Below are positions 1 through 64,000 of a DNA stretch of 64,000 nucleotides, one piece after another. The stretch spans positions 62,001 to 126,000 of the forward strand of contig JAHHHD010000014.1 of NCBI GenBank assembly GCA_019359505.1, in the 5' to 3' direction. The notes beneath the pieces were generated by a model. The model ran no database searches. It was given only the letters and a program-made list of their open reading frames with translations, and was not told the DNA's origin. This stretch comes from Drouetiella hepatica Uher 2000/2452 (GTDB lineage Bacteria > Cyanobacteriota > Cyanobacteriia > Elainellales > Elainellaceae). A program made the translations under genes and the position numbers. The stretch's first letter is position 1. Each line of letters begins with the position of its first letter.

Positions 1-873
1 CTCACCCGACTGGCACAACGCACTTTAGGACTAGCATCCGTGGTTCAACCTCGGCTTGCTTCCCGCTACGCGCCTGCGTCTGAGGTCATGATGGAAAACA
101 CACCAGAACAATGGGTAACCCCTCAACCTTCAACAGAAGCACCGGATGTTCCCATTCCTCAGATCCCATTCGAATCTTCCAGTCAAACTGTTCTTTATTC
201 CAACTTAGAAACAAAAAATACTCTTTCTATTGCCCCAACGGAACCCTCTTTCCTAAGCTCTTTGAACGCAACTCAGAATGATCTAGAGCATCTGCCTTCA
301 CCCTCTCAACTCACTCTTTCTTCTCCCACAAGTTCATCTGAACGTTTAGTCAAAAGCACGCCTCTCCTACCGCAACAAAACCTGGAAATTCAGGCTGTTT
401 CTCCTATGAGTGAGAGAGCTGAGCCACCGCAGTTGATTCCATCACCCAGTTTTAAAGAGCCTTCCTCTTCTCCGCCTCCCCAGTCCCTAAAACAACCTGA
501 ACAAGATCCTCAGGTTCGTTCTGCCCGTCTCCCTTTAGTCCCTCCTGCTATTGCTCATTCATCGTCTATTCCCTTGGTTAAGGGGCAGGAGATAAGTATT
601 GGTCAGGAGACAAGTGCTGGCTCTCCGTGGATCACTCTAGAAAATCGTACACAGACAGAATTTGCCTCTACTCAATCTTCTCTTGTTCATTTATCTTCGT
701 CTATCACTCAGCCCATTAATCAACCCGAACCAGAAATTGAGGTTCGGATTGGTCGCATTGAAGTCCGAGGGATACCACCAACGACGCTCAAACCACGTTC
801 CAAATCGACGTCGTCAACTCCAGCTTTATCCCTCAGTGAATACCTCAACCAGCGGGATGGAGGAAAACCATGA
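1..873 (+). CDS. eCIS-associated Pro/Ser-rich protein (5' end outside window)
   Basis: The reading frame is open from base 1, so the gene starts upstream; a GTG at 40 is only an internal candidate start. The visible N-terminal stretch LTRLAQRTLGLA followed by VVQPRLASRYAP resembles the short N-terminal motif of low-complexity proteins encoded beside DUF4255 genes in contractile injection system loci. The remaining ~250 residues are rich in Pro, Ser, Gln and Thr with no enzyme motif, and end in a more ordered segment (EIEVRIGRIEVRGI). Its stop overlaps the next ATG by 4 bases (ATGA), so it is translationally coupled to the DUF4255 gene. A structural or linker role in the injection particle is inferred from context only. 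Confidence 0.7.
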   Translation, partial: LTRLAQRTLGLASVVQPRLASRYAPASEVMMENTPEQWVTPQPSTEAPDVPIPQIPFESSSQTVLYSNLETKNTLSIAPTEPSFLSSLNATQNDLEHLPSPSQLTLSSPTSSSERLVKSTPLLPQQNLEIQAVSPMSERAEPPQLIPSPSFKEPSSSPPPQSLKQPEQDPQVRSARLPLVPPAIAHSSSIPLVKGQEISIGQETSAGSPWITLENRTQTEFASTQSSLVHLSSSITQPINQPEPEIEVRIGRIEVRGIPPTTLKPRSKSTSSTPALSLSEYLNQRDGGKP

Positions 874-2159
874 GTAATGACTTAGCGATCGCAACAGTCA
901 CGGCAACTTTACAAAAATTACTGATTCGAGGAATTCCTGACATCCCAGGTGAAAATGTCACGGTGATACCGCCGGATCGAGCCTTTGGGGGAGGAAATGC
1001 AGCCCTTGATCAAATCAATTTATTTCTCTATCAGATTATGCCCAATGCCAGTTGGCGAAATCGTGATATTCCTAATCAAATCAGACCTGGAGAAACAAGC
1101 CAGCCTCCCTTAGCAATCAATCTTTACTACCTGGTTAGTAGCAATGGCAGCGGAGATGATGGGATCTTAAGCCATCAGTGGTTAGGCAAAGCCATGCGAG
1201 TCTTGCATGATAACGCGGTACTAGACCGAGAGGACATTAGAGCAGCCCTCCTAGAGAACGATCTTCATGAACAAGTGGAACGGGTGCGAATTACACCACT
1301 ATCGCTGTCTCTAGAAGACCTATCAAAACTGTGGACTACGTTTACGACTCCTTATCGGGTATCAACAGCCTATGAAGTGTCTGTCGTACTAATTGAGAGT
1401 ATTCGACCTGCCCGCTCTCCCTTACCTGTGCTGGATCGAATCTTTACAGCTCAACCTAACCTACTGCCGCCATTTCCAACACTCACTCAAATTGAAATAC
1501 CCAATCCACAAAATGCAGCACGCTGTGGGGATGGATCAGCGAATTCTGGAGACGTTATCACCCTCAAAGGATATAACTTAGCCCCTGAGCCTGGTGAAAC
1601 TCCTGAAATACGCCTTCAGCATCCTCGCCAAAAAGAAGCCCTACAACCTCCCAGCATCGAAGATTTCTCTACAACCCAAATTACCTTCCGCCTGCCTGAC
1701 AATCCCGATCCTATCCCCCTTGCGACTGAACCGCTGGAAGATCCAGACCAGTGGTTAATCGGCGTCTACAGAGTCACAGTGGAAGTTAGCCGAATTCGCC
1801 AGTTTCCTGATAGCTCCAATATTCGTGAAACTCGTACGACTAATGAATTGACATTGGCGATCGCCCCTCGCATCACCAATCTAAGTTATGTTGCTGCTAC
1901 ACGTCAGTTGACTTTGACCTGTACACCCCGTATTCTTCCTGAACAGCGTACTTTTTTGCTGATTGGCGATTTCCAGGTCGCGAGTGACGATATTGCAGCC
2001 CCAACCAATACTCTGGAATTTACCCTTCCTTCTATGGTTCCTGCAGGCGATTATTTTGTGCGTTTACGAGTTGATGGAATAGATAGTTTGCTGATCACAC
2101 GTCGAGGCACACCACCTAAATTAGAATTTGACCCAGGACAAAAGGTAACGGTATCATGA
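870..2159 (+). CDS. DUF4255 / Pvc16-like tail cap protein of a contractile injection system
   Basis: Residues ~5-190 have the features of the DUF4255 (Pvc16 N-terminal) family: an N-terminal helix, the stretch ENVTVIPPDRA, then INLFLYQIMPN, RPPLAINLYYL-like text (QPPLAINLYYLVS) and a GDDGILSHQWLGKAM-type block. Members are thought to cap or terminate the tube/sheath of phage-tail-like particles. The C-terminal ~230 residues look like one or two Ig-like/IPT beta domains (GDVITLKGYNLAP, then EIRLQHPRQ), common in longer family members. The gene overlaps its neighbours on both sides by 4 bases (ATGA), placing it inside an eCIS operon. Family assignment is strong; the structural role is taken from the family. 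Confidence 0.88.
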   Translation: MSNDLAIATVTATLQKLLIRGIPDIPGENVTVIPPDRAFGGGNAALDQINLFLYQIMPNASWRNRDIPNQIRPGETSQPPLAINLYYLVSSNGSGDDGILSHQWLGKAMRVLHDNAVLDREDIRAALLENDLHEQVERVRITPLSLSLEDLSKLWTTFTTPYRVSTAYEVSVVLIESIRPARSPLPVLDRIFTAQPNLLPPFPTLTQIEIPNPQNAARCGDGSANSGDVITLKGYNLAPEPGETPEIRLQHPRQKEALQPPSIEDFSTTQITFRLPDNPDPIPLATEPLEDPDQWLIGVYRVTVEVSRIRQFPDSSNIRETRTTNELTLAIAPRITNLSYVAATRQLTLTCTPRILPEQRTFLLIGDFQVASDDIAAPTNTLEFTLPSMVPAGDYFVRLRVDGIDSLLITRRGTPPKLEFDPGQKVTVS

Positions 2160-4207
2160 GTAGCCTGGAGCAATGGCAAGTTGACAATGATCAGTATTTG
2201 GCAGTCGCATTGCATTGGCTCCGGTTGCGGCTGACAAAAATTGCTGAGACAACTACCAGCGCCGCTCCATCTAGTAAAGGACTCCTACCCCATCGATTAA
2301 CAACTCCAGTTTCATCCGTCATATCAGATGAACTCACGCAGGCAGAACAGGCGCTTGCAGAAGCAGCCCAAATGCAGCCTGCTCCTGCGCTGGTAGTTTT
2401 GAGCGAACAATTTGGTTTATCGCCATTTGAACAAAATGTTCTACTCCTGTGCACAGCCCCAGAACTCGATACTCAAATACCGACTCTGTGTGCACAAGCA
2501 CAGGATAATTCCAACTGGAGCTACCCAACGTTTGCACTAGCCCTGACCTGTTTTGAACAACCGACCTGGGATGCCTTGTCCCCCGAACGTCCGCTACGCT
2601 ATTGGCGATTTCTTGAAATCAATCAATCCAGCACTCAGTCCTTGACCATCAGTGCGTTGCGGGTCGATGAGCGAATTGTTAACTATATCAAAGGGTTAAA
2701 CTATCTAGACGATCGCTTAACGTCTTTTTTGCTTCCTCTAGATATCCCTCATCAGTCGGTAGAGTTACCGCCATCACAGCAGACTGCCGTTGAAACGGTG
2801 ATTCATTCTTTGGAGCAATCAAACTGGGAAAACCCAACCATGCAGTTGGTGGGTTTAGATTCCCTCAGCAAACAATTGATAGCTCAACAGGTAGCTGCTC
2901 TCTTGAATACTAACCTTTATCGATTGCCAGTAGAACTCTTACCCTCTCAAGCTGGCGAACTCGAAACCCTTGCCCGACTGTGGCATCGGGAAAGTTTGCT
3001 GTTGCCGATTACCTTGTATTTAGATGCTCATGAGCGTGAAGGAGCTAGTTTTGAAGGTGCGATGCAACCCTTGCATCGATTTCTAACTCGCAGTGGTGGG
3101 TTAATTTTTATCAGCAGTAGGGAAGCTCAACCAGGGGTAGCTCGGAGTGATCAGACGATCGATATCCAAAAACCAACCCATGTAGAACAGCAGCAATTAT
3201 GGACAGATGCTTTGGGAACGGCAGCAGATCATCTTCCAGGTTGGTTGTCTAGTCAGTTCAATCTCAATTCTGCTGCAATTACTGAAATCTCGCAATCGGC
3301 TCTGACTGCATCAAAGGCATCCTCTAATTCGTTCTCCGATCAAGTCTGGCGTACATGCTTGTCCTACACTCGTCCTAGATTAGATACCCTCGCTCAACGT
3401 CTTGATCCAAAGGCAACGTGGGAAGCTTTAGTTTTATCCAATGAAGAGCTTAATCTATTACATCAGATTGTGGAGCAAGTCCGTCATCGAAGCATAGTGT
3501 ATCAACAATGGGGTTTTCAACAACGAATGAATCGGGGACTCGGTATCAGCGCTTTGTTTTCAGGCGAAAGTGGAACTGGCAAAACGATGGCGGCAGAAGT
3601 CATTGCGAATGATTTACAGTTAAGTTTATACCGCATTGATCTATCCGCCGTCGTTAGTAAATACATTGGCGAAACAGAGAAAAATTTGCGGCGGCTATTT
3701 GATGCAGCAGAAGATGGAGGAACAATCCTGTTTTTTGATGAAGCGGATGCGCTGTTTGGCAAACGGAGTGAGGTAAAAGACTCACACGATCGCTATGCCA
3801 ACATTGAAATCAATTATCTGCTGCAACGAATAGAATCGTATCGGGGGCTAGCAATTCTTGCCACAAATTTGAAGAATGCACTAGACCAGGCATTCATGCG
3901 GCGGCTTCGTTTTATTATCAACTTCCCATTTCCTGGCGTTAAGGAACGGAGTCTAATTTGGCAAAAAGCTTTTCCGCCGGAAATGCCAACCCAAGATATA
4001 GATTTCAACCGTCTAGCCAAACTTAATCTTACTGGAGGCAGTATCCATAATGTTGTTCTGACGGCAGCTTTTCTTGCAGCCCATGCAGGCACACCTGTCA
4101 CCATGTCGGTAGTCCTTACTGCGGCTCGTACAGAATTTCGCAAGCTCGATCGCCCCATCAATGAAGCTGAGTTTCGCTGGCATTCTTCAGCAGAAGTCGT
4201 CCGATGA
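2156..4207 (+). CDS. AAA+ ATPase of the contractile injection system (Pvc15-like)
   Basis: A 683-residue protein with a non-catalytic N-terminal half (~1-430, helical plus a degenerate AAA-like domain) and a canonical C-terminal AAA+ module. Walker A is SGESGTGKTMAAE (~residue 470), Walker B is TILFFDEADALFGKRSE, sensor 1 is LAILATNLKNALD and the arginine-finger region is AFMRRLRFIINFPFPG. This two-part layout matches the eCIS ATPase (Pvc15/Cis15), proposed to help load cargo or assemble the particle. It starts inside the stop of the DUF4255 gene (ATGA overlap) and its own stop overlaps the next ATG. Confidence 0.9.
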   Translation: MSSLEQWQVDNDQYLAVALHWLRLRLTKIAETTTSAAPSSKGLLPHRLTTPVSSVISDELTQAEQALAEAAQMQPAPALVVLSEQFGLSPFEQNVLLLCTAPELDTQIPTLCAQAQDNSNWSYPTFALALTCFEQPTWDALSPERPLRYWRFLEINQSSTQSLTISALRVDERIVNYIKGLNYLDDRLTSFLLPLDIPHQSVELPPSQQTAVETVIHSLEQSNWENPTMQLVGLDSLSKQLIAQQVAALLNTNLYRLPVELLPSQAGELETLARLWHRESLLLPITLYLDAHEREGASFEGAMQPLHRFLTRSGGLIFISSREAQPGVARSDQTIDIQKPTHVEQQQLWTDALGTAADHLPGWLSSQFNLNSAAITEISQSALTASKASSNSFSDQVWRTCLSYTRPRLDTLAQRLDPKATWEALVLSNEELNLLHQIVEQVRHRSIVYQQWGFQQRMNRGLGISALFSGESGTGKTMAAEVIANDLQLSLYRIDLSAVVSKYIGETEKNLRRLFDAAEDGGTILFFDEADALFGKRSEVKDSHDRYANIEINYLLQRIESYRGLAILATNLKNALDQAFMRRLRFIINFPFPGVKERSLIWQKAFPPEMPTQDIDFNRLAKLNLTGGSIHNVVLTAAFLAAHAGTPVTMSVVLTAARTEFRKLDRPINEAEFRWHSSAEVVR

Positions 4208-4461
4208 ACATGAAGATTCTGATTGATCGGATTGTTCTAGATAGCGGGAATCTCTCTCCTAGTCAACGTCGTCGCTTGCAGACGGATATAGAAACTGAAC
4301 TCACCTATCTACTAACCGCCAATGGTATTCCCGATCGTTTGAAGTATGGTAAGACAGTTTCTAATTTATCAGTTCATGTAGACGATGTTCCTTCGGATAT
4401 GCACTCTGCCAAACTTGGACAAAGTATTGCCCATTCCATTTATAGTGAATTGAATAGGTAG
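4204..4461 (+). CDS. small protein at the end of the eCIS operon
   Basis: An 85-residue protein whose start overlaps the ATPase stop by 4 bases, so it is very probably the last gene of the eCIS operon. It begins MNMKILIDRIVLD and contains LSPSQRRRLQTDIETEL, a pattern I associate with short proteins found next to eCIS ATPases. There is no signal peptide, membrane segment or enzyme motif. The second ATG (4210) is an alternative start. The function is not known. Confidence 0.75.
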   Translation: MNMKILIDRIVLDSGNLSPSQRRRLQTDIETELTYLLTANGIPDRLKYGKTVSNLSVHVDDVPSDMHSAKLGQSIAHSIYSELNR

Positions 4462-4723
4462 ATCTGAAATTGATGTCTGATGATACCCCTCATTAATTAC
4501 TCTATTGGGATGAAAATATAAGCTGTAAGTTGAGCTGATGGACAATGGGGCAAACAAACTGATTCATCTGGTCGGTGAGTAGCTCAAATCCAGATCATAA
4601 GGAGGCGATCGGGAAGACTTGTAACTACCGCTTGAGCCAGTTAAAACAAATCAACGGTTGGATGATCAAGCGCAAATTGTTGAGTAAGTTCTTCCAACCG
4701 CTCTGTATTAAATGTCATGCAAA

Positions 4724-4745
4724 ATAGTACCCGCGCGGGTACTAT
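4724..4745. repeat. 22-base perfect palindrome
   Basis: The core AGTACCCGCGCGGGTACT is perfectly self-complementary and extends by two further base pairs on each side (AT...AT). A diverged copy of one half-to-half core (AGTGCCCGCGCAGGTAC) occurs in another gene-free region at about 50932-50948. It could be a binding site for a dimeric protein or part of a dispersed intergenic repeat; the sequence alone does not decide. Confidence 0.6.
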
Positions 4746-5045
4746 GCCAACAGGTCATTTCGTTTGAAAATCTAGCAGAATAGGAAAAAGAATAAGTTAA
4801 GACATGCTGAAGAATAAATCTATTGATGTTCGTGAAAGCTATGCTTACGAAGACATTCAGGGTATGAGCCAGCAAACCGATATTTACACCGCGTATTAAG
4901 GGCATCGCGACCTCAATCTTAGCTTTTCCCTCGTTGATTAATTGTCTGAGCGATCGCCCAACAGATTCAGCCATTTATCTTCTTCGCGGTAAATCCGCTC
5001 ATGTAGAAGAGCATTTTTTAGGGCAGTCTTTTTACGCATCAATTG

Positions 5046-5123
5046 CTCTGAGCATTGGAGGTTCGTTCTACCTCTTTCAATACTCAGAGTTGAGCTTGTG
5101 ATAGACTCACAGCTTTCACAAGC
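5046..5123 (+). promoter_or_regulatory. two consecutive hairpins upstream of the wall hydrolase
   Basis: The first pairs CTCTGAGCATTG (5046-5057) with CAATACTCAGAG (5078-5089), 11 of 12 matched, with an extra GAGG/CCTC pairing inside. The second pairs GCTTGTGA (5094-5101) with TCACAAGC (5116-5123). They end ~50 bases before the start codon at 5177. They may terminate upstream transcription or act in the leader of the hydrolase mRNA; neither has a clear T tract. Confidence 0.35.
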
Positions 5124-5176
5124 CGAATCTCAAAGAAACCTGAATCGCTCTTATTCAAGCATCGAGGAGTACGCTA

Positions 5177-6805
5177 ATGACAACGTTTCAAGAACTTGAT
5201 CCTAACTCGCACTCTGGTCATCATCAAGACCCCAAAGCTGCCTGTACTGCAGATGTGGGTTTAACTGAAGCAGAAATAGAAGCCTTTAGCTGGGGCACCA
5301 GAGGTATCTTTGAACAAATGCCCAAATCTGGCTCTGGGTTTGACTGTTATTCAGGCGATGGCGATCGCTATGGGCTGCCAGAAGTCATTCAGGTTCTTAA
5401 ATATGTTTGTGCCAAGTGGGACAAGCTCTATACCAGCGGTCCACGAGTTGGAATTGGAGACATTAGCTATCCCAACGGTGGCCCGATGCCTCCCCATTCC
5501 TCTCATCAACATGGCGTCGATGTTGACATTGCCCTGGTTGCCAGCACCCACGAAGAGATTGGTCTCACTTGGGAGGATTCCAAATATTCTCGGCAGCGAA
5601 CTCAGCAACTCATTGATCTATTCCGTAATAATCCGATTCTCAACGTCCGAACTATCTTTTTCAACGATCCCAACATTCAAGGCGTAGAACATTGGGCAGG
5701 ACATGATAACCATTTCCATGTCAGCTTCTTTTCTCCCGGAGTTGCTCCTGCTGCTCACAGTAGCGACCAGCAAGGCAGTCTAAAACTAGTTTCGCCGCCT
5801 ATGAAGGGCGATCGCGTCCGCCAACTGCAAGAGGATCTGGTGAAAGCAGGTTTCTCGATCGGTACAGATGGTATCTTCGGTGCCCAAACCGACGCAGCCG
5901 TGCGGAGGTTTCAGGATGAGCAGGGGCTAGAAATTGATGGTGCGGTAGGACCCGTGACGCAGGCAAAACTGGCGCAGGTGATCCGCGAGCAGGCAAGCGG
6001 GGGAGTAGCCCGTGGCGCTGAACCGCTGGGGTTAAAGCTCCAGGATATTGTTGATCAAAACAAATCGATTCCATTCGAGAACATTAACGCAGGCGTGCTG
6101 GTTGATGATGAAAGGCTCTGTACCGAAATTCAGACCATTCTTCGTGCCAATGGGCTTCTAGAAGTTGCAGACGGTCTCTATGGTCCTAAAACACGGGAGG
6201 CACTGCGTCGCTTCAAAGCAAGTCACCAACTCGGCGGTGGCGATGTGTTGGGTGCAACCACAGCTAAGTCTCTGCTGGTAGCTAGACCTGCTGCTGGAGC
6301 GCTACCTGACTGGCAGGGGGGCGACAAACAGGCGACGATTCAGGCAATCATCCAGGAAGCTCGTCGCCAAGGGATTAACTTGCGATCGCAAATCGCCTAC
6401 ATTTTGGCAACCGTGCAGCACGAAACGAATGACACATTTCAACCTGTACGAGAAGCCTATTTCTTAGGTGAGCCGAAAGCAGAAAATTATCGGCAAACGC
6501 TGCGTTACTATCCCTTCTACGGACGCGGCTATGTGCAGCTGACCTGGGACTTTAACTATCGGGAATATTCCAATCTGCTGGCACTAGATTTGGTCAATGA
6601 ACCCGATCTGGTGATGCGTCCTGAGATTTCGCTCTTCGTTTTAATTGACGGCATGAAGCGAGGTGTGTTCACTGGCGTGGGGATGGATCAGTATATTACG
6701 GACGATCGCCCTGATTTCCGCAACGCCCGTCGCATTATTAACGGACTTGATGAAGCCGATCGGATTGTGGGTTATGCGATGAACTGGCAGATAAGACTGG
6801 CTTAG
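5177..6805 (+). CDS. bifunctional cell-wall hydrolase: M74 (MepA-like) peptidase + 2 peptidoglycan-binding domains + GH19-like lysozyme
   Basis: Residues ~30-185 form a penicillin-insensitive murein endopeptidase-like domain. HSSHQHGVDVD supplies H107, H110 and D117, and GHDNHFH supplies H176, H179 and H181, with the same spacing as the zinc and catalytic residues of E. coli MepA. Two PG_binding_1 domains follow (~205-268 and ~315-365; DGIFGAQTDAAVRRFQ, DGLYGPKTREALRRFK). The C-terminal ~165 residues are GH19 chitinase/lysozyme-like: the catalytic Glu is expected in VQHETNDTF and the sugar-binding core is GRGYVQLTWDFNY. It would cut peptide cross-links and glycan strands. No signal peptide is visible, so export by the neighbouring injection system, or action after lysis, is a plausible inference. 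It is 715 bases from the eCIS operon, same strand. Confidence 0.88.
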   Translation: MTTFQELDPNSHSGHHQDPKAACTADVGLTEAEIEAFSWGTRGIFEQMPKSGSGFDCYSGDGDRYGLPEVIQVLKYVCAKWDKLYTSGPRVGIGDISYPNGGPMPPHSSHQHGVDVDIALVASTHEEIGLTWEDSKYSRQRTQQLIDLFRNNPILNVRTIFFNDPNIQGVEHWAGHDNHFHVSFFSPGVAPAAHSSDQQGSLKLVSPPMKGDRVRQLQEDLVKAGFSIGTDGIFGAQTDAAVRRFQDEQGLEIDGAVGPVTQAKLAQVIREQASGGVARGAEPLGLKLQDIVDQNKSIPFENINAGVLVDDERLCTEIQTILRANGLLEVADGLYGPKTREALRRFKASHQLGGGDVLGATTAKSLLVARPAAGALPDWQGGDKQATIQAIIQEARRQGINLRSQIAYILATVQHETNDTFQPVREAYFLGEPKAENYRQTLRYYPFYGRGYVQLTWDFNYREYSNLLALDLVNEPDLVMRPEISLFVLIDGMKRGVFTGVGMDQYITDDRPDFRNARRIINGLDEADRIVGYAMNWQIRLA

Positions 6806-6937
6806 TGACCAAGGCGATCGAAATTACTCTTCATTATAAAGCATCGGGCTTGTTCACAGGCGATCGATCAACGTTTGACGGAGAACAAGTCCTTAACTGT
6901 GGTTTGACAAAAACTAGACAACTTCAGAGGAATCAAC

Positions 6938-9028
6938 GTGTCTGAACCCGTGACTTCTGCCCCAAATCTCTATGCTTTGCTCATCGGCATCGACAACTAC
7001 AAGCCAAATCCCTGGTACAAAAGCTTGCAAGGATGTGTACGCGATATTAATCTAGTCGATGATTTTCTTCGACAAACCCTACAGCCTGCTCCCAAGCAAA
7101 TTTACAAATTAGTCTCCCCTAACCCAGACAATGCTGTTCTGCTTGATCTCAGAGCGACCCAAGAGCAAGATGTTCTGCCGACCTACGCTAATATCGTCAA
7201 TGCCTTCAAAGAAATTACAGATAAAGCCGAACCCAAAGATTTAGTTTATATCCACTACTCTGGACATGGTGGACGGACAACCACAATCTTTTCTGAGATC
7301 AAAGGAGAGGGGCAGAATGATGAGGGAATTGTGCCCATGGATATCGGCGAACAGCAGGGACAATATCTCCGCGATGTAGAGCTTGCGACGCTGCTAAAAC
7401 GCCTGACCGATAAAGGAGTAGTCGTCACCATTATCCTCGATAGCTGTCATTCAGGAGGGGCAACTCGGGGTGATTGTGATATTCGAGGCTCTAATGACAT
7501 AGACACAACCAGTCGATCGCAAGATAGCCTGGTCGCCTCCCGTGACGAATTGATTAGCAACTGGAAAGCCCTCACTGATGGCAACAAACAATCGTCTTGG
7601 CTGCCCGAATCGAGAGACTATGTGCTGCTAGCTGCCTGTCGCCCGACCGAGTATGCCTATGAGTATGCGGTGAATGGCAAAGATCGACATGGGGCACTCA
7701 CCTACTGGATGATTGATACGCTGAAAAGCGGCATCTCTGGATTAACTTACAAATCCTTGCACGATCGCGTCGGTGCCAAGATTCAGAGCAAGTTCCCTAG
7801 CCAATTACCGATGTTATTGGGTGAGAGCGATCGAGCCGTGTTTGGCAGCGATCGTGTGTCTACTCAATATGCGGTTATAGTCCTTCAAGTCGATGCCAAT
7901 CAAACCCGGCTTAAATTGGCAGCAGGATTGGCACAGGGCCTAAGCAGCGGTACAAGATTCGCGGTCTATCCTTTAGGCACAACTGATTTCACCGACAAGC
8001 AGAAGCAAGTAGCGATCGTTGAGGTGACTGAGGTGGAAGCCTCTAGCTCATCTGCAAAGGTGTTGGCAGAGCAAGACGGCGGCATTGCCATGAAAGGACA
8101 GATTGAACAGGGCGCGCCTGCGGTCATCCTCTCTGTTCCTGTTGATTTGGTGCGTCGAGTGCGGTTGTTTGGCGACAAGAAACTGGGAGAGGCAGAAAAT
8201 GATCTGCCCACTCAAGCTTTGGTTGATCAGCAAGCAGTAGCTCTTTTGGCATTGCGACAGGCATTAGCAGGCAACGGCTGGGTGGTTGAAGTGCAGGATG
8301 ATGATGAAGCCCACTATCAGGTAGCCGTTGGGAAAAGTGGGGAGTATGAGATCTGTATTGGGATGCCTCTGGCAAACCTTACGCCTCTGCTGCTCACTAG
8401 CGATCCAGAGGCCCCCAAGGAGGTCGTGAAGCGGTTAATTCACTTGGCGAAGTATCAGTCTGTTCAAGAATTGGATAATCTTACCTCTGAGCTAAGTGAT
8501 GCTGTCGAATTTGAGCTGTTAAACCAAAACAAGCAGCCTTTACCCAATCCCAATAACATCACTTTGCAGCAAGGTGAGTTAGTTTATCTGCGACTTAAGA
8601 ATACCTCTGTTCAGCCCCTAAATGTGGCGGTGCTTGATTTAGAACCCACCTGGGAGGTATCACAGATTCCCATTCAGGGGCTTGATGCTCCATTCTTTCA
8701 GTTAGTGCCCAATCAATCCATCGATATCCGGCTGCGTTTCACGGTGCCGGAAGGTAAAGGGTACACTCAAGCGAAGGAAATGCTTAAATTGTTTGCTACT
8801 CGTGGCCCTGCTGATTTTCGCTGGCTCAAACTACCATCCCTGGATCAAGAAATTGAACGGAAGGCATCACGGGGAACTCGCAGCATTAGCAATTCCTTCG
8901 GCAAGCTACTAGAAGCAGTAGGTGAAGACACTGATGCTGCACCTCAGCTCACCCGCGCTGCTGTCTATGAGCCAGACCCCAGTGCAGAGTGGGTAACGAA
9001 GCAGATTCAAATGACGGTGAAGCAATAG
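6938..9028 (+). CDS. caspase family protease (type I metacaspase/orthocaspase-like)
   Basis: The GTG start at 6938 follows an AGAGGA ribosome site. Residues ~10-310 are a C14 caspase domain: LYALLIGIDNY opening strand, catalytic His110 in YIHYSGHGG and catalytic Cys170 in IILDSCHSGG, with a later conserved block YVLLAACRPTEYAYE and HGALTYWMI. Orthocaspases cleave after basic residues, usually with calcium. The remaining ~380 residues are beta-rich (two related segments, e.g. RFAVYPLGT and LVYLRLKNTSVQPLNVAVLDLEP), as in caspases carrying a C-terminal beta-sandwich regulatory region. It opens the protease/STAND cluster that continues downstream on the same strand. Confidence 0.92.
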   Translation: MSEPVTSAPNLYALLIGIDNYKPNPWYKSLQGCVRDINLVDDFLRQTLQPAPKQIYKLVSPNPDNAVLLDLRATQEQDVLPTYANIVNAFKEITDKAEPKDLVYIHYSGHGGRTTTIFSEIKGEGQNDEGIVPMDIGEQQGQYLRDVELATLLKRLTDKGVVVTIILDSCHSGGATRGDCDIRGSNDIDTTSRSQDSLVASRDELISNWKALTDGNKQSSWLPESRDYVLLAACRPTEYAYEYAVNGKDRHGALTYWMIDTLKSGISGLTYKSLHDRVGAKIQSKFPSQLPMLLGESDRAVFGSDRVSTQYAVIVLQVDANQTRLKLAAGLAQGLSSGTRFAVYPLGTTDFTDKQKQVAIVEVTEVEASSSSAKVLAEQDGGIAMKGQIEQGAPAVILSVPVDLVRRVRLFGDKKLGEAENDLPTQALVDQQAVALLALRQALAGNGWVVEVQDDDEAHYQVAVGKSGEYEICIGMPLANLTPLLLTSDPEAPKEVVKRLIHLAKYQSVQELDNLTSELSDAVEFELLNQNKQPLPNPNNITLQQGELVYLRLKNTSVQPLNVAVLDLEPTWEVSQIPIQGLDAPFFQLVPNQSIDIRLRFTVPEGKGYTQAKEMLKLFATRGPADFRWLKLPSLDQEIERKASRGTRSISNSFGKLLEAVGEDTDAAPQLTRAAVYEPDPSAEWVTKQIQMTVKQ

Positions 9029-9036
9029 TCGATGAG

Positions 9037-9065
9037 AGGGGCTACTCTAGATTCAGGTAGCCCCT
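9037..9065 (+). terminator. hairpin after the caspase gene
   Basis: AGGGGCTAC (9037-9045) pairs perfectly with GTAGCCCCT (9057-9065) around an 11-base loop, starting 9 bases after the caspase stop codon. There is no T run behind it, so it is either a weak intrinsic terminator or an mRNA 3'-end stabiliser. Confidence 0.4.
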
Positions 9066-9159
9066 GCTCTGATCTGTACAGGAGCTAACACAACTGGAAA
9101 ACTTCAATCGTGGATATAAACGCGAGTATTGACAGCTTACTGTAACACCGTGAAAAGTA

Positions 9160-11865
9160 ATGCCAAAAATCCTTATCCTGTCCTCTAATCCGAGACGAGA
9201 TCTGAATCTTGATCGAGAAATTTCAGACTTGAGTACGGCAATACAACGTTTGGGAAAGTTTGAAATCAGCCTAGGATTAGGGGTTCGCTCTCAAGAGTTA
9301 TCAGGTCTACTTGCGGAACATAGTCCGCAGATTGTTCACTTTTGTGGGCACGGAGCAGGAGAGCAGGGGTTAGTTTTTCAAGATGAAAATGGACGGGAAC
9401 AGCTCGTTAGCACGGAGATACTGACTCGAATATTCAAGACTTTTTCAGATGAGATTAACTGTACGGTACTGAATGCTTGCGACAGCGATCGCCAAGCAGA
9501 AGCGATCGTTGAGCATATCAATTATGTGGTTGGCATGAGTCAGCCAATCCTCGATCAAGCTGCCCATCTTTTTTCAGTTGGGTTTTATAAAGGGTTAGCC
9601 GCTGAAAAATCGATCGAGCAAGCCTATGAGATGGGTTGTATTGCAATTCAAATCTGGAGCGAAACCCGTTCCCAATCAACTCAAAACCGACAGTATCGCA
9701 AGCTAGCCTATGCTGGGGATGTTGCCCAGTCCGATCAGCCTCCGCTAGCAGAACATCTGAAGCCAATATTGCTGCAAAAGAGCGCGCGGTTATCCTCTAG
9801 CTTAGCTAGCAGCGGCTCAGCTTCAGAGGTTGCTCCTTTGTCAGCACCATCTGAGCATCCCCAAAGGTTTGATGAATTTGTTCACGAAGAGATCGAGCGC
9901 AAAGAATACAAAGATCAGGCGAGAGACGCTTATGACAATTTTGGGCAGTTTTCGGCTCAGAATGTGGTTGTTTTAAGCAAATCGGAGTACAAGCAGCGTC
10001 AGATACTTTTAGGAAAGGTTAAACAGTTTTGGATTGAGGGATTTCTCCAGCCTTCTCTTCAGGGTGTTGATGCCCTTAGCCTTGAGTTGAAAGCCCGTCC
10101 AGATGCGATCGCCGATTTATCGCAGGGAATTGAAGCGCTGTCTGTAGAGCTAGATTCATCCTATGAAAGGCTACAAGGTACGCAAATTTATGGGGAAATG
10201 GGGCAGGGTCGGACACTATTGATTTTGGGATCTCCTGGAGCCGGAAAGACGATCGCTCTGCTGCAACTAGCTCAACGCCTGATCGAACGCAGCGAACAGG
10301 ACTTGAGTTTGCCGATGCCCGTCGTATTTAACCTGTCTTCTTGGGCGAGGGATCAAAAGCCGATCGTTGATTGGTTGATTGAGGAACTGCGAGAAAAATA
10401 TCAGGTTCCCAAGTCGTTGAGTGAACCTTGGCTCAGACAACAGCAGCTTATCCTGTTGCTGGATGGGCTGGATGAAGTCAAAGAACATTATCGAAACGAT
10501 TGTGTTCGTGCCTTGAACGAGTTTATTGGGCTGTTCCCCCGGACTGAGGTGGCAGTTTGTAGCCGAGTGCGAGATTACGAGGCGCTGACAGAGCGTTTAC
10601 AGATCAGCAGTGCCCTTTGCCTGCAACCCCTTTCATCAGAGCAGATGTATCAGTTTTTGGACAGCGTGGGTGGCTCTCTGGCAGGCTTGAAAACGCTGTT
10701 AAAAAGAGATGTGGAACTAGAGCAGTTTGCCCGAACTCCGCTGATTTTGAACTTTATGAGTGTGGCATATCAGGGATGGTTGGTAGAACAGTTGATGCAG
10801 GTACTCCACTCGACTCCGGATCGCAACCAACACCTGTTCGATACCTATATTGAGCGGCGACTGGAGCGAGGGGCGACTTCAGACTATCCCGAAAATCAGG
10901 TGCTACGCTGGCTGAGCTGGTTAGCAAGTCGAATGGTGCAGGAAAAGCAAACCATTTTTTTGATTGAGAAGTTGCAGCCAACCTGGTTAAAGAATCGTAG
11001 TGAGGAAAGAGCTTATCAAATTAGAACTTTTATAGTTTCCGGGCTGAGTGTTGGGCTGAGTGTTGGGCTGAGTGTTGGGCTAATTTCCGGGCTGGGTTTT
11101 GAGCTGCGTTTTGGGCTGGGTAATGGGCTGAGTGCTGGGCTGAATGTTGGGCTGATTTTTGGGCTGAGTGTTGGGCTGAGTGTTGGGCTGATTACTAGTT
11201 TAGCCAAAAAAATATTACCTTTAGAGCAACTGAGTTGGTCATGGCAAAGGGCTAAGTCTAAGTTTATTCGTGAATTTTTTACTGGTGCTGGTTACGGGCT
11301 GATTTTTGGGCTGATTTTTGGGCTGATTAGCGGGCTGAGTAATGGGCTGATTTTTGGGCTGATTTTTGGGCTGATTTTTGGGCTGATTTATGGGCTGGGT
11401 AGTGGGCTGGGCGGCTCTGAAATCGTTCAGCGAACAGTGCCAAACCAGGGAATTCGCACTTCTCTAAGAAACAGCCTTTTCATTGGGCTGATTTTTGGGC
11501 TGATTTTTGGGCTGATTTTTGGGCTGATTTATGGGCTGAGTAGTGAGCTGAGTGTTGGGCTGAGTAGTGAGCTGATTTTTGGGCTGAGTATTGGGCTGAT
11601 TTATGGGCTGAGTATTGGGCTGATTTATGGGCTGAGTGTTGGGCTGATTAGCGGGCTGAAATATGGTGGAGCCGCTTGTATTCAACATTTTGCGCTGCGC
11701 CAGACACTATACCAGAAGGGGCGTATCCCCTGGAACTATACAAGATTTCTCGACTTTGCCTCAGACCGACTCCTGATGAAAAAGGTTGGGGGAGGCTATG
11801 TCTTCTTCCACCGCATGTTGTTGGAGCATTTTGCTCAGAAAGTTGAAGTTGTGTCAGATCGCTAG
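9160..11865 (+). CDS. CHAT protease - NACHT NTPase - membrane GL-repeat protein
   Basis: Residues 1-180 are a CHAT (caspase/separase-like) protease with His64 in [11 protein letters not shown] and Cys107 in VLNACDSD. A linker (~200-340) precedes a NACHT-type STAND NTPase: Walker A GSPGAGKT (~357-364) and Walker [12 protein letters not shown] (~430), then the winged-helix/arm region. Residues ~623-840 are an extraordinary run of short Gly-Leu units (GLSVGL, GLIFGL, GLIYGL), interrupted twice by charged segments; they are hydrophobic, glycine-spaced and very likely membrane-inserting. The tail (~845-901) is soluble. Expected behaviour: ligand-driven oligomerisation of NACHT, with the protease as effector and the repeats as anchor or pore. 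It is followed 17 bases later by the lipase gene, suggesting co-transcription. Confidence 0.88.
11040..11663 (+). repeat. coding short tandem repeats (GLxxGL units)
   Basis: The DNA is a run of 12-base units of the type GGGCTGATTTTT and GGGCTGAGTGTT, in two or three blocks separated by non-repeat segments. Neighbouring units are often identical at the base level, so slipped-strand change in copy number is likely. The unit length is a multiple of three, which keeps the NACHT protein in frame when copies are gained or lost. Confidence 0.85.
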
Positions 11866-11882
11866 CTTTGAGGAGAATAGAA

Positions 11883-13346
11883 ATGGCTAATAAAGCTCCC
11901 ATGAAAGATATGGTCATCATCCTTCCTGGCATCTTAGGAAGCGTTTTGCAGAAAGATGGCAAAGACCTCTGGGCAGTCTCCGGGCAGGCAATTTGGCAGG
12001 TACTTACCCAGTCTGGCGAAACGATTCACAATCTGAAATTATCTCAAGATGACCCAGAAGCTGAAAGTCTGGGTGACGGGATTCGCGCTACGGAACTGAT
12101 TCACGATACTCATCTCATCCCAGGATTTTGGAAGATCGATGGCTATACTAAAACCGCACGTCTGATTACCGATAACTTTGATGTCACCCCCGGTGATATC
12201 TACAATGACCCAGATGATAGAGCCGCTAACTTCTACCAGTTTCCCTACGACTGGCGACGAGATAACCGGGCAAATGCCCACATTCTGAAAAAGCTGATTG
12301 ATAAGCGACTAAAATGCTGGCGTGAAACCAGCGGAGCCTCCGATGCAAAAGTGATTCTGATGGCTCACAGCATGGGTGGGCTGGTGTCTCGCTACTATCT
12401 AGAAGTGCTAGAAGGATGGCAGGATAGCCGCGCTTTGTTCACCTTTGGTACTCCCTATCGGGGTTCGCTTAAAGCCGTCAACTTTCTAGCAAATGGATAC
12501 AAGCAGCTTTTCCTGGATTTGACAGATGTGATGCGATCGCTCACCTCCATCTATCAGCTCTTACCCATCTATAAAGTCATCAATATCAATGGTGAATACC
12601 ACCGCATTGCAGAAGTAGATAACCTGCCTAACATTAACAAACTTAAAGCGCAGGATGCTTTGGCATTCCATCGAGAAATTGAAGCAGCAGTAGAGCGCCA
12701 TCTCAAAGATGAGCAATATCTCAAATCTTTTACGGTCGTTCCTATTTCTGGGACACAGCAGCCGACACTACAATCGGCTGTGCTAACGAACGGAACATTG
12801 ACCGCGACTGAGGATTTGCCAGCGATACTGAAAGACCGCTCGGATCTGGGGGACGGAGATGGAACGGTTCCCAAAGTTTCTTCGATTCCGATCGAGCGAT
12901 CGCAGAACCTCGACAATTTCTTCATCGCTGAACAGCATGGCGCGTTACAGAATCAGGCTCAGGTGCTCGATAACCTGCTGAATGTTTTACGAATGGGCAC
13001 GATTGATTTGGAAGCCATCAAAGGGGAAACTCAGGCGGCTATCAGTCTCAGCCTAGAGGATCTGTATCTGGCGGATGAGCCGATCGCTATGCGTGCTCGT
13101 CTGATTGGACTACCCAATTCCGCTACAAAATTAAAGGCGGATATTCAAGCTGTTTCTGGCGTTGGCTTTGCCTCCCCAACGGGGAATCGTCCTGCCATTA
13201 GCCTTGATTTTGTCGAGCAGGAGAATGAATGGGTATTGGCGATCGAGGATTTGCCGCCGGGGCTTTACCGGGTCAGGGTTAGAACGGACAGCAGCGAACA
13301 AGCGCCTAGCCCAGTTCATGATTTGTTTGAGGTTGTTAGAAATTGA
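11883..13346 (+). CDS. LCAT/PGAP1-like alpha/beta-hydrolase (probable phospholipase or acyltransferase)
   Basis: The ATG at 11883 is chosen over an in-frame TTG 15 bases earlier because an AGGAGA ribosome site sits 7 bases before it. The N-terminus DMVIILPGILGSVLQ is typical of lecithin:cholesterol acyltransferase-like lipases. The nucleophile Ser is in LMAHSMGGLVSRYY (~residue 160), the acid Asp probably in LGDGDGTVP (~321) and the His in EQHGALQ (~350). FTFGTPYRGS is another family block. No signal peptide is present, so it would act from inside the cell. The C-terminal ~110 residues form an extra beta-rich domain. It sits 17 bases behind the CHAT-NACHT gene, so it may be a lipid-degrading effector of that system (inference). 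Confidence 0.85.
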   Translation: MANKAPMKDMVIILPGILGSVLQKDGKDLWAVSGQAIWQVLTQSGETIHNLKLSQDDPEAESLGDGIRATELIHDTHLIPGFWKIDGYTKTARLITDNFDVTPGDIYNDPDDRAANFYQFPYDWRRDNRANAHILKKLIDKRLKCWRETSGASDAKVILMAHSMGGLVSRYYLEVLEGWQDSRALFTFGTPYRGSLKAVNFLANGYKQLFLDLTDVMRSLTSIYQLLPIYKVININGEYHRIAEVDNLPNINKLKAQDALAFHREIEAAVERHLKDEQYLKSFTVVPISGTQQPTLQSAVLTNGTLTATEDLPAILKDRSDLGDGDGTVPKVSSIPIERSQNLDNFFIAEQHGALQNQAQVLDNLLNVLRMGTIDLEAIKGETQAAISLSLEDLYLADEPIAMRARLIGLPNSATKLKADIQAVSGVGFASPTGNRPAISLDFVEQENEWVLAIEDLPPGLYRVRVRTDSSEQAPSPVHDLFEVVRN

Positions 13347-13428
13347 AGACGCGGTATGGAACTATCTTGGAGTAATCTTGATCCATTAGCAGAGCCAGTC
13401 TCACTCTATCTTTAGCCGTCTCCATTCC

Positions 13429-16400
13429 ATGAAAAAAAAGATTCTGGTTCTGGTATCCAATCCTAAAGGCACGACTAATCTAGATCTTCTGCCTGAAATC
13501 CAGAAGTTAAAGGAAGCGTTGAGGCGATCGCAACATCAAAAGCGCTTTACTGTGGAATGGGAGGTAGCAGTACGCCAAACTGACCTGCGCCGCCATATTT
13601 TGGATGTCAAACCCCAGATTATTCATTTTTGTGGGCATGGGACTGAGCAAGGATTAGTTCTAGAAGATGACATGGGTACGGCGAAGGTCGTCTCGAATGA
13701 GTTTCTGGTGGATTTGCTGCGAGTTTTTGCCGATCGCATTGAGTGTGTTTTGTTAAATGCCTGTGATTCGGAAAATCTTGCCGATGCGCTGGCTCAACAC
13801 CTTAACTACGTGATTGGAATGAACCAAGAGGTGCGGGATGATGCGGCGATCGCTTTTGCTGAGGGATTCTATGACACCCTAGGGGCAGGGGAAACTTACG
13901 AACGGGCATTTGAGGCGGGCAAGAATGCGGTGCTGGGGAGGGCATCATCGCGTCATGCGCCAAGCCGTAAGGGTGAGGTGATTGGTGAGGATGGCAGCCC
14001 TGTCAAAGGTCAGAATCAGGAGCATTTGATTCCCGTTCTGAAAACTAATCTAAATCCAACGCCGATTAAGCCGTTGTGGTTGAGTCCGGCGGTGGAGCAG
14101 GATGCGGTGCGGCAACTGTTGGGGGCGATCGAAAGTGGTTTTAACACGATTAGGCTGTTTCATGCGGATGAGCCGATTGTGCTGAAGGATCAGTACATTC
14201 CGGTGCAGGTGACGTTGGAGCGACGGTATCAGCATACGGTGGAGACGATCGGTGGCTATGCCGAATCGGAGGCGGAACTGAAGCGAATCTATGCGCTGAA
14301 GGGCGGCGGTGAGGAAGAGATTAAGCGGCAGCAGGTCGATTGGCAGGAGGCGAGGCGGCAGCAGTCGCGGATTGTGGTGCTGGCTGATCCGGGGATGGGC
14401 AAGTCAACGCTGCTGCGAATGGAAGTGGGGGCGACAGTGCAACAGGCTTACCAGGCGTTAGAAACTGACAGACCTCTGAAGGACATGACTCTACCGTTGT
14501 TTATCCGGCTCTCGACGCTGGCAGATGAAATAGCAGCTATGTCCACGGAGGAGGCGATTCTGAAGATTATTCAAGAGCGGCATTCTAATCTGCTGAAGCA
14601 TCATGCCGATGCAGAAGTAGTGGTGTTTCTGAATGGATTCTTGAAGGAACAGTTGCTCAGTGGCAAGGTTTTGCTCTTGCTGGATGCGCTAGATGAAGTG
14701 CCGGATGGAAAACGCAAAAAGCTGTTAGAAAAGCTGAATGAGTTTGCCAAAGCCTACCCGACCTGTGCGATCGTCGGTACGTCTCGGATTGTCGGCTATG
14801 GCGGCAGGTTGATAGATGGGGCAAAAGACACGGAGATTGTCCCTTTTAACCAGAAGCAAACAGAGGAATATATTGAAACCTGGTTTAGAAATGCGCCGCT
14901 CAAGGATGAGTCGGTGTCGGCACGGGGATTGATCCAGGCGCTGCGAGAGCGTCCCCAAATTGCGGGACTGGCTCAAAATCCCTTGCTGCTGTCGTTGATT
15001 TGTAGCTTGTATCAACAGGATCATTTGACACTGCCAGTACGACGCTGTGAATTGTACGAGCAGGCAGTCAATTGTATGTTGGGACGGTGGGGTCCCGACA
15101 ATAAAGGGCACGATGCAAATGAAGGATGGACTTTAGCTAAAAAAGAACTGTTAGAGGAACTTGCCTATCAATTTAGTTGTGAGAGCAAGCAGCTCTTTTC
15201 GTTTGGTGAACTGCGGAAGAAGTTGGAAAAATACTTAAAGAGTGGGAATGCGCCTACCGACCTGGAGAGTGTTAAAGCAGCAGATTTAACCAAGGAACTA
15301 TGTGAGCAGGATGGTATTCTACAACGCTGGTCAGCAGAAGATGACAGATTACCGATTGAAAAACGACGTTATTTATTTCTGCATCGAACCTTTCAGGAAT
15401 ACTTAACAGCCTCATACTTAAGCCATATTGATGAGGGCGAGATTGAGTTTGAAAAGCTTTTTTGGAACTATGACTGGCATGAAACCCTGACATTGCTGGC
15501 AGGCTTGATGGAAAACCCAATGGCGTTGATTGAAGCCATTGCTGCTGAAAAGGATGATATTTTTCAAACGCAGTTGCTGCTGGCAGGTCGGTGCCTTGCC
15601 GAATGCAGTCAGATCTCAGATCCGCTCATCGATAAACTACTTGATCGTATCTATCAGTTTTGGCTGAAGTATCCAGAGGCTGAATTTATTCGATCGGTTG
15701 TGGTGGCGATCGGTCAAACCTGGACAAAACTAGTTCAAAATCTCCAGGCTGCTCTTAACCATGAGGACAGTGCTGTTAGCCGGTATGCAGTAGAGGCATT
15801 GGGAGAGATTGGCACTGACTATGCTGTAGATGCCTTAATCGCTGCTCTTAACCATAAGTCTCAATACATTAGATGGGACACAGCAAGGGCATTGGGAGAG
15901 ATTGGCACTGACAAAGCCGTCGATGCCTTAATCGCTGCTCTCAACGATCAAGACAGCACCGTTAGACACAGCGTAACAGGGGCACTGGGAAAGATTGGCA
16001 CTGACAAAGCCGTCGATGCCTTAATCGCTGCTCTCAACCATGAAGACAGAGGCGTTGGATACTGGGCAGCAGAGGCACTGGGAAAGATTGGCACTGACAA
16101 AGCCGTCGATGCCTTAATCGCTGCTCTCAACCATGAAGACAGAGGCGTTAGACACAGCGTAACACGGGCACTGGGAAAGATTGGCAACGACAAAGCCGTC
16201 GATGCCTTAATCGCTGCTCTCAACCATGAAGACAGCACCGTTAGAACAAATGCAGCAGAGGCACTAGGAAAGATTGGCACTGACAAAGCCGTCGATGCCT
16301 TAATCGCTGCTCTCAACCATGAAGACAGCACCGTTAGAACAAATGCAGCAGAGGCACTAGGAAAGATTGGCACTGACAAAGCCGTCGATGCCTTAATCGC

Positions 16401-17871
16401 TGCTCTCAACCATGAAGACAGCACCGTTAGATACAGGGTAGCAGGGGCACTGGGAAAGATTGGTACTGACAAGGCCGTCGATGCCTTAATCGCTGCTCTC
16501 AACGATCAAGACAGCACCGTTAGACACAGGGTAGCAGGGGCACTAGGAAAGATTGGCACTGATAAAGCCGTCGATGCCTTAATCGCTGCTCTCAACGATC
16601 AATACAGCGCCGTTAGAGAGAGAGCAGCAGAGGCACTGGGTCGGATTGGCACTGATAAAGCCGTCGATGCCTTAATCGCTGCTCTCAACGATCAAGACAG
16701 CACCGTTAGACACAGCGTAACAGGGGCACTGGGTCGGATTGGTACTGATAAAGCAATTAATACCTTGATTACCGCTCTCAACCATGAAGACAAATACGTT
16801 GGATACATGGCGGCAGGGGCACTGGGAAAGATTGGCACTGACAAAGCCGTCGATACCTTAATCGCTGCTCTCAACGATCAAGACAGCACCGTTAGATACA
16901 GGGTAGCAGAGGCACTGGGAAAGATTGGCAACGACAAAGCCGTCGATGCCTTAATCGCTGCTCTCAACCATGAAGACAGAGGCGTTGGATACTGGGCAGC
17001 AGAGGCACTGGGAAAGATTGGCACTGACAAAGCCGTCGATGCCTTAATCGCTGCTCTCAACCATGAAGACAGCACCGTTAGAACAAATGCAGCAGAGGCA
17101 CTGGGAAAGATTGGCAACGACAAAGCCGTCGATGCCTTAATCGCTGCTCTCAACGATCAAGACAGCACCGTTAGATACAGGGTAGCAGGGGCACTGGGAA
17201 AGATTGGTACTGACAAGGCCGTCGATGCCTTAATCGCTGCTCTCAACGATAACGATGGGCACAACCAGGTTAGATACAGGGCGGAAGAGGTACTGAGAAA
17301 GATTGGCACTGACAAAGCCGTCGATGCCTTAATCGCTGCTCTCAACGATAACGATGGGCACAACCAGGTTAGATACAGGGCGGAAAAGGTACTGAGAAAG
17401 ATTGGTACTGACAAAGCCGTCGATGCCTTAATCGCCGCTTTTAACGATAACGATGGGCCCAACTACGATATTCGGGGTGCAGCAGCGGCATTGGAACAGA
17501 TTGGCAATGACAAAGCCGTCGATGCCTTAATTACCGCTCTCAACGATCAGAACAGCGCCGATAGAGAGAGAGCAGCAAAGGCATTAGGTCGGATTGGTAC
17601 TGATAAAGCTGTCGATGCCTTAATCACCGCTCTCAACCATGAGACCAGTGACGTTGGAGATAATGCAGTAGCGGCACTGGAAAAGATTGGCAGGGTAGAC
17701 TGCCTGGAAAAATTGCTCCAGTCAGCCGCACCCGATTTGATTTACCGTTCAGATCTCTTTCCCTTAGCCAGACGTTGGGCGATTCGCTTTAGCAAGGATG
17801 GGTTGCCCTTTATTCCGGTCTATCCAGAGTGGGTTAAAGCTGCCAAACCTATCGATCGAGCGGAGGACTAA
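13429..17871 (+). CDS. CHAT protease - NACHT NTPase - HEAT-repeat protein
   Basis: Residues 1-175 are a CHAT domain (His70 in IIHFCGHG, Cys112 in VLLNACDSE). Residues ~300-740 hold a NACHT STAND NTPase with Walker A ADPGMGKSTLL (~319), Walker B LLLLDALDEV (~414) and a downstream LFLHRTFQEYLTA block typical of NACHT proteins. Residues ~767-1420 are 21 HEAT/PBS-lyase-like repeats of mostly 31 residues, which would form a curved solenoid for binding a ligand or client. The C-terminal ~50 residues are unique. Protease, switch and sensor are thus on one chain. No strong ribosome site precedes the ATG. The repeat region is unusually uniform at the DNA level (see repeat entry). Confidence 0.92.
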   Translation: MKKKILVLVSNPKGTTNLDLLPEIQKLKEALRRSQHQKRFTVEWEVAVRQTDLRRHILDVKPQIIHFCGHGTEQGLVLEDDMGTAKVVSNEFLVDLLRVFADRIECVLLNACDSENLADALAQHLNYVIGMNQEVRDDAAIAFAEGFYDTLGAGETYERAFEAGKNAVLGRASSRHAPSRKGEVIGEDGSPVKGQNQEHLIPVLKTNLNPTPIKPLWLSPAVEQDAVRQLLGAIESGFNTIRLFHADEPIVLKDQYIPVQVTLERRYQHTVETIGGYAESEAELKRIYALKGGGEEEIKRQQVDWQEARRQQSRIVVLADPGMGKSTLLRMEVGATVQQAYQALETDRPLKDMTLPLFIRLSTLADEIAAMSTEEAILKIIQERHSNLLKHHADAEVVVFLNGFLKEQLLSGKVLLLLDALDEVPDGKRKKLLEKLNEFAKAYPTCAIVGTSRIVGYGGRLIDGAKDTEIVPFNQKQTEEYIETWFRNAPLKDESVSARGLIQALRERPQIAGLAQNPLLLSLICSLYQQDHLTLPVRRCELYEQAVNCMLGRWGPDNKGHDANEGWTLAKKELLEELAYQFSCESKQLFSFGELRKKLEKYLKSGNAPTDLESVKAADLTKELCEQDGILQRWSAEDDRLPIEKRRYLFLHRTFQEYLTASYLSHIDEGEIEFEKLFWNYDWHETLTLLAGLMENPMALIEAIAAEKDDIFQTQLLLAGRCLAECSQISDPLIDKLLDRIYQFWLKYPEAEFIRSVVVAIGQTWTKLVQNLQAALNHEDSAVSRYAVEALGEIGTDYAVDALIAALNHKSQYIRWDTARALGEIGTDKAVDALIAALNDQDSTVRHSVTGALGKIGTDKAVDALIAALNHEDRGVGYWAAEALGKIGTDKAVDALIAALNHEDRGVRHSVTRALGKIGNDKAVDALIAALNHEDSTVRTNAAEALGKIGTDKAVDALIAALNHEDSTVRTNAAEALGKIGTDKAVDALIAALNHEDSTVRYRVAGALGKIGTDKAVDALIAALNDQDSTVRHRVAGALGKIGTDKAVDALIAALNDQYSAVRERAAEALGRIGTDKAVDALIAALNDQDSTVRHSVTGALGRIGTDKAINTLITALNHEDKYVGYMAAGALGKIGTDKAVDTLIAALNDQDSTVRYRVAEALGKIGNDKAVDALIAALNHEDRGVGYWAAEALGKIGTDKAVDALIAALNHEDSTVRTNAAEALGKIGNDKAVDALIAALNDQDSTVRYRVAGALGKIGTDKAVDALIAALNDNDGHNQVRYRAEEVLRKIGTDKAVDALIAALNDNDGHNQVRYRAEKVLRKIGTDKAVDALIAAFNDNDGPNYDIRGAAAALEQIGNDKAVDALITALNDQNSADRERAAKALGRIGTDKAVDALITALNHETSDVGDNAVAALEKIGRVDCLEKLLQSAAPDLIYRSDLFPLARRWAIRFSKDGLPFIPVYPEWVKAAKPIDRAED
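15748..17692 (+). repeat. 21 tandem 93-base HEAT-coding repeats
   Basis: The unit encodes DKAVDALIAALN followed by a variable ~8-residue segment and then EALGKIGT. Most units are 93 bases, three are 99. The bases encoding the first part (GCCGTCGATGCCTTAATCGC and the following codons) are identical in nearly all copies, while the middle segment is one of a few recurring versions (STVRTNAAEA, RGVGYWAAEA, STVRHSVTGA, STVRYRVAGA and others) in changing order. Confidence 0.9.
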
Positions 17872-17944
17872 GCCACAGGCTTGCTGATTAGGTAGAGTGG
17901 TTGGTTTTGCTGTGAAACACCCATATCATTGAACGAAGGATCAA

Positions 17945-18082
17945 TTGCATGAACGACGTTTAATTGTTATCCTCCTTCCCTTACTGTTGAGCCAGGGTGC
18001 AGCAATAGCTCAAACTGCCTCCCAGAATCCAGCAGAGCCTGAAGAGCGATCGGTTTCTCGGTCTAAAACTGTGGTCAATTAG
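17945..18082 (+). CDS. short secreted-peptide candidate (TTG start)
   Basis: A 45-residue frame starting at TTG 17945, 4 bases behind GAAGGA. It reads LHERRLIVILLPLLLSQGA then AIAQTASQNPAEPEE, i.e. a positively charged start, a strongly hydrophobic core and an AQ-type cleavage site, followed by a short polar tail. It ends 16 bases before the next CHAT gene. It could be a genuine small exported peptide, or the surviving 5' end of a larger lost gene. I do not recognise a family. Confidence 0.4.
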   Translation: MHERRLIVILLPLLLSQGAAIAQTASQNPAEPEERSVSRSKTVVN

Positions 18083-18098
18083 CAGGAATAGGCAACCC

Positions 18099-19700
18099 AT
18101 GAAAACCATTCTGATCCTGGCATCCAATCCCAACGGCACATCCGTCCTCGACCTCGATCGCGAAATTCGAGATATTCGAGAAGGATTACGGCGATCGCAA
18201 AATTGCGACCAATTCCACATCGAACTGCGCGGAGCCGTGCGACCGATTGATCTACGGCGATTGCTGCTGGAGGTGAAACCCCAGATTGTGCATTTTTGTG
18301 GACACGGAGATGGAGAAGACGGATTGATTCTGGAAGATGATGACGGCAAAGCCCAACTGGTGAAAAGTGATGAGCTAGCGCGTCTGTTTGAGATTTTTGC
18401 AGATTAGGTGGAATGTATTCTGCTCAACGCCTGTTACTCTGACGTGCAAGCCACAGCCCTGATTCAACACATCAACTATGTAATTGGCATGAACCGCAAG
18501 GTTCCCGATGCCGCCGCGATCGCCTTCTCCATAGGCTTCTATGACGGCATTGGTGCTGGGGAATCGGTTGAGACGGCTTATAAGCTGGGATGTAGTGAGA
18601 TCGAAACGGATCTTCCCAACCTATCAAGCACAAACCGTAAGCTGATCCCCATCCAATCACCTGAGAGTGAACACCCGCTGGTTTTACCAGACTATCTAAT
18701 TCCTGTTCTGAAACAAAAGGAGCAACTGAATGAGATCGTTCCTGCTCTTGCCGTCTCAACTCCCAAGGCTCAGCTTGAACCGCTGATTGGTCATTCGGAT
18801 TGGATTCGATCGCTGGCATTTAGTCCCGATGGCAAAACCATTCTCAGCAGCAGCAACGATCGCACCGTCAGAGTATGGGATATCGAGGCAGGACGGCTCC
18901 TCCATTTGCTCACAGGACACCGCGATCGAGTCAAGTGTGTGGGAATCAGTCCAGATGGACAACTGCTGCTCAGTTGCAGTCCCGATGCTCAAGTCAGGGT
19001 GTGGGATAAGAAACTGCTGACCCATAAAAAGACGGGGGACTGCCGCCATCTGGTCAAAGCATCCTCTCGGCTAATGACCCTGGTGAATGCGTTACCTATC
19101 AGTTCCAATCCGCAACGTCCTATCTTTGCAACCGGAGCAGAACATGGCAAAGTCTCAATTTGGCATTTAGAAACTGGACAGTTGCAACGAACGATACAAG
19201 CGCACAGTAGCCCAGTTTTGTCGCTGGCATTTAGTGCCGATGGGAAATGGCTTGCCAGTGGGAGTCAAAACAAGACCATTAAGCTCTGGGATCTGGATAG
19301 TCCAAATGAACAACCGCTGTATGTCATTGAAGATGCTCACCTGAATCAAATTCTGTCGCTTGCAATTAGCAGTCAACACCAAATTTTGGTCAGCGGTGGA
19401 GCTGATCGCACCATCAAACTATGGGATTTAGTAACAGGGAAGAAGCGAGCACCCAAACACATTCTCGAAGGTCATGCGGGACAGGTGTGGTGTGTGGCGG
19501 TTAGCCCCGATGGCACAAGAATTGCCAGCGCCAGTGCGGATTTTACGGTGAAGCTGTGGAATATAGAGACAGGGGATCTGCTGCAAACCTTTACGGGGCA
19601 TTTAGGAGAGGTGCGATCGGTGGCTTTTAGCCCGGACGGCAAACTCTTGGCTAGCGGAGGAGACGATCTGGAGATTAAACTATGGAAAATGTCGAACTAG
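18099..19700 (+). pseudogene. CHAT - WD40 protein interrupted by an in-frame TAG
   Basis: The frame from ATG 18099 encodes a CHAT domain with catalytic His69 ([13 protein letters not shown]), but a TAG at 18405-18407 stops it after FEIFAD. The same frame continues directly with VECILLNACYSD, which carries the catalytic Cys, and then seven WD40 blades (e.g. [29 protein letters not shown]). Intact paralogues in this window read FADRVECV, FADQVNCV or FADTVECV at this place, so a CAG-to-TAG change is the simplest cause. GTG 18408 could start a second product but would lack the His. There is no NTPase domain and no membrane segment. Options: recent pseudogene, stop read-through, or a sequencing error. 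Confidence 0.85.
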
Positions 19701-19738
19701 CATCAATTCTCACTTCTCGATCTTATCCATAATTTTCT

Positions 19739-21465
19739 ATGCCTGATCAACCCTCCACCCGAAAAGCAGAGCTAGTTGATTCTGAGTTGTATTCCCAGTA
19801 TCGGGATTGCGATCGCTGGGCAGTTATTGTTGGCGTTTCAAAATACCAGGACTCAAAACTGAATTTGAGATATGCCGACCGCGATGCGGAGGAACTTTAT
19901 CAGCTACTGCTTACTCCCAATGGAGGAAGTTTTCAGGCTGAGTACGTTTGCAAGCTTACCAACAAGCAAGCGACAAAGAAAAACGTTACACGTGCATTGC
20001 GGGGCTTCTTGAAAAAGCCAGCGAGAGAAGATTTGGTGCTGATTTATTTCGCCTGTCATGGTTCGCCTGATCCCGAGCGACCAAGCAATATTTATCTCCT
20101 TACTCATGATACTGACCCCAGTGATATTGCAGGAACTGCCTTGCCCATGGGGGATATCGATCGTGCGCTGAAAGACACTCTGCTCTCAGAAAAGGTCGTT
20201 ATTTTAGCGGATACCTGCCACAGTGCAGCAATTGGTGGGGGCATTAGAAGCAGGAGCTTGACTGAGAGTACAACATTGATAAACCGCTACCTAAAAGAGA
20301 TCAGTATTGCAAGAGGAGGAACTGCCTTACTTACGTCAGCAGAGTCGAATGAGGTAAAAGATGGGGAGGTGGGCACGGAGTATTCACTTACTACCTCTTG
20401 AGAGGGCTGAAAGGTGAAGCTGATTCTAACCGGAATGGTTTCGTAACAGTTGGCGAGTTATTTGAGTACGTACGCGAGAGTGTAAAAAATGCCACCAATC
20501 ATAAACAGCATCCCAGTATTGGAACAAATCCATTCGATCGGAATTTACCCTTGGCGATCACGAACCTAGGTACAGAAGGACAACCTTTGAACTTGATGAC
20601 GAGCAGTAGCCTTTTGCTCTTAAATCAGGGGAAAGCAAATCCAAATACTAAAATTCGGCTTGTCCTGTTTACCCTGGCAACTACAATCGCAGGTTGTGCT
20701 GTCCTCATTCTAATTAACAGATGGCATGAGCATTTTTTGGCAGATCCAGGTGCCGTGATACCATCAAGCTCCTCTCCTTCAATCTCTCCTCCAATTAGTG
20801 CTGATATTTTTGAAAAAGCTCTCGCTTTAGAGCAAGCAACAATTACCCAAATGCCTAAAGACGGATTAACTGAAGATGCTCTGGAACAAGTTATCGAAAA
20901 TTGGCAAAATGCTATTCGGTTGATGAAACAAATTGTTCCCACGAATGAAAATTATCTGCAAGCATCTCAAAAGCTAAGTGAGTACGAAAATCAGCTTCGA
21001 TATGTTGAAGCACTCAGAGTTGGTATTATTGCCGCAAAACTTACACAAGCAGGGAAGGATAACACTCTATCTCTTGAAGAATGGGAAAATATTAAACGCC
21101 TTTGGCAGCAGGCAATGACTAAGTTAAACGAAGTTCCATCTACTGACTCAAATTATGCTAAAGCACGACGCAAAATGGAGGAGTACCAAAATAATGAGAG
21201 TTATGCAAGCCAAGCAAGTTCACTTGCCCCATATATTCAAGGCATTAGAAAAGCTGAAAATGCAGGCAGGTCTGCAACGACAGCAAAATCCCAAGAAGAT
21301 TGGTTAGAGATTGCAGGATTATGGGATCAGGCATCTGGATTGATGCGGAAAGTGTCTAGCCAATCCGTTTACTATGAAACAGCTAAGAAGAAGAGTAGCG
21401 AGTATCAATCTAAGCGAACATACGCTCAACGACAGGCTGTAAAGCTTGTGAGTGGGGAGTCTTAG
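19739..21465 (+). pseudogene. caspase - EF-hand-like - TM - helical repeat protein, frameshifted
   Basis: The N-terminal part (from ATG 19739) is a caspase domain with His in LIYFACHGSPD and Cys in VILADTCHS. It runs out of frame at a G tract (20363-20366) and stops at 20401. Adding one G to this tract restores the conserved text GGGGHGVFTYYLLRGL and joins the downstream frame, which starts only at a TTG (20398). The downstream part has an EF-hand-like loop (DSNRNGFVTVGE), a membrane segment (LFTLATTIAGCAVLILI, ~20650-20720) and three ~65-residue helical units ending in Y..A..K..EY. Either a frameshift mutation, phase variation at the G tract, or a base-calling error. Confidence 0.85.
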
Positions 21466-21790
21466 AATTTTCAAGGCGTAAGAACAATCGCACTTGTTCA
21501 AGGCTCTAACCGAATGCTTCGGCTTAATACACCAAGCCATATTGAATCCGGGTAGACTCTTGATGATCTAGAACTTGCTGCAACGTTGACTGACGCACAT
21601 AAACCACAGCTAGTGTCTCTAAATGGTGGGGCTGAATCTTCTCAAAACGCCATCCCAAAGGCTCATTCTTGTGGTTCATTGCCCTGCTCCTTCCGGGTCG
21701 CAATCGCCATCTGGCTCTCCAGCATTTGACCTAGTATCCAGACATAGGCGTTTGCGGTTGGACGGAGGGGTTGGGGATCTACAAGACTTG
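21445..21790 (-). pseudogene. decayed serine recombinase (resolvase/invertase N-terminus) and end of its upstream partner gene
   Basis: Reading the minus strand, a frame from ATG 21679 gives NHKNEPLGWRFEKIQ, then LAVVYVRQSTLQQVLDHQE, STRIQYGLVY and a stop at 21524. YVRQST plus the QYGL block is the catalytic N-terminus of large serine recombinases, including the active-site Ser. After the stop, text continues in another frame as AEAFG(stop)SLEQVRLF, where homologues have AxxFGW. Before the ATG, an overlapping frame ends in ILGQMLESQMAIATRKEQ, typical of a small upstream partner gene. The catalytic core downstream is missing. This is a mobile-element scar beside the broken caspase gene. Confidence 0.75.
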
Positions 21791-21855
21791 CTCTTCAATC
21801 ATGAACCACAAAATCCGAACAATAAAATTATTGATATACAAGCAGGGGTATTACA

Positions 21856-22617
21856 ATGTCATCTTCAAATTACTATTGGTCGCGCCGCTTGGTCCGAGGT
21901 TTTGGCAAAATGTGGTTTCTGATCATTCCCCAGGAGGCTAACAGCAGTGGAGGCGGAGCCAGTCTACTCGGCTCGGTTGTGAATGAGATGTCTGGCGGAC
22001 TCTTTCCAGGAGGTGCTGGATTTACCATAATTGGCAAAGACTTTCCGGAGCCAAATCATTTAACAACGACTCAGTTGCTTCTAAAAGCGATCGAATCTCA
22101 TCGCAAAGAGCTGAAACTGGCAGATGATGAGCAAATTGTTGTAGAAGTGAAATATCCTGACCTGAATGTTGTCTTTGAAAAATCTGATGCTTTAAAGTCT
22201 AGTGTCGGCAATTTTCCAAGCTTGCCAGTCTCTTTCAGCATTGACTATTCACGGATGGAGAAGATTTCAATTCAGTTTGGAGCCAATACTCGCAAGCTGT
22301 TTATTCCAACGGGCTATCTCAGTCGACTCAAAGACTTTGTGGGTGGAGATGACAGTCAAATCACGACCGATATCAGTATTGATAAAGAAACGATCGTTCA
22401 TCAGATTCTGCTGACCGATCGGTATAGCGTTACCTTCGAGTCTGCTTCAGCCTTTGACTCTAATTTTGAAGCTGCCGCCAATCTTGGGAATATGCTGAAT
22501 GCAGGTAGGATTTTGTTTGACATCGAACAAACTGAGAAAAAACAGGTAACGGTGACCGTTAATGATGGAAGTGAGTACCTGATCGCGTTAAAAGACATTG
22601 ACTGGGACGATCTTTAG
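21856..22617 (+). CDS. conserved-looking hypothetical beta-rich protein
   Basis: A 253-residue protein with no family I can name. The ATG at 21856 is used; a second in-frame ATG at 21910 (MWFLIIPQEAN) is possible. The sequence has a Gly-rich segment (~30-55, SGGGASLLGSVVNEMSGGLF), one helical segment (~75-95) and then alternating beta strands (SIDYSRMEKISIQFG, IVHQILLTDRYSVTFES, KQVTVTVNDGSEYLIAL). There is no cysteine, signal peptide or clear membrane helix. It lies behind the caspase and recombinase scar. Size and strand pattern made me consider a gasdermin-like pore protein, but the typical N-terminal lipid-anchor Cys is absent, so this is only a hypothesis. Confidence 0.6.
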   Translation: MSSSNYYWSRRLVRGFGKMWFLIIPQEANSSGGGASLLGSVVNEMSGGLFPGGAGFTIIGKDFPEPNHLTTTQLLLKAIESHRKELKLADDEQIVVEVKYPDLNVVFEKSDALKSSVGNFPSLPVSFSIDYSRMEKISIQFGANTRKLFIPTGYLSRLKDFVGGDDSQITTDISIDKETIVHQILLTDRYSVTFESASAFDSNFEAAANLGNMLNAGRILFDIEQTEKKQVTVTVNDGSEYLIALKDIDWDDL

Positions 22618-22975
22618 TACTCTAGAACCAATTTTATTGAGCTAGGCGATCGACCTGCTTCTATAATTTGCTCGAAATGAAATAGAATCTGCTTAATTGT
22701 AAGCAATCGGCAGTAAATAGAATTTTTGAGCTATTTACTGTTTCGGCACCAGATATTGAGTCAATTTACCCAAAATCTATAAAATAACGCTATCTCTACA
22801 ATGAGTTTGAGATCGTTCACAAAAACATTCATTAGAGGGAGGCAGCACAATTGTCAACTTTTATCTAAATTATGGATATCTTAATCTGAAATTACCTTCA
22901 GAGCTTTGCTGCCCTATCAGTTCTATTCAGGATAATTAACTACAGTCGCTATCAAATTCGTTGCAGCAAGCACCT
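22618..22975. other. gene-free region upstream of the first CHAT/WD40 operon
   Basis: About 358 AT-rich bases. It contains one hairpin near the start (22711-22740) and presumably the promoter of the four-gene operon beginning at 22976. An in-frame TTG at 22961 extends the first gene by five codons but is not needed. No other structure was seen. Confidence 0.6.
22711..22740 (+). terminator. possible terminator of the hypothetical gene
   Basis: CAGTAAATAG (22711-22720) pairs perfectly with CTATTTACTG (22731-22740) around a 10-base loop and is followed by TTT. The stem is AT-rich and lies ~95 bases after the stop codon at 22617, so the call is tentative. Confidence 0.35.
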
Positions 22976-24691
22976 ATGCCTAGCCCCTCAAAGAGACTGA
23001 TTTTATTCTTAGCCGCTAATCCTCAAAATTCTACTCCGCTACGTCTAGACCAAGAAGTGAAAGAAATCGAGGAAGGTCTGAAGCGATCGCAGAAGCGTGA
23101 TGAGTTTCAGCTAGAACAACAGTGGGCAGTTACAGCTAGAGACGTGCAGCGATCGATGCTAGACTTCAAGCCCAACATTGTTCACTTCTCTGGGCATGGT
23201 GTGGGACAGGGCGGACTGGCGCTTGAAGATGCCAATAAGCAGGTGAAGCTAGTTAGCGGCGAGTCTTTAGCCAAGCTATTTAAGCTGTTTGCCGATCGGG
23301 GTGTGGAGTGCGTTCTGCTCAATGCCTGTTATTCCGAGGTGCAAGCTGTAGCAATTGCCGAGCATATTCCCTACGTGATTGGCATGAGTCAGGCAGTGGG
23401 CGATGCGGCTGCCAGAGAGTTTGCTGTCGGGTTTTATGATGCCTTAGGAGCCGGAGAATCGATCGAGTTTGCCTTTGAGAATGGCTGTATCAGCATTAGC
23501 TTGGCGGGCATCCCCGAAGATTTGACGCCCGTTCTACGACGGAAACTAGATTCGGGTGCTCTAATTCAGCCCCTTATGAGTGTCGCTCCACCCATTCCAG
23601 TGAACGATCCACGCTCACTGGTAGTAGTCGAAGAGGCTGCTCCTCTCCCTCCAGCTCAAGCCTCCCTCCAACTTGACGTTCCCGAAGGTATGGTGAGCTT
23701 AGACTCGCAGCTATATGTTGAGCGTCCGCCCATCGAAGAAAACTGCTTTGAGACTATCCTTAAACCTGGCGCTTTGATTCGCGTCAAGGCTCCCCGGCAG
23801 ATGGGTAAATCGTCATTGATGCAGCGAATTTTGCAACATGCCAACCAAAAGGGACACCGCACGGCACATATTAATTTTCAGTCAGTCGATGCCGATTTTC
23901 TGACCAGCCTTGACCAGTTCTTACAGTGGTTTTGCGCCACCGTCGCTGATGCACTGGGGCTAGAAGATAGGCTAGCCACTCAGTGGAAGGGAATTTTGGG
24001 CAGCAAAAACAAATGCAGTAACTATTTTCAGCGCTATTTGCTCCAAGAGATTCCGGGATCGCTAACGCTGGCACTAGATGAAGTCGATCAAGTGTTCCAA
24101 CACCTGGAAATTGCCGACGGCTTTTTTAGCTTGCTGAGAGTTTGGCATGAGAACGGTAAAAACGATGATATTTGGAAAAAATTCCACCTGGTGATTGCTC
24201 ATTCTAAAGAAGTCTACATTCCACTCAATATCAACCAATCTCCCTTTAACGTCGGCTTACCGATCGAGCTACCTGAACTCAACGCCGCGCAGATTAGCGA
24301 ACTTGTGCACCGGCATCAGCTGAACTGGGGCGATCGTGAAATTCAGCAGTTGAAGAACGTTGTCGATGGGCATCCCTATCTGCTGCGAAGGGCGCTCTAT
24401 GAGATCGCCAGTGACAATATCACTCTGCCGCGTTTCCTGGAGATCGCTGCTACTGATGCTGGCCCCTTTTATGACCATCTACGGCGGCATCTACTCAACT
24501 TGCAGAACGATCCCAAGCTCGAAGCAGCCATGAAGACAGTGATTGCCAGCGATCAGCCAGTGCGGATTGATCAAACTCAAAGCTTTAAGCTGCGCAGCAT
24601 GGGGCTAGTAGAGCTACGCGGCAGCGACGTCATGCCTCTGTGCAATCTATACCGTGACTACTTCCGCGATCAGTTAGGAGTCAAAGTGTGA
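22976..24691 (+). CDS. CHAT protease - AAA-like NTPase (operon 1, gene 1)
   Basis: ATG 22976 is preferred to TTG 22961 because the paralogue at 33273 starts at the equivalent place. Residues 5-190 are a CHAT domain (His74 in [11 protein letters not shown], Cys118 in VLLNACYSE). After a Pro-rich linker, residues ~235-565 form an AAA-like domain (AAA_35 type): [19 protein letters not shown], Walker [12 protein letters not shown] (~271-281), Walker [13 protein letters not shown], then [20 protein letters not shown] and a [13 protein letters not shown] arm. No membrane segment or sensor repeat is present. Its stop overlaps the GTG of the next gene (GTGA), so it is co-translated with the AAA-WD40 protein. 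The likely role is a protease output unit whose NTPase domain interacts with that of the sensor (inference). Confidence 0.9.
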
Positions 24692-27600
24692 GTGCTCCCC
24701 AACCCCTCTATGAGTACCAAGTAGGCGGCAGCCTTCCTGTAGATGCACCCTCCTATGTCAGCCGTCAAGCCGATCGCACGCTTTATGAAGGACTGCGATC
24801 AGGCGAGTTTTGCTACGTTCTCAACGCCCGCCAAATGGGGAAATCCAGCTTGCGGGTACAGACAATGCGGAACCTGAAAGCCGAGGGCATTGCCTGTGCG
24901 GCAATCGACATTACCAGCATTGGCACTCTAGATATGCTGCCAGAGCAGTGGTACGCTGGGATAATTGATAGCTTGGTCAACAGCTTTCGGCTTTATAATG
25001 GCTTCGACTTGGGATCATGGTGGGAAGCCAACGCGCTGATTTCTCCAGTGCAGAAGTTCAGCAAATTTTTGGGCGAGGTGTTGCTCTGCTCCCTTCCTGG
25101 TGACGTTGTTATCTTTGTCGATGAGATCGACAGCATTCTGAGCTTGGAGTTCAACAGCGACGACTTTTTTGCCGTTATCCGCGACTGCTACAACAATCGA
25201 GCTGATCAGCCTGATTACCGTCGCTTAGCCTTTGCCATCATTGGTGTAACCACTCCCTCAGACCTAATTCAGGACAAACGCCGGACTTCATTTAATATTG
25301 GTCGGGCAATTGAGCTGAGTGGCTTCAGCTTGTCCGAGGCAGACCCTTTACTTCCGGGTCTTGCGACCAAAGCTGAGAATCCGCAGACGGTTATGCGCGA
25401 GATTCTCAGCTGGACGAGCGGGCAGCCATTTCTAACGCAGAAAGTCTGTCAGATGGTGCGGAATTCGGCGTTTCCGATCGCTGCAGGTGCTGAAGGCGAG
25501 TGGATTGCCAACTTGCTTCAACATGCCGTGATCCACAACTGGGGATCGCAGGATGAACCCATACATTTAAGAACAATTCGAGCACGGATTATGGACAGCA
25601 GTGCCCAAAGAACAGGGCGGCTACTAGGGCTCTATCAGCAGATCTTGCAGCAAGGAGGCATTCCTACAGACGACAGTCCAGAGCAAATGGAGCTACGGCT
25701 ATCTGGGCTGGTTGTCAAGCGGGATGAGCAGCTACAGGTTTATAACCGTATCTATGAATCGGTGTTTGATTTAGATTGGGTGAACCAATCGCTAGAAAAT
25801 TTGCGTCCCTATGGTGAAGCGCTATCTGCGTGGGTAGAGTCGGGCTATGAAGACGAGTCGCGCCTCTTCCGTGGGCAGGCGCTCGTTGATGCTCAGTCAT
25901 GGGCAGCAGGCAAGAGCTTAAGCGATCTGGATTATCAGTTTTTAGCAGCAGGTCAGACGATCGATCGCCGAGATGTGGAAACCCGCTTAGCAGCCGAATC
26001 AGCAGCGCGATCGCTGTTGGCAAAGGCAAACAAGAAAGCCAATCGTCGCGTTTGGTTAGGGACAGTCATATTGGCAGCAACATTAGCAGGGGCGATCGTA
26101 GCTGTAATTACTGCCTGGCAAAGCACTTCAACCGCTAAACAGCAGGTAGCAGCAGCAACACAAGACAAAAATAAGCTTGAGCAGGAAAAGCAAAAGATTC
26201 AGCAGGAGGCAGATTTGGCTCTAAAGAGAGCGGAGGGGCGCAAGCAGCTGGCTGAAAAAAAGCTACAGCTGGCTGACCAGAATCTAGAAACTGCCAAGCA
26301 ACGGGTAGCAGCAGCAACACAACAGCTTCAAAGTTCGCAGCTTCAGGCTGCTAAAGCCGAGCAAAATCAACAGCAGGCTCAGCAGCAGGTACAAGAAGCT
26401 AAGGCAAGCCTGCAAGTGGCACAGCAGTATCAGCAACAGGCGGCTTTGGCTTATGTAGTGGCTCAACGTGAAACAGCAGCAGCTCAACGTGAGACAGCGA
26501 CCGCTCGGCAAGGAACGACGTTAGAGCGGGAAGGAACGTCAATCTCGCGCCGATTAGATGCCAATGGTGCCAAAATTGGGGAAATTGAGGCCCTGTCTGC
26601 GGTGCTTCCCTTGGCGGAGCAGCTTAAGCAGATTGTTGGAGCAGCTCCATTGCAGAATTATCCAGCTTTTAGTCCTTTTTCTACGTTGCAGAAAGTACTG
26701 TACCGAAACCTGTATCAGCCCGAGCAGTTCAGCGAGCAGAACCAATTTGAGGGGCATGGTCAGTGGATTAGGAGCGTCAGTTTTAGCCCAGATGGACAGA
26801 CGATCGCTACAGCCTCTGGAGATGGAACGGCGCGATTATGGCAGCGATCGGGAAAACTTATCCAAGAGTTCCCAGGAAATCAGGTGGGCGTTTGGAGCGT
26901 CAGCTTTAGCCCCGATGGACAGCAGATCGCCACTGGGTCACAGGATGGCATTGTTCGCCTGTGGCAGCGATCGGGGGAATTAATTGCAACATTTCAGGGC
27001 TCTCAAGCGCCCGTTAGCAGCGTTAGTTTTAGTCCAGATGGGCAGCAGCTTATCACGGCATCATTGGACGGCAGCGCTCGACTATCAAGTCGATCGGGAG
27101 AACTCATCCAGGAATTTAAAGGGCATGAAGAGGGCGTTTGGAACGCTACTTTTAGCCCTGATGGACAGACGATCGCAACTGCATCAGGAGATGGGACAGT
27201 GCGGCTGTGGAACAAAACTGGAGAACAGATTCGATCGTTTAAGGCGCATGAGAAATTGATTTGGAGCGTCAGTTTTAGCCCCGATGGGCAGCAGATCGCT
27301 ACTGCCTCCGATGATAATACCGCTCGGCTATCAAACCTGATGGGAGAACTCATTCAAGAATTTAAAGGGCACGAAGGAGCCGTGTATGCCATCAGCTTTA
27401 GCCCTAATGGACAACAGATTGTGACTGCTTCTGAAGATCGGACGGTTCGACTATGGAGTCGATCGGCAGACTTAATTCAGGAATTTAAGGGACATCAGGG
27501 AGGTGTTTGGGGCGTCAACTTTAGTCCTGATGGTCAACAGGCTGTCACTGCTTCAGGCGATGGCACTGCTCGATTGTGGAGTCGATCGGAAGGGTCAAGT

Positions 27601-28599
27601 CATGAACTGAAGGGACATCAGGAAGCGGTCTGGAGCGCCAGCTTTAGCCCTGATGGTCAACAGATTATTACTGCTGCGGGAGATAGTACTGCCAGACTGT
27701 GGAGTCGATCGGGAGAACTGCTTCATGAGTTTAAGGGGCATCAAAAATGGGTAAGAAGCGTCAGTTTTAGCCCAGACGGACGAGAGATTGCCACCGCGTC
27801 CGATGATGGCACAGCTCGATTATGGCGCGTGACGGGAGAACTGCTTCATGAGTTTAAAGGGCATCAAGCAGGCGTTTGGAGCATCAGCTTTAGCCCCGAT
27901 GGACGAGAGATTGTCACCGGATCAAGAGATGGCTCGGCTCGTCTGTGGAATGTAACTGGAGACCTGATCACTGAATTGAAGAGCAATCATAGTGGGGTTA
28001 ACAGCGTAAGTTTTAGTCCCAATGGTCAGATGATTGCCACTGGCTCAGACGATAGTACTGTTCAACTCTGGAGCCGCACCGGAGAGTTGGTGAAGGAGTT
28101 TGCAGAGAGAGAGGCAGCTGTTTGGAGTGTGAGCTTTAGCCCTGATAGTCAACAGATTGTCACTACGTCAAACAATAGTGGAGCTGTTCGGCTACGGAGT
28201 CTGACGGGAGAACTGATTCAGGAGTTTAAAGGTCATCAAGGAGTCGTCTGGAGCGCCAGTTTTAGTCCCGACGGTCAGCAGATTGCAACTGCATCAGACG
28301 ATCGCACGGTGCGACTGTGGAGTCGGACAGGAGATTTAATCCTAGAACTCCCAGGTCATCAGGGAGCCGTCTACAGCGCCAGCTTTAGTCCCGACGGACA
28401 GCAGATTGTCACGGGATCGATCGATCAAACTGCGCGGTTATGGCAACTGTATAGCTTAGAAGATCTAATTCAACGCGGTTGTGGCTGGCTCAATAATTAT
28501 TTAGCAACTCATGCCGAGGCACAAAATGTTTCGCAGTCCTGCCAAGCTTCTACTCAATTACCAAATCAATTAATGGCGGCTCCAAATTCAAGCAGATAA
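24688..28599 (+). CDS. AAA-like NTPase - TM - coiled coil - 14-blade WD40 protein (operon 1, gene 2)
   Basis: Residues 1-375 are an AAA-like STAND NTPase: [20 protein letters not shown] opening, Walker [10 protein letters not shown] (46-54), Walker [10 protein letters not shown] (Asp145/Glu146) and [11 protein letters not shown]. One membrane segment follows (~455-477), preceded by KKANRRVW, so the N-terminus is predicted inside. Residues ~480-625 are Gln/Ala/Glu-rich coiled coil. Residues ~688-1265 contain 14 WD40 blades ([12 protein letters not shown]...LW), i.e. two seven-bladed propellers. The tail carries a Cys pair (GCGWLNNYL ... SQSC) and the blades contain no other Cys. By the positive-inside rule the propellers lie outside the cytoplasm. 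The GTG start overlaps the CHAT-AAA stop by 4 bases. Confidence 0.92.
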
Positions 28600-28637
28600 A
28601 ACAAGGCACCCGAAAAACTCTATACCCCTAAGTTTCT

Positions 28638-31600
28638 ATGAGCGTTGTCCCTAGCCCCTCATACCCATACCAAGTTGGCGGCAGCTTGCCGATAGATGCC
28701 CCCTCTTATGTTCACCGAAAAGCCGATCGCAGCCTCTATGAAGCCCTGAAGTCAGGCGAGTTTTGCTATGTCCTCAACGCCCGACAAATGGGTAAATCGA
28801 GCCTCCGGGTTCAGACAATGCAGCGGCTCAAAGCTGAGAACATTGACTGTGCGGCGATTGACATCACCAGCATTGGCACGGCAGACATCACGCTAGAACA
28901 GTGGTATGGCGGAGTCATTGACAGCTTAATCAACAGCTTTAACCTGACTGAGAGCTTCGACCTAGAAGCTTGGTGGGCAGAACATCCGCTGATTTCTCCA
29001 GTGCGGAAGTTTAACAAGTTTCTGGGTGAAGTATTGCTGCAGCAACTCTCTGGCAACATCGTCATCTTCATTGATGAAATTGACAGTATCTTAAGCCTTG
29101 ACTTTAACAGCGACGACTTTTTTGCCGTTATCCGTGACTGCTATAACAACCGAGCTGATCAACCCGATTATCGCCGCTTAGCCTTCGCAATCATTGGTGT
29201 TGCTACTCCCTCGGATCTGATTCAAGACAAACGCCGTACGCCCTTTAATATTGGGCAGGCGATCGAGCTAGGTGGCTTTAGCTTATCTGAAGCTGATCCG
29301 CTTCTACCGGGTCTCGCCACAAAAGCCGAGAACCCACAGGCTATGATTCGAGAGGTTCTCAATTGGACAGGCGGACAGCCGTTTCTGACTCAGAAAGTCT
29401 GTCGGTTGGTGCGAGACTCAGCTTTTCCTATTACTGCCGGGGCCGAACAGGAGTGGCTTGCCAATCTGTTACAACACGCTGTCATCTACAACTGGGAGTC
29501 TCAGGATGAACCTGAACACCTCAAAACAATTCGCAATCGGATTACCTACAGCTCTTCTCGAGGAACAGGGCGGTTGCTGGGGTTGTATCAGCAGATTTTG
29601 AGGCAGGGCAAAGTTCTAGCAGATGATAGTCCCGAGCAAATGGAACTACGACTGTCGGGGTTGGTTATGAAGCAAAGGGAACACCTGAAAATCTATAACC
29701 GCATTTATGCAGCAGTCTTTAACCAAGAATGGACAACTAACTTATTAGCAGCCTTGCGTCCCTATGCCGAAGCTTTAGAGGCATGGGAGGAGTCGAACTT
29801 TCAAGATGAGTCCCGTCTACTGCGAGGGCAGGCCTTGCAAGAGGCTTTAGCCTGGTCAGCCAGTAAAAGTTTAAGCAATGTTGATAATCAGTTTTTAAGG
29901 GCTGCTCAGGAATTGGATAGACAGGAGGTGCAACTGACGCTACAAGCTGAAAAGCAGGCTAAGAAAGCTGCTGAATACAGAATTAAATCTCAAATAAGAA
30001 TGGTGGCGATGGTCGGTTTACTAGCTGCAGCGTTGGCAATGGCGATCTTCAGCGTTCAGCTCGGCTTTGAGCGAAATCAGGCCCAAACCTCTGAAATTAA
30101 AGCCCTAAATGCCTTGTCAGACTCCCAGCTCCTTTCAAATAAACAGCTCGAAGCGCTAGAGTCGAGCGTCAGGGCTGGAGAGAGTTTGTCTAAGCTGGGA
30201 ACACAGCCTGAGATTCAAGCAGAAACAGAAGACCAAATGCGGGCGACGATTTATGGGGTTCAGGAATGGAATCGTCTACAAGGTCATGAAGCCGACTTAT
30301 GGAGCGTTAGCTTTAGCCCGGATGGCAAAATGATTGCTTCATCAGCCTTCGACAAAACAATTCGGCTTTGGAACCCCGAAGGACGGTTGCTCAGAACGTT
30401 GACCGCGCACACCGATGGGGTCGTCAGCATCCGGTTTAGCCCAGATGGTCAAACGATCGCCTCAGCCAGTCACGACCGGACAATTAAGCTATGGCGAGTG
30501 GCAGATGGACGGTTACTCAAGACGCTTTCAGGACACAGCAATCGCGTCAACAGTATTGCGTTTAGTTCAGATGGTCAAATGATTGCTTCAGCCAGTGCTG
30601 ATGGCACTCTTAGGCTTTGGCAAGTGAAAGACGGGCGTTTGCTCAGAACTTTTCCGACCTGTGTCAGTACTGAGAAATCTTGCCAAGGTCATAAAGGCGA
30701 GGTTCTGGGCGTTAGTTTTCATCCTGATGGCACAATCCTTGCTTCTGCTGGTGAAGACAAACGAATTAAATTTTGGAGTACAAAAGGCCTCCTGTTACGA
30801 ACGATTGAAGGATGTAAAGAAGGAGATAAAAATGCTGGAAATTGCCGAGGACATTACGCGTTAGTTCAAGGACTGAGCTTTAGCCCCAATGGAAAATTCC
30901 TGGTGTCGGCAGGTGCAGATAGTACGGTGCGATTGTGGAAATCTAATGGAACCTGGATTAAAACACTCAATAGCCATTTAGATGTAGTCAAGAACGTTAA
31001 CTTTAGCTCAGACGGACGTTTCTTTGCGACGGCTAGCTCTGATAGTACCATTAAGCTCTGGACGGCAGATGGTCTATTGCTGAAAACTTTTAGGGGGCAT
31101 AATGGACCCGTTACAGGCGTCAGTTTCTCGCCCGATGGCAAAACTTTAGTTTCTGCTGGCTACGATAAAACAGCAAGGCTTTGGAAAGCTGAGCCTTTGC
31201 CTCTGGTTGCAGTACGGGCACATCTTGACGGTGTAAAGAGCGTCAGTTTCTCTCCTAACGGTCAACTTTTGGCTTCGGGAGGAGCCGATAATTCGGTGAA
31301 ACTCTGGAGATCAGATGGAACCCTGCTCAAGACCTTGGAAGGTTGTTTACCAGAAGCCAAAAGCTGTGCAGGGCATAGTAATATTGTCAATAGCGTTAGA
31401 TTTTCTCCCAATAGCCAGCTTTTGGCTTCAGTCGCAACTGACAACCGGGTGAAATTATGGAAGAGTGATGGCACCTTACTGAAAACGATCGAGAGTTGTC
31501 CGGGAAATACCAAGGATTGTAAGGGTCATACTATATCGGTTAGGAGTGTGAGCTTCAGCCCTGACGGCAAAATTCTAGCGACATCAAGCGACGACAAAAC

Positions 31601-32243
31601 TATTAAACTTTGGAAGACAGATGGAACTTGGCTTAAAACATTAACCGGACATCAGCAACCCGTTCTGAGCGTGCAGTTTAGCCCAGATGGTCAAATGCTG
31701 GCTTCGGCAAGTCGGGATGGCACCATTAAACTTTGGAAAGACGGCAGTTTAGTGAAAACAATCAAGGCTCACAAAGATTGGGTTTCACGAGTTGACTTTA
31801 GCCCAGATGGTCAAATGCTACTCTCTTCAAGCTATGACAATACCGCAGTTCTTTGGAGTTTGGAGGGTCGCCTGTTGAAAACTTTAACAGGACATACTAA
31901 CTGGGTCAGTAGCGCTATGTTCTCACCGGACGGTCGCCTGATTGCCTCCGCCAGCCATGACAGTACAGTCAAGATTTGGAACCTAGAAGGTCGGTTGCTG
32001 AGAACCATACCCCACAGCAACGTGATTTTAGATGTAGCTTTTAGCCCAGATAGTCAGAGACTTGCAACGGCTGGAAATGATACCTCTATCAAAACCTGGC
32101 AAATGGAGAAGGAAGAAATGGAGATTCCTAAGCTGGATGCTCTTCTGAGTAAAAGTTGCACCTGGTTAAAAGGGTATTTGACGAACAATATTGCCGTTTC
32201 CTCAAACGACAGACACCTCTGTGATGGCATCGAAACTCAATAA
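28638..32243 (+). CDS. AAA-like NTPase - TM - 14-blade WD40 protein with Cys-pair loops (operon 1, gene 3)
   Basis: It has the same N-terminal AAA-like domain as its neighbour ([17 protein letters not shown]; Walker [10 protein letters not shown]; Walker [10 protein letters not shown]). The membrane segment (~450-475, [14 protein letters not shown]) is preceded by IKSQIR. There is no long coiled coil. Fourteen WD40 blades follow (~545-1165). Four loops between blades are extended and each carries two cysteines: [30 protein letters not shown] and SCPGNTKDC, after blades 3, 4, 8 and 9. The C-terminal tail has another pair (SCTWLKGYL ... DRHLC). Strict pairing supports disulfides in an oxidising compartment. 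It starts 38 bases after the previous gene, so it is in the same operon. Confidence 0.92.
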
Positions 32244-32306
32244 TTGCATTCAGAGCCTATCCGGTTAATTAGTTTTCTGCGACCTTCAACCCCGAACTGC
32301 TGCTCT

Positions 32307-32927
32307 ATGAAAAGAACTATCCTAATCCTTGCTGCCAACCCTCAAAGTACCGGCCGTTTGAGGCTCGATCGCGAAGTGCGTGATATTGAAGATGGATTGC
32401 GGCGATCGAAATTTCGCAATCGGTTTCAGTTAGAGCAGCGATGGGCAGTGGAGCCGCGAGATATACAACGAGCCATGCTAGAGGTGAAGCCGCACGTCGT
32501 GCATTTCTCAGGGCATGGCGAAGGCGATGCAGGTCTAGTGTTTCAGGACGTGATGGGGCAAATTAAGCTGGTTAGCTCAGAAGCTCTGTCTGGCTTGTTT
32601 GCGCTATTTGCCGATCGCGTAGAGTGCGTCTTGCTAAATGCTTGCTATGCGGAAGTGCAGGCAGAAGCGATCGTTCAACACATTAACTACGTAATTGGAA
32701 TGAAGCAGGCTGTGCGAGATGATGTCGCCATTACTTTTGCCGTTGGATTTTACGAGGGGTTGGGCGACGGCTTGTCGATCGAAGCAGCTTTTGAGCAGGG
32801 AAAACAGGCAATCCAGACAATGCTAGCTGGTGGTGGCATTGCTCGGAAGCTATCTGTTGTTCTACCGGATGATTCCCCTGCGCCGCTTCCAGACTCTTTA
32901 ATTCCTGTTTTGAAATGCAAAAATTGA
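32307..32927 (+). CDS. solo CHAT protease (operon 1, gene 4)
   Basis: The ATG at 32307 gives a 206-residue protein starting MKRTILILAANPQ exactly where other CHAT domains start; a TTG at 32244 would add 21 unrelated residues. It is essentially only the protease domain, with His70 in VVHFSGHGEGD and Cys113 in VLLNACYAE and the usual INYVIGMKQAV and FAVGFYEGLGDG blocks. It ends in the IPVLK motif that closes most CHAT domains here. It lies 63 bases behind the WD40 gene and is probably the last gene of operon 1, perhaps a free protease activated by the membrane NTPases. Confidence 0.88.
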   Translation: MKRTILILAANPQSTGRLRLDREVRDIEDGLRRSKFRNRFQLEQRWAVEPRDIQRAMLEVKPHVVHFSGHGEGDAGLVFQDVMGQIKLVSSEALSGLFALFADRVECVLLNACYAEVQAEAIVQHINYVIGMKQAVRDDVAITFAVGFYEGLGDGLSIEAAFEQGKQAIQTMLAGGGIARKLSVVLPDDSPAPLPDSLIPVLKCKN

Positions 32928-33272
32928 CTGAGTTCGCGCTACGACTATGAATCAATCAAGTAACCGTTAGAAGCAACAAAGCGAGGAAGGTTTCATGCGT
33001 CTCCGAAAAGCTTTTTCTTAAGGAAAAGTTTTGTTTGCAGCGATCGGTCACTCTTAAAGCTAAGATTGGGCAACTTATATTACGCAATTATATGGGGGAT
33101 AGGGCAGAGGCAGCCCACTAAGGCTGGTGAACACACTATCTGGTGTGAATAACTTTTTAGCTTATTTGGAACGTTTGGGCAGGGAGCAGTTAGACTACTT
33201 GACTGCTGTTTCATCAGATGTCAAGCAGTAAACAGAGACGTAATTTTTACATAAATCAAGCCAGAGTGAACT
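32928..33272. other. gene-free region between operon 1 and operon 2
   Basis: About 345 bases separating the solo CHAT gene from the second CHAT-AAA gene. I see no open frame of interest, no strong hairpin and no repeat; it presumably carries the promoter of operon 2. Confidence 0.6.
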
Positions 33273-34964
33273 ATGCCTCCCTCAGCTAAAAGGAAAAAGA
33301 CGACCATCTTGTTTTTGGGTGCAAATCCTGCAAACTCCGATCGCCTTGATTTAGAAACAGAGGTCAAGGAGATCAGTGCCGAACTGGAAAGAGCACAAAA
33401 GCGAGATAAGTTTGTCTTAAAGATTAAGATGGCGGCACAGACGAGAGATATTCAGTCTGCCCTTTTAGAGTTTAAACCCCAAATTGTGCACTTTGCAGGT
33501 CATGGTGTTGACCAAGCCGGACTTGTCTTTGAAGACGCGAGTGGTCAAGCCAGGCTAGTAAATGGGGTCGCATTGGCAGCGGTATTCAAACTGGTTGAAA
33601 GTTTTGTGGAATGTGTTGTTTTAAATGCCTGCTATTCTGAGCAGCAAGCAGCAGCCATTGCCCGATATATTCCATATGTAATTGGCACCAGTCAGAAGGT
33701 AGGCGATGGAGTCGCAAGGGCATTTTCATTTGGCTTTTATAATGCCCTAGGATCGGGTGAACTTTATGAATCTGCCTACAACTGGGGCTGTAGCAATATT
33801 GGGATGGAAGGCTTCTCTGATATCCCCACCCCGATTTTGAAGCGCAAGAGCGAAGAACCTGAAGTTATTGAACCGATCGAGCTTTTGCCAGAACTGGTTG
33901 CTATTCCACTGGGTCCGGTTCGGGACTTCGAGCTTTTTCCATTCATTATTGACGTACCAGAGGGTTCAATTAGCACTGATTCACCCCTGTATATCGATCG
34001 CCCACCGATTGAGCAAGAGTGCTATGAGGCCGTCTTAAGACCGGGCGCACTCATCCGGATCAAGGCACCAAGACAGATGGGTAAGACCTCCTTACAGCAG
34101 CGAATCTTGCACCGTGCTGAAGAAATTGGGCATAAAACCGGATACATCAACTTCCAGCTCGTTGATCCAAAAGTCTTAACAGATTTAGATAAGTTTCTGC
34201 AATGGTTTTGTCGAACTGTTACGGATGCATTGGAGTTAGAAGACAAGCTAGAAGACCACTGGAAGCCTATGCTCAGCACCAAGGTAAGATGTACAAACTA
34301 TTTCCAGCGATACCTTCTCAAGGAAGTTTCGGGTTCCTTGACACTAGGCTTGGATGAAGTAGATCAGGTCTTTCAACACTTGGAGATCGCTGATGGCTTT
34401 TTTAGCCTGCTGCGTGTTTGGCATGAACAGGGCAAAAACCAAGAAATCTGGAAGAAACTTCGTCTAGTTATTGCCCACTCGAAGGAAGTTTATATTCCGC
34501 TCAACATCAATCAATCTCCTTTTAATGTCGGACTACCGATTGATCTACCCGAACTTACCCAACCACAGGTTACGGAGCTAGTCAGGCTACACGGCTTGAA
34601 CTGGTCAATGGCGCAAGTCAAGCAGTTGATGAGTGTTGCGGATGGACATCCCTATCTGTTGCGGAAAGCCCTTTACGATATTGCGAAAGGAAACCTAACA
34701 TTAGAGAAATATTTGCAGGTGGCTTATACCGAAGAGGGGCTGTATGGCGACCATCTCAGCCGTCACCTTCATAATTTGAGAGAAGATTCTAGTTTATCTG
34801 CTGCTATGCGTCGAGTTGTGATGGCAGATGAACCCGTGCAGTTAGATCAAAACTACGCCTTTAAGCTCCGTAGCATGGGGTTAGTAGAACTTTCTGGAAA
34901 CAACGTGATTCCACTTTGTAACTTGTATAAAGTCTATTTTCGCGATCGCTTAGGAGCCAATTAA
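33273..34964 (+). CDS. CHAT protease - AAA-like NTPase (operon 2, gene 1)
   Basis: A full-length paralogue of the protein starting at 22976. CHAT domain residues ~8-200 (His77 in IVHFAGHGVDQ, Cys120 in VVLNACYSEQ), a short linker, then the AAA-like domain from ~228: DVPEGSISTDSPLYIDRPP, Walker [12 protein letters not shown], Walker [13 protein letters not shown], and the nearly invariant block [20 protein letters not shown]. Its TAA overlaps the ATG of the following WD40 gene by one base (TAATG). The pairing with an AAA-coiled coil-WD40 protein repeats operon 1 exactly. Confidence 0.9.
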   Translation: MPPSAKRKKTTILFLGANPANSDRLDLETEVKEISAELERAQKRDKFVLKIKMAAQTRDIQSALLEFKPQIVHFAGHGVDQAGLVFEDASGQARLVNGVALAAVFKLVESFVECVVLNACYSEQQAAAIARYIPYVIGTSQKVGDGVARAFSFGFYNALGSGELYESAYNWGCSNIGMEGFSDIPTPILKRKSEEPEVIEPIELLPELVAIPLGPVRDFELFPFIIDVPEGSISTDSPLYIDRPPIEQECYEAVLRPGALIRIKAPRQMGKTSLQQRILHRAEEIGHKTGYINFQLVDPKVLTDLDKFLQWFCRTVTDALELEDKLEDHWKPMLSTKVRCTNYFQRYLLKEVSGSLTLGLDEVDQVFQHLEIADGFFSLLRVWHEQGKNQEIWKKLRLVIAHSKEVYIPLNINQSPFNVGLPIDLPELTQPQVTELVRLHGLNWSMAQVKQLMSVADGHPYLLRKALYDIAKGNLTLEKYLQVAYTEEGLYGDHLSRHLHNLREDSSLSAAMRRVVMADEPVQLDQNYAFKLRSMGLVELSGNNVIPLCNLYKVYFRDRLGAN

Positions 34965-37900
34965 TGAGCACTGTCCCTTCCTCTATCTATACTTACTACG
35001 TTGGAGGAAGCTTACCCGTCGATGCTCCAAGCTATGTCTACCGTCAAGCCGATCGAGATTTATACGAAAGTCTGAGAAATGGTGACTTTTGTTATGTTCT
35101 CAACGCACGACAGATGGGAAAATCGAGTTTGCGTGTTCGTACAGAAGAGCGTCTGAAGGCGCAGGACGTTGCCTGTGCCACGATCGACATTACCAGTATC
35201 GGCACCTCAGATATTACACCAGAGCAGTGGTACTTTGGCGTGATTGATACGCTAATCAACGGATTTGAGCTTTACAACACGTTCGATTCTTCTGCTTGGT
35301 GGGAGGAAAATCGCTTACTGTCGCCTGTCCAGAAGTTCAGTAGATTTCTGAAAGACATCCTCCTAGCACAGATAGGTCAGGCAATTGTCATCTTTGTAGA
35401 TGAGATTGACAGCGTCTTGAGTTTGCCGTTCAACATTGATGATTTTTTTGCGGTGATTCGGGATTGCTACAACAATCGCGCCAATCAGCTCGAATATCGT
35501 CAGCTGACCTTTGCGTTGATTGGCGTTGCAACGCCATCAGACTTGATTCAGGATAAGCGACGCACCCCATTCAATATTGGACGGGCGATCGAACTCACGG
35601 GCTTTAGTTTGCATGAGGCAGAGCCACTCCTACCGGGATTAGCAACCAAGGCAGAAGATTCGCAGTCAGTGCTACGAGAAATCTTGGCATGGACAGGTGG
35701 ACAACCTTTTTTGACCCAGAAAGTCTGTCGATTGGTGATGGCATCCTCCTTCCCGATCGCGGCTGGAGCCGAAACAGACTGGGTGGCGAATCTGATGCAA
35801 AATACAGTGATCGATCGCTGGGAAACCCAGGATGAGCCAGAGCATCTAAAGACCATTCGTAACCGGATTTTGTACAGCAACGCCCAGCGGACGGGGCGGC
35901 TTTTAGGGCTATATCAGCAGGTGTTTCAGCGAGGTAGCGTGACAGCAGACGATAGCCCAGAGCAGATGGAACTGCGACTATCAGGGCTAGTGGTGCGGCA
36001 AGAGGGCAGGCTACAAATCTATAACTTAATCTATGCTGCGGTGTTTGATCTGGCATGGGTAGATCAGGAGCTAGCTAATCTGCGCCCCTATGCAGAGACC
36101 TTCAGTGCATGGGTGGAGTCTGGTTTTACAGATGAGTCGCGCTTGCTACGGGGGCAGGCATTAGTTGATGCTCAGAGTTGGGCAACTAATAAAAGTCTCA
36201 GCAATCAAGATTACCATTTTTTAGATGCTAGTCGAAGTCTAGAACGCTCAGAATTTGAACGTAACTTAGATGTCGAGAAGCAATCAAATCAGTTACTGAC
36301 AAGTGCTAACCGTAAAGCCAGAAAACGAATACGCTTTGGTGTTTATATTTTAATCACAGCGTTGGCTTTAGCAATGTTAGCTGGTTGGTGGGGTAGACAA
36401 TCTATTGTCGAAGCTCAAAGTCAAATTCAAAATGCAGAAGAAACTATCCACAGCAACGAATTGCAGATCGAAAAATCACAGCGGGAACTTTCTAGTACTC
36501 GTAACCAAACTCAAAGGCAAATTGCTCAAGCAAAACAGGAGACACAAGCAGCTCAGGCAAAAATTAATCAGGCAAAGCAGCAACAGCAGTTAGTACAGGA
36601 GGCACGTGATAAAGCACAGCAGGAATTACGAACCGCACAACAGGAAAGGGGTAAACTTCAAGGGGACTTGCAACAGTTACTGAAAGATACAGAAGCTGCT
36701 CAGATGTTAGCTCAGCAAGCTAGAGCACAAGCTGGTGAGGAACGACAAAAAGCTGTAGAATCACAGCAAACTACTCAGATTACTCTTCAAGGAAATGCAA
36801 TTAACCAATTAGGGAATGTTGCTTTACAACAATTTGAGTCCGGAGAATTAGAGTCTTTGTTAACGGCGATACAGAGCGGAACAGCTTTACAGGAGCTAGT
36901 GAAATCACAAGGTGTATTTGACAAATCTCCAGCATTTAGTCCATTATTAGCGCTTCAAAAAATACTCGACAATATTTCCGAGCAGAACCAACTCCTTGGA
37001 CATCAAGGTTGGGTAAGAAGGGTCAGATTCAGTCCAGATGGCAGATTAATTGCGACAGCTGGTTCAGACGGAGTAGTTAAATTATGGGATGTCCTAGGGC
37101 AGCCTATAAAGACGTTTGAGCGCTACCATCGCAGTATCTTAGACATGAACTTTAGTTCCACTGGAAGGTTTATTTTGACAGCCGGTGATGATGGTGTAGC
37201 TAGGCAATGGAATTTGTCTGGAGAGGTTTTAAACACATATGATCATCAGGAAGTTGTTCAAGCTGTAGTAATCAGCTCCGACGAGAAGCGAGTTGTTACA
37301 GTTGGCGGTGGAATAGCTAAAGTGTGGAATATAGCTGGTCAACAACAAGCATCTTGGCAAGCTTCTGAAAAAGAGCTTTACAGCATCAACTTTAAACCTA
37401 ATGATCAAAGCTTTATCACAGCAGGACTTGAAGGTAAAGTGCAGCAGTGGGATTGGTCTGGGCGAAAACTTATAGAGTTTGCAAGTGATCAAGGTGCCAT
37501 TTTGAGCGCTCAATTTGCTCCAGATGGAAGAACGCTTGCCACAGCCGGAAGTGATGGTTCTGTCAAATTGTGGGATCAAAATGGGCAACCACTCCTTACT
37601 TTAAAGGCACATAAGGGCTGGACAAGAGATATCAACTTTAGCTCAGATAGTCAGTCTTTTGCGACTGCTGGAGATGATGGAATAGTGAAGCTGTGGAATA
37701 TATCTGGTCAGCAAATAGCTGAATTAAAAGGGCATTTGGGTGGCGTATTGAATGTTCAGTTCAACTCTAATAATCAGCAGCTTGTCTCAGCAGGAACTGA
37801 TGGTACTGCAAGACTTTGGAATTTATCTGGACAACGCTTCAACTCAAATAGCTTTATTGCCCTTTCAAAATCTCAAGAGCCGGAAAATGACGTACGATGC

Positions 37901-39217
37901 GTTTCTTTGTATGCTCCTGGACTCTATCCAGAACGGGTTGCATCAGCATTATTTGACGACAATCGAGTTGGTAGGATTTGGTTAGAGAATCAATCCAATC
38001 AAGTAATTACAATTAAGCTGTATCATCCTGATTTACCGGGGGAAGCATGGGGAGAGTTTCTGGTAGAACCAAAGGCAACTTGGCTATATCCATTTGAGGA
38101 AGATGCTCCTGTTTTCGGTAGTGATTGGGGCATTCAAGTAGATAGCTCCAAGATCTGTATTCTTGGCAGAGTTGGAGAGTGGAGTTTACTCAATAGCAGA
38201 CATATCTTCAAAACTTCATCTAATCGATTTCCTAAAGGTAGTTCTTCTGGCAATCAAAACATTTTTGATACCCTTGATTTTAGCCCTGATGGTCAGCAGT
38301 TAGTGACAGGTGAGCTAAGTGGAAAAGTGAGCTTTTGGGACTTATCTGGCAGAAAATTGAGGGAATGGAAAGCTATACGGGGAGGAGTGCAAGGGGTTAG
38401 TTTTAGTCCAGATGGACGATATGTAGCTACTTCTTCTCCTCAGCGGGTGTTGCTTTGGAACATGTCTGGCGAAAAGATTGCTGAGTACAGTGCTTACAAC
38501 GTGAGCTTTAGTGGCAATGGCGAGCATTTAGCTATTGCGACACAAAGCGACTCAAATGATGTGATTCAAATTTGGCACCAGGCTACAGATCAGTTAATTA
38601 AAGAGTGGAATCCTTCCTTAGGAACTGAGGGAAAAATCAGTGTTTACAGCATGGACTTCAGTCCTGATACAAAATCCTTACTAATTGCAGGAACACTACA
38701 AGTTAATCTTTACAGCATTGTTGATAGTCCAATTCAGCTTTGGGATCTATCAGGAAATTTAATTACAGAATTTAAGGGACACCGAGGTGGGGTTTTAAGT
38801 GCAAAATTTAGTCCAGATGGACAGGCAATTGTCACAGGAGGAATGGACGGTACTGTTAGACTATGGGGTTCTCTGGGTGAACAGCTCAGTCAATGGAAGG
38901 CGCACAGGGGTTGGGTAAGAAGTGTTATGTTTCTAGACAATCGACGTGTTGCAAGTGTAGGTGATGACGGGCTGGTCAAAGTATGGACTCGGTCAGGACA
39001 GCTAACTGCTGAATTCAAGGGACATCGAAGCAAGATTAGCGGCATGGCGTTTGATTCGTCAAAGCAAATCATCGCAACTTCTAGCTATGACGGCTCTGTT
39101 CGTCTGTGGCAAATAGAAAACTTAGATGAACTTATATCGCGCAGTTGTGACTGGATAGATGCTTTTGAGAAAGCAAATAAGAACTATTTTTGCAAAAAAT
39201 TATCATCTGGTGATTAA
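34964..39217 (+). CDS. AAA-like NTPase - TM - coiled coil - double WD40 propeller with inter-propeller insert (operon 2, gene 2)
   Basis: Residues 1-375 are the AAA-like domain ([17 protein letters not shown], Walker [10 protein letters not shown], Walker [10 protein letters not shown]). The membrane segment at ~450-470 (YILITALALAMLAGWW) follows RKARKRIR. A Gln-rich coiled coil occupies ~475-610. Blades 1-7 of WD40 lie at ~680-960, and blades 8-14 at ~1105-1390. Between them, residues ~965-1090 form an extra beta-rich domain (VRCVSLYAPGLYPERVAS, ITIKLYHPDLPG, SDWGIQVDSSKICILGRVG) with two cysteines, which I cannot assign to a named family. The tail has the usual Cys pair (SCDWIDAF ... NYFC). 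It starts on the stop codon of the CHAT-AAA gene. Confidence 0.9.
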   Translation: MSTVPSSIYTYYVGGSLPVDAPSYVYRQADRDLYESLRNGDFCYVLNARQMGKSSLRVRTEERLKAQDVACATIDITSIGTSDITPEQWYFGVIDTLINGFELYNTFDSSAWWEENRLLSPVQKFSRFLKDILLAQIGQAIVIFVDEIDSVLSLPFNIDDFFAVIRDCYNNRANQLEYRQLTFALIGVATPSDLIQDKRRTPFNIGRAIELTGFSLHEAEPLLPGLATKAEDSQSVLREILAWTGGQPFLTQKVCRLVMASSFPIAAGAETDWVANLMQNTVIDRWETQDEPEHLKTIRNRILYSNAQRTGRLLGLYQQVFQRGSVTADDSPEQMELRLSGLVVRQEGRLQIYNLIYAAVFDLAWVDQELANLRPYAETFSAWVESGFTDESRLLRGQALVDAQSWATNKSLSNQDYHFLDASRSLERSEFERNLDVEKQSNQLLTSANRKARKRIRFGVYILITALALAMLAGWWGRQSIVEAQSQIQNAEETIHSNELQIEKSQRELSSTRNQTQRQIAQAKQETQAAQAKINQAKQQQQLVQEARDKAQQELRTAQQERGKLQGDLQQLLKDTEAAQMLAQQARAQAGEERQKAVESQQTTQITLQGNAINQLGNVALQQFESGELESLLTAIQSGTALQELVKSQGVFDKSPAFSPLLALQKILDNISEQNQLLGHQGWVRRVRFSPDGRLIATAGSDGVVKLWDVLGQPIKTFERYHRSILDMNFSSTGRFILTAGDDGVARQWNLSGEVLNTYDHQEVVQAVVISSDEKRVVTVGGGIAKVWNIAGQQQASWQASEKELYSINFKPNDQSFITAGLEGKVQQWDWSGRKLIEFASDQGAILSAQFAPDGRTLATAGSDGSVKLWDQNGQPLLTLKAHKGWTRDINFSSDSQSFATAGDDGIVKLWNISGQQIAELKGHLGGVLNVQFNSNNQQLVSAGTDGTARLWNLSGQRFNSNSFIALSKSQEPENDVRCVSLYAPGLYPERVASALFDDNRVGRIWLENQSNQVITIKLYHPDLPGEAWGEFLVEPKATWLYPFEEDAPVFGSDWGIQVDSSKICILGRVGEWSLLNSRHIFKTSSNRFPKGSSSGNQNIFDTLDFSPDGQQLVTGELSGKVSFWDLSGRKLREWKAIRGGVQGVSFSPDGRYVATSSPQRVLLWNMSGEKIAEYSAYNVSFSGNGEHLAIATQSDSNDVIQIWHQATDQLIKEWNPSLGTEGKISVYSMDFSPDTKSLLIAGTLQVNLYSIVDSPIQLWDLSGNLITEFKGHRGGVLSAKFSPDGQAIVTGGMDGTVRLWGSLGEQLSQWKAHRGWVRSVMFLDNRRVASVGDDGLVKVWTRSGQLTAEFKGHRSKISGMAFDSSKQIIATSSYDGSVRLWQIENLDELISRSCDWIDAFEKANKNYFCKKLSSGD

Positions 39218-39255
39218 AATCTTTGATTTGACTTGAACTATGACGAGGCAGGGCT

Positions 39256-42200
39256 ATGAGTTCGACTTTTCATCCTACATATATGTATCAAGTCGGCGGC
39301 AGCCTCCCTGCTAACGCTTCCACTTACGTTGAGCGCCAGGCCGATCGCGATCTCTACGAAGGACTTAAATCCGGACAGCTCTGCTACGTGTTCAACAGCC
39401 GTCAGATGGGTAAATCAAGCCTGCGCGTTCGTACAATTCAGCGTTTGCAGGCAGCAGGAATCACCTGTGCTGTCCTCGATATGACCGAAATCGGCACGTC
39501 AGACATTACCCCTGAACAATGGTATGCGGGCATCCTTGATCGCCTGCTCGATGGCTTTGAGCTAACCAATCGCTTTGACCTGGAAGCCTGGTGGGAGAGC
39601 CATGCGTTGATTTCGCCCGTGCAGCGCTTCAGCCTGTTCTTTGAAGAAGCGCTGCTCAAGTTTATCTCAGGGGCGATCGTCATCTTTTGGGAAGAAATCG
39701 ACAGTGTGTTTAGTCTGCCGTTTAATACCGATGATTTTTTTGCAATTCTCCGCACCTGCTATGACAAACGCGCTCTAAACTCTGAGTTTAATCGCCTCAC
39801 GTTTGCCCTAGTTGGAGTTGCTACCCCCACTGATTTGATTCAAGATCGCCGTCAGTCGCCTTTTAATCTGGGTCAAGGCATTGAGCTGAGCGGCTTAGAA
39901 CTCTCACACAGTCAGCATCTACTAGCTGGACTTGCTAGGGCAAGCGATCGCCCCGAAGCTCTATTGCAAAACATCTTTTATTGGACGGGTGGGCAGCCTT
40001 TTTTAACTCAAAGACTCTGTCGTTTGGTAATCGGACAATTGAGCCTTGATGGCTTTAAGGCTCAATTATCCCTCGATCGCCTAGTTCAGGAAAAGGTGAT
40101 TCAACATTGGGAAACGCAAGACGACCCGCCTCACTTCAAGCCGATTGCCGATCGATTACTGTGGAATGAAAAGCGGGTGGGACGATTGCTGGGGCTGTAT
40201 CAACAGATTTTGCAGTCGCCTGTTGCGCCGGATGGCTTGCCAACAGGAGCTACGGTAGATGATAGTCCAGAGCAGATTGAACTACGTCTGTCGGGGTTGG
40301 TTGTGCGTCGAGAAGGCTGTTTACGAATCTACAATCGCCTCTATGCGCTGATTTTTGATCAGGCTTGGGTCGATCGCCAGTTGGCTGAACTGCGTCCTTA
40401 CTCAGAATCTTTGACGGCGTGGTTGATTTCTAGCTGCATAGACGAGTCGCGCTTGCTGCGGGGGCAAGCATTGCAGGATGCGCTGGCTTGGGCAGCGAGT
40501 AAGAGCTTGAGCGATCGCGATTACCAATATTTAACTGCTAGCCAGGAGATTGATAAACGCGAGGCAGAGAGAGCACTACTTGCCGAAAAGAAGGCGAGAG
40601 AGCTTGAAAATCTGGAAGCAGAGATCAGACTCAAGGCACAGGAGAGCGAATTAGCCACACAAAAAAGAGCAAACCAGATTTTGACTGATGCTGCTGTCAA
40701 AGCTAACCGTAGGATTCGGATCAGCTTTGTTTTTTTAGGAGTATCGCTGGGTGTGGCGATCGGTGCTGGGCTAGCTGCCGAATATGCCTATGGGCAGCAG
40801 CAGAAAATTCAGGAAACCGCCAGTCTTGAGCAAGCTGGTTTAGCAACGCTTCAGCAGTTTGCAGGTGGAGATGAAATTGAATCGTTGCTGGGCGCCCTCG
40901 AAAGTGGATACCAATTGAAGCAGCTGATTGGAGAGGAGCGATCAAAGCAGTACTCCGTCGTGAATCCAATGCAAGCACTTCAGGCTATCTTGTCTCAAAT
41001 TCATGAGCAAAATGTGTTTCAGCATCCGGAAGGCATCCAATTTGCTGCATTCAGTCCCGATGGACAAAAAGTTGCCACAGTCAGTAAAGATGGGATGATC
41101 CGAATATGGAGTGCATCGGGGCAAAAACTATCCGAGTTTTCTGGAAAGCAAAAGATCCTGTATTCACTTGACTTTAGTCCGGATGGACAGCAGGTTGTTA
41201 CGGCAGGTCAAGATGGTACGGTACGGCTCTGGAGTCTTTTAGGTGATGAAATAACTGAATTTGAGAAGCAACCACAACCTGTTTACAACGTGAAATTTAG
41301 CCCAGATGGACAGAGGGTGGCGATCGCCAGTGGCAGTGGAGCAGTAAAGCTTTGGACACTTTCAGGACAACCGCTCCCAGGCTTTCAACTCAGCCAGGGA
41401 GAACTCTTAAGCCTTGATTTTAGCCCGGACGGAGAAAAGATCGTAACAGCGGGTAAAAACGGTACAGTGCACTTACTAAACCTCGCCAAACAACAGCCTA
41501 CAGAATTTAACGCTCATACCGGCTTGATTCGACAGGTTCGTTTTAGCCCCAACGGCCAACAGATTCTGACAGCAAGTGAAGATGGTACTGCCAAACTGTG
41601 GACACTTGAGGGTAAGCAGATTACTCAGCTCACTGGCAATGTAGGCTGGGTAATGAGCGCCAGCTTTAGTCCGGATGGCAAACAGATTGTCACCTCTGGA
41701 GAGTTAGGGATTACAAAACTTTGGAATTTGCAAGGTGAACTGTTGAGAGAGCTAAGGGGGCACAGCAATTTTGTGGGCAGCACCGACTTTAGCCCAGATG
41801 GAACAAGGCTAGTTACTGCTAGTGAAGATCGAACCGTTAGAATATGGAACCTCGCTGGCTCCCCTTCATTTCAATTCGTGGCGCATCAGAAGCCTGTGCC
41901 AGGACTCAGCCTTAGCCCTGATGGTCAAACAATCGCAACGGCTAGCAGCGATCGTACCGCCAAACTGTGGACACTTGATGGTAAGCCGCTTCAGGAATTC
42001 AAAGGGCACACCGATCGCGTCTTGAACGTTAACTTTAGTCCCGATGGTAAATCGATCGCAACTATTAGTACAGATGGCACTGCTAGACTTTGGGACCTCT
42101 CTGGTCAACAGCGTGCTGAGATGAAGGCAGAGGTAGGATTGTTTAGCACTCTTGCCTTTAGTCCCGATGGACAGAGGCTAGTGACTGCTGGTTCAGATGG

Positions 42201-42879
42201 CATGATTAGACTTTGGGATTTACAAGAGCATCAGCAGCTTGAATTTAGGGGAAGCGATCGTGGGCGGCTGTGGAGTGTCAGCTTCAGTCCTAATGGCCAG
42301 CAAATCGCAGCAGCAGGCGACGATGGTGTTGCTAAGCTTTGGACAAATTCAGGGCAGCTAATTACTGAATTCAAGACTTCTTCAGGAGATATCAGCACTA
42401 TCCAATTTAGCCCAGATGGACACACGATCGTAACTACGGGCGTAGAAGGCAAAGTGGTGCTGTGGAGCCTCACTGGAGAAAAGCTGGATGAATTCCGGGC
42501 ACATATCGGCAGAGTCAGGCGGGTCAGATTTAGCCCAGACGGTCAATTACTCGCTACCACCGGGGATGAGGGCTTAGTAAAAGTCTGGACGATAGCAGGA
42601 CGCCAGCTTGCAGAGTATAGGGGGCATCAACATGCAGCCAGAGGCATCAGTTTTAGCTTGGATGGAAAGCAGGTCATTTCAACAGGTGATGATGGCACTG
42701 TTAGACTCTGGCAAGTAAGCAGCTTAGATGATCTTTTAAACCAAGGATGCCGATGGCTCAAAGATTACCTTGCTAGTCATTCTGGTTCTCCTAATTCCTG
42801 TCCTCAAGCCATTCAAGTGTCGAGTATTCACAGTAGTGCTAACCGAATCATAATTACAGGAACCCAGCCGTTCAAATGA
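39256..42879 (+). CDS. AAA-like NTPase - TM - 14-blade WD40 protein with altered Walker B (operon 2, gene 3)
   Basis: It starts at ATG 39256, 38 bases behind gene 2, the same gap as in operon 1. The AAA-like domain has Walker [10 protein letters not shown], but Walker B reads VIFWEEIDS instead of VIF(V/I)DEIDS: the metal-binding Asp is Glu and the preceding residue is Trp. The arm domain is slightly longer than in paralogues. A charged helix (~440-480) leads to a membrane segment (~485-508) after KANRRIRIS. Fourteen WD40 blades follow, without cysteines, then the tail Cys pair (GCRWLKDYL ... PNSC). The altered Walker B suggests slowed or absent hydrolysis, perhaps a regulatory subunit (inference). 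Confidence 0.9.
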
Positions 42880-43526
42880 ATAACTACCTTCAGAAAACCA
42901 CGCTCTTCACACTCAGTGTATTGCTACTTACAGTTACAATCGCCGCATGTTCTTCCTCAACAACTTCAATCCCTCAAACTGATAATTCAATTCCCACAGA
43001 AACTCAACCCAAAGCTTCTCCGGCACCAGCCTCAAAGCCAGCATCACCAGCAGTAGCAGTAGAACCCGATCGTTCTGTCGATTTAGATGATGTAGCTCCC
43101 CAGTCTAAGTCAAAGGCAACCACTCCAGCCGCAGACCCTATCATTGAGCGAATTTCCAGAGACCAAAATCTACCTCTTGAGCCGTCAAGACCTAATCCTG
43201 TAGAACCCCAGATGCCAGAACCTACAATGCCAGAACCTATAATGCCAGAACCTCAGATTTCACAACCTCAGATATCAGAACCTTGGGAACCCCTGCCAAC
43301 AGAACCTACTCCAGAACCTCCCTACGCACCGCAAACAGAGCTATCTGACGTATCTGAGCCAGAAGTTATGATCTTGCCAGATATAATTCCAGAATCTGCA
43401 CTAGAAGATTACTCTGATCAGCCTCCTTCAGAAATTGATTCTCAGTCACAGCTAGCGGAACCGAGCCAGGAGTCTCAAGGTTCAGAGCCTCAAGCTCCAG
43501 AGCCAGGAATTTCACGGCAATACTAG
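42876..43526 (+). CDS. Pro/Glu-rich lipoprotein (operon 2, gene 4)
   Basis: The start overlaps the WD40 gene stop by 4 bases (ATGA). The N-terminus is a lipoprotein signal: [17 protein letters not shown], then [10 protein letters not shown] with the lipidated Cys. The mature part (~190 residues) is disordered and rich in Pro, Glu, Gln and Ser, with short repeats such as [13 protein letters not shown] and PTEPTPEPP. There is no catalytic motif. Translational coupling to a protein whose sensor is predicted outside the cytoplasm suggests it reaches or contacts those propellers at the membrane surface (inference). Confidence 0.82.
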
Positions 43527-43913
43527 AATCTATCTCAAAAGCGAACTTTGCTGTGCCAACCCTAGTAAAATTTGCTTTTCCGCTAAAAATTTAACAGACA
43601 GAGTATGTGCTAATAGGTTGGCAAATCCAGGCTACGAGCGTGAACCATCTAGCGCTTGCAAGAGGAAGAAATTGCCTCTGTGGCGATCGACATTACCAGT
43701 CTTGCGGTATGGCAAGTCGATGACTCAAAACGCGTCAGCTATGCGAACAGCAAAGAGGTATAGATAGGAAAAAACAGATTAAGGGAAGTATAGATAAAGA
43801 ACAGTAATGAAAAGCAAGTCAGATAATAGAAACAGAACTTGCGTTTTATCAGTCATATCTAACTACGGATCTCTGAACTAGAATTTGTAAACTGGCAATC
43901 GCTTAAATCTCCT
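43527..43913. other. gene-free region between operon 2 and the fifth WD40 gene
   Basis: About 387 bases. It contains a short recognisable remnant of an AAA-like domain gene (43645-43710) and the presumed promoter of the gene at 43914. A weak hairpin-like pairing (AAAAGCGAA with TTTGCTTTT) follows the lipoprotein stop. Confidence 0.55.
43645..43710 (+). pseudogene. remnant of an AAA-like domain gene
   Basis: In one frame from 43653 the DNA reads RLQEEEIASVAIDITSL, matching [17 protein letters not shown] of the gene at 43914 (and its paralogues) at residues ~60-77. The flanking similarity fades quickly on both sides. This is a footprint of a lost or rearranged AAA-WD40 copy and supports repeated duplication and deletion in this array. 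Confidence 0.7.
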
Positions 43914-46900
43914 ATGACAGCCGTCTCTCCTACCTATGCTTATCAAATCGGCGGCAGCCTACCCACAGACGCAGCCACCTACGTCTACCGGCAAGCCGAT
44001 GAAGATCTGTATCAAGGACTAAAGGCAGGAGAGTTCTGCTATGTTCTGTCCTCGCGTCAGGTAGGCAAGTCCAGCTTGCGGGTACGCACTATGCAGCGCT
44101 TGCAGGGAGAAGGCATTGCCTGTGTAGCAGTGGATATTACCAGCATCGGCACAGATGATATTACTCCTGAGCAGTGGTACGCAGGCATTATCGACACTAT
44201 CACCAGCAGCCTAGATTTATACGATCGCTTCGATCTAGAGGACTGGTGGGCAAGCTTGAGTCTCCTATCTAATGTTCAACGATTTTCTCGCTTCATTGAA
44301 GATATCCTGCTCAAGCTCGTTCCTAAAAATATCGTTATTTTCATTGACGAAATTGACAGCATCCTGAGCCTGCCGTTTAATATTGATGATTTCTTTGCTG
44401 TCATCCGTGACTGCTATAACAATCGTGCAGACAAGCCCGACTACCGTCGTCTCACCTTTACGCTGCTTGGCGTTGCCAGTCCTGCCAACCTGATTCAAGA
44501 TAAGCGCCGGACTCCCTTTAATATTGGTCGCGGCATTCAACTCACCCAGTTTCAGCTTGAGGAAAGCCAGCCTTTACTTCCCGGCATCGCCTCCAAAACA
44601 GATAACCCTCATCGCTTGCTACAAATTATCCTGGAGTGGTCAGGGGGGCAACCTTTCCTAACACAGCGACTTTGCAAACTTGTCAGCACTGCCGAGACTC
44701 CTATTCCTCCTAGACAAGAAGCGGTGTGGCTGCAAGCTCTAGTCCAAACAAAAGTAATTGACCATTGGGCATCGCAAGACGAACCATCCCATTTAAAAAC
44801 TGTGCAGGATCGGCTGTTGCTCCACAGCGGTGACAGAATCGGGCAATTACTTGATCTCTACCAGCAGGTATTGCGTCCCGAGGGGCTACTAGCTAACGGT
44901 AGCACCGAGCAACTTGATCTTCTCCTCACAGGTCTGGTGATTAGACAGGGCGATCGGTTACAGGTTTACAATCCTATCTATGCCGCCATTTTCAATCAAG
45001 ACTGGCTCGATTATGAGTTCGCCACCGTCCGTCCCTATAATCAGGCTCTAAAAGCGTGGACTGAGTCTGGATACCGGGATGAATCCCGTTTGCTGCGCGG
45101 GATAGCTTTACAGGATTCACAGGCATGGATCGTCGGCAAGAAGCTTGATCCAGATGACTATCGTTTTCTGGCTGCCAGCGAAGAACTCAAGCAGAGAGAA
45201 ACTCAGCAGAGAGTTGAAGCAGAACAGACTCGTATTGCTTTAGATGCCGAGAAAAAAGCGAACCAAATTTTGGCAGATGCTGCTCGAATTGCTCAGCGTC
45301 GCATTCGGATTAGCGGTGTAATTCTGGGAGTAGCAGCCGTTTTCTCGGCTGCAATGGCTGGAGCAGCATTTTGGTCTTACAGCAATGCAAAACGGGGAGA
45401 TGTCCGATTACATGCTGCCTCTGCCCGAGCGAGCTGGACAGCGAATCAAGGACTGGATGCCCTCTCGATGGCGCTTATATCTGCACATGAATTACGTGAG
45501 TTGAAAGAGTTGTTCTTTCCACCCGATGGTGATACTCGCTACCAAACCCAGCTTGCGCTGCAACAGCCCATCTACGATGCTCAAGAATTCAATCGCCTTG
45601 AGGAACATAAAGCCAGAGTCACGGCTGTAAGCGTCAGCCGTGATGGACTAATTGCTTCTGCCAGTGCCGATGGTACTATCCATTTGTCGCAATCCAATGG
45701 TCAACTCATTGCCGATGCTAAATTTGGCTCAGCTCAGAAACTCATCACCAGCCTCAGTTTCACGCCTGACGGCAAAACGCTATTGGCCGCAGGTGAGACA
45801 ACAATCAAGCTGTGGGATCTCAAAGGAAAACTACTGGGAACCTTACCAGCAAGCCAGTCAAATAACAATAGCGTAACCAGTATCAGCATCAGCCCTAATG
45901 GGGAAACACTCGCCGCTGGAGAAAGCAGCGGCACACTTCAACTCTGGAATCTCAATCTGCAAAACCTTAAGCTCCTCCAGAGTTGGAAACTGGGTAGCAT
46001 CTCAGCAGTTAGTTTCAGTCCTGATGGTAAAACTATTGCAGTCGGTGGGAATGATTCAAAGATTCGATTGTGGAAGCCAGATGAAGCACTTCAAATAAAA
46101 CTGATTGATAACAAAGCCCCGGTAAATGACCTTTATTTCAGCCCCAATGGGCAGGTTCTGGCAGCCGTGGGTCAGTTTGGCAGCATTAAACTTTGGTATC
46201 GAGACGGCAACACCTTCCGGCTCAAATCGCTTCCCGATCAAGAGCGACCCGTACGCGCAGTCCGATTTTCAGATGACAGAACGCTCATTACCGCAGGTGA
46301 AGATCACACCATTAAACTATGGCGGCTCCATGCTCAACAAGGAGAGCCACCCGGTGTTGCCTTACTTAATACTCTCCGAGGGCATACTAGCGTTGTATCA
46401 GGACTTGATTTAAGTCGCGATGGTAAAACGTTAGTATCTGCTAGCTGGGATAAGACCATTCGACTGTGGCGTCTACAAGGCAATCCAGCTGATGCCCTGG
46501 ATGGACAAACCCCGCTGTGGGCGGTGAAGTACAGTCCGGATGGGCAAATGCTTGCGGCGGCAGGTGGAGAAGCTGGAATTACCAGTTCCATTGCCATATG
46601 GAATGCAGATGGGAGCTTCAAACATAGATTGAAGGGGCACACTAATAGAATCTTCGCTCTTAGTTTTAGTCTAGATGGTCAAAAACTTGTGTCTGCCGGT
46701 GCAGATCGAACAGTTCGGCTTTGGAATCTAAAAGAGCGAACGAGCAAAGAACTCAGCTCTTGTGCCAGCAATAACTGTCCCAAGCTTACTCAGCAAGAAT
46801 ATTTTGCGGTTAGCTTCAGTCCAGATGGGAAAACGATCGCCGCAGGAGACTCAAAGGGCACCTTGCGCCTTTGGAGTACAGACAGACCTTTCCCTCGCGA

Positions 46901-47525
46901 GATTCAAGCTCATCAGCAGAGTATTTGGGGAATTGCCTTCCGCCCTGAAATGATTGCTACCAGCAGTAGTGATGGAACTGTCAAACTTTGGGCATTGGAT
47001 GGAAAGGACATACTCACCATTCCTAATCAAGGCTCTGAAGTGCTGAGTGTCAGCTTTAGTCCAGACGGACAGACTCTTGCAACGGGCAGCGAGGATGGCA
47101 AAGTCAGGCTATGGAGCCGACAAGGACAACTCATTGCTACTCTAACTGGTCACCAACAGGCAGTTTGGCGCATCCAGTTTAACCCGGACGGTAAGTTGCT
47201 TGCTTCTACTAGTGAAGAGAGAACCGTTAAACTTTGGCGAGTCGATAACAATTCCATACAGGCTTTACTCAAAAAGCCCGATTCAATTGACGACCTTAGT
47301 ATCAGAACTTTACTTGGATTTAGCGATCAGGTTAAAGATCTTAGCTTCACGCCTGATGGCAAGACGTTAGCCACTGCTGGGTTTGATAAAACCGTCAGGA
47401 TATGGGATGTAAGTAAGTTATGGAACTTTGACCAACTGGTGGAGCAAGGCTGCACTCAAGTCAAGGATTATCTTGAGCTCTCAACGGGTTCAGCTCAGTC
47501 TGATAATCAGCAGATTTGCCAGTAG
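43914..47525 (+). CDS. AAA-like NTPase - TM - 14-blade WD40 protein (fifth copy, stand-alone)
   Basis: The AAA-like domain has Walker [10 protein letters not shown] (Met of the other copies replaced by Val) and Walker [10 protein letters not shown]. The membrane segment (~468-490) follows AQRRIRIS. The region before the propellers is shorter and reads [20 protein letters not shown]. Fourteen WD40 blades follow (~560-1165); one extended loop after blade 9 has a Cys pair (SCASNNC), and the tail has the usual pair (GCTQVKDYL ... QQIC). Unlike the other four copies it is separated from its neighbours by 387 and 488 bases and has no adjacent CHAT gene, so it may depend on the proteases of operons 1 and 2. 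Confidence 0.92.
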
Positions 47526-48013
47526 AGAAAAACGGGCTGAAAAAATTCAACCCACGTTCGTCGACTTCTTTTCAATGTTGAATAATCAACTTTGTAATTT
47601 AATCAGTTTTCCACTTCTTCAGTTGAAATCATCGAAGCAAAACTAGGAAAGTGGGTTGATTCAGTTTACGCAATCTTTTGTACAGCATATCCCTGAACTC
47701 ACTGCTAAACTTTTCCAATCCTAAAGCACTGCAGTAGGCTATGATAGTAGCCTACTGCAGTGCTTTAGAAAATCCGCTTTGATACAAGAATTTATACTCT
47801 GCTCTGAATAAGTACTAACTCAATGGTAAGACTGCTAGTTGAAGTGATGAGATGAAATGCAACTCGCTGCCCCCTAGCAGACTGGGATTACCTTCAAGGT
47901 TTTGCTTGGCTAGTTACAATAGGCTCAGAACTCAACTTTTGAGATCTCCAAAGCTATTAGGAGAGGTAATGTTCTAGACCTGTTGCTGAAATCCACTAGC
48001 GTGTTGAAGTAAT
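47526..48013. other. convergent intergenic region
   Basis: About 488 bases between the ends of the plus-strand WD40 gene and the minus-strand caspase gene. Its one striking element is the 21-base-pair hairpin at 47721-47768. I see no supported gene here. Confidence 0.6.
47721..47768. repeat. perfect 21-base-pair inverted repeat, 6-base loop
   Basis: The left arm 47721-47741 starts CTAAAGCACTGCAGTAGG and the right arm 47748-47768 is its exact complement; the loop is TGATAG. It lies between two convergent genes, so a two-way transcription terminator is possible, although no T run follows. The length and perfection of the stem also fit a small mobile repeat or structured RNA. Confidence 0.7.
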
Positions 48014-50083
48014 TCAACCAAGCTGCTTCCAGAGAAGTAGGGCTGAAATCCCTATACCAGCACTAATAAGGGCCTTAACTATTGGAATAGTTATTGTTGG
48101 AATTGAGGAATTGTCTAGGTTTGGAATGATTAGCCAAACAATACTTCCTACAACGGCTCCAGCAACGCCAAACATAAGAATTTTCAAAAGCTGCTGCAAC
48201 ATAACATCTGCTGCTTCATCTTGCGTTGTCCATGCTATGGCTAATCCAGTGAGCAAACCACCAATGCCTCCTGCCACCGAATCACCTAGAGGATTGGCAA
48301 GAAATAGAATGATTACCCAGACAGCAGCAATCAACCCCATGAAAGGCAGCATTTGTTTGCCCTGATTGAGTTCTTGCTGAGCTTCTGCTAGTAGGGCTGA
48401 TGTATCTCGGTAGTTCGGATTGAGTTGGGCGAGTTCCTCGAAAACCTCTATTGCTTTTTGCCACTCTTGAGCATTCATATAAAGTTGTCCCCGGTTATGA
48501 AGTTTAGCAACTCTTCCCTCTTGGTTGAGGCGCTCTTTTTCCCTTAACCGCTGTCGAGCTAGCTCTTGAAGATTATCTGGATCAGGGCAAGATGTGTCTA
48601 GAGCACGAATTTCTCTAAACACATCAATAACTCTCTGCCATTGCTGTTCGCGGTGCCAGTTACGAGCTTGAGCATAGAGAGTAGCCAATTGCCGCTGGCG
48701 TTTGGCATCATCAAGACGCGTCTTTACCTTCTGATTTTCCGGGTCGATCGCCAAGATTGCTTCAAGATGCTTAATGCTTTCAACCCAAGTTTGGCTGGCA
48801 TAGGACTCTTCCACCTTGGCCGTAAGCTCAGCGATCTGCTGTTGGCGTTTTGCTTCATGTAGCTTAGTACTGACATCTTTATAGCCAGTTTGCTGGGCAT
48901 TAATCTGACCCAGCAACTGAATGGCTTCTACCCATTGCCCATCCCGCAAATAGATAAGAGCTTGGGCATACCATTCTGCTATCTGCTTTTGTTCTCCCTC
49001 AGTTGTCTTGATGTCTTGCCTTGAGGAAATTTCAGACTCAATTGGCTCTACATCCTCATCTCTCAGCCCTAGAACTTCTTGTAGACGCTTTAGTTCGTTA
49101 CGAGTGTAGCCACTGAGCTGGGTTTCACGTTGAGTGGCATCCGAAAGTGCTTGGCTATACTCTTGCAGATTTTTTTGATACTTTCTGTAAGGTTCTAATG
49201 TCTCAGCTTCGATCGCAGCGACTTCTTCGGGCAGGAGCTTCAGTTTGTCTCGAAGCTCGCCTAAGACACGGCGACCGATAGAAGAAATTTCACCCCGACT
49301 AGCAAAGCGTTCAATTTCTCGACGATAGCGCAGTTTGGGATCACCCACAGCCGCAGCAGCCAGACGAATATTGAATCCCTCCTCTACGGCATAGATTTTG
49401 GGCTTCATAGCAGGCGCAGTTTCTTGAACCTTCTTGCGAGCATAGTCGTGCAGTTCGTCAATTGAGACAATACCATCATTGTTTGTGTCGGCTGCCCCTG
49501 TCTCAATGCCCTCCACAATGTAGCGAGTGTAAACTGAGAGGTCTGAGCCTTGCTGCTCGAAGGAGTATTGGGTAGAGGTTGAAGAAGTTAGAACGGCTCG
49601 TCCTTCACCCCCTAGCTGAGTTTGCAAATCTACAACTCCGTCATCCTTAGCTTTCATGCCCTCCGCAAAGGCTCCACTGAAGCAACAGTCGAGAATCACG
49701 ACCTGCCGCTTACAGCGCGATCCATTCATAATATCATGTATAGAGCTGGCAGAAACAGCAGTTGCTTTAACCAGCTCACCTTTGGGATGTTTACGGGTAA
49801 TGCGGGTAGCGAGATATAGCATACCACTCTCGTCCTTAATGCCATGACCTGAAAAGAACAGCAATATAAGATCATTTTTTGCGCGATCTAAAAATAAAGC
49901 CTCGATCGCCTCCTGCATCGCCAATGGATCAGGATTGGATAACATTTTTACATCATCGAAACTGCCCATTTCTGGATGCCGCAATACTCGCTGCACTGCC
50001 TCAATGTCTCTTACAGCTCCGGGCAGAGAATTGAGTCCCGGTTCGTATTCACTAACTCCAACTAACAAAGCGACCTTTGCCAT
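48014..50083 (-). CDS. caspase - EF-hand loop - TPR-like - multi-pass membrane protein
   Basis: Residues 1-250 are a caspase domain with His80 (LLFFSGHGIKD) and Cys134 (VVILDCCFSG). Residues 199-210 (DTNNDGIVSIDE) are a perfect 12-residue EF-hand calcium loop within the caspase C-terminal part. The middle (~260-575) is helical, with at least four TPR-like units (WVEAIQLLGQINAQ, WVESIKHLEAILAIDPEN, WQRVIDVFREIRALD, WQKAIEVFEELAQLNPNY). The last ~110 residues contain about four hydrophobic segments (MGLIAAVWVIILFLA, GGIGGLLTGLAIAW, GVAGAVVGSIVWLII, ALISAGIGISALLL). A calcium-gated protease tethered to the membrane is the natural reading. It is transcribed opposite to the WD40 array. Confidence 0.9.
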   Translation of the reverse strand: MAKVALLVGVSEYEPGLNSLPGAVRDIEAVQRVLRHPEMGSFDDVKMLSNPDPLAMQEAIEALFLDRAKNDLILLFFSGHGIKDESGMLYLATRITRKHPKGELVKATAVSASSIHDIMNGSRCKRQVVILDCCFSGAFAEGMKAKDDGVVDLQTQLGGEGRAVLTSSTSTQYSFEQQGSDLSVYTRYIVEGIETGAADTNNDGIVSIDELHDYARKKVQETAPAMKPKIYAVEEGFNIRLAAAAVGDPKLRYRREIERFASRGEISSIGRRVLGELRDKLKLLPEEVAAIEAETLEPYRKYQKNLQEYSQALSDATQRETQLSGYTRNELKRLQEVLGLRDEDVEPIESEISSRQDIKTTEGEQKQIAEWYAQALIYLRDGQWVEAIQLLGQINAQQTGYKDVSTKLHEAKRQQQIAELTAKVEESYASQTWVESIKHLEAILAIDPENQKVKTRLDDAKRQRQLATLYAQARNWHREQQWQRVIDVFREIRALDTSCPDPDNLQELARQRLREKERLNQEGRVAKLHNRGQLYMNAQEWQKAIEVFEELAQLNPNYRDTSALLAEAQQELNQGKQMLPFMGLIAAVWVIILFLANPLGDSVAGGIGGLLTGLAIAWTTQDEAADVMLQQLLKILMFGVAGAVVGSIVWLIIPNLDNSSIPTITIPIVKALISAGIGISALLLWKQLG

Positions 50084-50178
50084 CTTTACCTTGCTACTAA
50101 GTGATGAGAATCGTGAGCAAACCTAAACTTGAGCCAATGACCTACTCGGATAACCTGCTTGATTAATTTGCGGCTTTT

Positions 50179-50299
50179 AGAGGATATCTGAAAAGTCCCA
50201 GAGTAGGAAGTTGAACGTTTAAGATCCCCCTTAAATAAAGGGGTTAGGGGAGATCTGAGGCGCCTAAAAGCAAAGCTAGGATCTTTTCCGACATCCTCT
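50179..50299. repeat. MITE-like element, first inverted-repeat pair
   Basis: AGAGGATATCTGAAAAG (50179-50195) is mirrored by CTTTTCCGACATCCTCT (50283-50299), 15 of 17 bases paired. Inside is a CCCCCTTAAATAAAGGGG core flanked by AGATC/GATCT, a theme common in dispersed cyanobacterial intergenic repeats. No coding sequence is present. Confidence 0.6.
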
Positions 50300-50302
50300 C
50301 AG

Positions 50303-50476
50303 CTCGACTTTATCCATTTTCTGAAACTCACAATTAGCAGGGCTTCTAGCATGACGGATTTTCCTAAACTTTATCTTGATATTGGTTAAGCGCCGGACAT
50401 CCGAAAAAGTTTGAGAGCCTGCCTACAATTCACGCACCGCCAAAAATGGTTCTAATTCAAAATGGATAAAGTCGAG
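50303..50476. repeat. MITE-like element, second inverted-repeat pair
   Basis: CTCGACTTTATCCATTTT (50303-50320) is perfectly complementary to AAAATGGATAAAGTCGAG (50459-50476). The 138-base interior has no gene. The layout fits a small non-autonomous transposable element inserted next to the first repeat. Confidence 0.6.
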
Positions 50477-50654
50477 TTCAAATTTGAGCTTTGATCATTA
50501 AAATCTTATACTGTCTCACTCAATTCGCAAAGCTACCCACAGCCAATGCAAAATTTAGTAGCCTATATAACTAAAACAGTTGATCTATAGTCTGTTGTGT
50601 TGGTGCTTTGACTCTTTGTACTATTCATAACGCATTGAGTTGACTCTCAAGTAC

Positions 50655-50864
50655 TCAAACTAGAGCAATTATTAAGTTTTTAAGTATATTCTCAGCTGTC
50701 TTAAAGAAATCAGGCATAATTCTGATCACTAAAACTGTACCTGTTTGAGGAGCTGCATCATCTCGATGCTGTGCGTTTAAAGCATGTGTTTGTGTGAGTC
50801 TATGGCAATGTTCTCTAATGAGTTCAAAGGCTAAAGCGATTGATTCGTATGAGGTCGGTTCCAT
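50655..50864 (-). CDS. small hypothetical protein (doubtful)
   Basis: A 69-residue frame starting MEPTSYESIALAFELIREHC. Its N-terminal half looks like plausible helical protein, but there is no clear ribosome site, no recognised family and no partner gene. It may be a remnant. Kept because the region is otherwise empty. Confidence 0.25.
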   Translation of the reverse strand: MEPTSYESIALAFELIREHCHRLTQTHALNAQHRDDAAPQTGTVLVIRIMPDFFKTAENILKNLIIALV

Positions 50865-51132
50865 TGATCTGTATAGTTAACTTCTGAATTTAATCAAGAC
50901 AGTAGCCTCAGATGAAGCAGCTTTGGAAGTGCCCGCGCAGGTACCCCCAAGACTCGCGCTCTTCTACCAAAATAAGCTGACGGATGCATTAGCCCAAGTT
51001 CATCCAGCTAGCTTAAGTCTGATTGAACTAAATGTTTCGGTCTTTGAGCAATCTAGGCTCCAGGATATCTGCTCTCAGTAGGCTTGGGGTTGCAACACTG
51101 TCGTAATAGCTGCATCTAAAGAAGGTCTTATC

Positions 51133-52767
51133 ATGCCTGCCATACTTAGATACCTAGGGATCTCACTTACTGCTCTAGCTCTGGCTCTTGTTCAATTTCC
51201 CTCTGTTGCGCAGAATGCTCAGCCAAACGCACGTGAAAAGCTTGCAACTTATACGAAGCCAGCTATTGTACGTGTGGTAAACGGTTGTTTCGGTTTCTTC
51301 CCTTCGTTCTACCAGGGTCCTAGTGGGACTGATGGGATTGGGGATGCTTATGCCTCTTACGGTGTTTTGGGTTCAGGTTTCTTTATCACTCCCGATGGTT
51401 ACATTGCAACGTATGGAATCATAAGTGACATAGACTGTGAAAAGGAGCTTACGCAGCAATTGATTGGTGAAGGTAAAAAACTAGTTCCTTTTGATTCTAA
51501 TCGTCCTGACATAAAGCCCAAAATTGAGCATGTCAGAAACGTGATCTTACCTTCGCCAAACCCCGAATCAAGGCAAGAGCCGCTTGAGTTTAAGCTTCCA
51601 AGTGATGACTCCAAAAATGCTTCAATTATTAAAATTGAGCTTGATAAGGAAAATGCTCCTTCTCTTAAGTTTGGAGAATCTGAAAAGGTTGGGCTAGATG
51701 ACGTTACGTTAGTAGGGTATGCGGTTGGTGCTAAAGATAATAAAGCATTGAAAGATACAGAAGCCTATGAAGCATCTGTAAGTGATGGTAGGATTTCAAA
51801 CGATTCTAGGAAGCTAGCAGATAATTCCCCAGCATTTGAAATTTCTGCATCTGGAAGCTATTACGCAGGCAGCCCAGTTCTAAATGAGCAAGGTGAAGTT
51901 ATTGGCATAATTACTCCTACAGAGAAAGATAAGATTCGCTATGTAAATGAGGATGAAGTTGCGGATGGTCAGCCTTCTAATGCTTCAGAACTCGCCCTGG
52001 CTATTCCTGCAAAAGCGGTACAGAAACTGCTCACCTCTAGAAATATAGTGAACAGCCAGGGAGAAATTGATGGATGGTATCGAAGTGGTCTAGAACTCTT
52101 CTGGCAAGGAGACTATGCAAGCGCAAAAGAAAAATTTGAGGTCGTCAAGGATCTCTTTCCACAGCACTCAGAGGTCGATCGACTGATTAGTGAAAGCAAT
52201 AAGGGAAGAGTTAACCAGTTTAGTAAGCCAAACTTTGCTTTTTGGGGTGCAATTGCCGCCGCGGGTGCCGCAGTTTTAGGATTAATTTTCGCCTTGATGC
52301 GGCGCAAACCTAAGACAGCTAGAAAATCTTCAGGTGACGTTAGACCTTTCTCTAAGCCAGCTCAAACGGGTGTTTCTAAAACTAGTAGTATTAATGCTCA
52401 AGCTTGGATAGAGCTAGAAGGGAGAGGAGAAATGATAAAGCTGCCGCTCTATAAAGACACCCACCGTATCGGACGAGATCCGGCATGGTCAGATGTTGAA
52501 ATGCCAGCCAGTTGGGAGGTACTGTCTAGGCAGCATGCAATCCTGAAGCGTGAAGGAGATAGCTATCGCATCTTTGATGGTGACGGCAAAGTTGCTAGCC
52601 GCAACGGATTGCTAGTAGATGATTACGATAGGGTCGATACCACTGTAGGACACTTGCTAAGACCAGGTGATACCATCGCAATCGGTAAGAACCCACTAGA
52701 GCAGGTGCGAATCACCTACTTTAATGCAGCTTCCGGTCAGGCAAGCAATGAGACAAAAATGGCTTAG
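51133..52767 (+). CDS. pseudo-trypsin - TM - FHA receptor-like protein
   Basis: The ATG follows AAGAAGG by 7 bases. Residues 1-26 are a signal peptide (GISLTALALALVQFPSVAQ). Residues ~35-300 have a trypsin/DegP-like fold: GSGFFITPDGYIATYGI aligns with the usual GSGFxIxxDGxIxTNxHV and YYAGSPVLNEQGEVIGI with GNSGGPVLNxxGxVxGI. The catalytic His and Ser are replaced (Gly or Ile, and Ala), so it is probably not a protease. A membrane helix (~372-394) is followed by a cytoplasmic FHA domain (~430-525) with the phosphothreonine-binding residues of HRIGRDP, LSRQHAI and SRNGLL. A kinase gene follows 137 bases on, so the pair likely forms a receptor/phospho-relay. Confidence 0.82.
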   Translation: MPAILRYLGISLTALALALVQFPSVAQNAQPNAREKLATYTKPAIVRVVNGCFGFFPSFYQGPSGTDGIGDAYASYGVLGSGFFITPDGYIATYGIISDIDCEKELTQQLIGEGKKLVPFDSNRPDIKPKIEHVRNVILPSPNPESRQEPLEFKLPSDDSKNASIIKIELDKENAPSLKFGESEKVGLDDVTLVGYAVGAKDNKALKDTEAYEASVSDGRISNDSRKLADNSPAFEISASGSYYAGSPVLNEQGEVIGIITPTEKDKIRYVNEDEVADGQPSNASELALAIPAKAVQKLLTSRNIVNSQGEIDGWYRSGLELFWQGDYASAKEKFEVVKDLFPQHSEVDRLISESNKGRVNQFSKPNFAFWGAIAAAGAAVLGLIFALMRRKPKTARKSSGDVRPFSKPAQTGVSKTSSINAQAWIELEGRGEMIKLPLYKDTHRIGRDPAWSDVEMPASWEVLSRQHAILKREGDSYRIFDGDGKVASRNGLLVDDYDRVDTTVGHLLRPGDTIAIGKNPLEQVRITYFNAASGQASNETKMA

Positions 52768-52930
52768 CTTGAGCTGTATGCCTGAGCTGAGTCGGAAGAG
52801 GTAGATCTGTTTAAGGTTTGCCTCTTCCAAGATGAAACGAGCTACTTCCCTCAGTCTTGCTCCAATGCAGTTGAGAAGAGCATTCTATTGTAAGTCAATG
52901 TAAGTGACAACGACTCAGGAAGGTCGAGCT

Positions 52931-54862
52931 ATGTCGATCGTTGGAAAACTGCTGCGTAGACATTACAAGGTAACAGGTGTTTTGGGGAGTGGAGGCGTAG
53001 GCGAAACTTACACTGCGGTAGATATTGATCGCCCTGGAGAGCCGATATGCGTAGTCAAACGCCTAAAGTCCTCTACCGATCCTGACCTCCTGCCAGTTGT
53101 CAAAACTCTATTCAACCGCGAAGCCGCAACCTTAGAGCAGTTGGGACACCATGATCAGATTCCCAGGCTGTTGGCTTACTTTGATGAAGATGAAGAGTTT
53201 TTTTTGGTTCAAGAATTCATTGAAGGGCAACCTCTCAGCGCAGAATTGCCGTTGGGGCATCGCTGGTCGGAAGTTAAGGTGATTCAACTGCTAAACGATG
53301 TACTTACTGTTCTAAAATTTGTTCATGAGCAGGGCGTAATTCACAGAGATATCAAACCTGCTAATCTGATTCGACGCCAGCATGATAATAAGCTAGTCTT
53401 AATCGACTTTGGTGCAGTTAAGCAGAAAATTCAACGAGATTCCCACAGCTTAGAGCAAACTCAAATTAAGGGAACGATTTCGATCGGTACTGAAGGCTAT
53501 ATGCCGCCAGAACAACAGGCGGGTAGCCCTAACCTAAACAGCGATATTTATGCTTTGGGCATGATTGGAATTCAGGCACTTACAGGTGAAAATCCAGCTG
53601 AATTGCAACGAGATGCAGATGGAGAAATCCTTTGGCAGCATAGGGCACGAGTTAGCGATGAGTTAGCGTCTATTCTTAACCAGATGGTGCGCTACTACTT
53701 TAAGGCACGCTATCGATCAGCGACAGAGGCACTAAATGCACTAATTTTTCTAATCGATCGTTACTTTAAGTCGACTGAATCGAATGAAAATGCAAGTGCG
53801 GCAAAAATAGAGGAAGATCTACAAAAACTAGCAGATACGGTTACAGCTACTGATACTCCAGCAATTCAAGATATCTCTAGAGTCCAGGAAACTAAGGTGG
53901 CATCTGGTGCAGAGCAAAATACTTCTGATATCTACGAGACTAAAGTAGCTTCCTTTGATGCAGAACAGAATGACTCTAGAATACAAGAAACTAAATTTGC
54001 TGATCTACAAACTAATGTAGCTGAGACTAAATATAGTCTTGACTCCATACCCGTTTTTCAAAAGGAGGATATAGAGGCGAGCCAACAGGTAGCTAAGATT
54101 AATTCTAGTTTTAAAGACCAATTAAGAGAATTCTTTAGAGAATCTGAAGCTCAACCAGAGAGTAACAGGAAGGGATTAGTATTAGGATTAGGGGGAGTAG
54201 TAATAGTTGCGATCACTGTTATCGGATTTGTTGCAAGCCAAATGATAAGTAAAACTTTAGGATTAGGTGTTCTGCCTGGAGACTTAGCGACTAACCAAAC
54301 AGTGACCGCGTCTGTACAATCAGACCCTTCAAGCCCTCAACAACAAGACTCATCGAATCAAGAAGTAAAACCCGATCGCTTTCAGGCAGACTATGCCAAG
54401 CTACAAACCGCTCTGCAAAGAAAAGATTGGAGAGAAGCCGATCAACAGACTTACAAACTGATGCTGAAAATTGCAGGTTCTGAATCAACCCAGAAAGGCT
54501 CCTTCGCCTTGAATGAATGGCAAAGCTTTCCCTGCGATCAATTTCGAAAAGTTGATGAACTTTGGCGAAAAGCAAGCAGTAATAGATTAGGCTTCAGCAC
54601 TCAGTGGCAGATCTATCAGCGGGTAGGAGCAAGCAAATATCACAACACTATTGGATGGAAAACTTCAGATGGAGTTGCGATAGTGCAGTTCCAGGCTCCT
54701 GATAATAAGACTCGAAGAGCGAAGTTTGGTAAAGGTGGAGAACCTAACTTTGACAATCCACCTGCTGGTCATCTACCGGCCATGCTTTTATGGAGTGATC
54801 AACAAGGAAACATTAGTTTCGATGACCAGAGACTTGGAAAGGCAAAGGATTGTGGACTGTAG
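52931..54862 (+). CDS. Hanks-type Ser/Thr kinase - TM - GUN4 domain protein
   Basis: The ATG at 52931, 7 bases after AGGAAGG, is chosen over GTG 52904. Residues 1-285 are an active-looking kinase: Gly loop LGSGGVGETY, Lys in CVVKRLK, catalytic loop HRDIKPANLI, DFG in LIDFGAVKQ and GTEGYMPPEQ. An acidic linker with three or four ETK(V/F)A-type repeats may be an autophosphorylation site. A membrane helix at ~415-438 is followed by a GUN4 domain (~487-643; RKDWREADQQTYKLML, FPCDQFRKVDELW, PPAGHLPAMLLW). GUN4 proteins bind porphyrins or bilins. With the kinase inside, the GUN4 domain is predicted outside the cytoplasm. Confidence 0.9.
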   Translation: MSIVGKLLRRHYKVTGVLGSGGVGETYTAVDIDRPGEPICVVKRLKSSTDPDLLPVVKTLFNREAATLEQLGHHDQIPRLLAYFDEDEEFFLVQEFIEGQPLSAELPLGHRWSEVKVIQLLNDVLTVLKFVHEQGVIHRDIKPANLIRRQHDNKLVLIDFGAVKQKIQRDSHSLEQTQIKGTISIGTEGYMPPEQQAGSPNLNSDIYALGMIGIQALTGENPAELQRDADGEILWQHRARVSDELASILNQMVRYYFKARYRSATEALNALIFLIDRYFKSTESNENASAAKIEEDLQKLADTVTATDTPAIQDISRVQETKVASGAEQNTSDIYETKVASFDAEQNDSRIQETKFADLQTNVAETKYSLDSIPVFQKEDIEASQQVAKINSSFKDQLREFFRESEAQPESNRKGLVLGLGGVVIVAITVIGFVASQMISKTLGLGVLPGDLATNQTVTASVQSDPSSPQQQDSSNQEVKPDRFQADYAKLQTALQRKDWREADQQTYKLMLKIAGSESTQKGSFALNEWQSFPCDQFRKVDELWRKASSNRLGFSTQWQIYQRVGASKYHNTIGWKTSDGVAIVQFQAPDNKTRRAKFGKGGEPNFDNPPAGHLPAMLLWSDQQGNISFDDQRLGKAKDCGL

Positions 54863-54956
54863 ATCAAAATGAAATTGACTGTTCCTCTTTAATTTGAAGT
54901 GATTTTGTACATGATATGGCGCTATGGTATCTTTATTTCGAGGAGTTTCATCATTC

Positions 54957-55703
54957 ATGAAAGCACATCGTTTTTTCTTTATTCTCATAGGTATCATTGG
55001 CTCAATTTGTGTAAGTTCGATCGCTGCTCCGTCCTATCAGTCAACAAGTTCAATACTTGCGCAATCTCTAGGAGGTAGCAGTTCTCCTGCCTCGCCGCCG
55101 ATTAGCCCAAGTCAAATTCCCTCTGCCTCTCCCAACCCTTCTGAACCAGCTAAGGAAGCCAGTCCCGCTCCATCTGAAGGTGCCAGCCCTAGCGTAGTTG
55201 AAACATCTGGTACTCCCGAAGTCGCTACGCTCTACAGCCAATTAGGCGAAGCCCTAACTGCAAAACGTTGGGAGGACGCTGATCGAATTACCTATGAGTT
55301 GATGCTGGAAATCTCGGGATCTAAGTCAAAAACGCAAGGCTTTTTTGATTCTCTGGAGTGGCAAAAGTTTCCTTGTGAACAATTTAAAAAAATTGACGAA
55401 CTTTGGGGCAAGGCTAGTGACAATGAGCTAGGATTCAGTGCCCAAATTAAAGTTTTCAGGGAGGATGCTGGAGAGCGTGCTGATGACTATTACAAAAAGA
55501 TTGAATGGAAAAGTAATGATGGTGCGTGGACTGTAAGTTGGGAATATGACCAAACAGCTAAACGATATAAATATACGGATGGTAAAACACCCAACTTTAC
55601 AAATCCTCCTGCTGGACATCTACCTGCGCTCCTAGTGTGGAATCGTGGTGTAGACTACAGACTACAGAAGTCCATAGCATGCGACTTGTATTTAACTCCT
55701 TAG
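54957..55703 (+). CDS. exported GUN4 domain protein
   Basis: ATG 54957 is preferred to 54924: it follows CGAGGAG and begins directly with a signal peptide or anchor (KAHRFFFILIGIIGSICVS). A Pro/Ser-rich linker (~35-85) leads to a GUN4 domain (~95-248) that parallels the kinase C-terminus block by block: KRWEDADRITYELML, FPCEQFKKIDELWGKAS, LGFSAQ and PPAGHLPALLVW. The two GUN4 domains look like recent duplicates. A GUN4 protein outside the cytoplasm cannot act in chlorophyll synthesis in the usual way, so a tetrapyrrole-sensing or carrier role with the neighbouring kinase is inferred. Confidence 0.85.
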   Translation: MKAHRFFFILIGIIGSICVSSIAAPSYQSTSSILAQSLGGSSSPASPPISPSQIPSASPNPSEPAKEASPAPSEGASPSVVETSGTPEVATLYSQLGEALTAKRWEDADRITYELMLEISGSKSKTQGFFDSLEWQKFPCEQFKKIDELWGKASDNELGFSAQIKVFREDAGERADDYYKKIEWKSNDGAWTVSWEYDQTAKRYKYTDGKTPNFTNPPAGHLPALLVWNRGVDYRLQKSIACDLYLTP

Positions 55704-55801
55704 ATTTTCCACTTTTTGCAGGATTGCTCTAGTTAATGTGGTGTTTACCTGCATGTTACCTTCGACACAAGCAAATTATCCCGCTAGCACCGCTTTCAGA
55801 A

Positions 55802-56791
55802 ATGATGAAAATGAGAAATAAATGCTTGTTTATGCTACTGTGCACGTCGGGAGTCTTCAGTTTTATCCCATTTGTCGCTCAAGCATCTGAGGTGGTGAAT
55901 GTGCCTCATCCGGCTCCAGCAATCGCAACTGAACCGTTTATAAACCAGGCTTCTCAACCTGTGGTGGCTCAGGTTATTGAGAGTCCTATTGTAACATCCG
56001 ATTCAACTTCTTCAGCTGGCTACGTTATCCAAAGTCCAGTTTCAATTCCCTCAGATCTAGATTCTGAGACAACCATAGGGAATTCTGTTGAGCTTCCGAA
56101 GGTTGTTCAAGAAGCTGTTGGAAGCACGGAGGCTCGACGCAAGCGTGATAAGGAAACCCTAGAGAACTATGAAGAAAGCCATCCAGAGCAACCTGTGGTT
56201 GTAGAATCTCCTGTGGTTGTAGAATCTCCTGTGGTTGTAGAATCTCCTGTGGTTGTAGAATCTCCTGTGGTTGTAGAATCTCCTGTGGTTGTAGAATCTC
56301 CTGTGGTTGTAGAATCTCCTGTAGCAACTACAGGTGTAAACTCTGGTGAATCCTCTCTAGCTACCGCTGCCAAACGGTTGTCAACTAAGAAAGTGACTTT
56401 AGAAAAAGTTTCTTTCTTGTGCGGTGCTGATGATGGCACGCCAGCCACAGTTGTTAAGATTCAAGGTAAAGAGGATTTACCAATCATCTGGTGGAAATCT
56501 GAATTTTTTAAGCCTGCCGGATATGATGCAAAAACACGTTGTAAACAAGTCTCTACCCGTTTTGGAACCTACACCAAAGGCAATCTCATCGCCTATCTCA
56601 CTACAGGAAAACTAAAGGGACAGCCTGTAATTTGCTTGACTAGTAAAGAAGATGGAGACTGTGGAGATGACATTTCTCTAAATCAAGGATTGCTATTTAC
56701 ACTTAAACCTGATGATGATTCTCAAGAAACTCTGGAGACTCTGGCTACCGCTCTACAGAATCAGGGTATTTCTGTACCCATTGAACAGTAA
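55802..56791 (+). CDS. exported COP23-domain protein with PVVVES repeats
   Basis: The ATGs at 55802/55805/55811 begin a signal peptide (MRNKCLFMLLCTSGVFSFI ... QASE); an upstream in-frame start at 55736 would bury it. Residues ~130-175 are seven exact PVVVES units. The C-terminal ~120 residues are a COP23 domain, named after a circadian-oscillating cyanobacterial protein: FLCGADDGTPATVV, CKQVSTRFGTY, YLTTGKLKGQPVICLT and GLLFTLKPDD, with the conserved cysteines expected to form disulfides. Its function is unknown. It follows the exported GUN4 gene on the same strand and is convergent with the EACC1-CHAT gene. Confidence 0.85.
   Translation: MMKMRNKCLFMLLCTSGVFSFIPFVAQASEVVNVPHPAPAIATEPFINQASQPVVAQVIESPIVTSDSTSSAGYVIQSPVSIPSDLDSETTIGNSVELPKVVQEAVGSTEARRKRDKETLENYEESHPEQPVVVESPVVVESPVVVESPVVVESPVVVESPVVVESPVVVESPVATTGVNSGESSLATAAKRLSTKKVTLEKVSFLCGADDGTPATVVKIQGKEDLPIIWWKSEFFKPAGYDAKTRCKQVSTRFGTYTKGNLIAYLTTGKLKGQPVICLTSKEDGDCGDDISLNQGLLFTLKPDDDSQETLETLATALQNQGISVPIEQ
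56192..56317 (+). repeat. seven tandem 18-base repeats
   Basis: Seven copies of CCTGTGGTTGTAGAATCT without a base change, encoding PVVVES. Perfect identity implies recent expansion; the unit is a multiple of three, so copy-number change keeps the COP23 protein in frame. Confidence 0.9.
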
Positions 56792-56954
56792 AATCAGCGC
56801 ACTTGAAAGCAAGTACGGTCTTTACCAGTTCCCTTACACAGCTTTGAGCCTCTCTAGCGTGATCATTTGACGTAAAAGTGACCCATATGCTGGCCTAACG
56901 TTGGTCAATGTGCATTCCTTGCTGCAATGTAATCTCACTCAAATTTTTGATGTC

Positions 56955-57944
56955 TTAACTTTCCCCAAAGTTACTCAAAATCACCTTCTTTTTCAAGACA
57001 GGTGTCAAATGCTCTCCCATTCCCGCCATCTGAATGGCAGTGCACCCTAGCCGGAAGGCAAACTCCACTGAGCGCCCTGCTCCTAGCGCATCGTAAAACC
57101 CAACCGCAAACTCAATTGCCGCTCGATCGCCGATGCTTTGATTCATGCCAATTACGTAGTTGATGTGTTGTGCGATCGCATCTGCTTGCACCTCAGAGTA
57201 GCAGCCATTTAGCACTACACAATTCACCTGATCGGCAAACAGTTCAAACAAGCTTGCTAGAGCACCAGCCGTGATGAACTGAGGTTTTCCAATTTCATTT
57301 TCAAAGACTAATCCTGATTCGCCACCTCCATGTCCAGAGAAATGAACGATCTGCGGGTTATTGTCCAACATGGTTCGCTGAATGTCTCTGGGGCGAACTG
57401 CCCAAGCCTGTTTCAAGACAAACTGATCGCGATGCTGCGATCGCTTTAGCCCTTCTTCGATATCTCGCACCTCCTGATCTAACCGCAACTGTGCAGTGCC
57501 TTTGGGATTTGCCGTTAAAATCAGCAGATTGTAAGTTTGGGATGCTGAAGGCTTATCTACCACGGGCTTGTCTACCATGAACTTCTGAAGCATCTGCAAT
57601 GCCCCTATTAGCTCTTCCTGGTTGTTAACTTTAATTTTTAGCTTGCGCCCCTCAAATTCGGCTTCAATCTCTAGAGGATTAGAGTTAAAGCGATCGCTCA
57701 AAAAACCAAACAAAGGCCGGACGTTACTGGGCTTCACCTCAGCTCTTAATGCCCCAGCGAGAAAGCCCCCAATCGATTTATTGCCATCTGGCGGGTTGAG
57801 ATCGATAACTCGCTTAACCTCCTCAACTTCATCTAAATCTTGCAACTGAGACAACAGCCGCTGAGAAGCTTTGTCCTTTTCTTCTTCATCTAAATCTGGA
57901 TCTGTGAAGTTAATCGTCAGCTTTAGGTTTGATTCGTCTGTCAC
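56955..57944 (-). CDS. EACC1 - CHAT protease
   Basis: The GTG at 57944 (VTDESNLKLTINFTD) is preferred to TTG 57971, which lies before a GAGG site. Residues 1-125 match the effector-associated constant component 1 (EACC1) fold: TDPDLDEEEKD, LDEVEEVKRVID, GFLAGALRAEVKPSNVRPLF and LKIKVNNQEELIGAL. EACC1 domains are known as adaptors linking effectors to NTP-dependent conflict systems, usually as separate genes or N-terminal fusions. Residues ~138-325 are CHAT, with His205 ([11 protein letters not shown]) and Cys248 (VVLNGCYSE; Gly replaces the usual Ala). A 12-base inverted repeat sits just upstream of the start. Confidence 0.85.
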   Translation of the reverse strand: MTDESNLKLTINFTDPDLDEEEKDKASQRLLSQLQDLDEVEEVKRVIDLNPPDGNKSIGGFLAGALRAEVKPSNVRPLFGFLSDRFNSNPLEIEAEFEGRKLKIKVNNQEELIGALQMLQKFMVDKPVVDKPSASQTYNLLILTANPKGTAQLRLDQEVRDIEEGLKRSQHRDQFVLKQAWAVRPRDIQRTMLDNNPQIVHFSGHGGGESGLVFENEIGKPQFITAGALASLFELFADQVNCVVLNGCYSEVQADAIAQHINYVIGMNQSIGDRAAIEFAVGFYDALGAGRSVEFAFRLGCTAIQMAGMGEHLTPVLKKKVILSNFGES

Positions 57945-57960
57945 CCTACTTACCTCGCAA

Positions 57961-58017
57961 CTAGATAACAAGTAAACATGCTTAATAGCTTCCCCAAGTA
58001 TCGTGCTTGTTATCTAG
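57961..58017 (-). promoter_or_regulatory. 12-base inverted repeat upstream of EACC1-CHAT
   Basis: CTAGATAACAAG (57961-57972) and CTTGTTATCTAG (58006-58017) are perfect complements separated by 33 bases. The nearer arm is 16 bases from the predicted GTG start at 57944. This could be an operator for a looping or dimeric regulator, or a leader hairpin. Confidence 0.45.
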
Positions 58018-58373
58018 ACTAAATTGAAAGTCAGAATAACTTAAGTATTCTCAAGCTTGAACACAGGTACTTCAGGAATTTAATGAATGAGTAGAACCAG
58101 AAAAGATGATGCGGTTCGTGAGCGTCACGCACACAAGCCCGAATCACACTCTCCGCGCTCAAACCGCACTGAAGCGATCGCTCTATCCTACATTTCCAAC
58201 CGTAACTTCAGGTACAGTTTCAGTACAATCGATTGTAGGCAGTGGAGCAAAAAGTGTGAGCTTTGATGTTCCAAGCTCGATCGTTGCAGTAAAAAGCTGA
58301 AATGCTGTAGTTTCGGGGGCGATCGTTACGGCAAAAGCTGAAATGATGCCTTGAAGGATCGCTGAACGAACCC
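57972..58373. other. intergenic region
   Basis: About 400 bases between the EACC1-CHAT start and the Rpn fragment. Besides the far arm of the inverted repeat it shows scattered GCGATCGC-type sites and no supported gene. Confidence 0.5.
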
Positions 58374-58766
58374 TTATCCCTGCACCACCAACCACGCTTC
58401 TAAATCAGCCAAACTTGCAAATTCCAGGAGGGCTTCACCCAATGCCTCTAATTGGGCGATCGGCAGTTGATCAATCTGAGATTGCAACCTGTCCGGGACG
58501 TTACCAACTTTCCGAGTTAGCAGACGGAGAATAAGCGATCGTTCTCGCTGTAATCCCTGCTCAATGCTCTGCTCAATGCCCTGCTCCATCCAGCTTGTAA
58601 CAATTTGCATCACGTCCTCCCGCTCCGTTTCCTCTAATTTACCAATCTCCTCCTGGAACACCTGCATCTCCTGACCATTCAGGCGAAGATAGGTGTCTAC
58701 GAATCCAGAAATCAGGCGAGTTCTCGCGGGATCAAGCCGGAGCGTTGCCAATCGTTTTAGCCTGCG
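58374..58766 (-). pseudogene. C-terminal fragment of an Rpn/DUF4351-type nuclease gene
   Basis: The frame reads RRLKRLATLRLDPARTRLIS, then VDTYLRLN, EREDVMQIVTSWMEQGIEQ and, at the end, QLEALGEALLEFASLADLEAW. This is the typical C-terminal half and DUF4351 end of cyanobacterial Rpn-family (PD-(D/E)XK) proteins. A stop codon (TAA) at 58769-58767 cuts the frame, and the N-terminal nuclease domain, expected just upstream, is absent. It is most likely a truncated relic; a TTG at 58751 could still allow a ~125-residue product. Confidence 0.75.
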
Positions 58767-59081
58767 TTATTCAAAAACAAAATGTTCAAAAAGGCTTGAA
58801 ACGCCATCAGCATAGCACCCGATCAATCCCGCTCGATCGCCAGCGACCCAAACCTTTTCCTAAGATGCAGAAGCCTTGCCCAGTTCTTAAAGCTAAACTG
58901 GCTGCTTAATACAGCTTCCGTTAGTGCCATTTCACTCTACGCCCTTAGCGTGAACCACGACTTGATTCAGTTTTAGAAAACTTAAGGAGCATTGGGCTTA
59001 GAATTGGAGCAGCGATCAGCACTCTGTGTAGGCTTTGCTGCTCAGATACCGCATCCGTATTCTCAAGAGGTCAGTAGCCCC
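58752..59081. other. intergenic region upstream of the CHAT gene
   Basis: About 330 bases. An in-frame extension of the CHAT gene begins at TTG 58992 but encodes no recognised sequence. No hairpin or repeat of note was seen; the CHAT promoter is presumably here. Confidence 0.45.
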
Positions 59082-60182
59082 GTGCAAGAAAAGATCAAAA
59101 TTCTGCTACTAGCTGCAAATCCCAAAAGTACAGACCCACTGCGCTTAGGAGAGGAAATTCGGGAGATTGATATTGTTCTGAAGCAGGCAAACCATCGCGA
59201 TCGCTTTGAGCTGATTCCGAAGTTTGCGGTTCGGGTTGGGGACCTTAGAGATGCCATGCTGTCTCAATCGCCACAGATCGTGCATTTTTCAGGACATGGG
59301 GCAGGGCAGGCGGGTCTGGTGCTAGAGGATGATCTGGGGAAACAGGCATTTGTCACTACAGAGGCGCTAGCTCGATTTTTTCAGTCGTTTGCAGATACGG
59401 TGGAATGTGTGCTACTGAATGCCTGTTATTCTGAAATTCAGGCTGAGGCGATTAATCAGCATATTAATTGCGTGATTGGGATGAATCAGTCAATTGGCGA
59501 TCGGGCGGCAATTGAATTTGCTAAAGGCTTTTATGCTGCATTGGGATCAGGGCGATCGATTGAGGCTGCGTTTGAGATTGGTTGTGCTTCGCTGGATCTA
59601 AAAAATATCCCGGAGTCTTCCAAGCCAGAGCTGAAGATTAAACCGGGCATAGATGATGCCTGGATCAGTCGAAAGCTAGTGGTTGTGCCTGAGCCAGAAC
59701 CCAAGAGTGAGCAGACGGCTACACTGAAAACTCAGAATCAGGCTGCTCAGAAGGCTTCTAAGCCAATGGGTGACGATCGTACCCCAAACATCAATGCCCA
59801 AAAATCGCAGGGTTTCATTAATAATGCCTCGGCTCCGGTCACGCAGCATTTTGGTAATCAAACCAGCATCAATACGGGTGGTGGCGATTATGCTGGACGG
59901 GATATGCATAAAAGCGATCGCTCTCCTCGTCCTAATGCTGCCGTTTCGCTACAAACCGTTGTTGACGAAGTGACACAACTGGTTGAACGGGCAGAAACAC
60001 GAGGCGAAGATGATTTTGCAGATGACTTGCGATCGGTAGAGTCAACATTGCAAGCGGCTGTGAAAGCTGAGAGTGAGGGGAAACTGGAGCGACGGCAGGT
60101 TAAGTTGGAGGATGCAAAGCGATCGCTTCAGGGATTGGTGAAGGCTCATCCAAATCTGCAAAGTATTTTAAGTTTGCTTTAA
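59082..60182 (+). CDS. CHAT protease with GGGDYAGRD motif and helical tail
   Basis: GTG 59082 starts directly at the CHAT opening (VQEKIKILLLAANPKST), preceded by AAGAGG; TTG 58992 would add 30 residues. CHAT residues ~1-190 (His72 in [11 protein letters not shown], Cys115 in VLLNACYSE). Residues ~255-275 carry FGNQTSINTGGGDYAGRDMH, a motif that recurs in cyanobacterial effector and adaptor proteins, often next to small helical effector-associated domains. The last ~85 residues are two or three charged helices (VVDEVTQLVERAETRGEDD ... KLERRQVKLEDAKRSL). There is no NTPase, so the tail may recruit the protease to a partner. It ends 16 bases from the convergent SAV_2336-CHAT gene. Confidence 0.85.
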   Translation: MQEKIKILLLAANPKSTDPLRLGEEIREIDIVLKQANHRDRFELIPKFAVRVGDLRDAMLSQSPQIVHFSGHGAGQAGLVLEDDLGKQAFVTTEALARFFQSFADTVECVLLNACYSEIQAEAINQHINCVIGMNQSIGDRAAIEFAKGFYAALGSGRSIEAAFEIGCASLDLKNIPESSKPELKIKPGIDDAWISRKLVVVPEPEPKSEQTATLKTQNQAAQKASKPMGDDRTPNINAQKSQGFINNASAPVTQHFGNQTSINTGGGDYAGRDMHKSDRSPRPNAAVSLQTVVDEVTQLVERAETRGEDDFADDLRSVESTLQAAVKAESEGKLERRQVKLEDAKRSLQGLVKAHPNLQSILSLL

Positions 60183-60198
60183 TGGATACAGTGAGAAG

Positions 60199-63100
60199 CT
60201 ATTGCAGATGATTGCTGAAGTAGTGACGATACAAATCACATCGCGGTACCACCCCATTCCCCTGAAACTTCACCAGCCCTATGCTCCGCAGCTTAAAGGC
60301 AGCCGTGCTGTCGAGTTCTACCGCATGCTGCGCCGTCACCACCCGCTGCGTCGCTGCCACTAGCTCCACCCCTTCCTGCAAATTCAGCCAGTGCCGCCGC
60401 AGATGTTCGCCATACAGCCCGCTCTCTGTCGGCGCAATATCCAAGAACTCCGCCAGCGTCAGCCGTCCTTTAGCAAGCTCATACAGCGCCATCCGCACTA
60501 GATACGGATGCCCGCCCACCATCTGCATCAGCGCCTGCTGTTGCTCTGCCGTCCACGTCAGCCGATGCCGATGCCACAGGTCTTGCACTTGCGCAGGCGT
60601 CAGCTCCAGCAGTTCGATCGGCAGCCCCACGTTAAACGGCGACTGGTTGATATTCAGCGGCACATATACCTCCTGAGAATGCACCAACACCAGCCGCAGT
60701 CGTTTCCACAGCGGCTTATTCTTCGCTTCCTCATACCAGAACCGCAGCAGCCCAAAAAAGTCCGCCGCCACCTGCCGATATTGAAACAGCTCATCCACCT
60801 CATCTAGTCCCAGCGTCAAGCCCTCCGTCAGCTGCGGCAGCAAGTAGTCTTTAAAGTAGTAGGTGCATTTATCTTTGCTGCCCAATTGCCCCTGCCAGTA
60901 ATGATCTACCCGATCGGGCAGATTCAATCGATAAGTGACACTGGCGCAAAACCACTGCAAAAACTGATCCAAATTGGTCAGTATGTCTGCATCTACCAAC
61001 TGAAAGTTGATCGACACCGATCGACCCCCTGCCCGCTGCAACACCCGCAACAGCAGCGACGACTTGCCCATCTGTCGGGGTGCTTGAATCCGAATCAACG
61101 CTCCCGGTTGCAAAATATGTTCGTAGCAATCCCGCTCGATCGGCGGACGATCGACATAAAAAACCGACTCTAACCCCACTTGCCCCTCTGGCTGCTCTAA
61201 GACCAGATCGCCTCTTAAAGCTCTCGATCTAGTTTCCTCCAGGATTGAGAGGCTAGGGGAGCTTTCCGATCGCTTCAGCAGCACCGGCGTCAACTCTGCC
61301 GCCTGCCCCTCCAAGCTGATTCTAGAGCGACCATGCTCATAGGCAAACGGAATATCTCGCCCCGCCCCTAGCGCATCATAAAACCCGGTGGCAAACTCCC
61401 GCGCCGCCTGTTTACCGAGCGCCTGCTTTATGCCAATCACGTAAGGAATGTGCTGCACGATCGCCTCAGCCTGCACCTCGAAATAGCAAGCGCTGAGTAA
61501 AACACATTCCACGCCACGATCGGCAAACAGCTTGAACAGTTTGGCTAAAGCCTCACTGCTGACCAGCTTCACCTGTACATTAGGATCTTCAAGCGCTAGT
61601 CCTTCCTGCCCAACCCCATGCCCAGAGAAGTGAACAATGTTGGGCTTAAAGTCCAGCAGCGACCGCTGCACATCTCTGGCGGTGACTGCCCACTGCTGGA
61701 CTAACTGAAACTGATTTCGCTTCTGCGATAGCCTTAAAACTTCCTCTATCTCCCTAGCCTCATGGTCTAGGCGCAGCGGAGCTGAGTTTCTTGGATCAGC
61801 AGCTAGAAACAGAATCGTTTTGAAATCTTCAGAGCGACGGGAAAGTACAATACGACGGGAAATTTCGATAATTGCTGCAATTTTGTCTTCATCGCGATCG
61901 ACGATCGTGATCTCCTCAAGAGCGAGCGATTCACGAGACTGAAGTGTTTGGTTGATCGCTCTCATCATTCCCTTTGCAGCCTTGTCTACTGACAGGTGAT
62001 TAAGGCCAGTCCCAATCAGAGAAATCACCCCATGTCTAAATCTTCGATTCACTATTAATTGAACAATTGACTCATAGGCCGTAGAAGTGTTTTCGCTGCT
62101 GGGTCCATCTTCTGATTCTGATGTAGCGCAGATGAGCGATCGCTCAGAGAGCGAATTTGAAAGGGAAGAGAGCCGAGTATTTACATTGAAGGGTAATTGT
62201 ACCAACAAGGGTTGATCGGGTCTAATCCGATTCACCCTTGTTGCCCTCATTGCGCTACCAATAGCATGAGAGAGCCATTCAGAGTCAAGGCTAGCGCTCA
62301 AATGTGCTTGAAAAGCTCTTCCAAAGCTTCCTAGCCCGCCTTGATCCCCCACTGGAATTACTAAAGCATCGAATGGCAAATGCCAGGGATTGTCTGTACA
62401 ACAGGTATAAACTTGGGTGTTCCCTAATTGTCGGAGCGGAACACGACTCGGTGCTTCTATAATTTGGCTGACTTGCTGCCGCAGATTTTCTGGCAGTCGA
62501 GACAATACTTCTGGTGTCAGTTTGTCTGCTAAAGCCATATACGCCTGGGCACGCCAGTACGTATTCTCAACATTTAGGACAGTGTCTAAAGCAGTAGGAA
62601 TTATCTCAGGTAATTTATTTGCCAGAGCAATCAACACAAGGGCACGAGAATAATCATCCTCAAGGGTGCGGGCTGCTTCCAAGGCTTGCTGTAATAGAGC
62701 CACTGGAAGCTTTTCCACTACAGCTGTTAGCATTTTGAATCGAGCCGATTCATCTTCGATGTCCAAGGCAGTTTGAAGGGCTTCTGGCACAACTTCGGGG
62801 AGCAGAACAGCAAGCGCCGCTAATCCTTGAAAGCGGCTAGATGTATTTTGAAGCACTCTAACCATTTTCAGGACATCTGACAACAAAGCATTGGGAATAT
62901 GAGGAATTAACGCAATCAGAGCAGAAATGCGATCGGTCTCACTTGCAATAGCAGATAGGCTGCGTAGGAGAGTTAAAGGCATCTCGGGCGATCGTGCTAT
63001 CAGGTCAGTCAAGGCTGTAGCTTGTTCTTGTTCACCCTGAGTTGCCAACGCTGCGTCTAACTCAGCCTCTAAAGCTCTATCATTTTCTTGAACTGTCCCC

Positions 63101-64000
63101 TCTAACTGCTCCGCAAATTTCGCATATTCCCCACCCATTCGCTTCAAAACCTGCGCCGTCACCCGCGCAAACGGACGCATCTGCCCTGCTATCTCTCCCG
63201 CTTGTACCTGCTGTGGATTTCTCAGCACCGCCGCAAATGCCTCCAGCGACAGCCCCATCCGACTCGCCACAAACTTCGACACCGCATCCAGCACATCCAC
63301 CGAATCGGGCAGCGGTAACGACTCCAGCAGCACCTCCCGCACTCTTTCAAAAAAGTCGTACTGCACCCTGTCTGGGTTGGTGTCCGGTGCGATCGCCATC
63401 AGTGGCTTCAGTAGCCCGCCCAAAAACACCTCTGCCAAATGCACCTGCCGCGACTGGCTCAGCAACCGATCCTGAACAATCCGCACGATCGGCAAACTAA
63501 TTACCGGAGCTGCCGCCAATAGCCCTGCCAACCGCCGTGCCATCGGAGAAGCCGTCAGCCGGAAGCGCTGCACCCGCTGTTCGGCAGTCAGGTCAGTGGG
63601 AAGAATATCCTCCTCCTCTTCCATTGCCGCAAACGATGGCTCAAACACCACTCCCGGTGTCCAAACTCCGCCTCGGCCTGCAACGACCTGTGTCCAAGTG
63701 GCAAACAGTTCTGGCTCCAATGTGATCACAGGAACTTTGATTCCCGTCTCCAAATCCGCCTCGTCCCAAGATTCACTTGCACTCACCGTCAGCTGCTGAT
63801 TGGGCAATCCTGGAGCCAATGCTCGAAGCTGCACCGCTGTTGCTAACCCCAGCGCTGTCCGTCGCCACAGCCATTCTGGCAGCATCTGCACGATCGCCAT
63901 TGCCCCACATTGCGACCAAGCCTTGAGAGCAGGCAGCACTTGACCCGATTGCCACAGCGGAGCCACGCAATCGCTCACTACCAACACCAAACAGCGTCCA
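60199..64000 (-). CDS. SAV_2336-like - HEAT-like - macro-like - CHAT - AAA-like fusion protein (5' end outside window)
   Basis: The frame is open to base 64000, so more N-terminal sequence lies beyond the edge. Numbering from 63990: residues 1-300 match the SAV_2336 N-terminal-related region (VLVVSDCVAPLWQSGQVLP, GAMAIVQMLPEWLWRRT). Residues ~320-510 are HEAT-like helical repeats. Residues ~523-715 look like a macro domain (FDALVIPVGDQGGLGSFGRA, ISLIGTGLNHLSVDKAAKGM, EEITIVDRDED). Residues ~722-905 are CHAT, with His791 and Cys835 in a variant VLLSACYFE. Residues ~930-1263 are the AAA-like domain (Walker [12 protein letters not shown], Walker B LTLGLDEVDELF), close to the CHAT-AAA genes of operons 1 and 2. 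One chain thus joins a possible nucleotide sensor, a protease and a switch. Confidence 0.85.
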   Translation of the reverse strand, partial: GRCLVLVVSDCVAPLWQSGQVLPALKAWSQCGAMAIVQMLPEWLWRRTALGLATAVQLRALAPGLPNQQLTVSASESWDEADLETGIKVPVITLEPELFATWTQVVAGRGGVWTPGVVFEPSFAAMEEEEDILPTDLTAEQRVQRFRLTASPMARRLAGLLAAAPVISLPIVRIVQDRLLSQSRQVHLAEVFLGGLLKPLMAIAPDTNPDRVQYDFFERVREVLLESLPLPDSVDVLDAVSKFVASRMGLSLEAFAAVLRNPQQVQAGEIAGQMRPFARVTAQVLKRMGGEYAKFAEQLEGTVQENDRALEAELDAALATQGEQEQATALTDLIARSPEMPLTLLRSLSAIASETDRISALIALIPHIPNALLSDVLKMVRVLQNTSSRFQGLAALAVLLPEVVPEALQTALDIEDESARFKMLTAVVEKLPVALLQQALEAARTLEDDYSRALVLIALANKLPEIIPTALDTVLNVENTYWRAQAYMALADKLTPEVLSRLPENLRQQVSQIIEAPSRVPLRQLGNTQVYTCCTDNPWHLPFDALVIPVGDQGGLGSFGRAFQAHLSASLDSEWLSHAIGSAMRATRVNRIRPDQPLLVQLPFNVNTRLSSLSNSLSERSLICATSESEDGPSSENTSTAYESIVQLIVNRRFRHGVISLIGTGLNHLSVDKAAKGMMRAINQTLQSRESLALEEITIVDRDEDKIAAIIEISRRIVLSRRSEDFKTILFLAADPRNSAPLRLDHEAREIEEVLRLSQKRNQFQLVQQWAVTARDVQRSLLDFKPNIVHFSGHGVGQEGLALEDPNVQVKLVSSEALAKLFKLFADRGVECVLLSACYFEVQAEAIVQHIPYVIGIKQALGKQAAREFATGFYDALGAGRDIPFAYEHGRSRISLEGQAAELTPVLLKRSESSPSLSILEETRSRALRGDLVLEQPEGQVGLESVFYVDRPPIERDCYEHILQPGALIRIQAPRQMGKSSLLLRVLQRAGGRSVSINFQLVDADILTNLDQFLQWFCASVTYRLNLPDRVDHYWQGQLGSKDKCTYYFKDYLLPQLTEGLTLGLDEVDELFQYRQVAADFFGLLRFWYEEAKNKPLWKRLRLVLVHSQEVYVPLNINQSPFNVGLPIELLELTPAQVQDLWHRHRLTWTAEQQQALMQMVGGHPYLVRMALYELAKGRLTLAEFLDIAPTESGLYGEHLRRHWLNLQEGVELVAATQRVVTAQHAVELDSTAAFKLRSIGLVKFQGNGVVPRCDLYRHYFSNHLQ

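Follow-up and report, generated by a model that had tools for sequence, protein, structure and literature searches.

Paired AAA_35 NTPases of cyanobacteria as a possible split sensor–effector STAND switch

In STAND NTPases a GxP motif follows the NTPase core, and in the plant sensor–helper NLR pairs (RRS1/RPS4 and the NRC networks) one protein senses and one executes, the two being sometimes encoded by neighbouring genes. The cyanobacterial AAA_35 proteins we describe here fall into two families, type A with a variable output followed by AAA_35, and type B with AAA_35 followed by a sensor, often with a transmembrane (TM) segment in between. Like the plant pairs these would be two STAND proteins with sensing and executing roles, but each has half of the architecture whereas the plant partners are whole NLRs. 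The predicted fold and the GxP and Walker motifs are those of STAND/NLR proteins and apoptosomes (Apaf-1, CED-4, plant TIR-NLRs and Avs), and the N-terminal effector and WD40 sensor recall Apaf-1 in particular; in contrast to these, the effector–STAND–sensor chain is divided over two NTPase proteins which behave as fixed partners, with the sensor half usually predicted to be anchored in the membrane and its propeller outside. The single-chain tripartite architecture was not found in the 64,000-nucleotide stretch of Drouetiella hepatica Uher 2000/2452 DNA that we analysed (the window), where CHAT is found on type A and the propeller on type B only.

Other described systems share some of these features. 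Two-component systems also consist of operon-encoded sensor/output pairs with interchangeable sensors (CHASE2, Cache-HAMP-PAS and GAF) and outputs and with mirrored trees, but here each sensor is attached to an AAA_35/STAND module, in some cases at the C-terminal position that a kinase core would normally occupy, and a phosphorelay is not implied: no HisKA/HATPase core or receiver was found among the matches listed for the window proteins, the type A N-termini and ten type B representatives, and the 25 families listed for type A N-termini do not include Response_reg. In the SAVED-CHAT filament (8tl0) there is a CHAT domain with His and Cys motifs which align with ours, but in the window CHAT is fused to a STAND module and no SAVED domain was found, as Pfam shows CHAT and AAA families only in A1 and A2 and the 8tl0 alignment is confined to its CHAT part. 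The NTP-dependent conflict systems of multicellular prokaryotes (Kaur et al. 2020, PMC7159879; 2021, PMC8195603) resemble the AAA_35 pairs in being cyanobacterial and NTPase-centred with variable effector and signalling modules, and the Pfam scan of type A N-termini placed EAD1 on one protein. Their ternary systems are reported to be built on a MoxR–vWA couple with VMAP, iSTAND, FtsH or propeller proteins. MoxR and vWA were absent among the families listed for the eight ORFs of our two operons, and the terms ‘CHAT’ and ‘AAA-like’ are absent from the available text of PMC7159879. The arrangement had been put forward as one not known as a described system, and we found no account of the A/B pairing in the literature searched, which covers few subscription papers and preprints.

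Reading and Pfam-scanning the eight ORFs confirmed the gene order and coordinates of the two operons given in the original prediction (Table 1), including the overlap of the first two genes (4 bases for A1/B1 and 1 base for A2/B2), the spacer of 38 bases between the second and third genes (the two spacer sequences differ) and the variable fourth gene, which is a solo CHAT in operon 1 and lipoprotein-like in operon 2. The D1 protein probably starts at the ATG of MKRTILIL.

Table 1. AAA_35 genes and associated genes of the window, with subunit roles as proposed here and WD40 stretches as counted by Pfam.
Gene	Proposed product	Coordinates	Strand	Features
A1	Effector subunit	22976..24691	+	CHAT aa ~1–190, linker, STAND/AAA_35 aa ~232–571
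B1	Sensor subunit	24688..28599	+	STAND/AAA_35, TM aa ~457–475, long coiled coil, WD40 (13 stretches)
C1	Second sensor-type subunit	28638..32243	+	AAA_35, TM, WD40 (14 stretches); without long coiled coil
D1	Solo CHAT	32244..32927 (frame)	+	HFSGHG and LNACYA motifs conserved
A2	Effector subunit	33273..34964	+	CHAT then STAND/AAA_35
B2	Sensor subunit	34964..39217	+	STAND/AAA_35, TM, coiled coil, WD40 (7 stretches)
C2	Sensor-type subunit, divergent	39256..42879	+	AAA_35, TM, WD40 (12 stretches)
D2	Proline-rich, lipoprotein-like protein	42876..43526	+	No Pfam match
B3	Sensor-type gene	43914..47525	+	AAA_35-TM-WD40; directly downstream of operon 2, no A directly upstream
A3	CHAT-AAA_35	60199..63990	-	Long N-terminal extension; first 680 aa without Pfam match

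Pfam found both CHAT and AAA_35 in A1 (4.5e-13 and 1e-138) and A2, with AAA_35 scores of 462 and 460 bits, respectively. The lists of 25 families obtained for B1, C1, B2 and C2 include AAA_35 only for B2 (96 bits), but searching the D. hepatica genome with this family detected it in each of the window's five AAA-TM-WD40 genes (86–104 bits). B1, C1, B2 and C2 each have a single strong hydrophobic segment C-terminal to the AAA module, and the long coiled coil which follows it was seen, judging by eye, in B1 and B2 only, as had been claimed (aa 479–623 of B2 give a weak SMC match). C2 has EE rather than DE at Walker B. When eight window proteins were scanned against NCBIfam, no model passed its own cut-off, and a scan for promoters and terminators found fewer sites than in shuffled sequences and gave no usable signal.

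The further claim that genes 2 and 3 were duplicated as a unit is not supported for gene 3. In the AAA region B1 and C1 share 74% identity, B1 and B2 70%, and C1 and C2 56.5%, making B1 the closest relative of C1. A 45-row tree placed B1 and C1 as sisters (99/94) within a B1+C1+B2 clade (100/100), with C2 elsewhere. A single C1+C2 clade was moderately rejected (AU p 0.031; this test was chosen post hoc from the tree, in which C2 is a long branch) and a B1+B2 clade was not (AU p 0.275), while A1 and A2 are sisters in the type A tree (SH-aLRT 86). It should be noted that the same picture would arise if B1 had converted the AAA region of C1.

Pairing of the two families extends far beyond the window. 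Among the matches listed for 95 other cyanobacterial genomes, 52 had both types, two had A only, two had B only and 39 had neither (the last including six with only weak or unlisted A matches; the Fisher p for these counts takes no account of phylogeny). The original prediction had named in advance the finding of the two gene types mostly apart as evidence against it; we found at least 90 A/B pairs of neighbouring ORFs, spread over 44 genomes from 34 genera, of which 79 are same-strand tandems separated by a median of 16 bases, and the gene types are not mostly apart. Of the 139 listed type B genes, 85 are preceded on their own strand by a type A gene at no more than 1.5 kb, where chance would give ~0.08 same-strand cases (assuming 5 Mb genomes), and 120 have one within 15 kb; on the listed contigs, 19/139 B and 33/143 A lack any partner in the latter range. 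These totals are lower bounds, with A counted from listed rows down to 176 bits and 12 B rows removed (three second pieces of split matches and nine below 175 bits); one B row was added from the AAA_35 search of the D. hepatica genome, and the B-profile tally may contain A modules with a weak match. In a second sample of named organisms, B is directly downstream of 67/82 A ORFs (which include two short fragments, one scored as paired), with three more lacking room for it, seven without B in the locus and five with only a more distant B. Type A genes were also found on 37 plasmid records, and one of three plasmid neighbourhoods viewed had no AAA-like neighbour.

The domains attached to these modules vary considerably. 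Type A outputs include TIR, CHAT, Ser/Thr kinase, nucleotide cyclase, HTH and trypsin (Pfam on 128 N-termini: TIR_2 43, Pkinase 15, CHAT 13 and Guanylate_cyc 7), and at least 22 output changes are required on a quick A tree with many weak forks (134 modules, 119 with an output label; single-linkage clustering of the N-termini joined nearly all of them via the common AAA border, and the clustering was repeated). CHAT occurs on 17 of 131 type A proteins and is therefore ruled out as the constant effector. WD40 is likewise ruled out as the constant sensor, being found in 68 of the 122 sensor regions scanned from type B proteins (called with Pfam, as a profile built from the window WD40 performed poorly), with CHASE2, GAF, dCache-HAMP-PAS and TPR sensors among ten chosen representatives. 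The constant part is thus the AAA_35–AAA_35 pair and not the protease or the propeller, and of the CHAT/AAA/propeller protease system originally proposed, the coupling of A and B stands while the description is too narrow, though ‘protease signalling’ is a reasonable reading for the two window copies alone. The membrane NTPase with an external propeller also agrees with predicted topology for most WD40-type B proteins (87 of 118 N-in, placing the AAA module in the cytoplasm, 4 N-out, 9 tied and 18 without a detected TM), and a stricter TM threshold found none in 35 of 110 long B proteins with an N-terminal AAA.

Both AAA modules look STAND-like, as had been suggested, on the basis of their Walker A, Walker B and GxP motifs and a predicted fold that goes beyond a generic P-loop. 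The Walker A Lys is conserved in 213/216 A and 185/185 B, the GxP Pro in 216/216 and 185/185, and the Walker B Glu in 177/216 and 183/185. No solved relative of the AAA part of PF14516 was found by sequence. Structural models (A1, pLDDT 84.8; B1 aa 1–530, pLDDT 86.9) have 2qen and 2fna as the best fold matches for both modules (Z 20–21), followed by plant NLRs and CED-4 (Z 15–19), with Apaf-1, Avs3, Avs4 and Avs5 also matched. Z scores for the A module are 21.3 to 2qen, 18.8 to the NLR RPP1 and 17.6 to CED-4, and for the B module 20.4, 16.9 and 15.8; ORC/Cdc6 nearly equals the NLR scores (18.0 for A and 17.2 for B), so any placement in a clade within the wider group would be tentative. Archaeal STAND-like ATPases are among the matches of both modules. 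The A1 CHAT domain aligns with 8tl0 over 186 residues (Z 21.1, 28% identity), including the His and Cys of HFSGHG and LNACYS, and on these grounds is predicted to have a caspase-like fold with the catalytic His and Cys conserved and to be active as a protease.

We consider it likely that A and B form a split STAND/NLR switch with the sensor and effector halves on separate partner NTPases and B signalling to A. Computed support comes from operon linkage, co-occurrence, mirrored trees, fusions, output and sensor swaps, the STAND-like fold, N-in topology and intact NTPase and CHAT motifs; direct A–B contact, signalling from B to A, a clustering step that activates A and proteolysis by CHAT are inferences, as are the signal itself and its effect on the physiology of the cell. 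B (and C) would be the sensor, a cytoplasmic STAND NTPase with one TM helix and a propeller across the membrane, and A the effector, a STAND NTPase bearing an output which in the window is the CHAT caspase-like protease. A signal at the propeller would shift the B module to a different nucleotide or oligomeric state, B would then recruit or open its dedicated A partner through a STAND–STAND contact, and the clustering of A would gather CHAT domains into a protease active on its substrates, with D1 possibly an extra protease subunit. Elsewhere in cyanobacteria the same AAA–AAA core is found with other outputs and sensors.

Independence of the two proteins, with linkage serving only co-expression or gene shuffling and each AAA module being homomeric, would account for those A and B genes found solitary or apart, including five genomes of one family (f26) in which the single strong A and B are far apart, one of the five having three stops within its B frame. 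Yet all five retain both genes and B is uninterrupted in the other four. The mirroring between the type A tree and the type B tree (r=0.80) is closer than in any of 2000 within-genome shuffles (0/2000; mean 0.34, maximum 0.69), although these are quick trees with many weak forks and co-inheritance of linked genes could produce the mirroring without contact. Furthermore, at least three natural fusions in 195 genomes, each in a different genome, join A and B in one polypeptide (one B-cyclase-A of 904 aa and two B-A of 763 and 738 aa), all filled by the B module, the A module and, in one, the cyclase, with no space for a propeller. We therefore regard independence as very improbable. That B is instead a negative regulator, an antidote-like partner that keeps A, as a toxin or catalyst, silent at the membrane until loss of B or of the tether frees it, strikes us as distinctly unlikely: operon overlaps of 1 to 4 bases would suit a fixed stoichiometry and A without B is rare in the genome listing above, but B without A is equally rare, the near-complete retention of the Walker B Glu in type B exceeds the needs of a passive antidote, and many outputs (HTH, kinase or cyclase) have no obvious toxicity.

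An anti-phage or self/non-self conflict system, in which the sensor would detect an invader and the output kill or stall the cell, is possible but on the whole somewhat doubtful. It draws on the TIR and CHAT outputs, the match of the PADLOC chat model to A1 and A2, the presence of Avs3–5 and plant NLRs among the structural matches, the patchy spread (neither gene in the 39 genomes noted above), the plasmid-borne A genes, one copy of which adjoins restriction genes, and an HSDR_N-like ORF between A and B in 16 second-sample loci (one Pfam-tested). Against this, many of the sensors are of ordinary environmental kinds (CHASE2, Cache-HAMP-PAS and GAF), many outputs are HTH, kinase or cyclase, and the flanks have no clear excess of defence families over control regions in these small samples. 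In this coarse comparison, for which the 25 commonest families are listed, 41 PADLOC models had matches among 140 flank proteins (no model in more than 2; 140 of 445 ORFs, 37,677 residues) and 34 among 140 controls (no model in more than 5; 140 of 211 ORFs, 47,354 residues, from 20 hand-chosen regions in genomes carrying an A/B pair). Pfam on the flanks, run without a control, gave scattered families including two PemK toxins and two integrase cores. The A/B module had no match among 50,697 phage records, and IMG/VR gave just two hits, one full-length at 35% identity and one short. The leaning of the original prediction towards conflict systems, which was by analogy, gains no backing from known defence genes near the pairs in this small test.

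Returning to the split switch, there is in our view an even chance that it represents an undescribed cyanobacterial class of two-protein signalling, with a sensor STAND NTPase and its own effector STAND NTPase standing in for the histidine kinase and response regulator. In that case a conserved STAND–STAND contact would couple, in many combinations, sensors outside or inside the cell to outputs such as protease, TIR, kinase, cyclase or DNA binding, and the window copies would be a membrane-spanning caspase-like ‘split apoptosome’. If true, PF14516 would gain a role, and a widespread signalling module would take an intermediate place, with bacterial two-component systems on one side and the NLRs of animals and plants on the other, its STAND switches serving as separable sensor and effector halves; it would become testable how a propeller outside could activate a caspase-like protease inside, and there would be a bearing on the possible origin of NLR effector–sensor modularity.

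We note that the D. hepatica genome has further module genes which were absent from the original prediction. These are B3 and A3, both solitary (A3 with no B gene found within 15 kb), and one more A/B couple, which lies at the end of a different contig (C20). The sensor-type genes B3, C1 and C2 are in excess over the type A genes of the window.

The two operons lie consecutively on the + strand and have the same first three genes: a CHAT-AAA_35 gene of type A (a variable output followed by AAA_35, PF14516), a type B gene encoding AAA_35, a transmembrane (TM) segment, a coiled coil and WD40 repeats, and, 38 bases after B, a third gene C encoding AAA_35-TM-WD40, while the fourth genes are unrelated (a solo CHAT, D1, and the lipoprotein-like D2). 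The 6.4 Mb genome contains 11 AAA_35 matches, including another A/B couple, which lies where contig C20 ends. Its A modules score 370 to 473 bits against PF14516 and its B modules 86 to 104 bits, except for one B truncated by a contig end (44 bits), and the AAA regions of A1 and B1 share 21.5% identity. Separate A and B profiles sort the modules of other genomes well: over the window and 159 fetched loci together (fragments counted), the A profile gives the higher score for 142 ORFs and the B profile for 145, and a single B-A fusion ORF scores highly with both.

AAA_35 genes and further CHAT and caspase genes in the window
Feature	Coordinates	Strand	Basis
Operon 1 (A1, B1, C1, D1)	22976-32927	+	
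Operon 2 (A2, B2, C2, D2)	33273-43526	+	
B3, additional downstream AAA_35-TM-WD40 gene	43914-47525	+	
A3, third CHAT-AAA_35 gene	60199-63990	- (opposite to the operons)	
C14 caspase gene	starting 6938		Pfam
C14 caspase gene	starting 19739		Pfam
C14 caspase gene	starting 48014		Pfam
CHAT-NACHT gene	starting 9160		Pfam
CHAT gene with HEAT repeats	starting 13429		
CHAT-like gene	starting 56955		reading of sequence
CHAT-like gene	starting 58992		reading of sequence

AAA_35 matches were found in 63 of 96 genomes of the cyanobacterial class (including that of the window) and B-profile matches in 62, and the pairing of the two types was assessed using 143 A and 139 B from among the matches listed. 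Of these B, 70 start no more than 300 bases downstream of a same-strand A module and a further 15 within 1.5 kb, against a chance expectation of approximately 0.08 same-strand neighbours within 1.5 kb. An A was present within 15 kb in any arrangement for 120 B and absent for 19, and 33 A had no B within this distance, for some of which contig ends may account. Among the matches listed for the 95 other genomes, 52 had both types, two A only, two B only and 39 neither (Fisher p ~9e-22, ignoring phylogeny). At the ORF level, A and B are neighbours in 90 pairs from 44 genomes (34 genera), and 79 of these pairs are in tandem (median gap 16 bases, with 59 of the 79 separated by no more than 100 bases). 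A second sample, made up of the 80 best-scoring of 565 confirmed A1 relatives as named loci, all with cyanobacterial titles, shares clades with the first and is not an independent replicate; here B lies directly downstream of 67 of 82 A ORFs, with three of the remainder having no room, five having another B in the locus and seven having none. Type A genes are also carried by 37 of 72,556 plasmid records, and three of these copies were inspected: the first has AAA-like genes in succession, the second encodes a TIR protein and, after it, a TPR-repeat protein (a candidate B), and the third has no AAA-like neighbour.

The A and B partners co-evolve, as the A-module and B-module trees for the 90 pairs correlate with r = 0.80, compared with 0.34 on average and 0.69 at most for 2000 within-genome partner shuffles which keep the species signal (two or more pairs occur in 21 genomes). 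Because linkage alone could yield the same correlation, the mirrored trees indicate a stable partnership rather than contact, and stronger evidence comes from natural fusions, of which at least three were found in 195 genomes, each genome contributing no more than a few scored candidates. One is a 904-residue ORF with a nucleotide cyclase between its B and A modules. The others, in which B is fused to A within 763 and 738 residues, come from two further genomes that belong to a different family. We also note a 962-residue open frame with two A-type modules in tandem (G134:C62:138240-140828).

The terminal domains of both partners, outputs in A and sensors in B, are swappable. Pfam analysis of 128 A N-termini with at least 60 residues ahead of the AAA module (window excluded) identified TIR_2 (43), Pkinase (15), HTH_26 (14), CHAT (13), Guanylate_cyc (7), GerE (3), EAD1 (1) and Trypsin_2 (1), and local profiles for 131 A (window included) gave TIR (45), two HTH-like groups (39 and 28), CHAT (17), kinase (15) and cyclase (8), with TIR often accompanied by another output in the same protein. 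Output class requires at least 22 changes on a tree of 134 A modules (119 labelled), with shuffled labels needing about 59 (30 sets), and sensor class at least 15 on a tree of 135 B modules (107 labelled). WD40 was found in 68 of 122 B sensor regions, and ten representatives picked mainly from regions lacking it include CHASE2 (two), triple GAF, dCache-HAMP-PAS, HAMP, TPR, WD40, Pkinase-AAA_16-GAF-PAS, LRR-Roc-COR-TIR and no family (one each). The AAA module is C-terminal in eight of 118 long B proteins, and in the four for which Pfam matches were listed the preceding part ends in PAS, HAMP, GAF-PAS or GAF, the same domain types that precede the kinase core of histidine kinases. Predicted topology for 118 WD40-type B was N-in for 87, N-out for four, tied for nine and without TM for 18, and a stricter cut retained TM in 75 of 110 long B with an N-terminal AAA.

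Several individual loci are also worth recording. A B protein adjoining an A gene itself carries a cyclase domain (L276:292-3228, - strand), which shows that domains of the output type can pass to the sensor protein. Loci L051, L054 and L180 have a common B C-terminal region of about 390 residues (no Pfam match in the one copy scanned, L051), and the A partner is cyclase-TIR in all three adjacent pairs. In the 1073-residue A protein of L214 (3772-6993), CHAT-AAA_35 is preceded by a region matching Peptidase_C25 (24.6 bits against a cut-off of 23), and the output may thus comprise two proteases. In 16 second-sample loci, almost always where A is of the CHAT type, A and B are separated by a conserved ORF about 208 residues long (162 in one case); its copy in L220 (7062-7688) matches HSDR_N (5.8e-7), and a similar-looking ORF in L041 has no Pfam match.

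Models of A1 (571 aa, 39 aligned sequences; pLDDT 84.8, pTM 0.57) and B1 residues 1-530 (38 sequences; pLDDT 86.9, pTM 0.74) were compared with known structures, though the A1 pTM makes its placement of CHAT relative to the STAND module unreliable. Two archaeal ATPases, 2qen and 2fna, are the nearest structures to both predicted AAA modules (Z 20.3 to 21.3), followed by plant NLRs (RPP1 with 18.8 for A, 16.9 for B), CED-4 (17.6, 15.8), Apaf-1 (15.2, 14.5), Avs5 (14.2, 13.2) and MalT (13.3, 13.4); scores of ORC/Cdc6 proteins are in a similar range (up to 18.0 and 17.2), and the exact clade is therefore not fixed by these scores. The CHAT domain of A1 can be aligned to that of SAVED-CHAT 8tl0, and the His and Cys motifs of the two coincide. 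Almost all A and B modules have an intact Walker A; the Walker B glutamate is present in 183 of 185 B but in 177 of 216 A, and of the 39 A that lack it 25 belong to the HTH class. Judged by these motifs B would be the more committed ATPase.

In trees of the AAA regions A1 and A2 are sisters (support 86), and B1, C1 and B2 form one clade in which B1 and C1 are closest; a C1 and C2 grouping is rejected (p 0.031), a result weakened by the long branch of C2. The simplest account of these sequences would be that the A-B couple was duplicated and a local B copy gave rise to C1, with C2 being older, and conversion of C1 by B1 is an alternative.

The presence of sensors typical of environmental sensing suggests that the pairs transduce signals in general, and the versions with TIR or CHAT may act in cell death or defence. 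Known defence genes showed no clear enrichment beside A/B pairs (140 flank proteins compared with 140 from random regions), and A had no match in 50,697 phage records. We propose that a signal reaching the external or internal sensor of B would switch its STAND module, which would then recruit or open the dedicated A STAND module and allow the outputs on A to cluster; in the two operons here the path would run from propeller to CHAT protease. Of this scheme, the co-inheritance of A and B is the part that was measured.

The surrounding region abounds in the further CHAT and caspase genes tabulated here, with caspase-like genes dense in 6938-20401 and 48014-60182. A CHAT-WD40 frame (18099-18407 / 18408-19700, + strand) is broken by an in-frame TAG just ahead of the catalytic-Cys motif, with six WD40 stretches in the downstream half, and may represent a pseudogene, recoding or an assembly error. 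A caspase (Peptidase_C14) gene also appears to be split between two overlapping frames (19739-20401 and 20398-21465, + strand).
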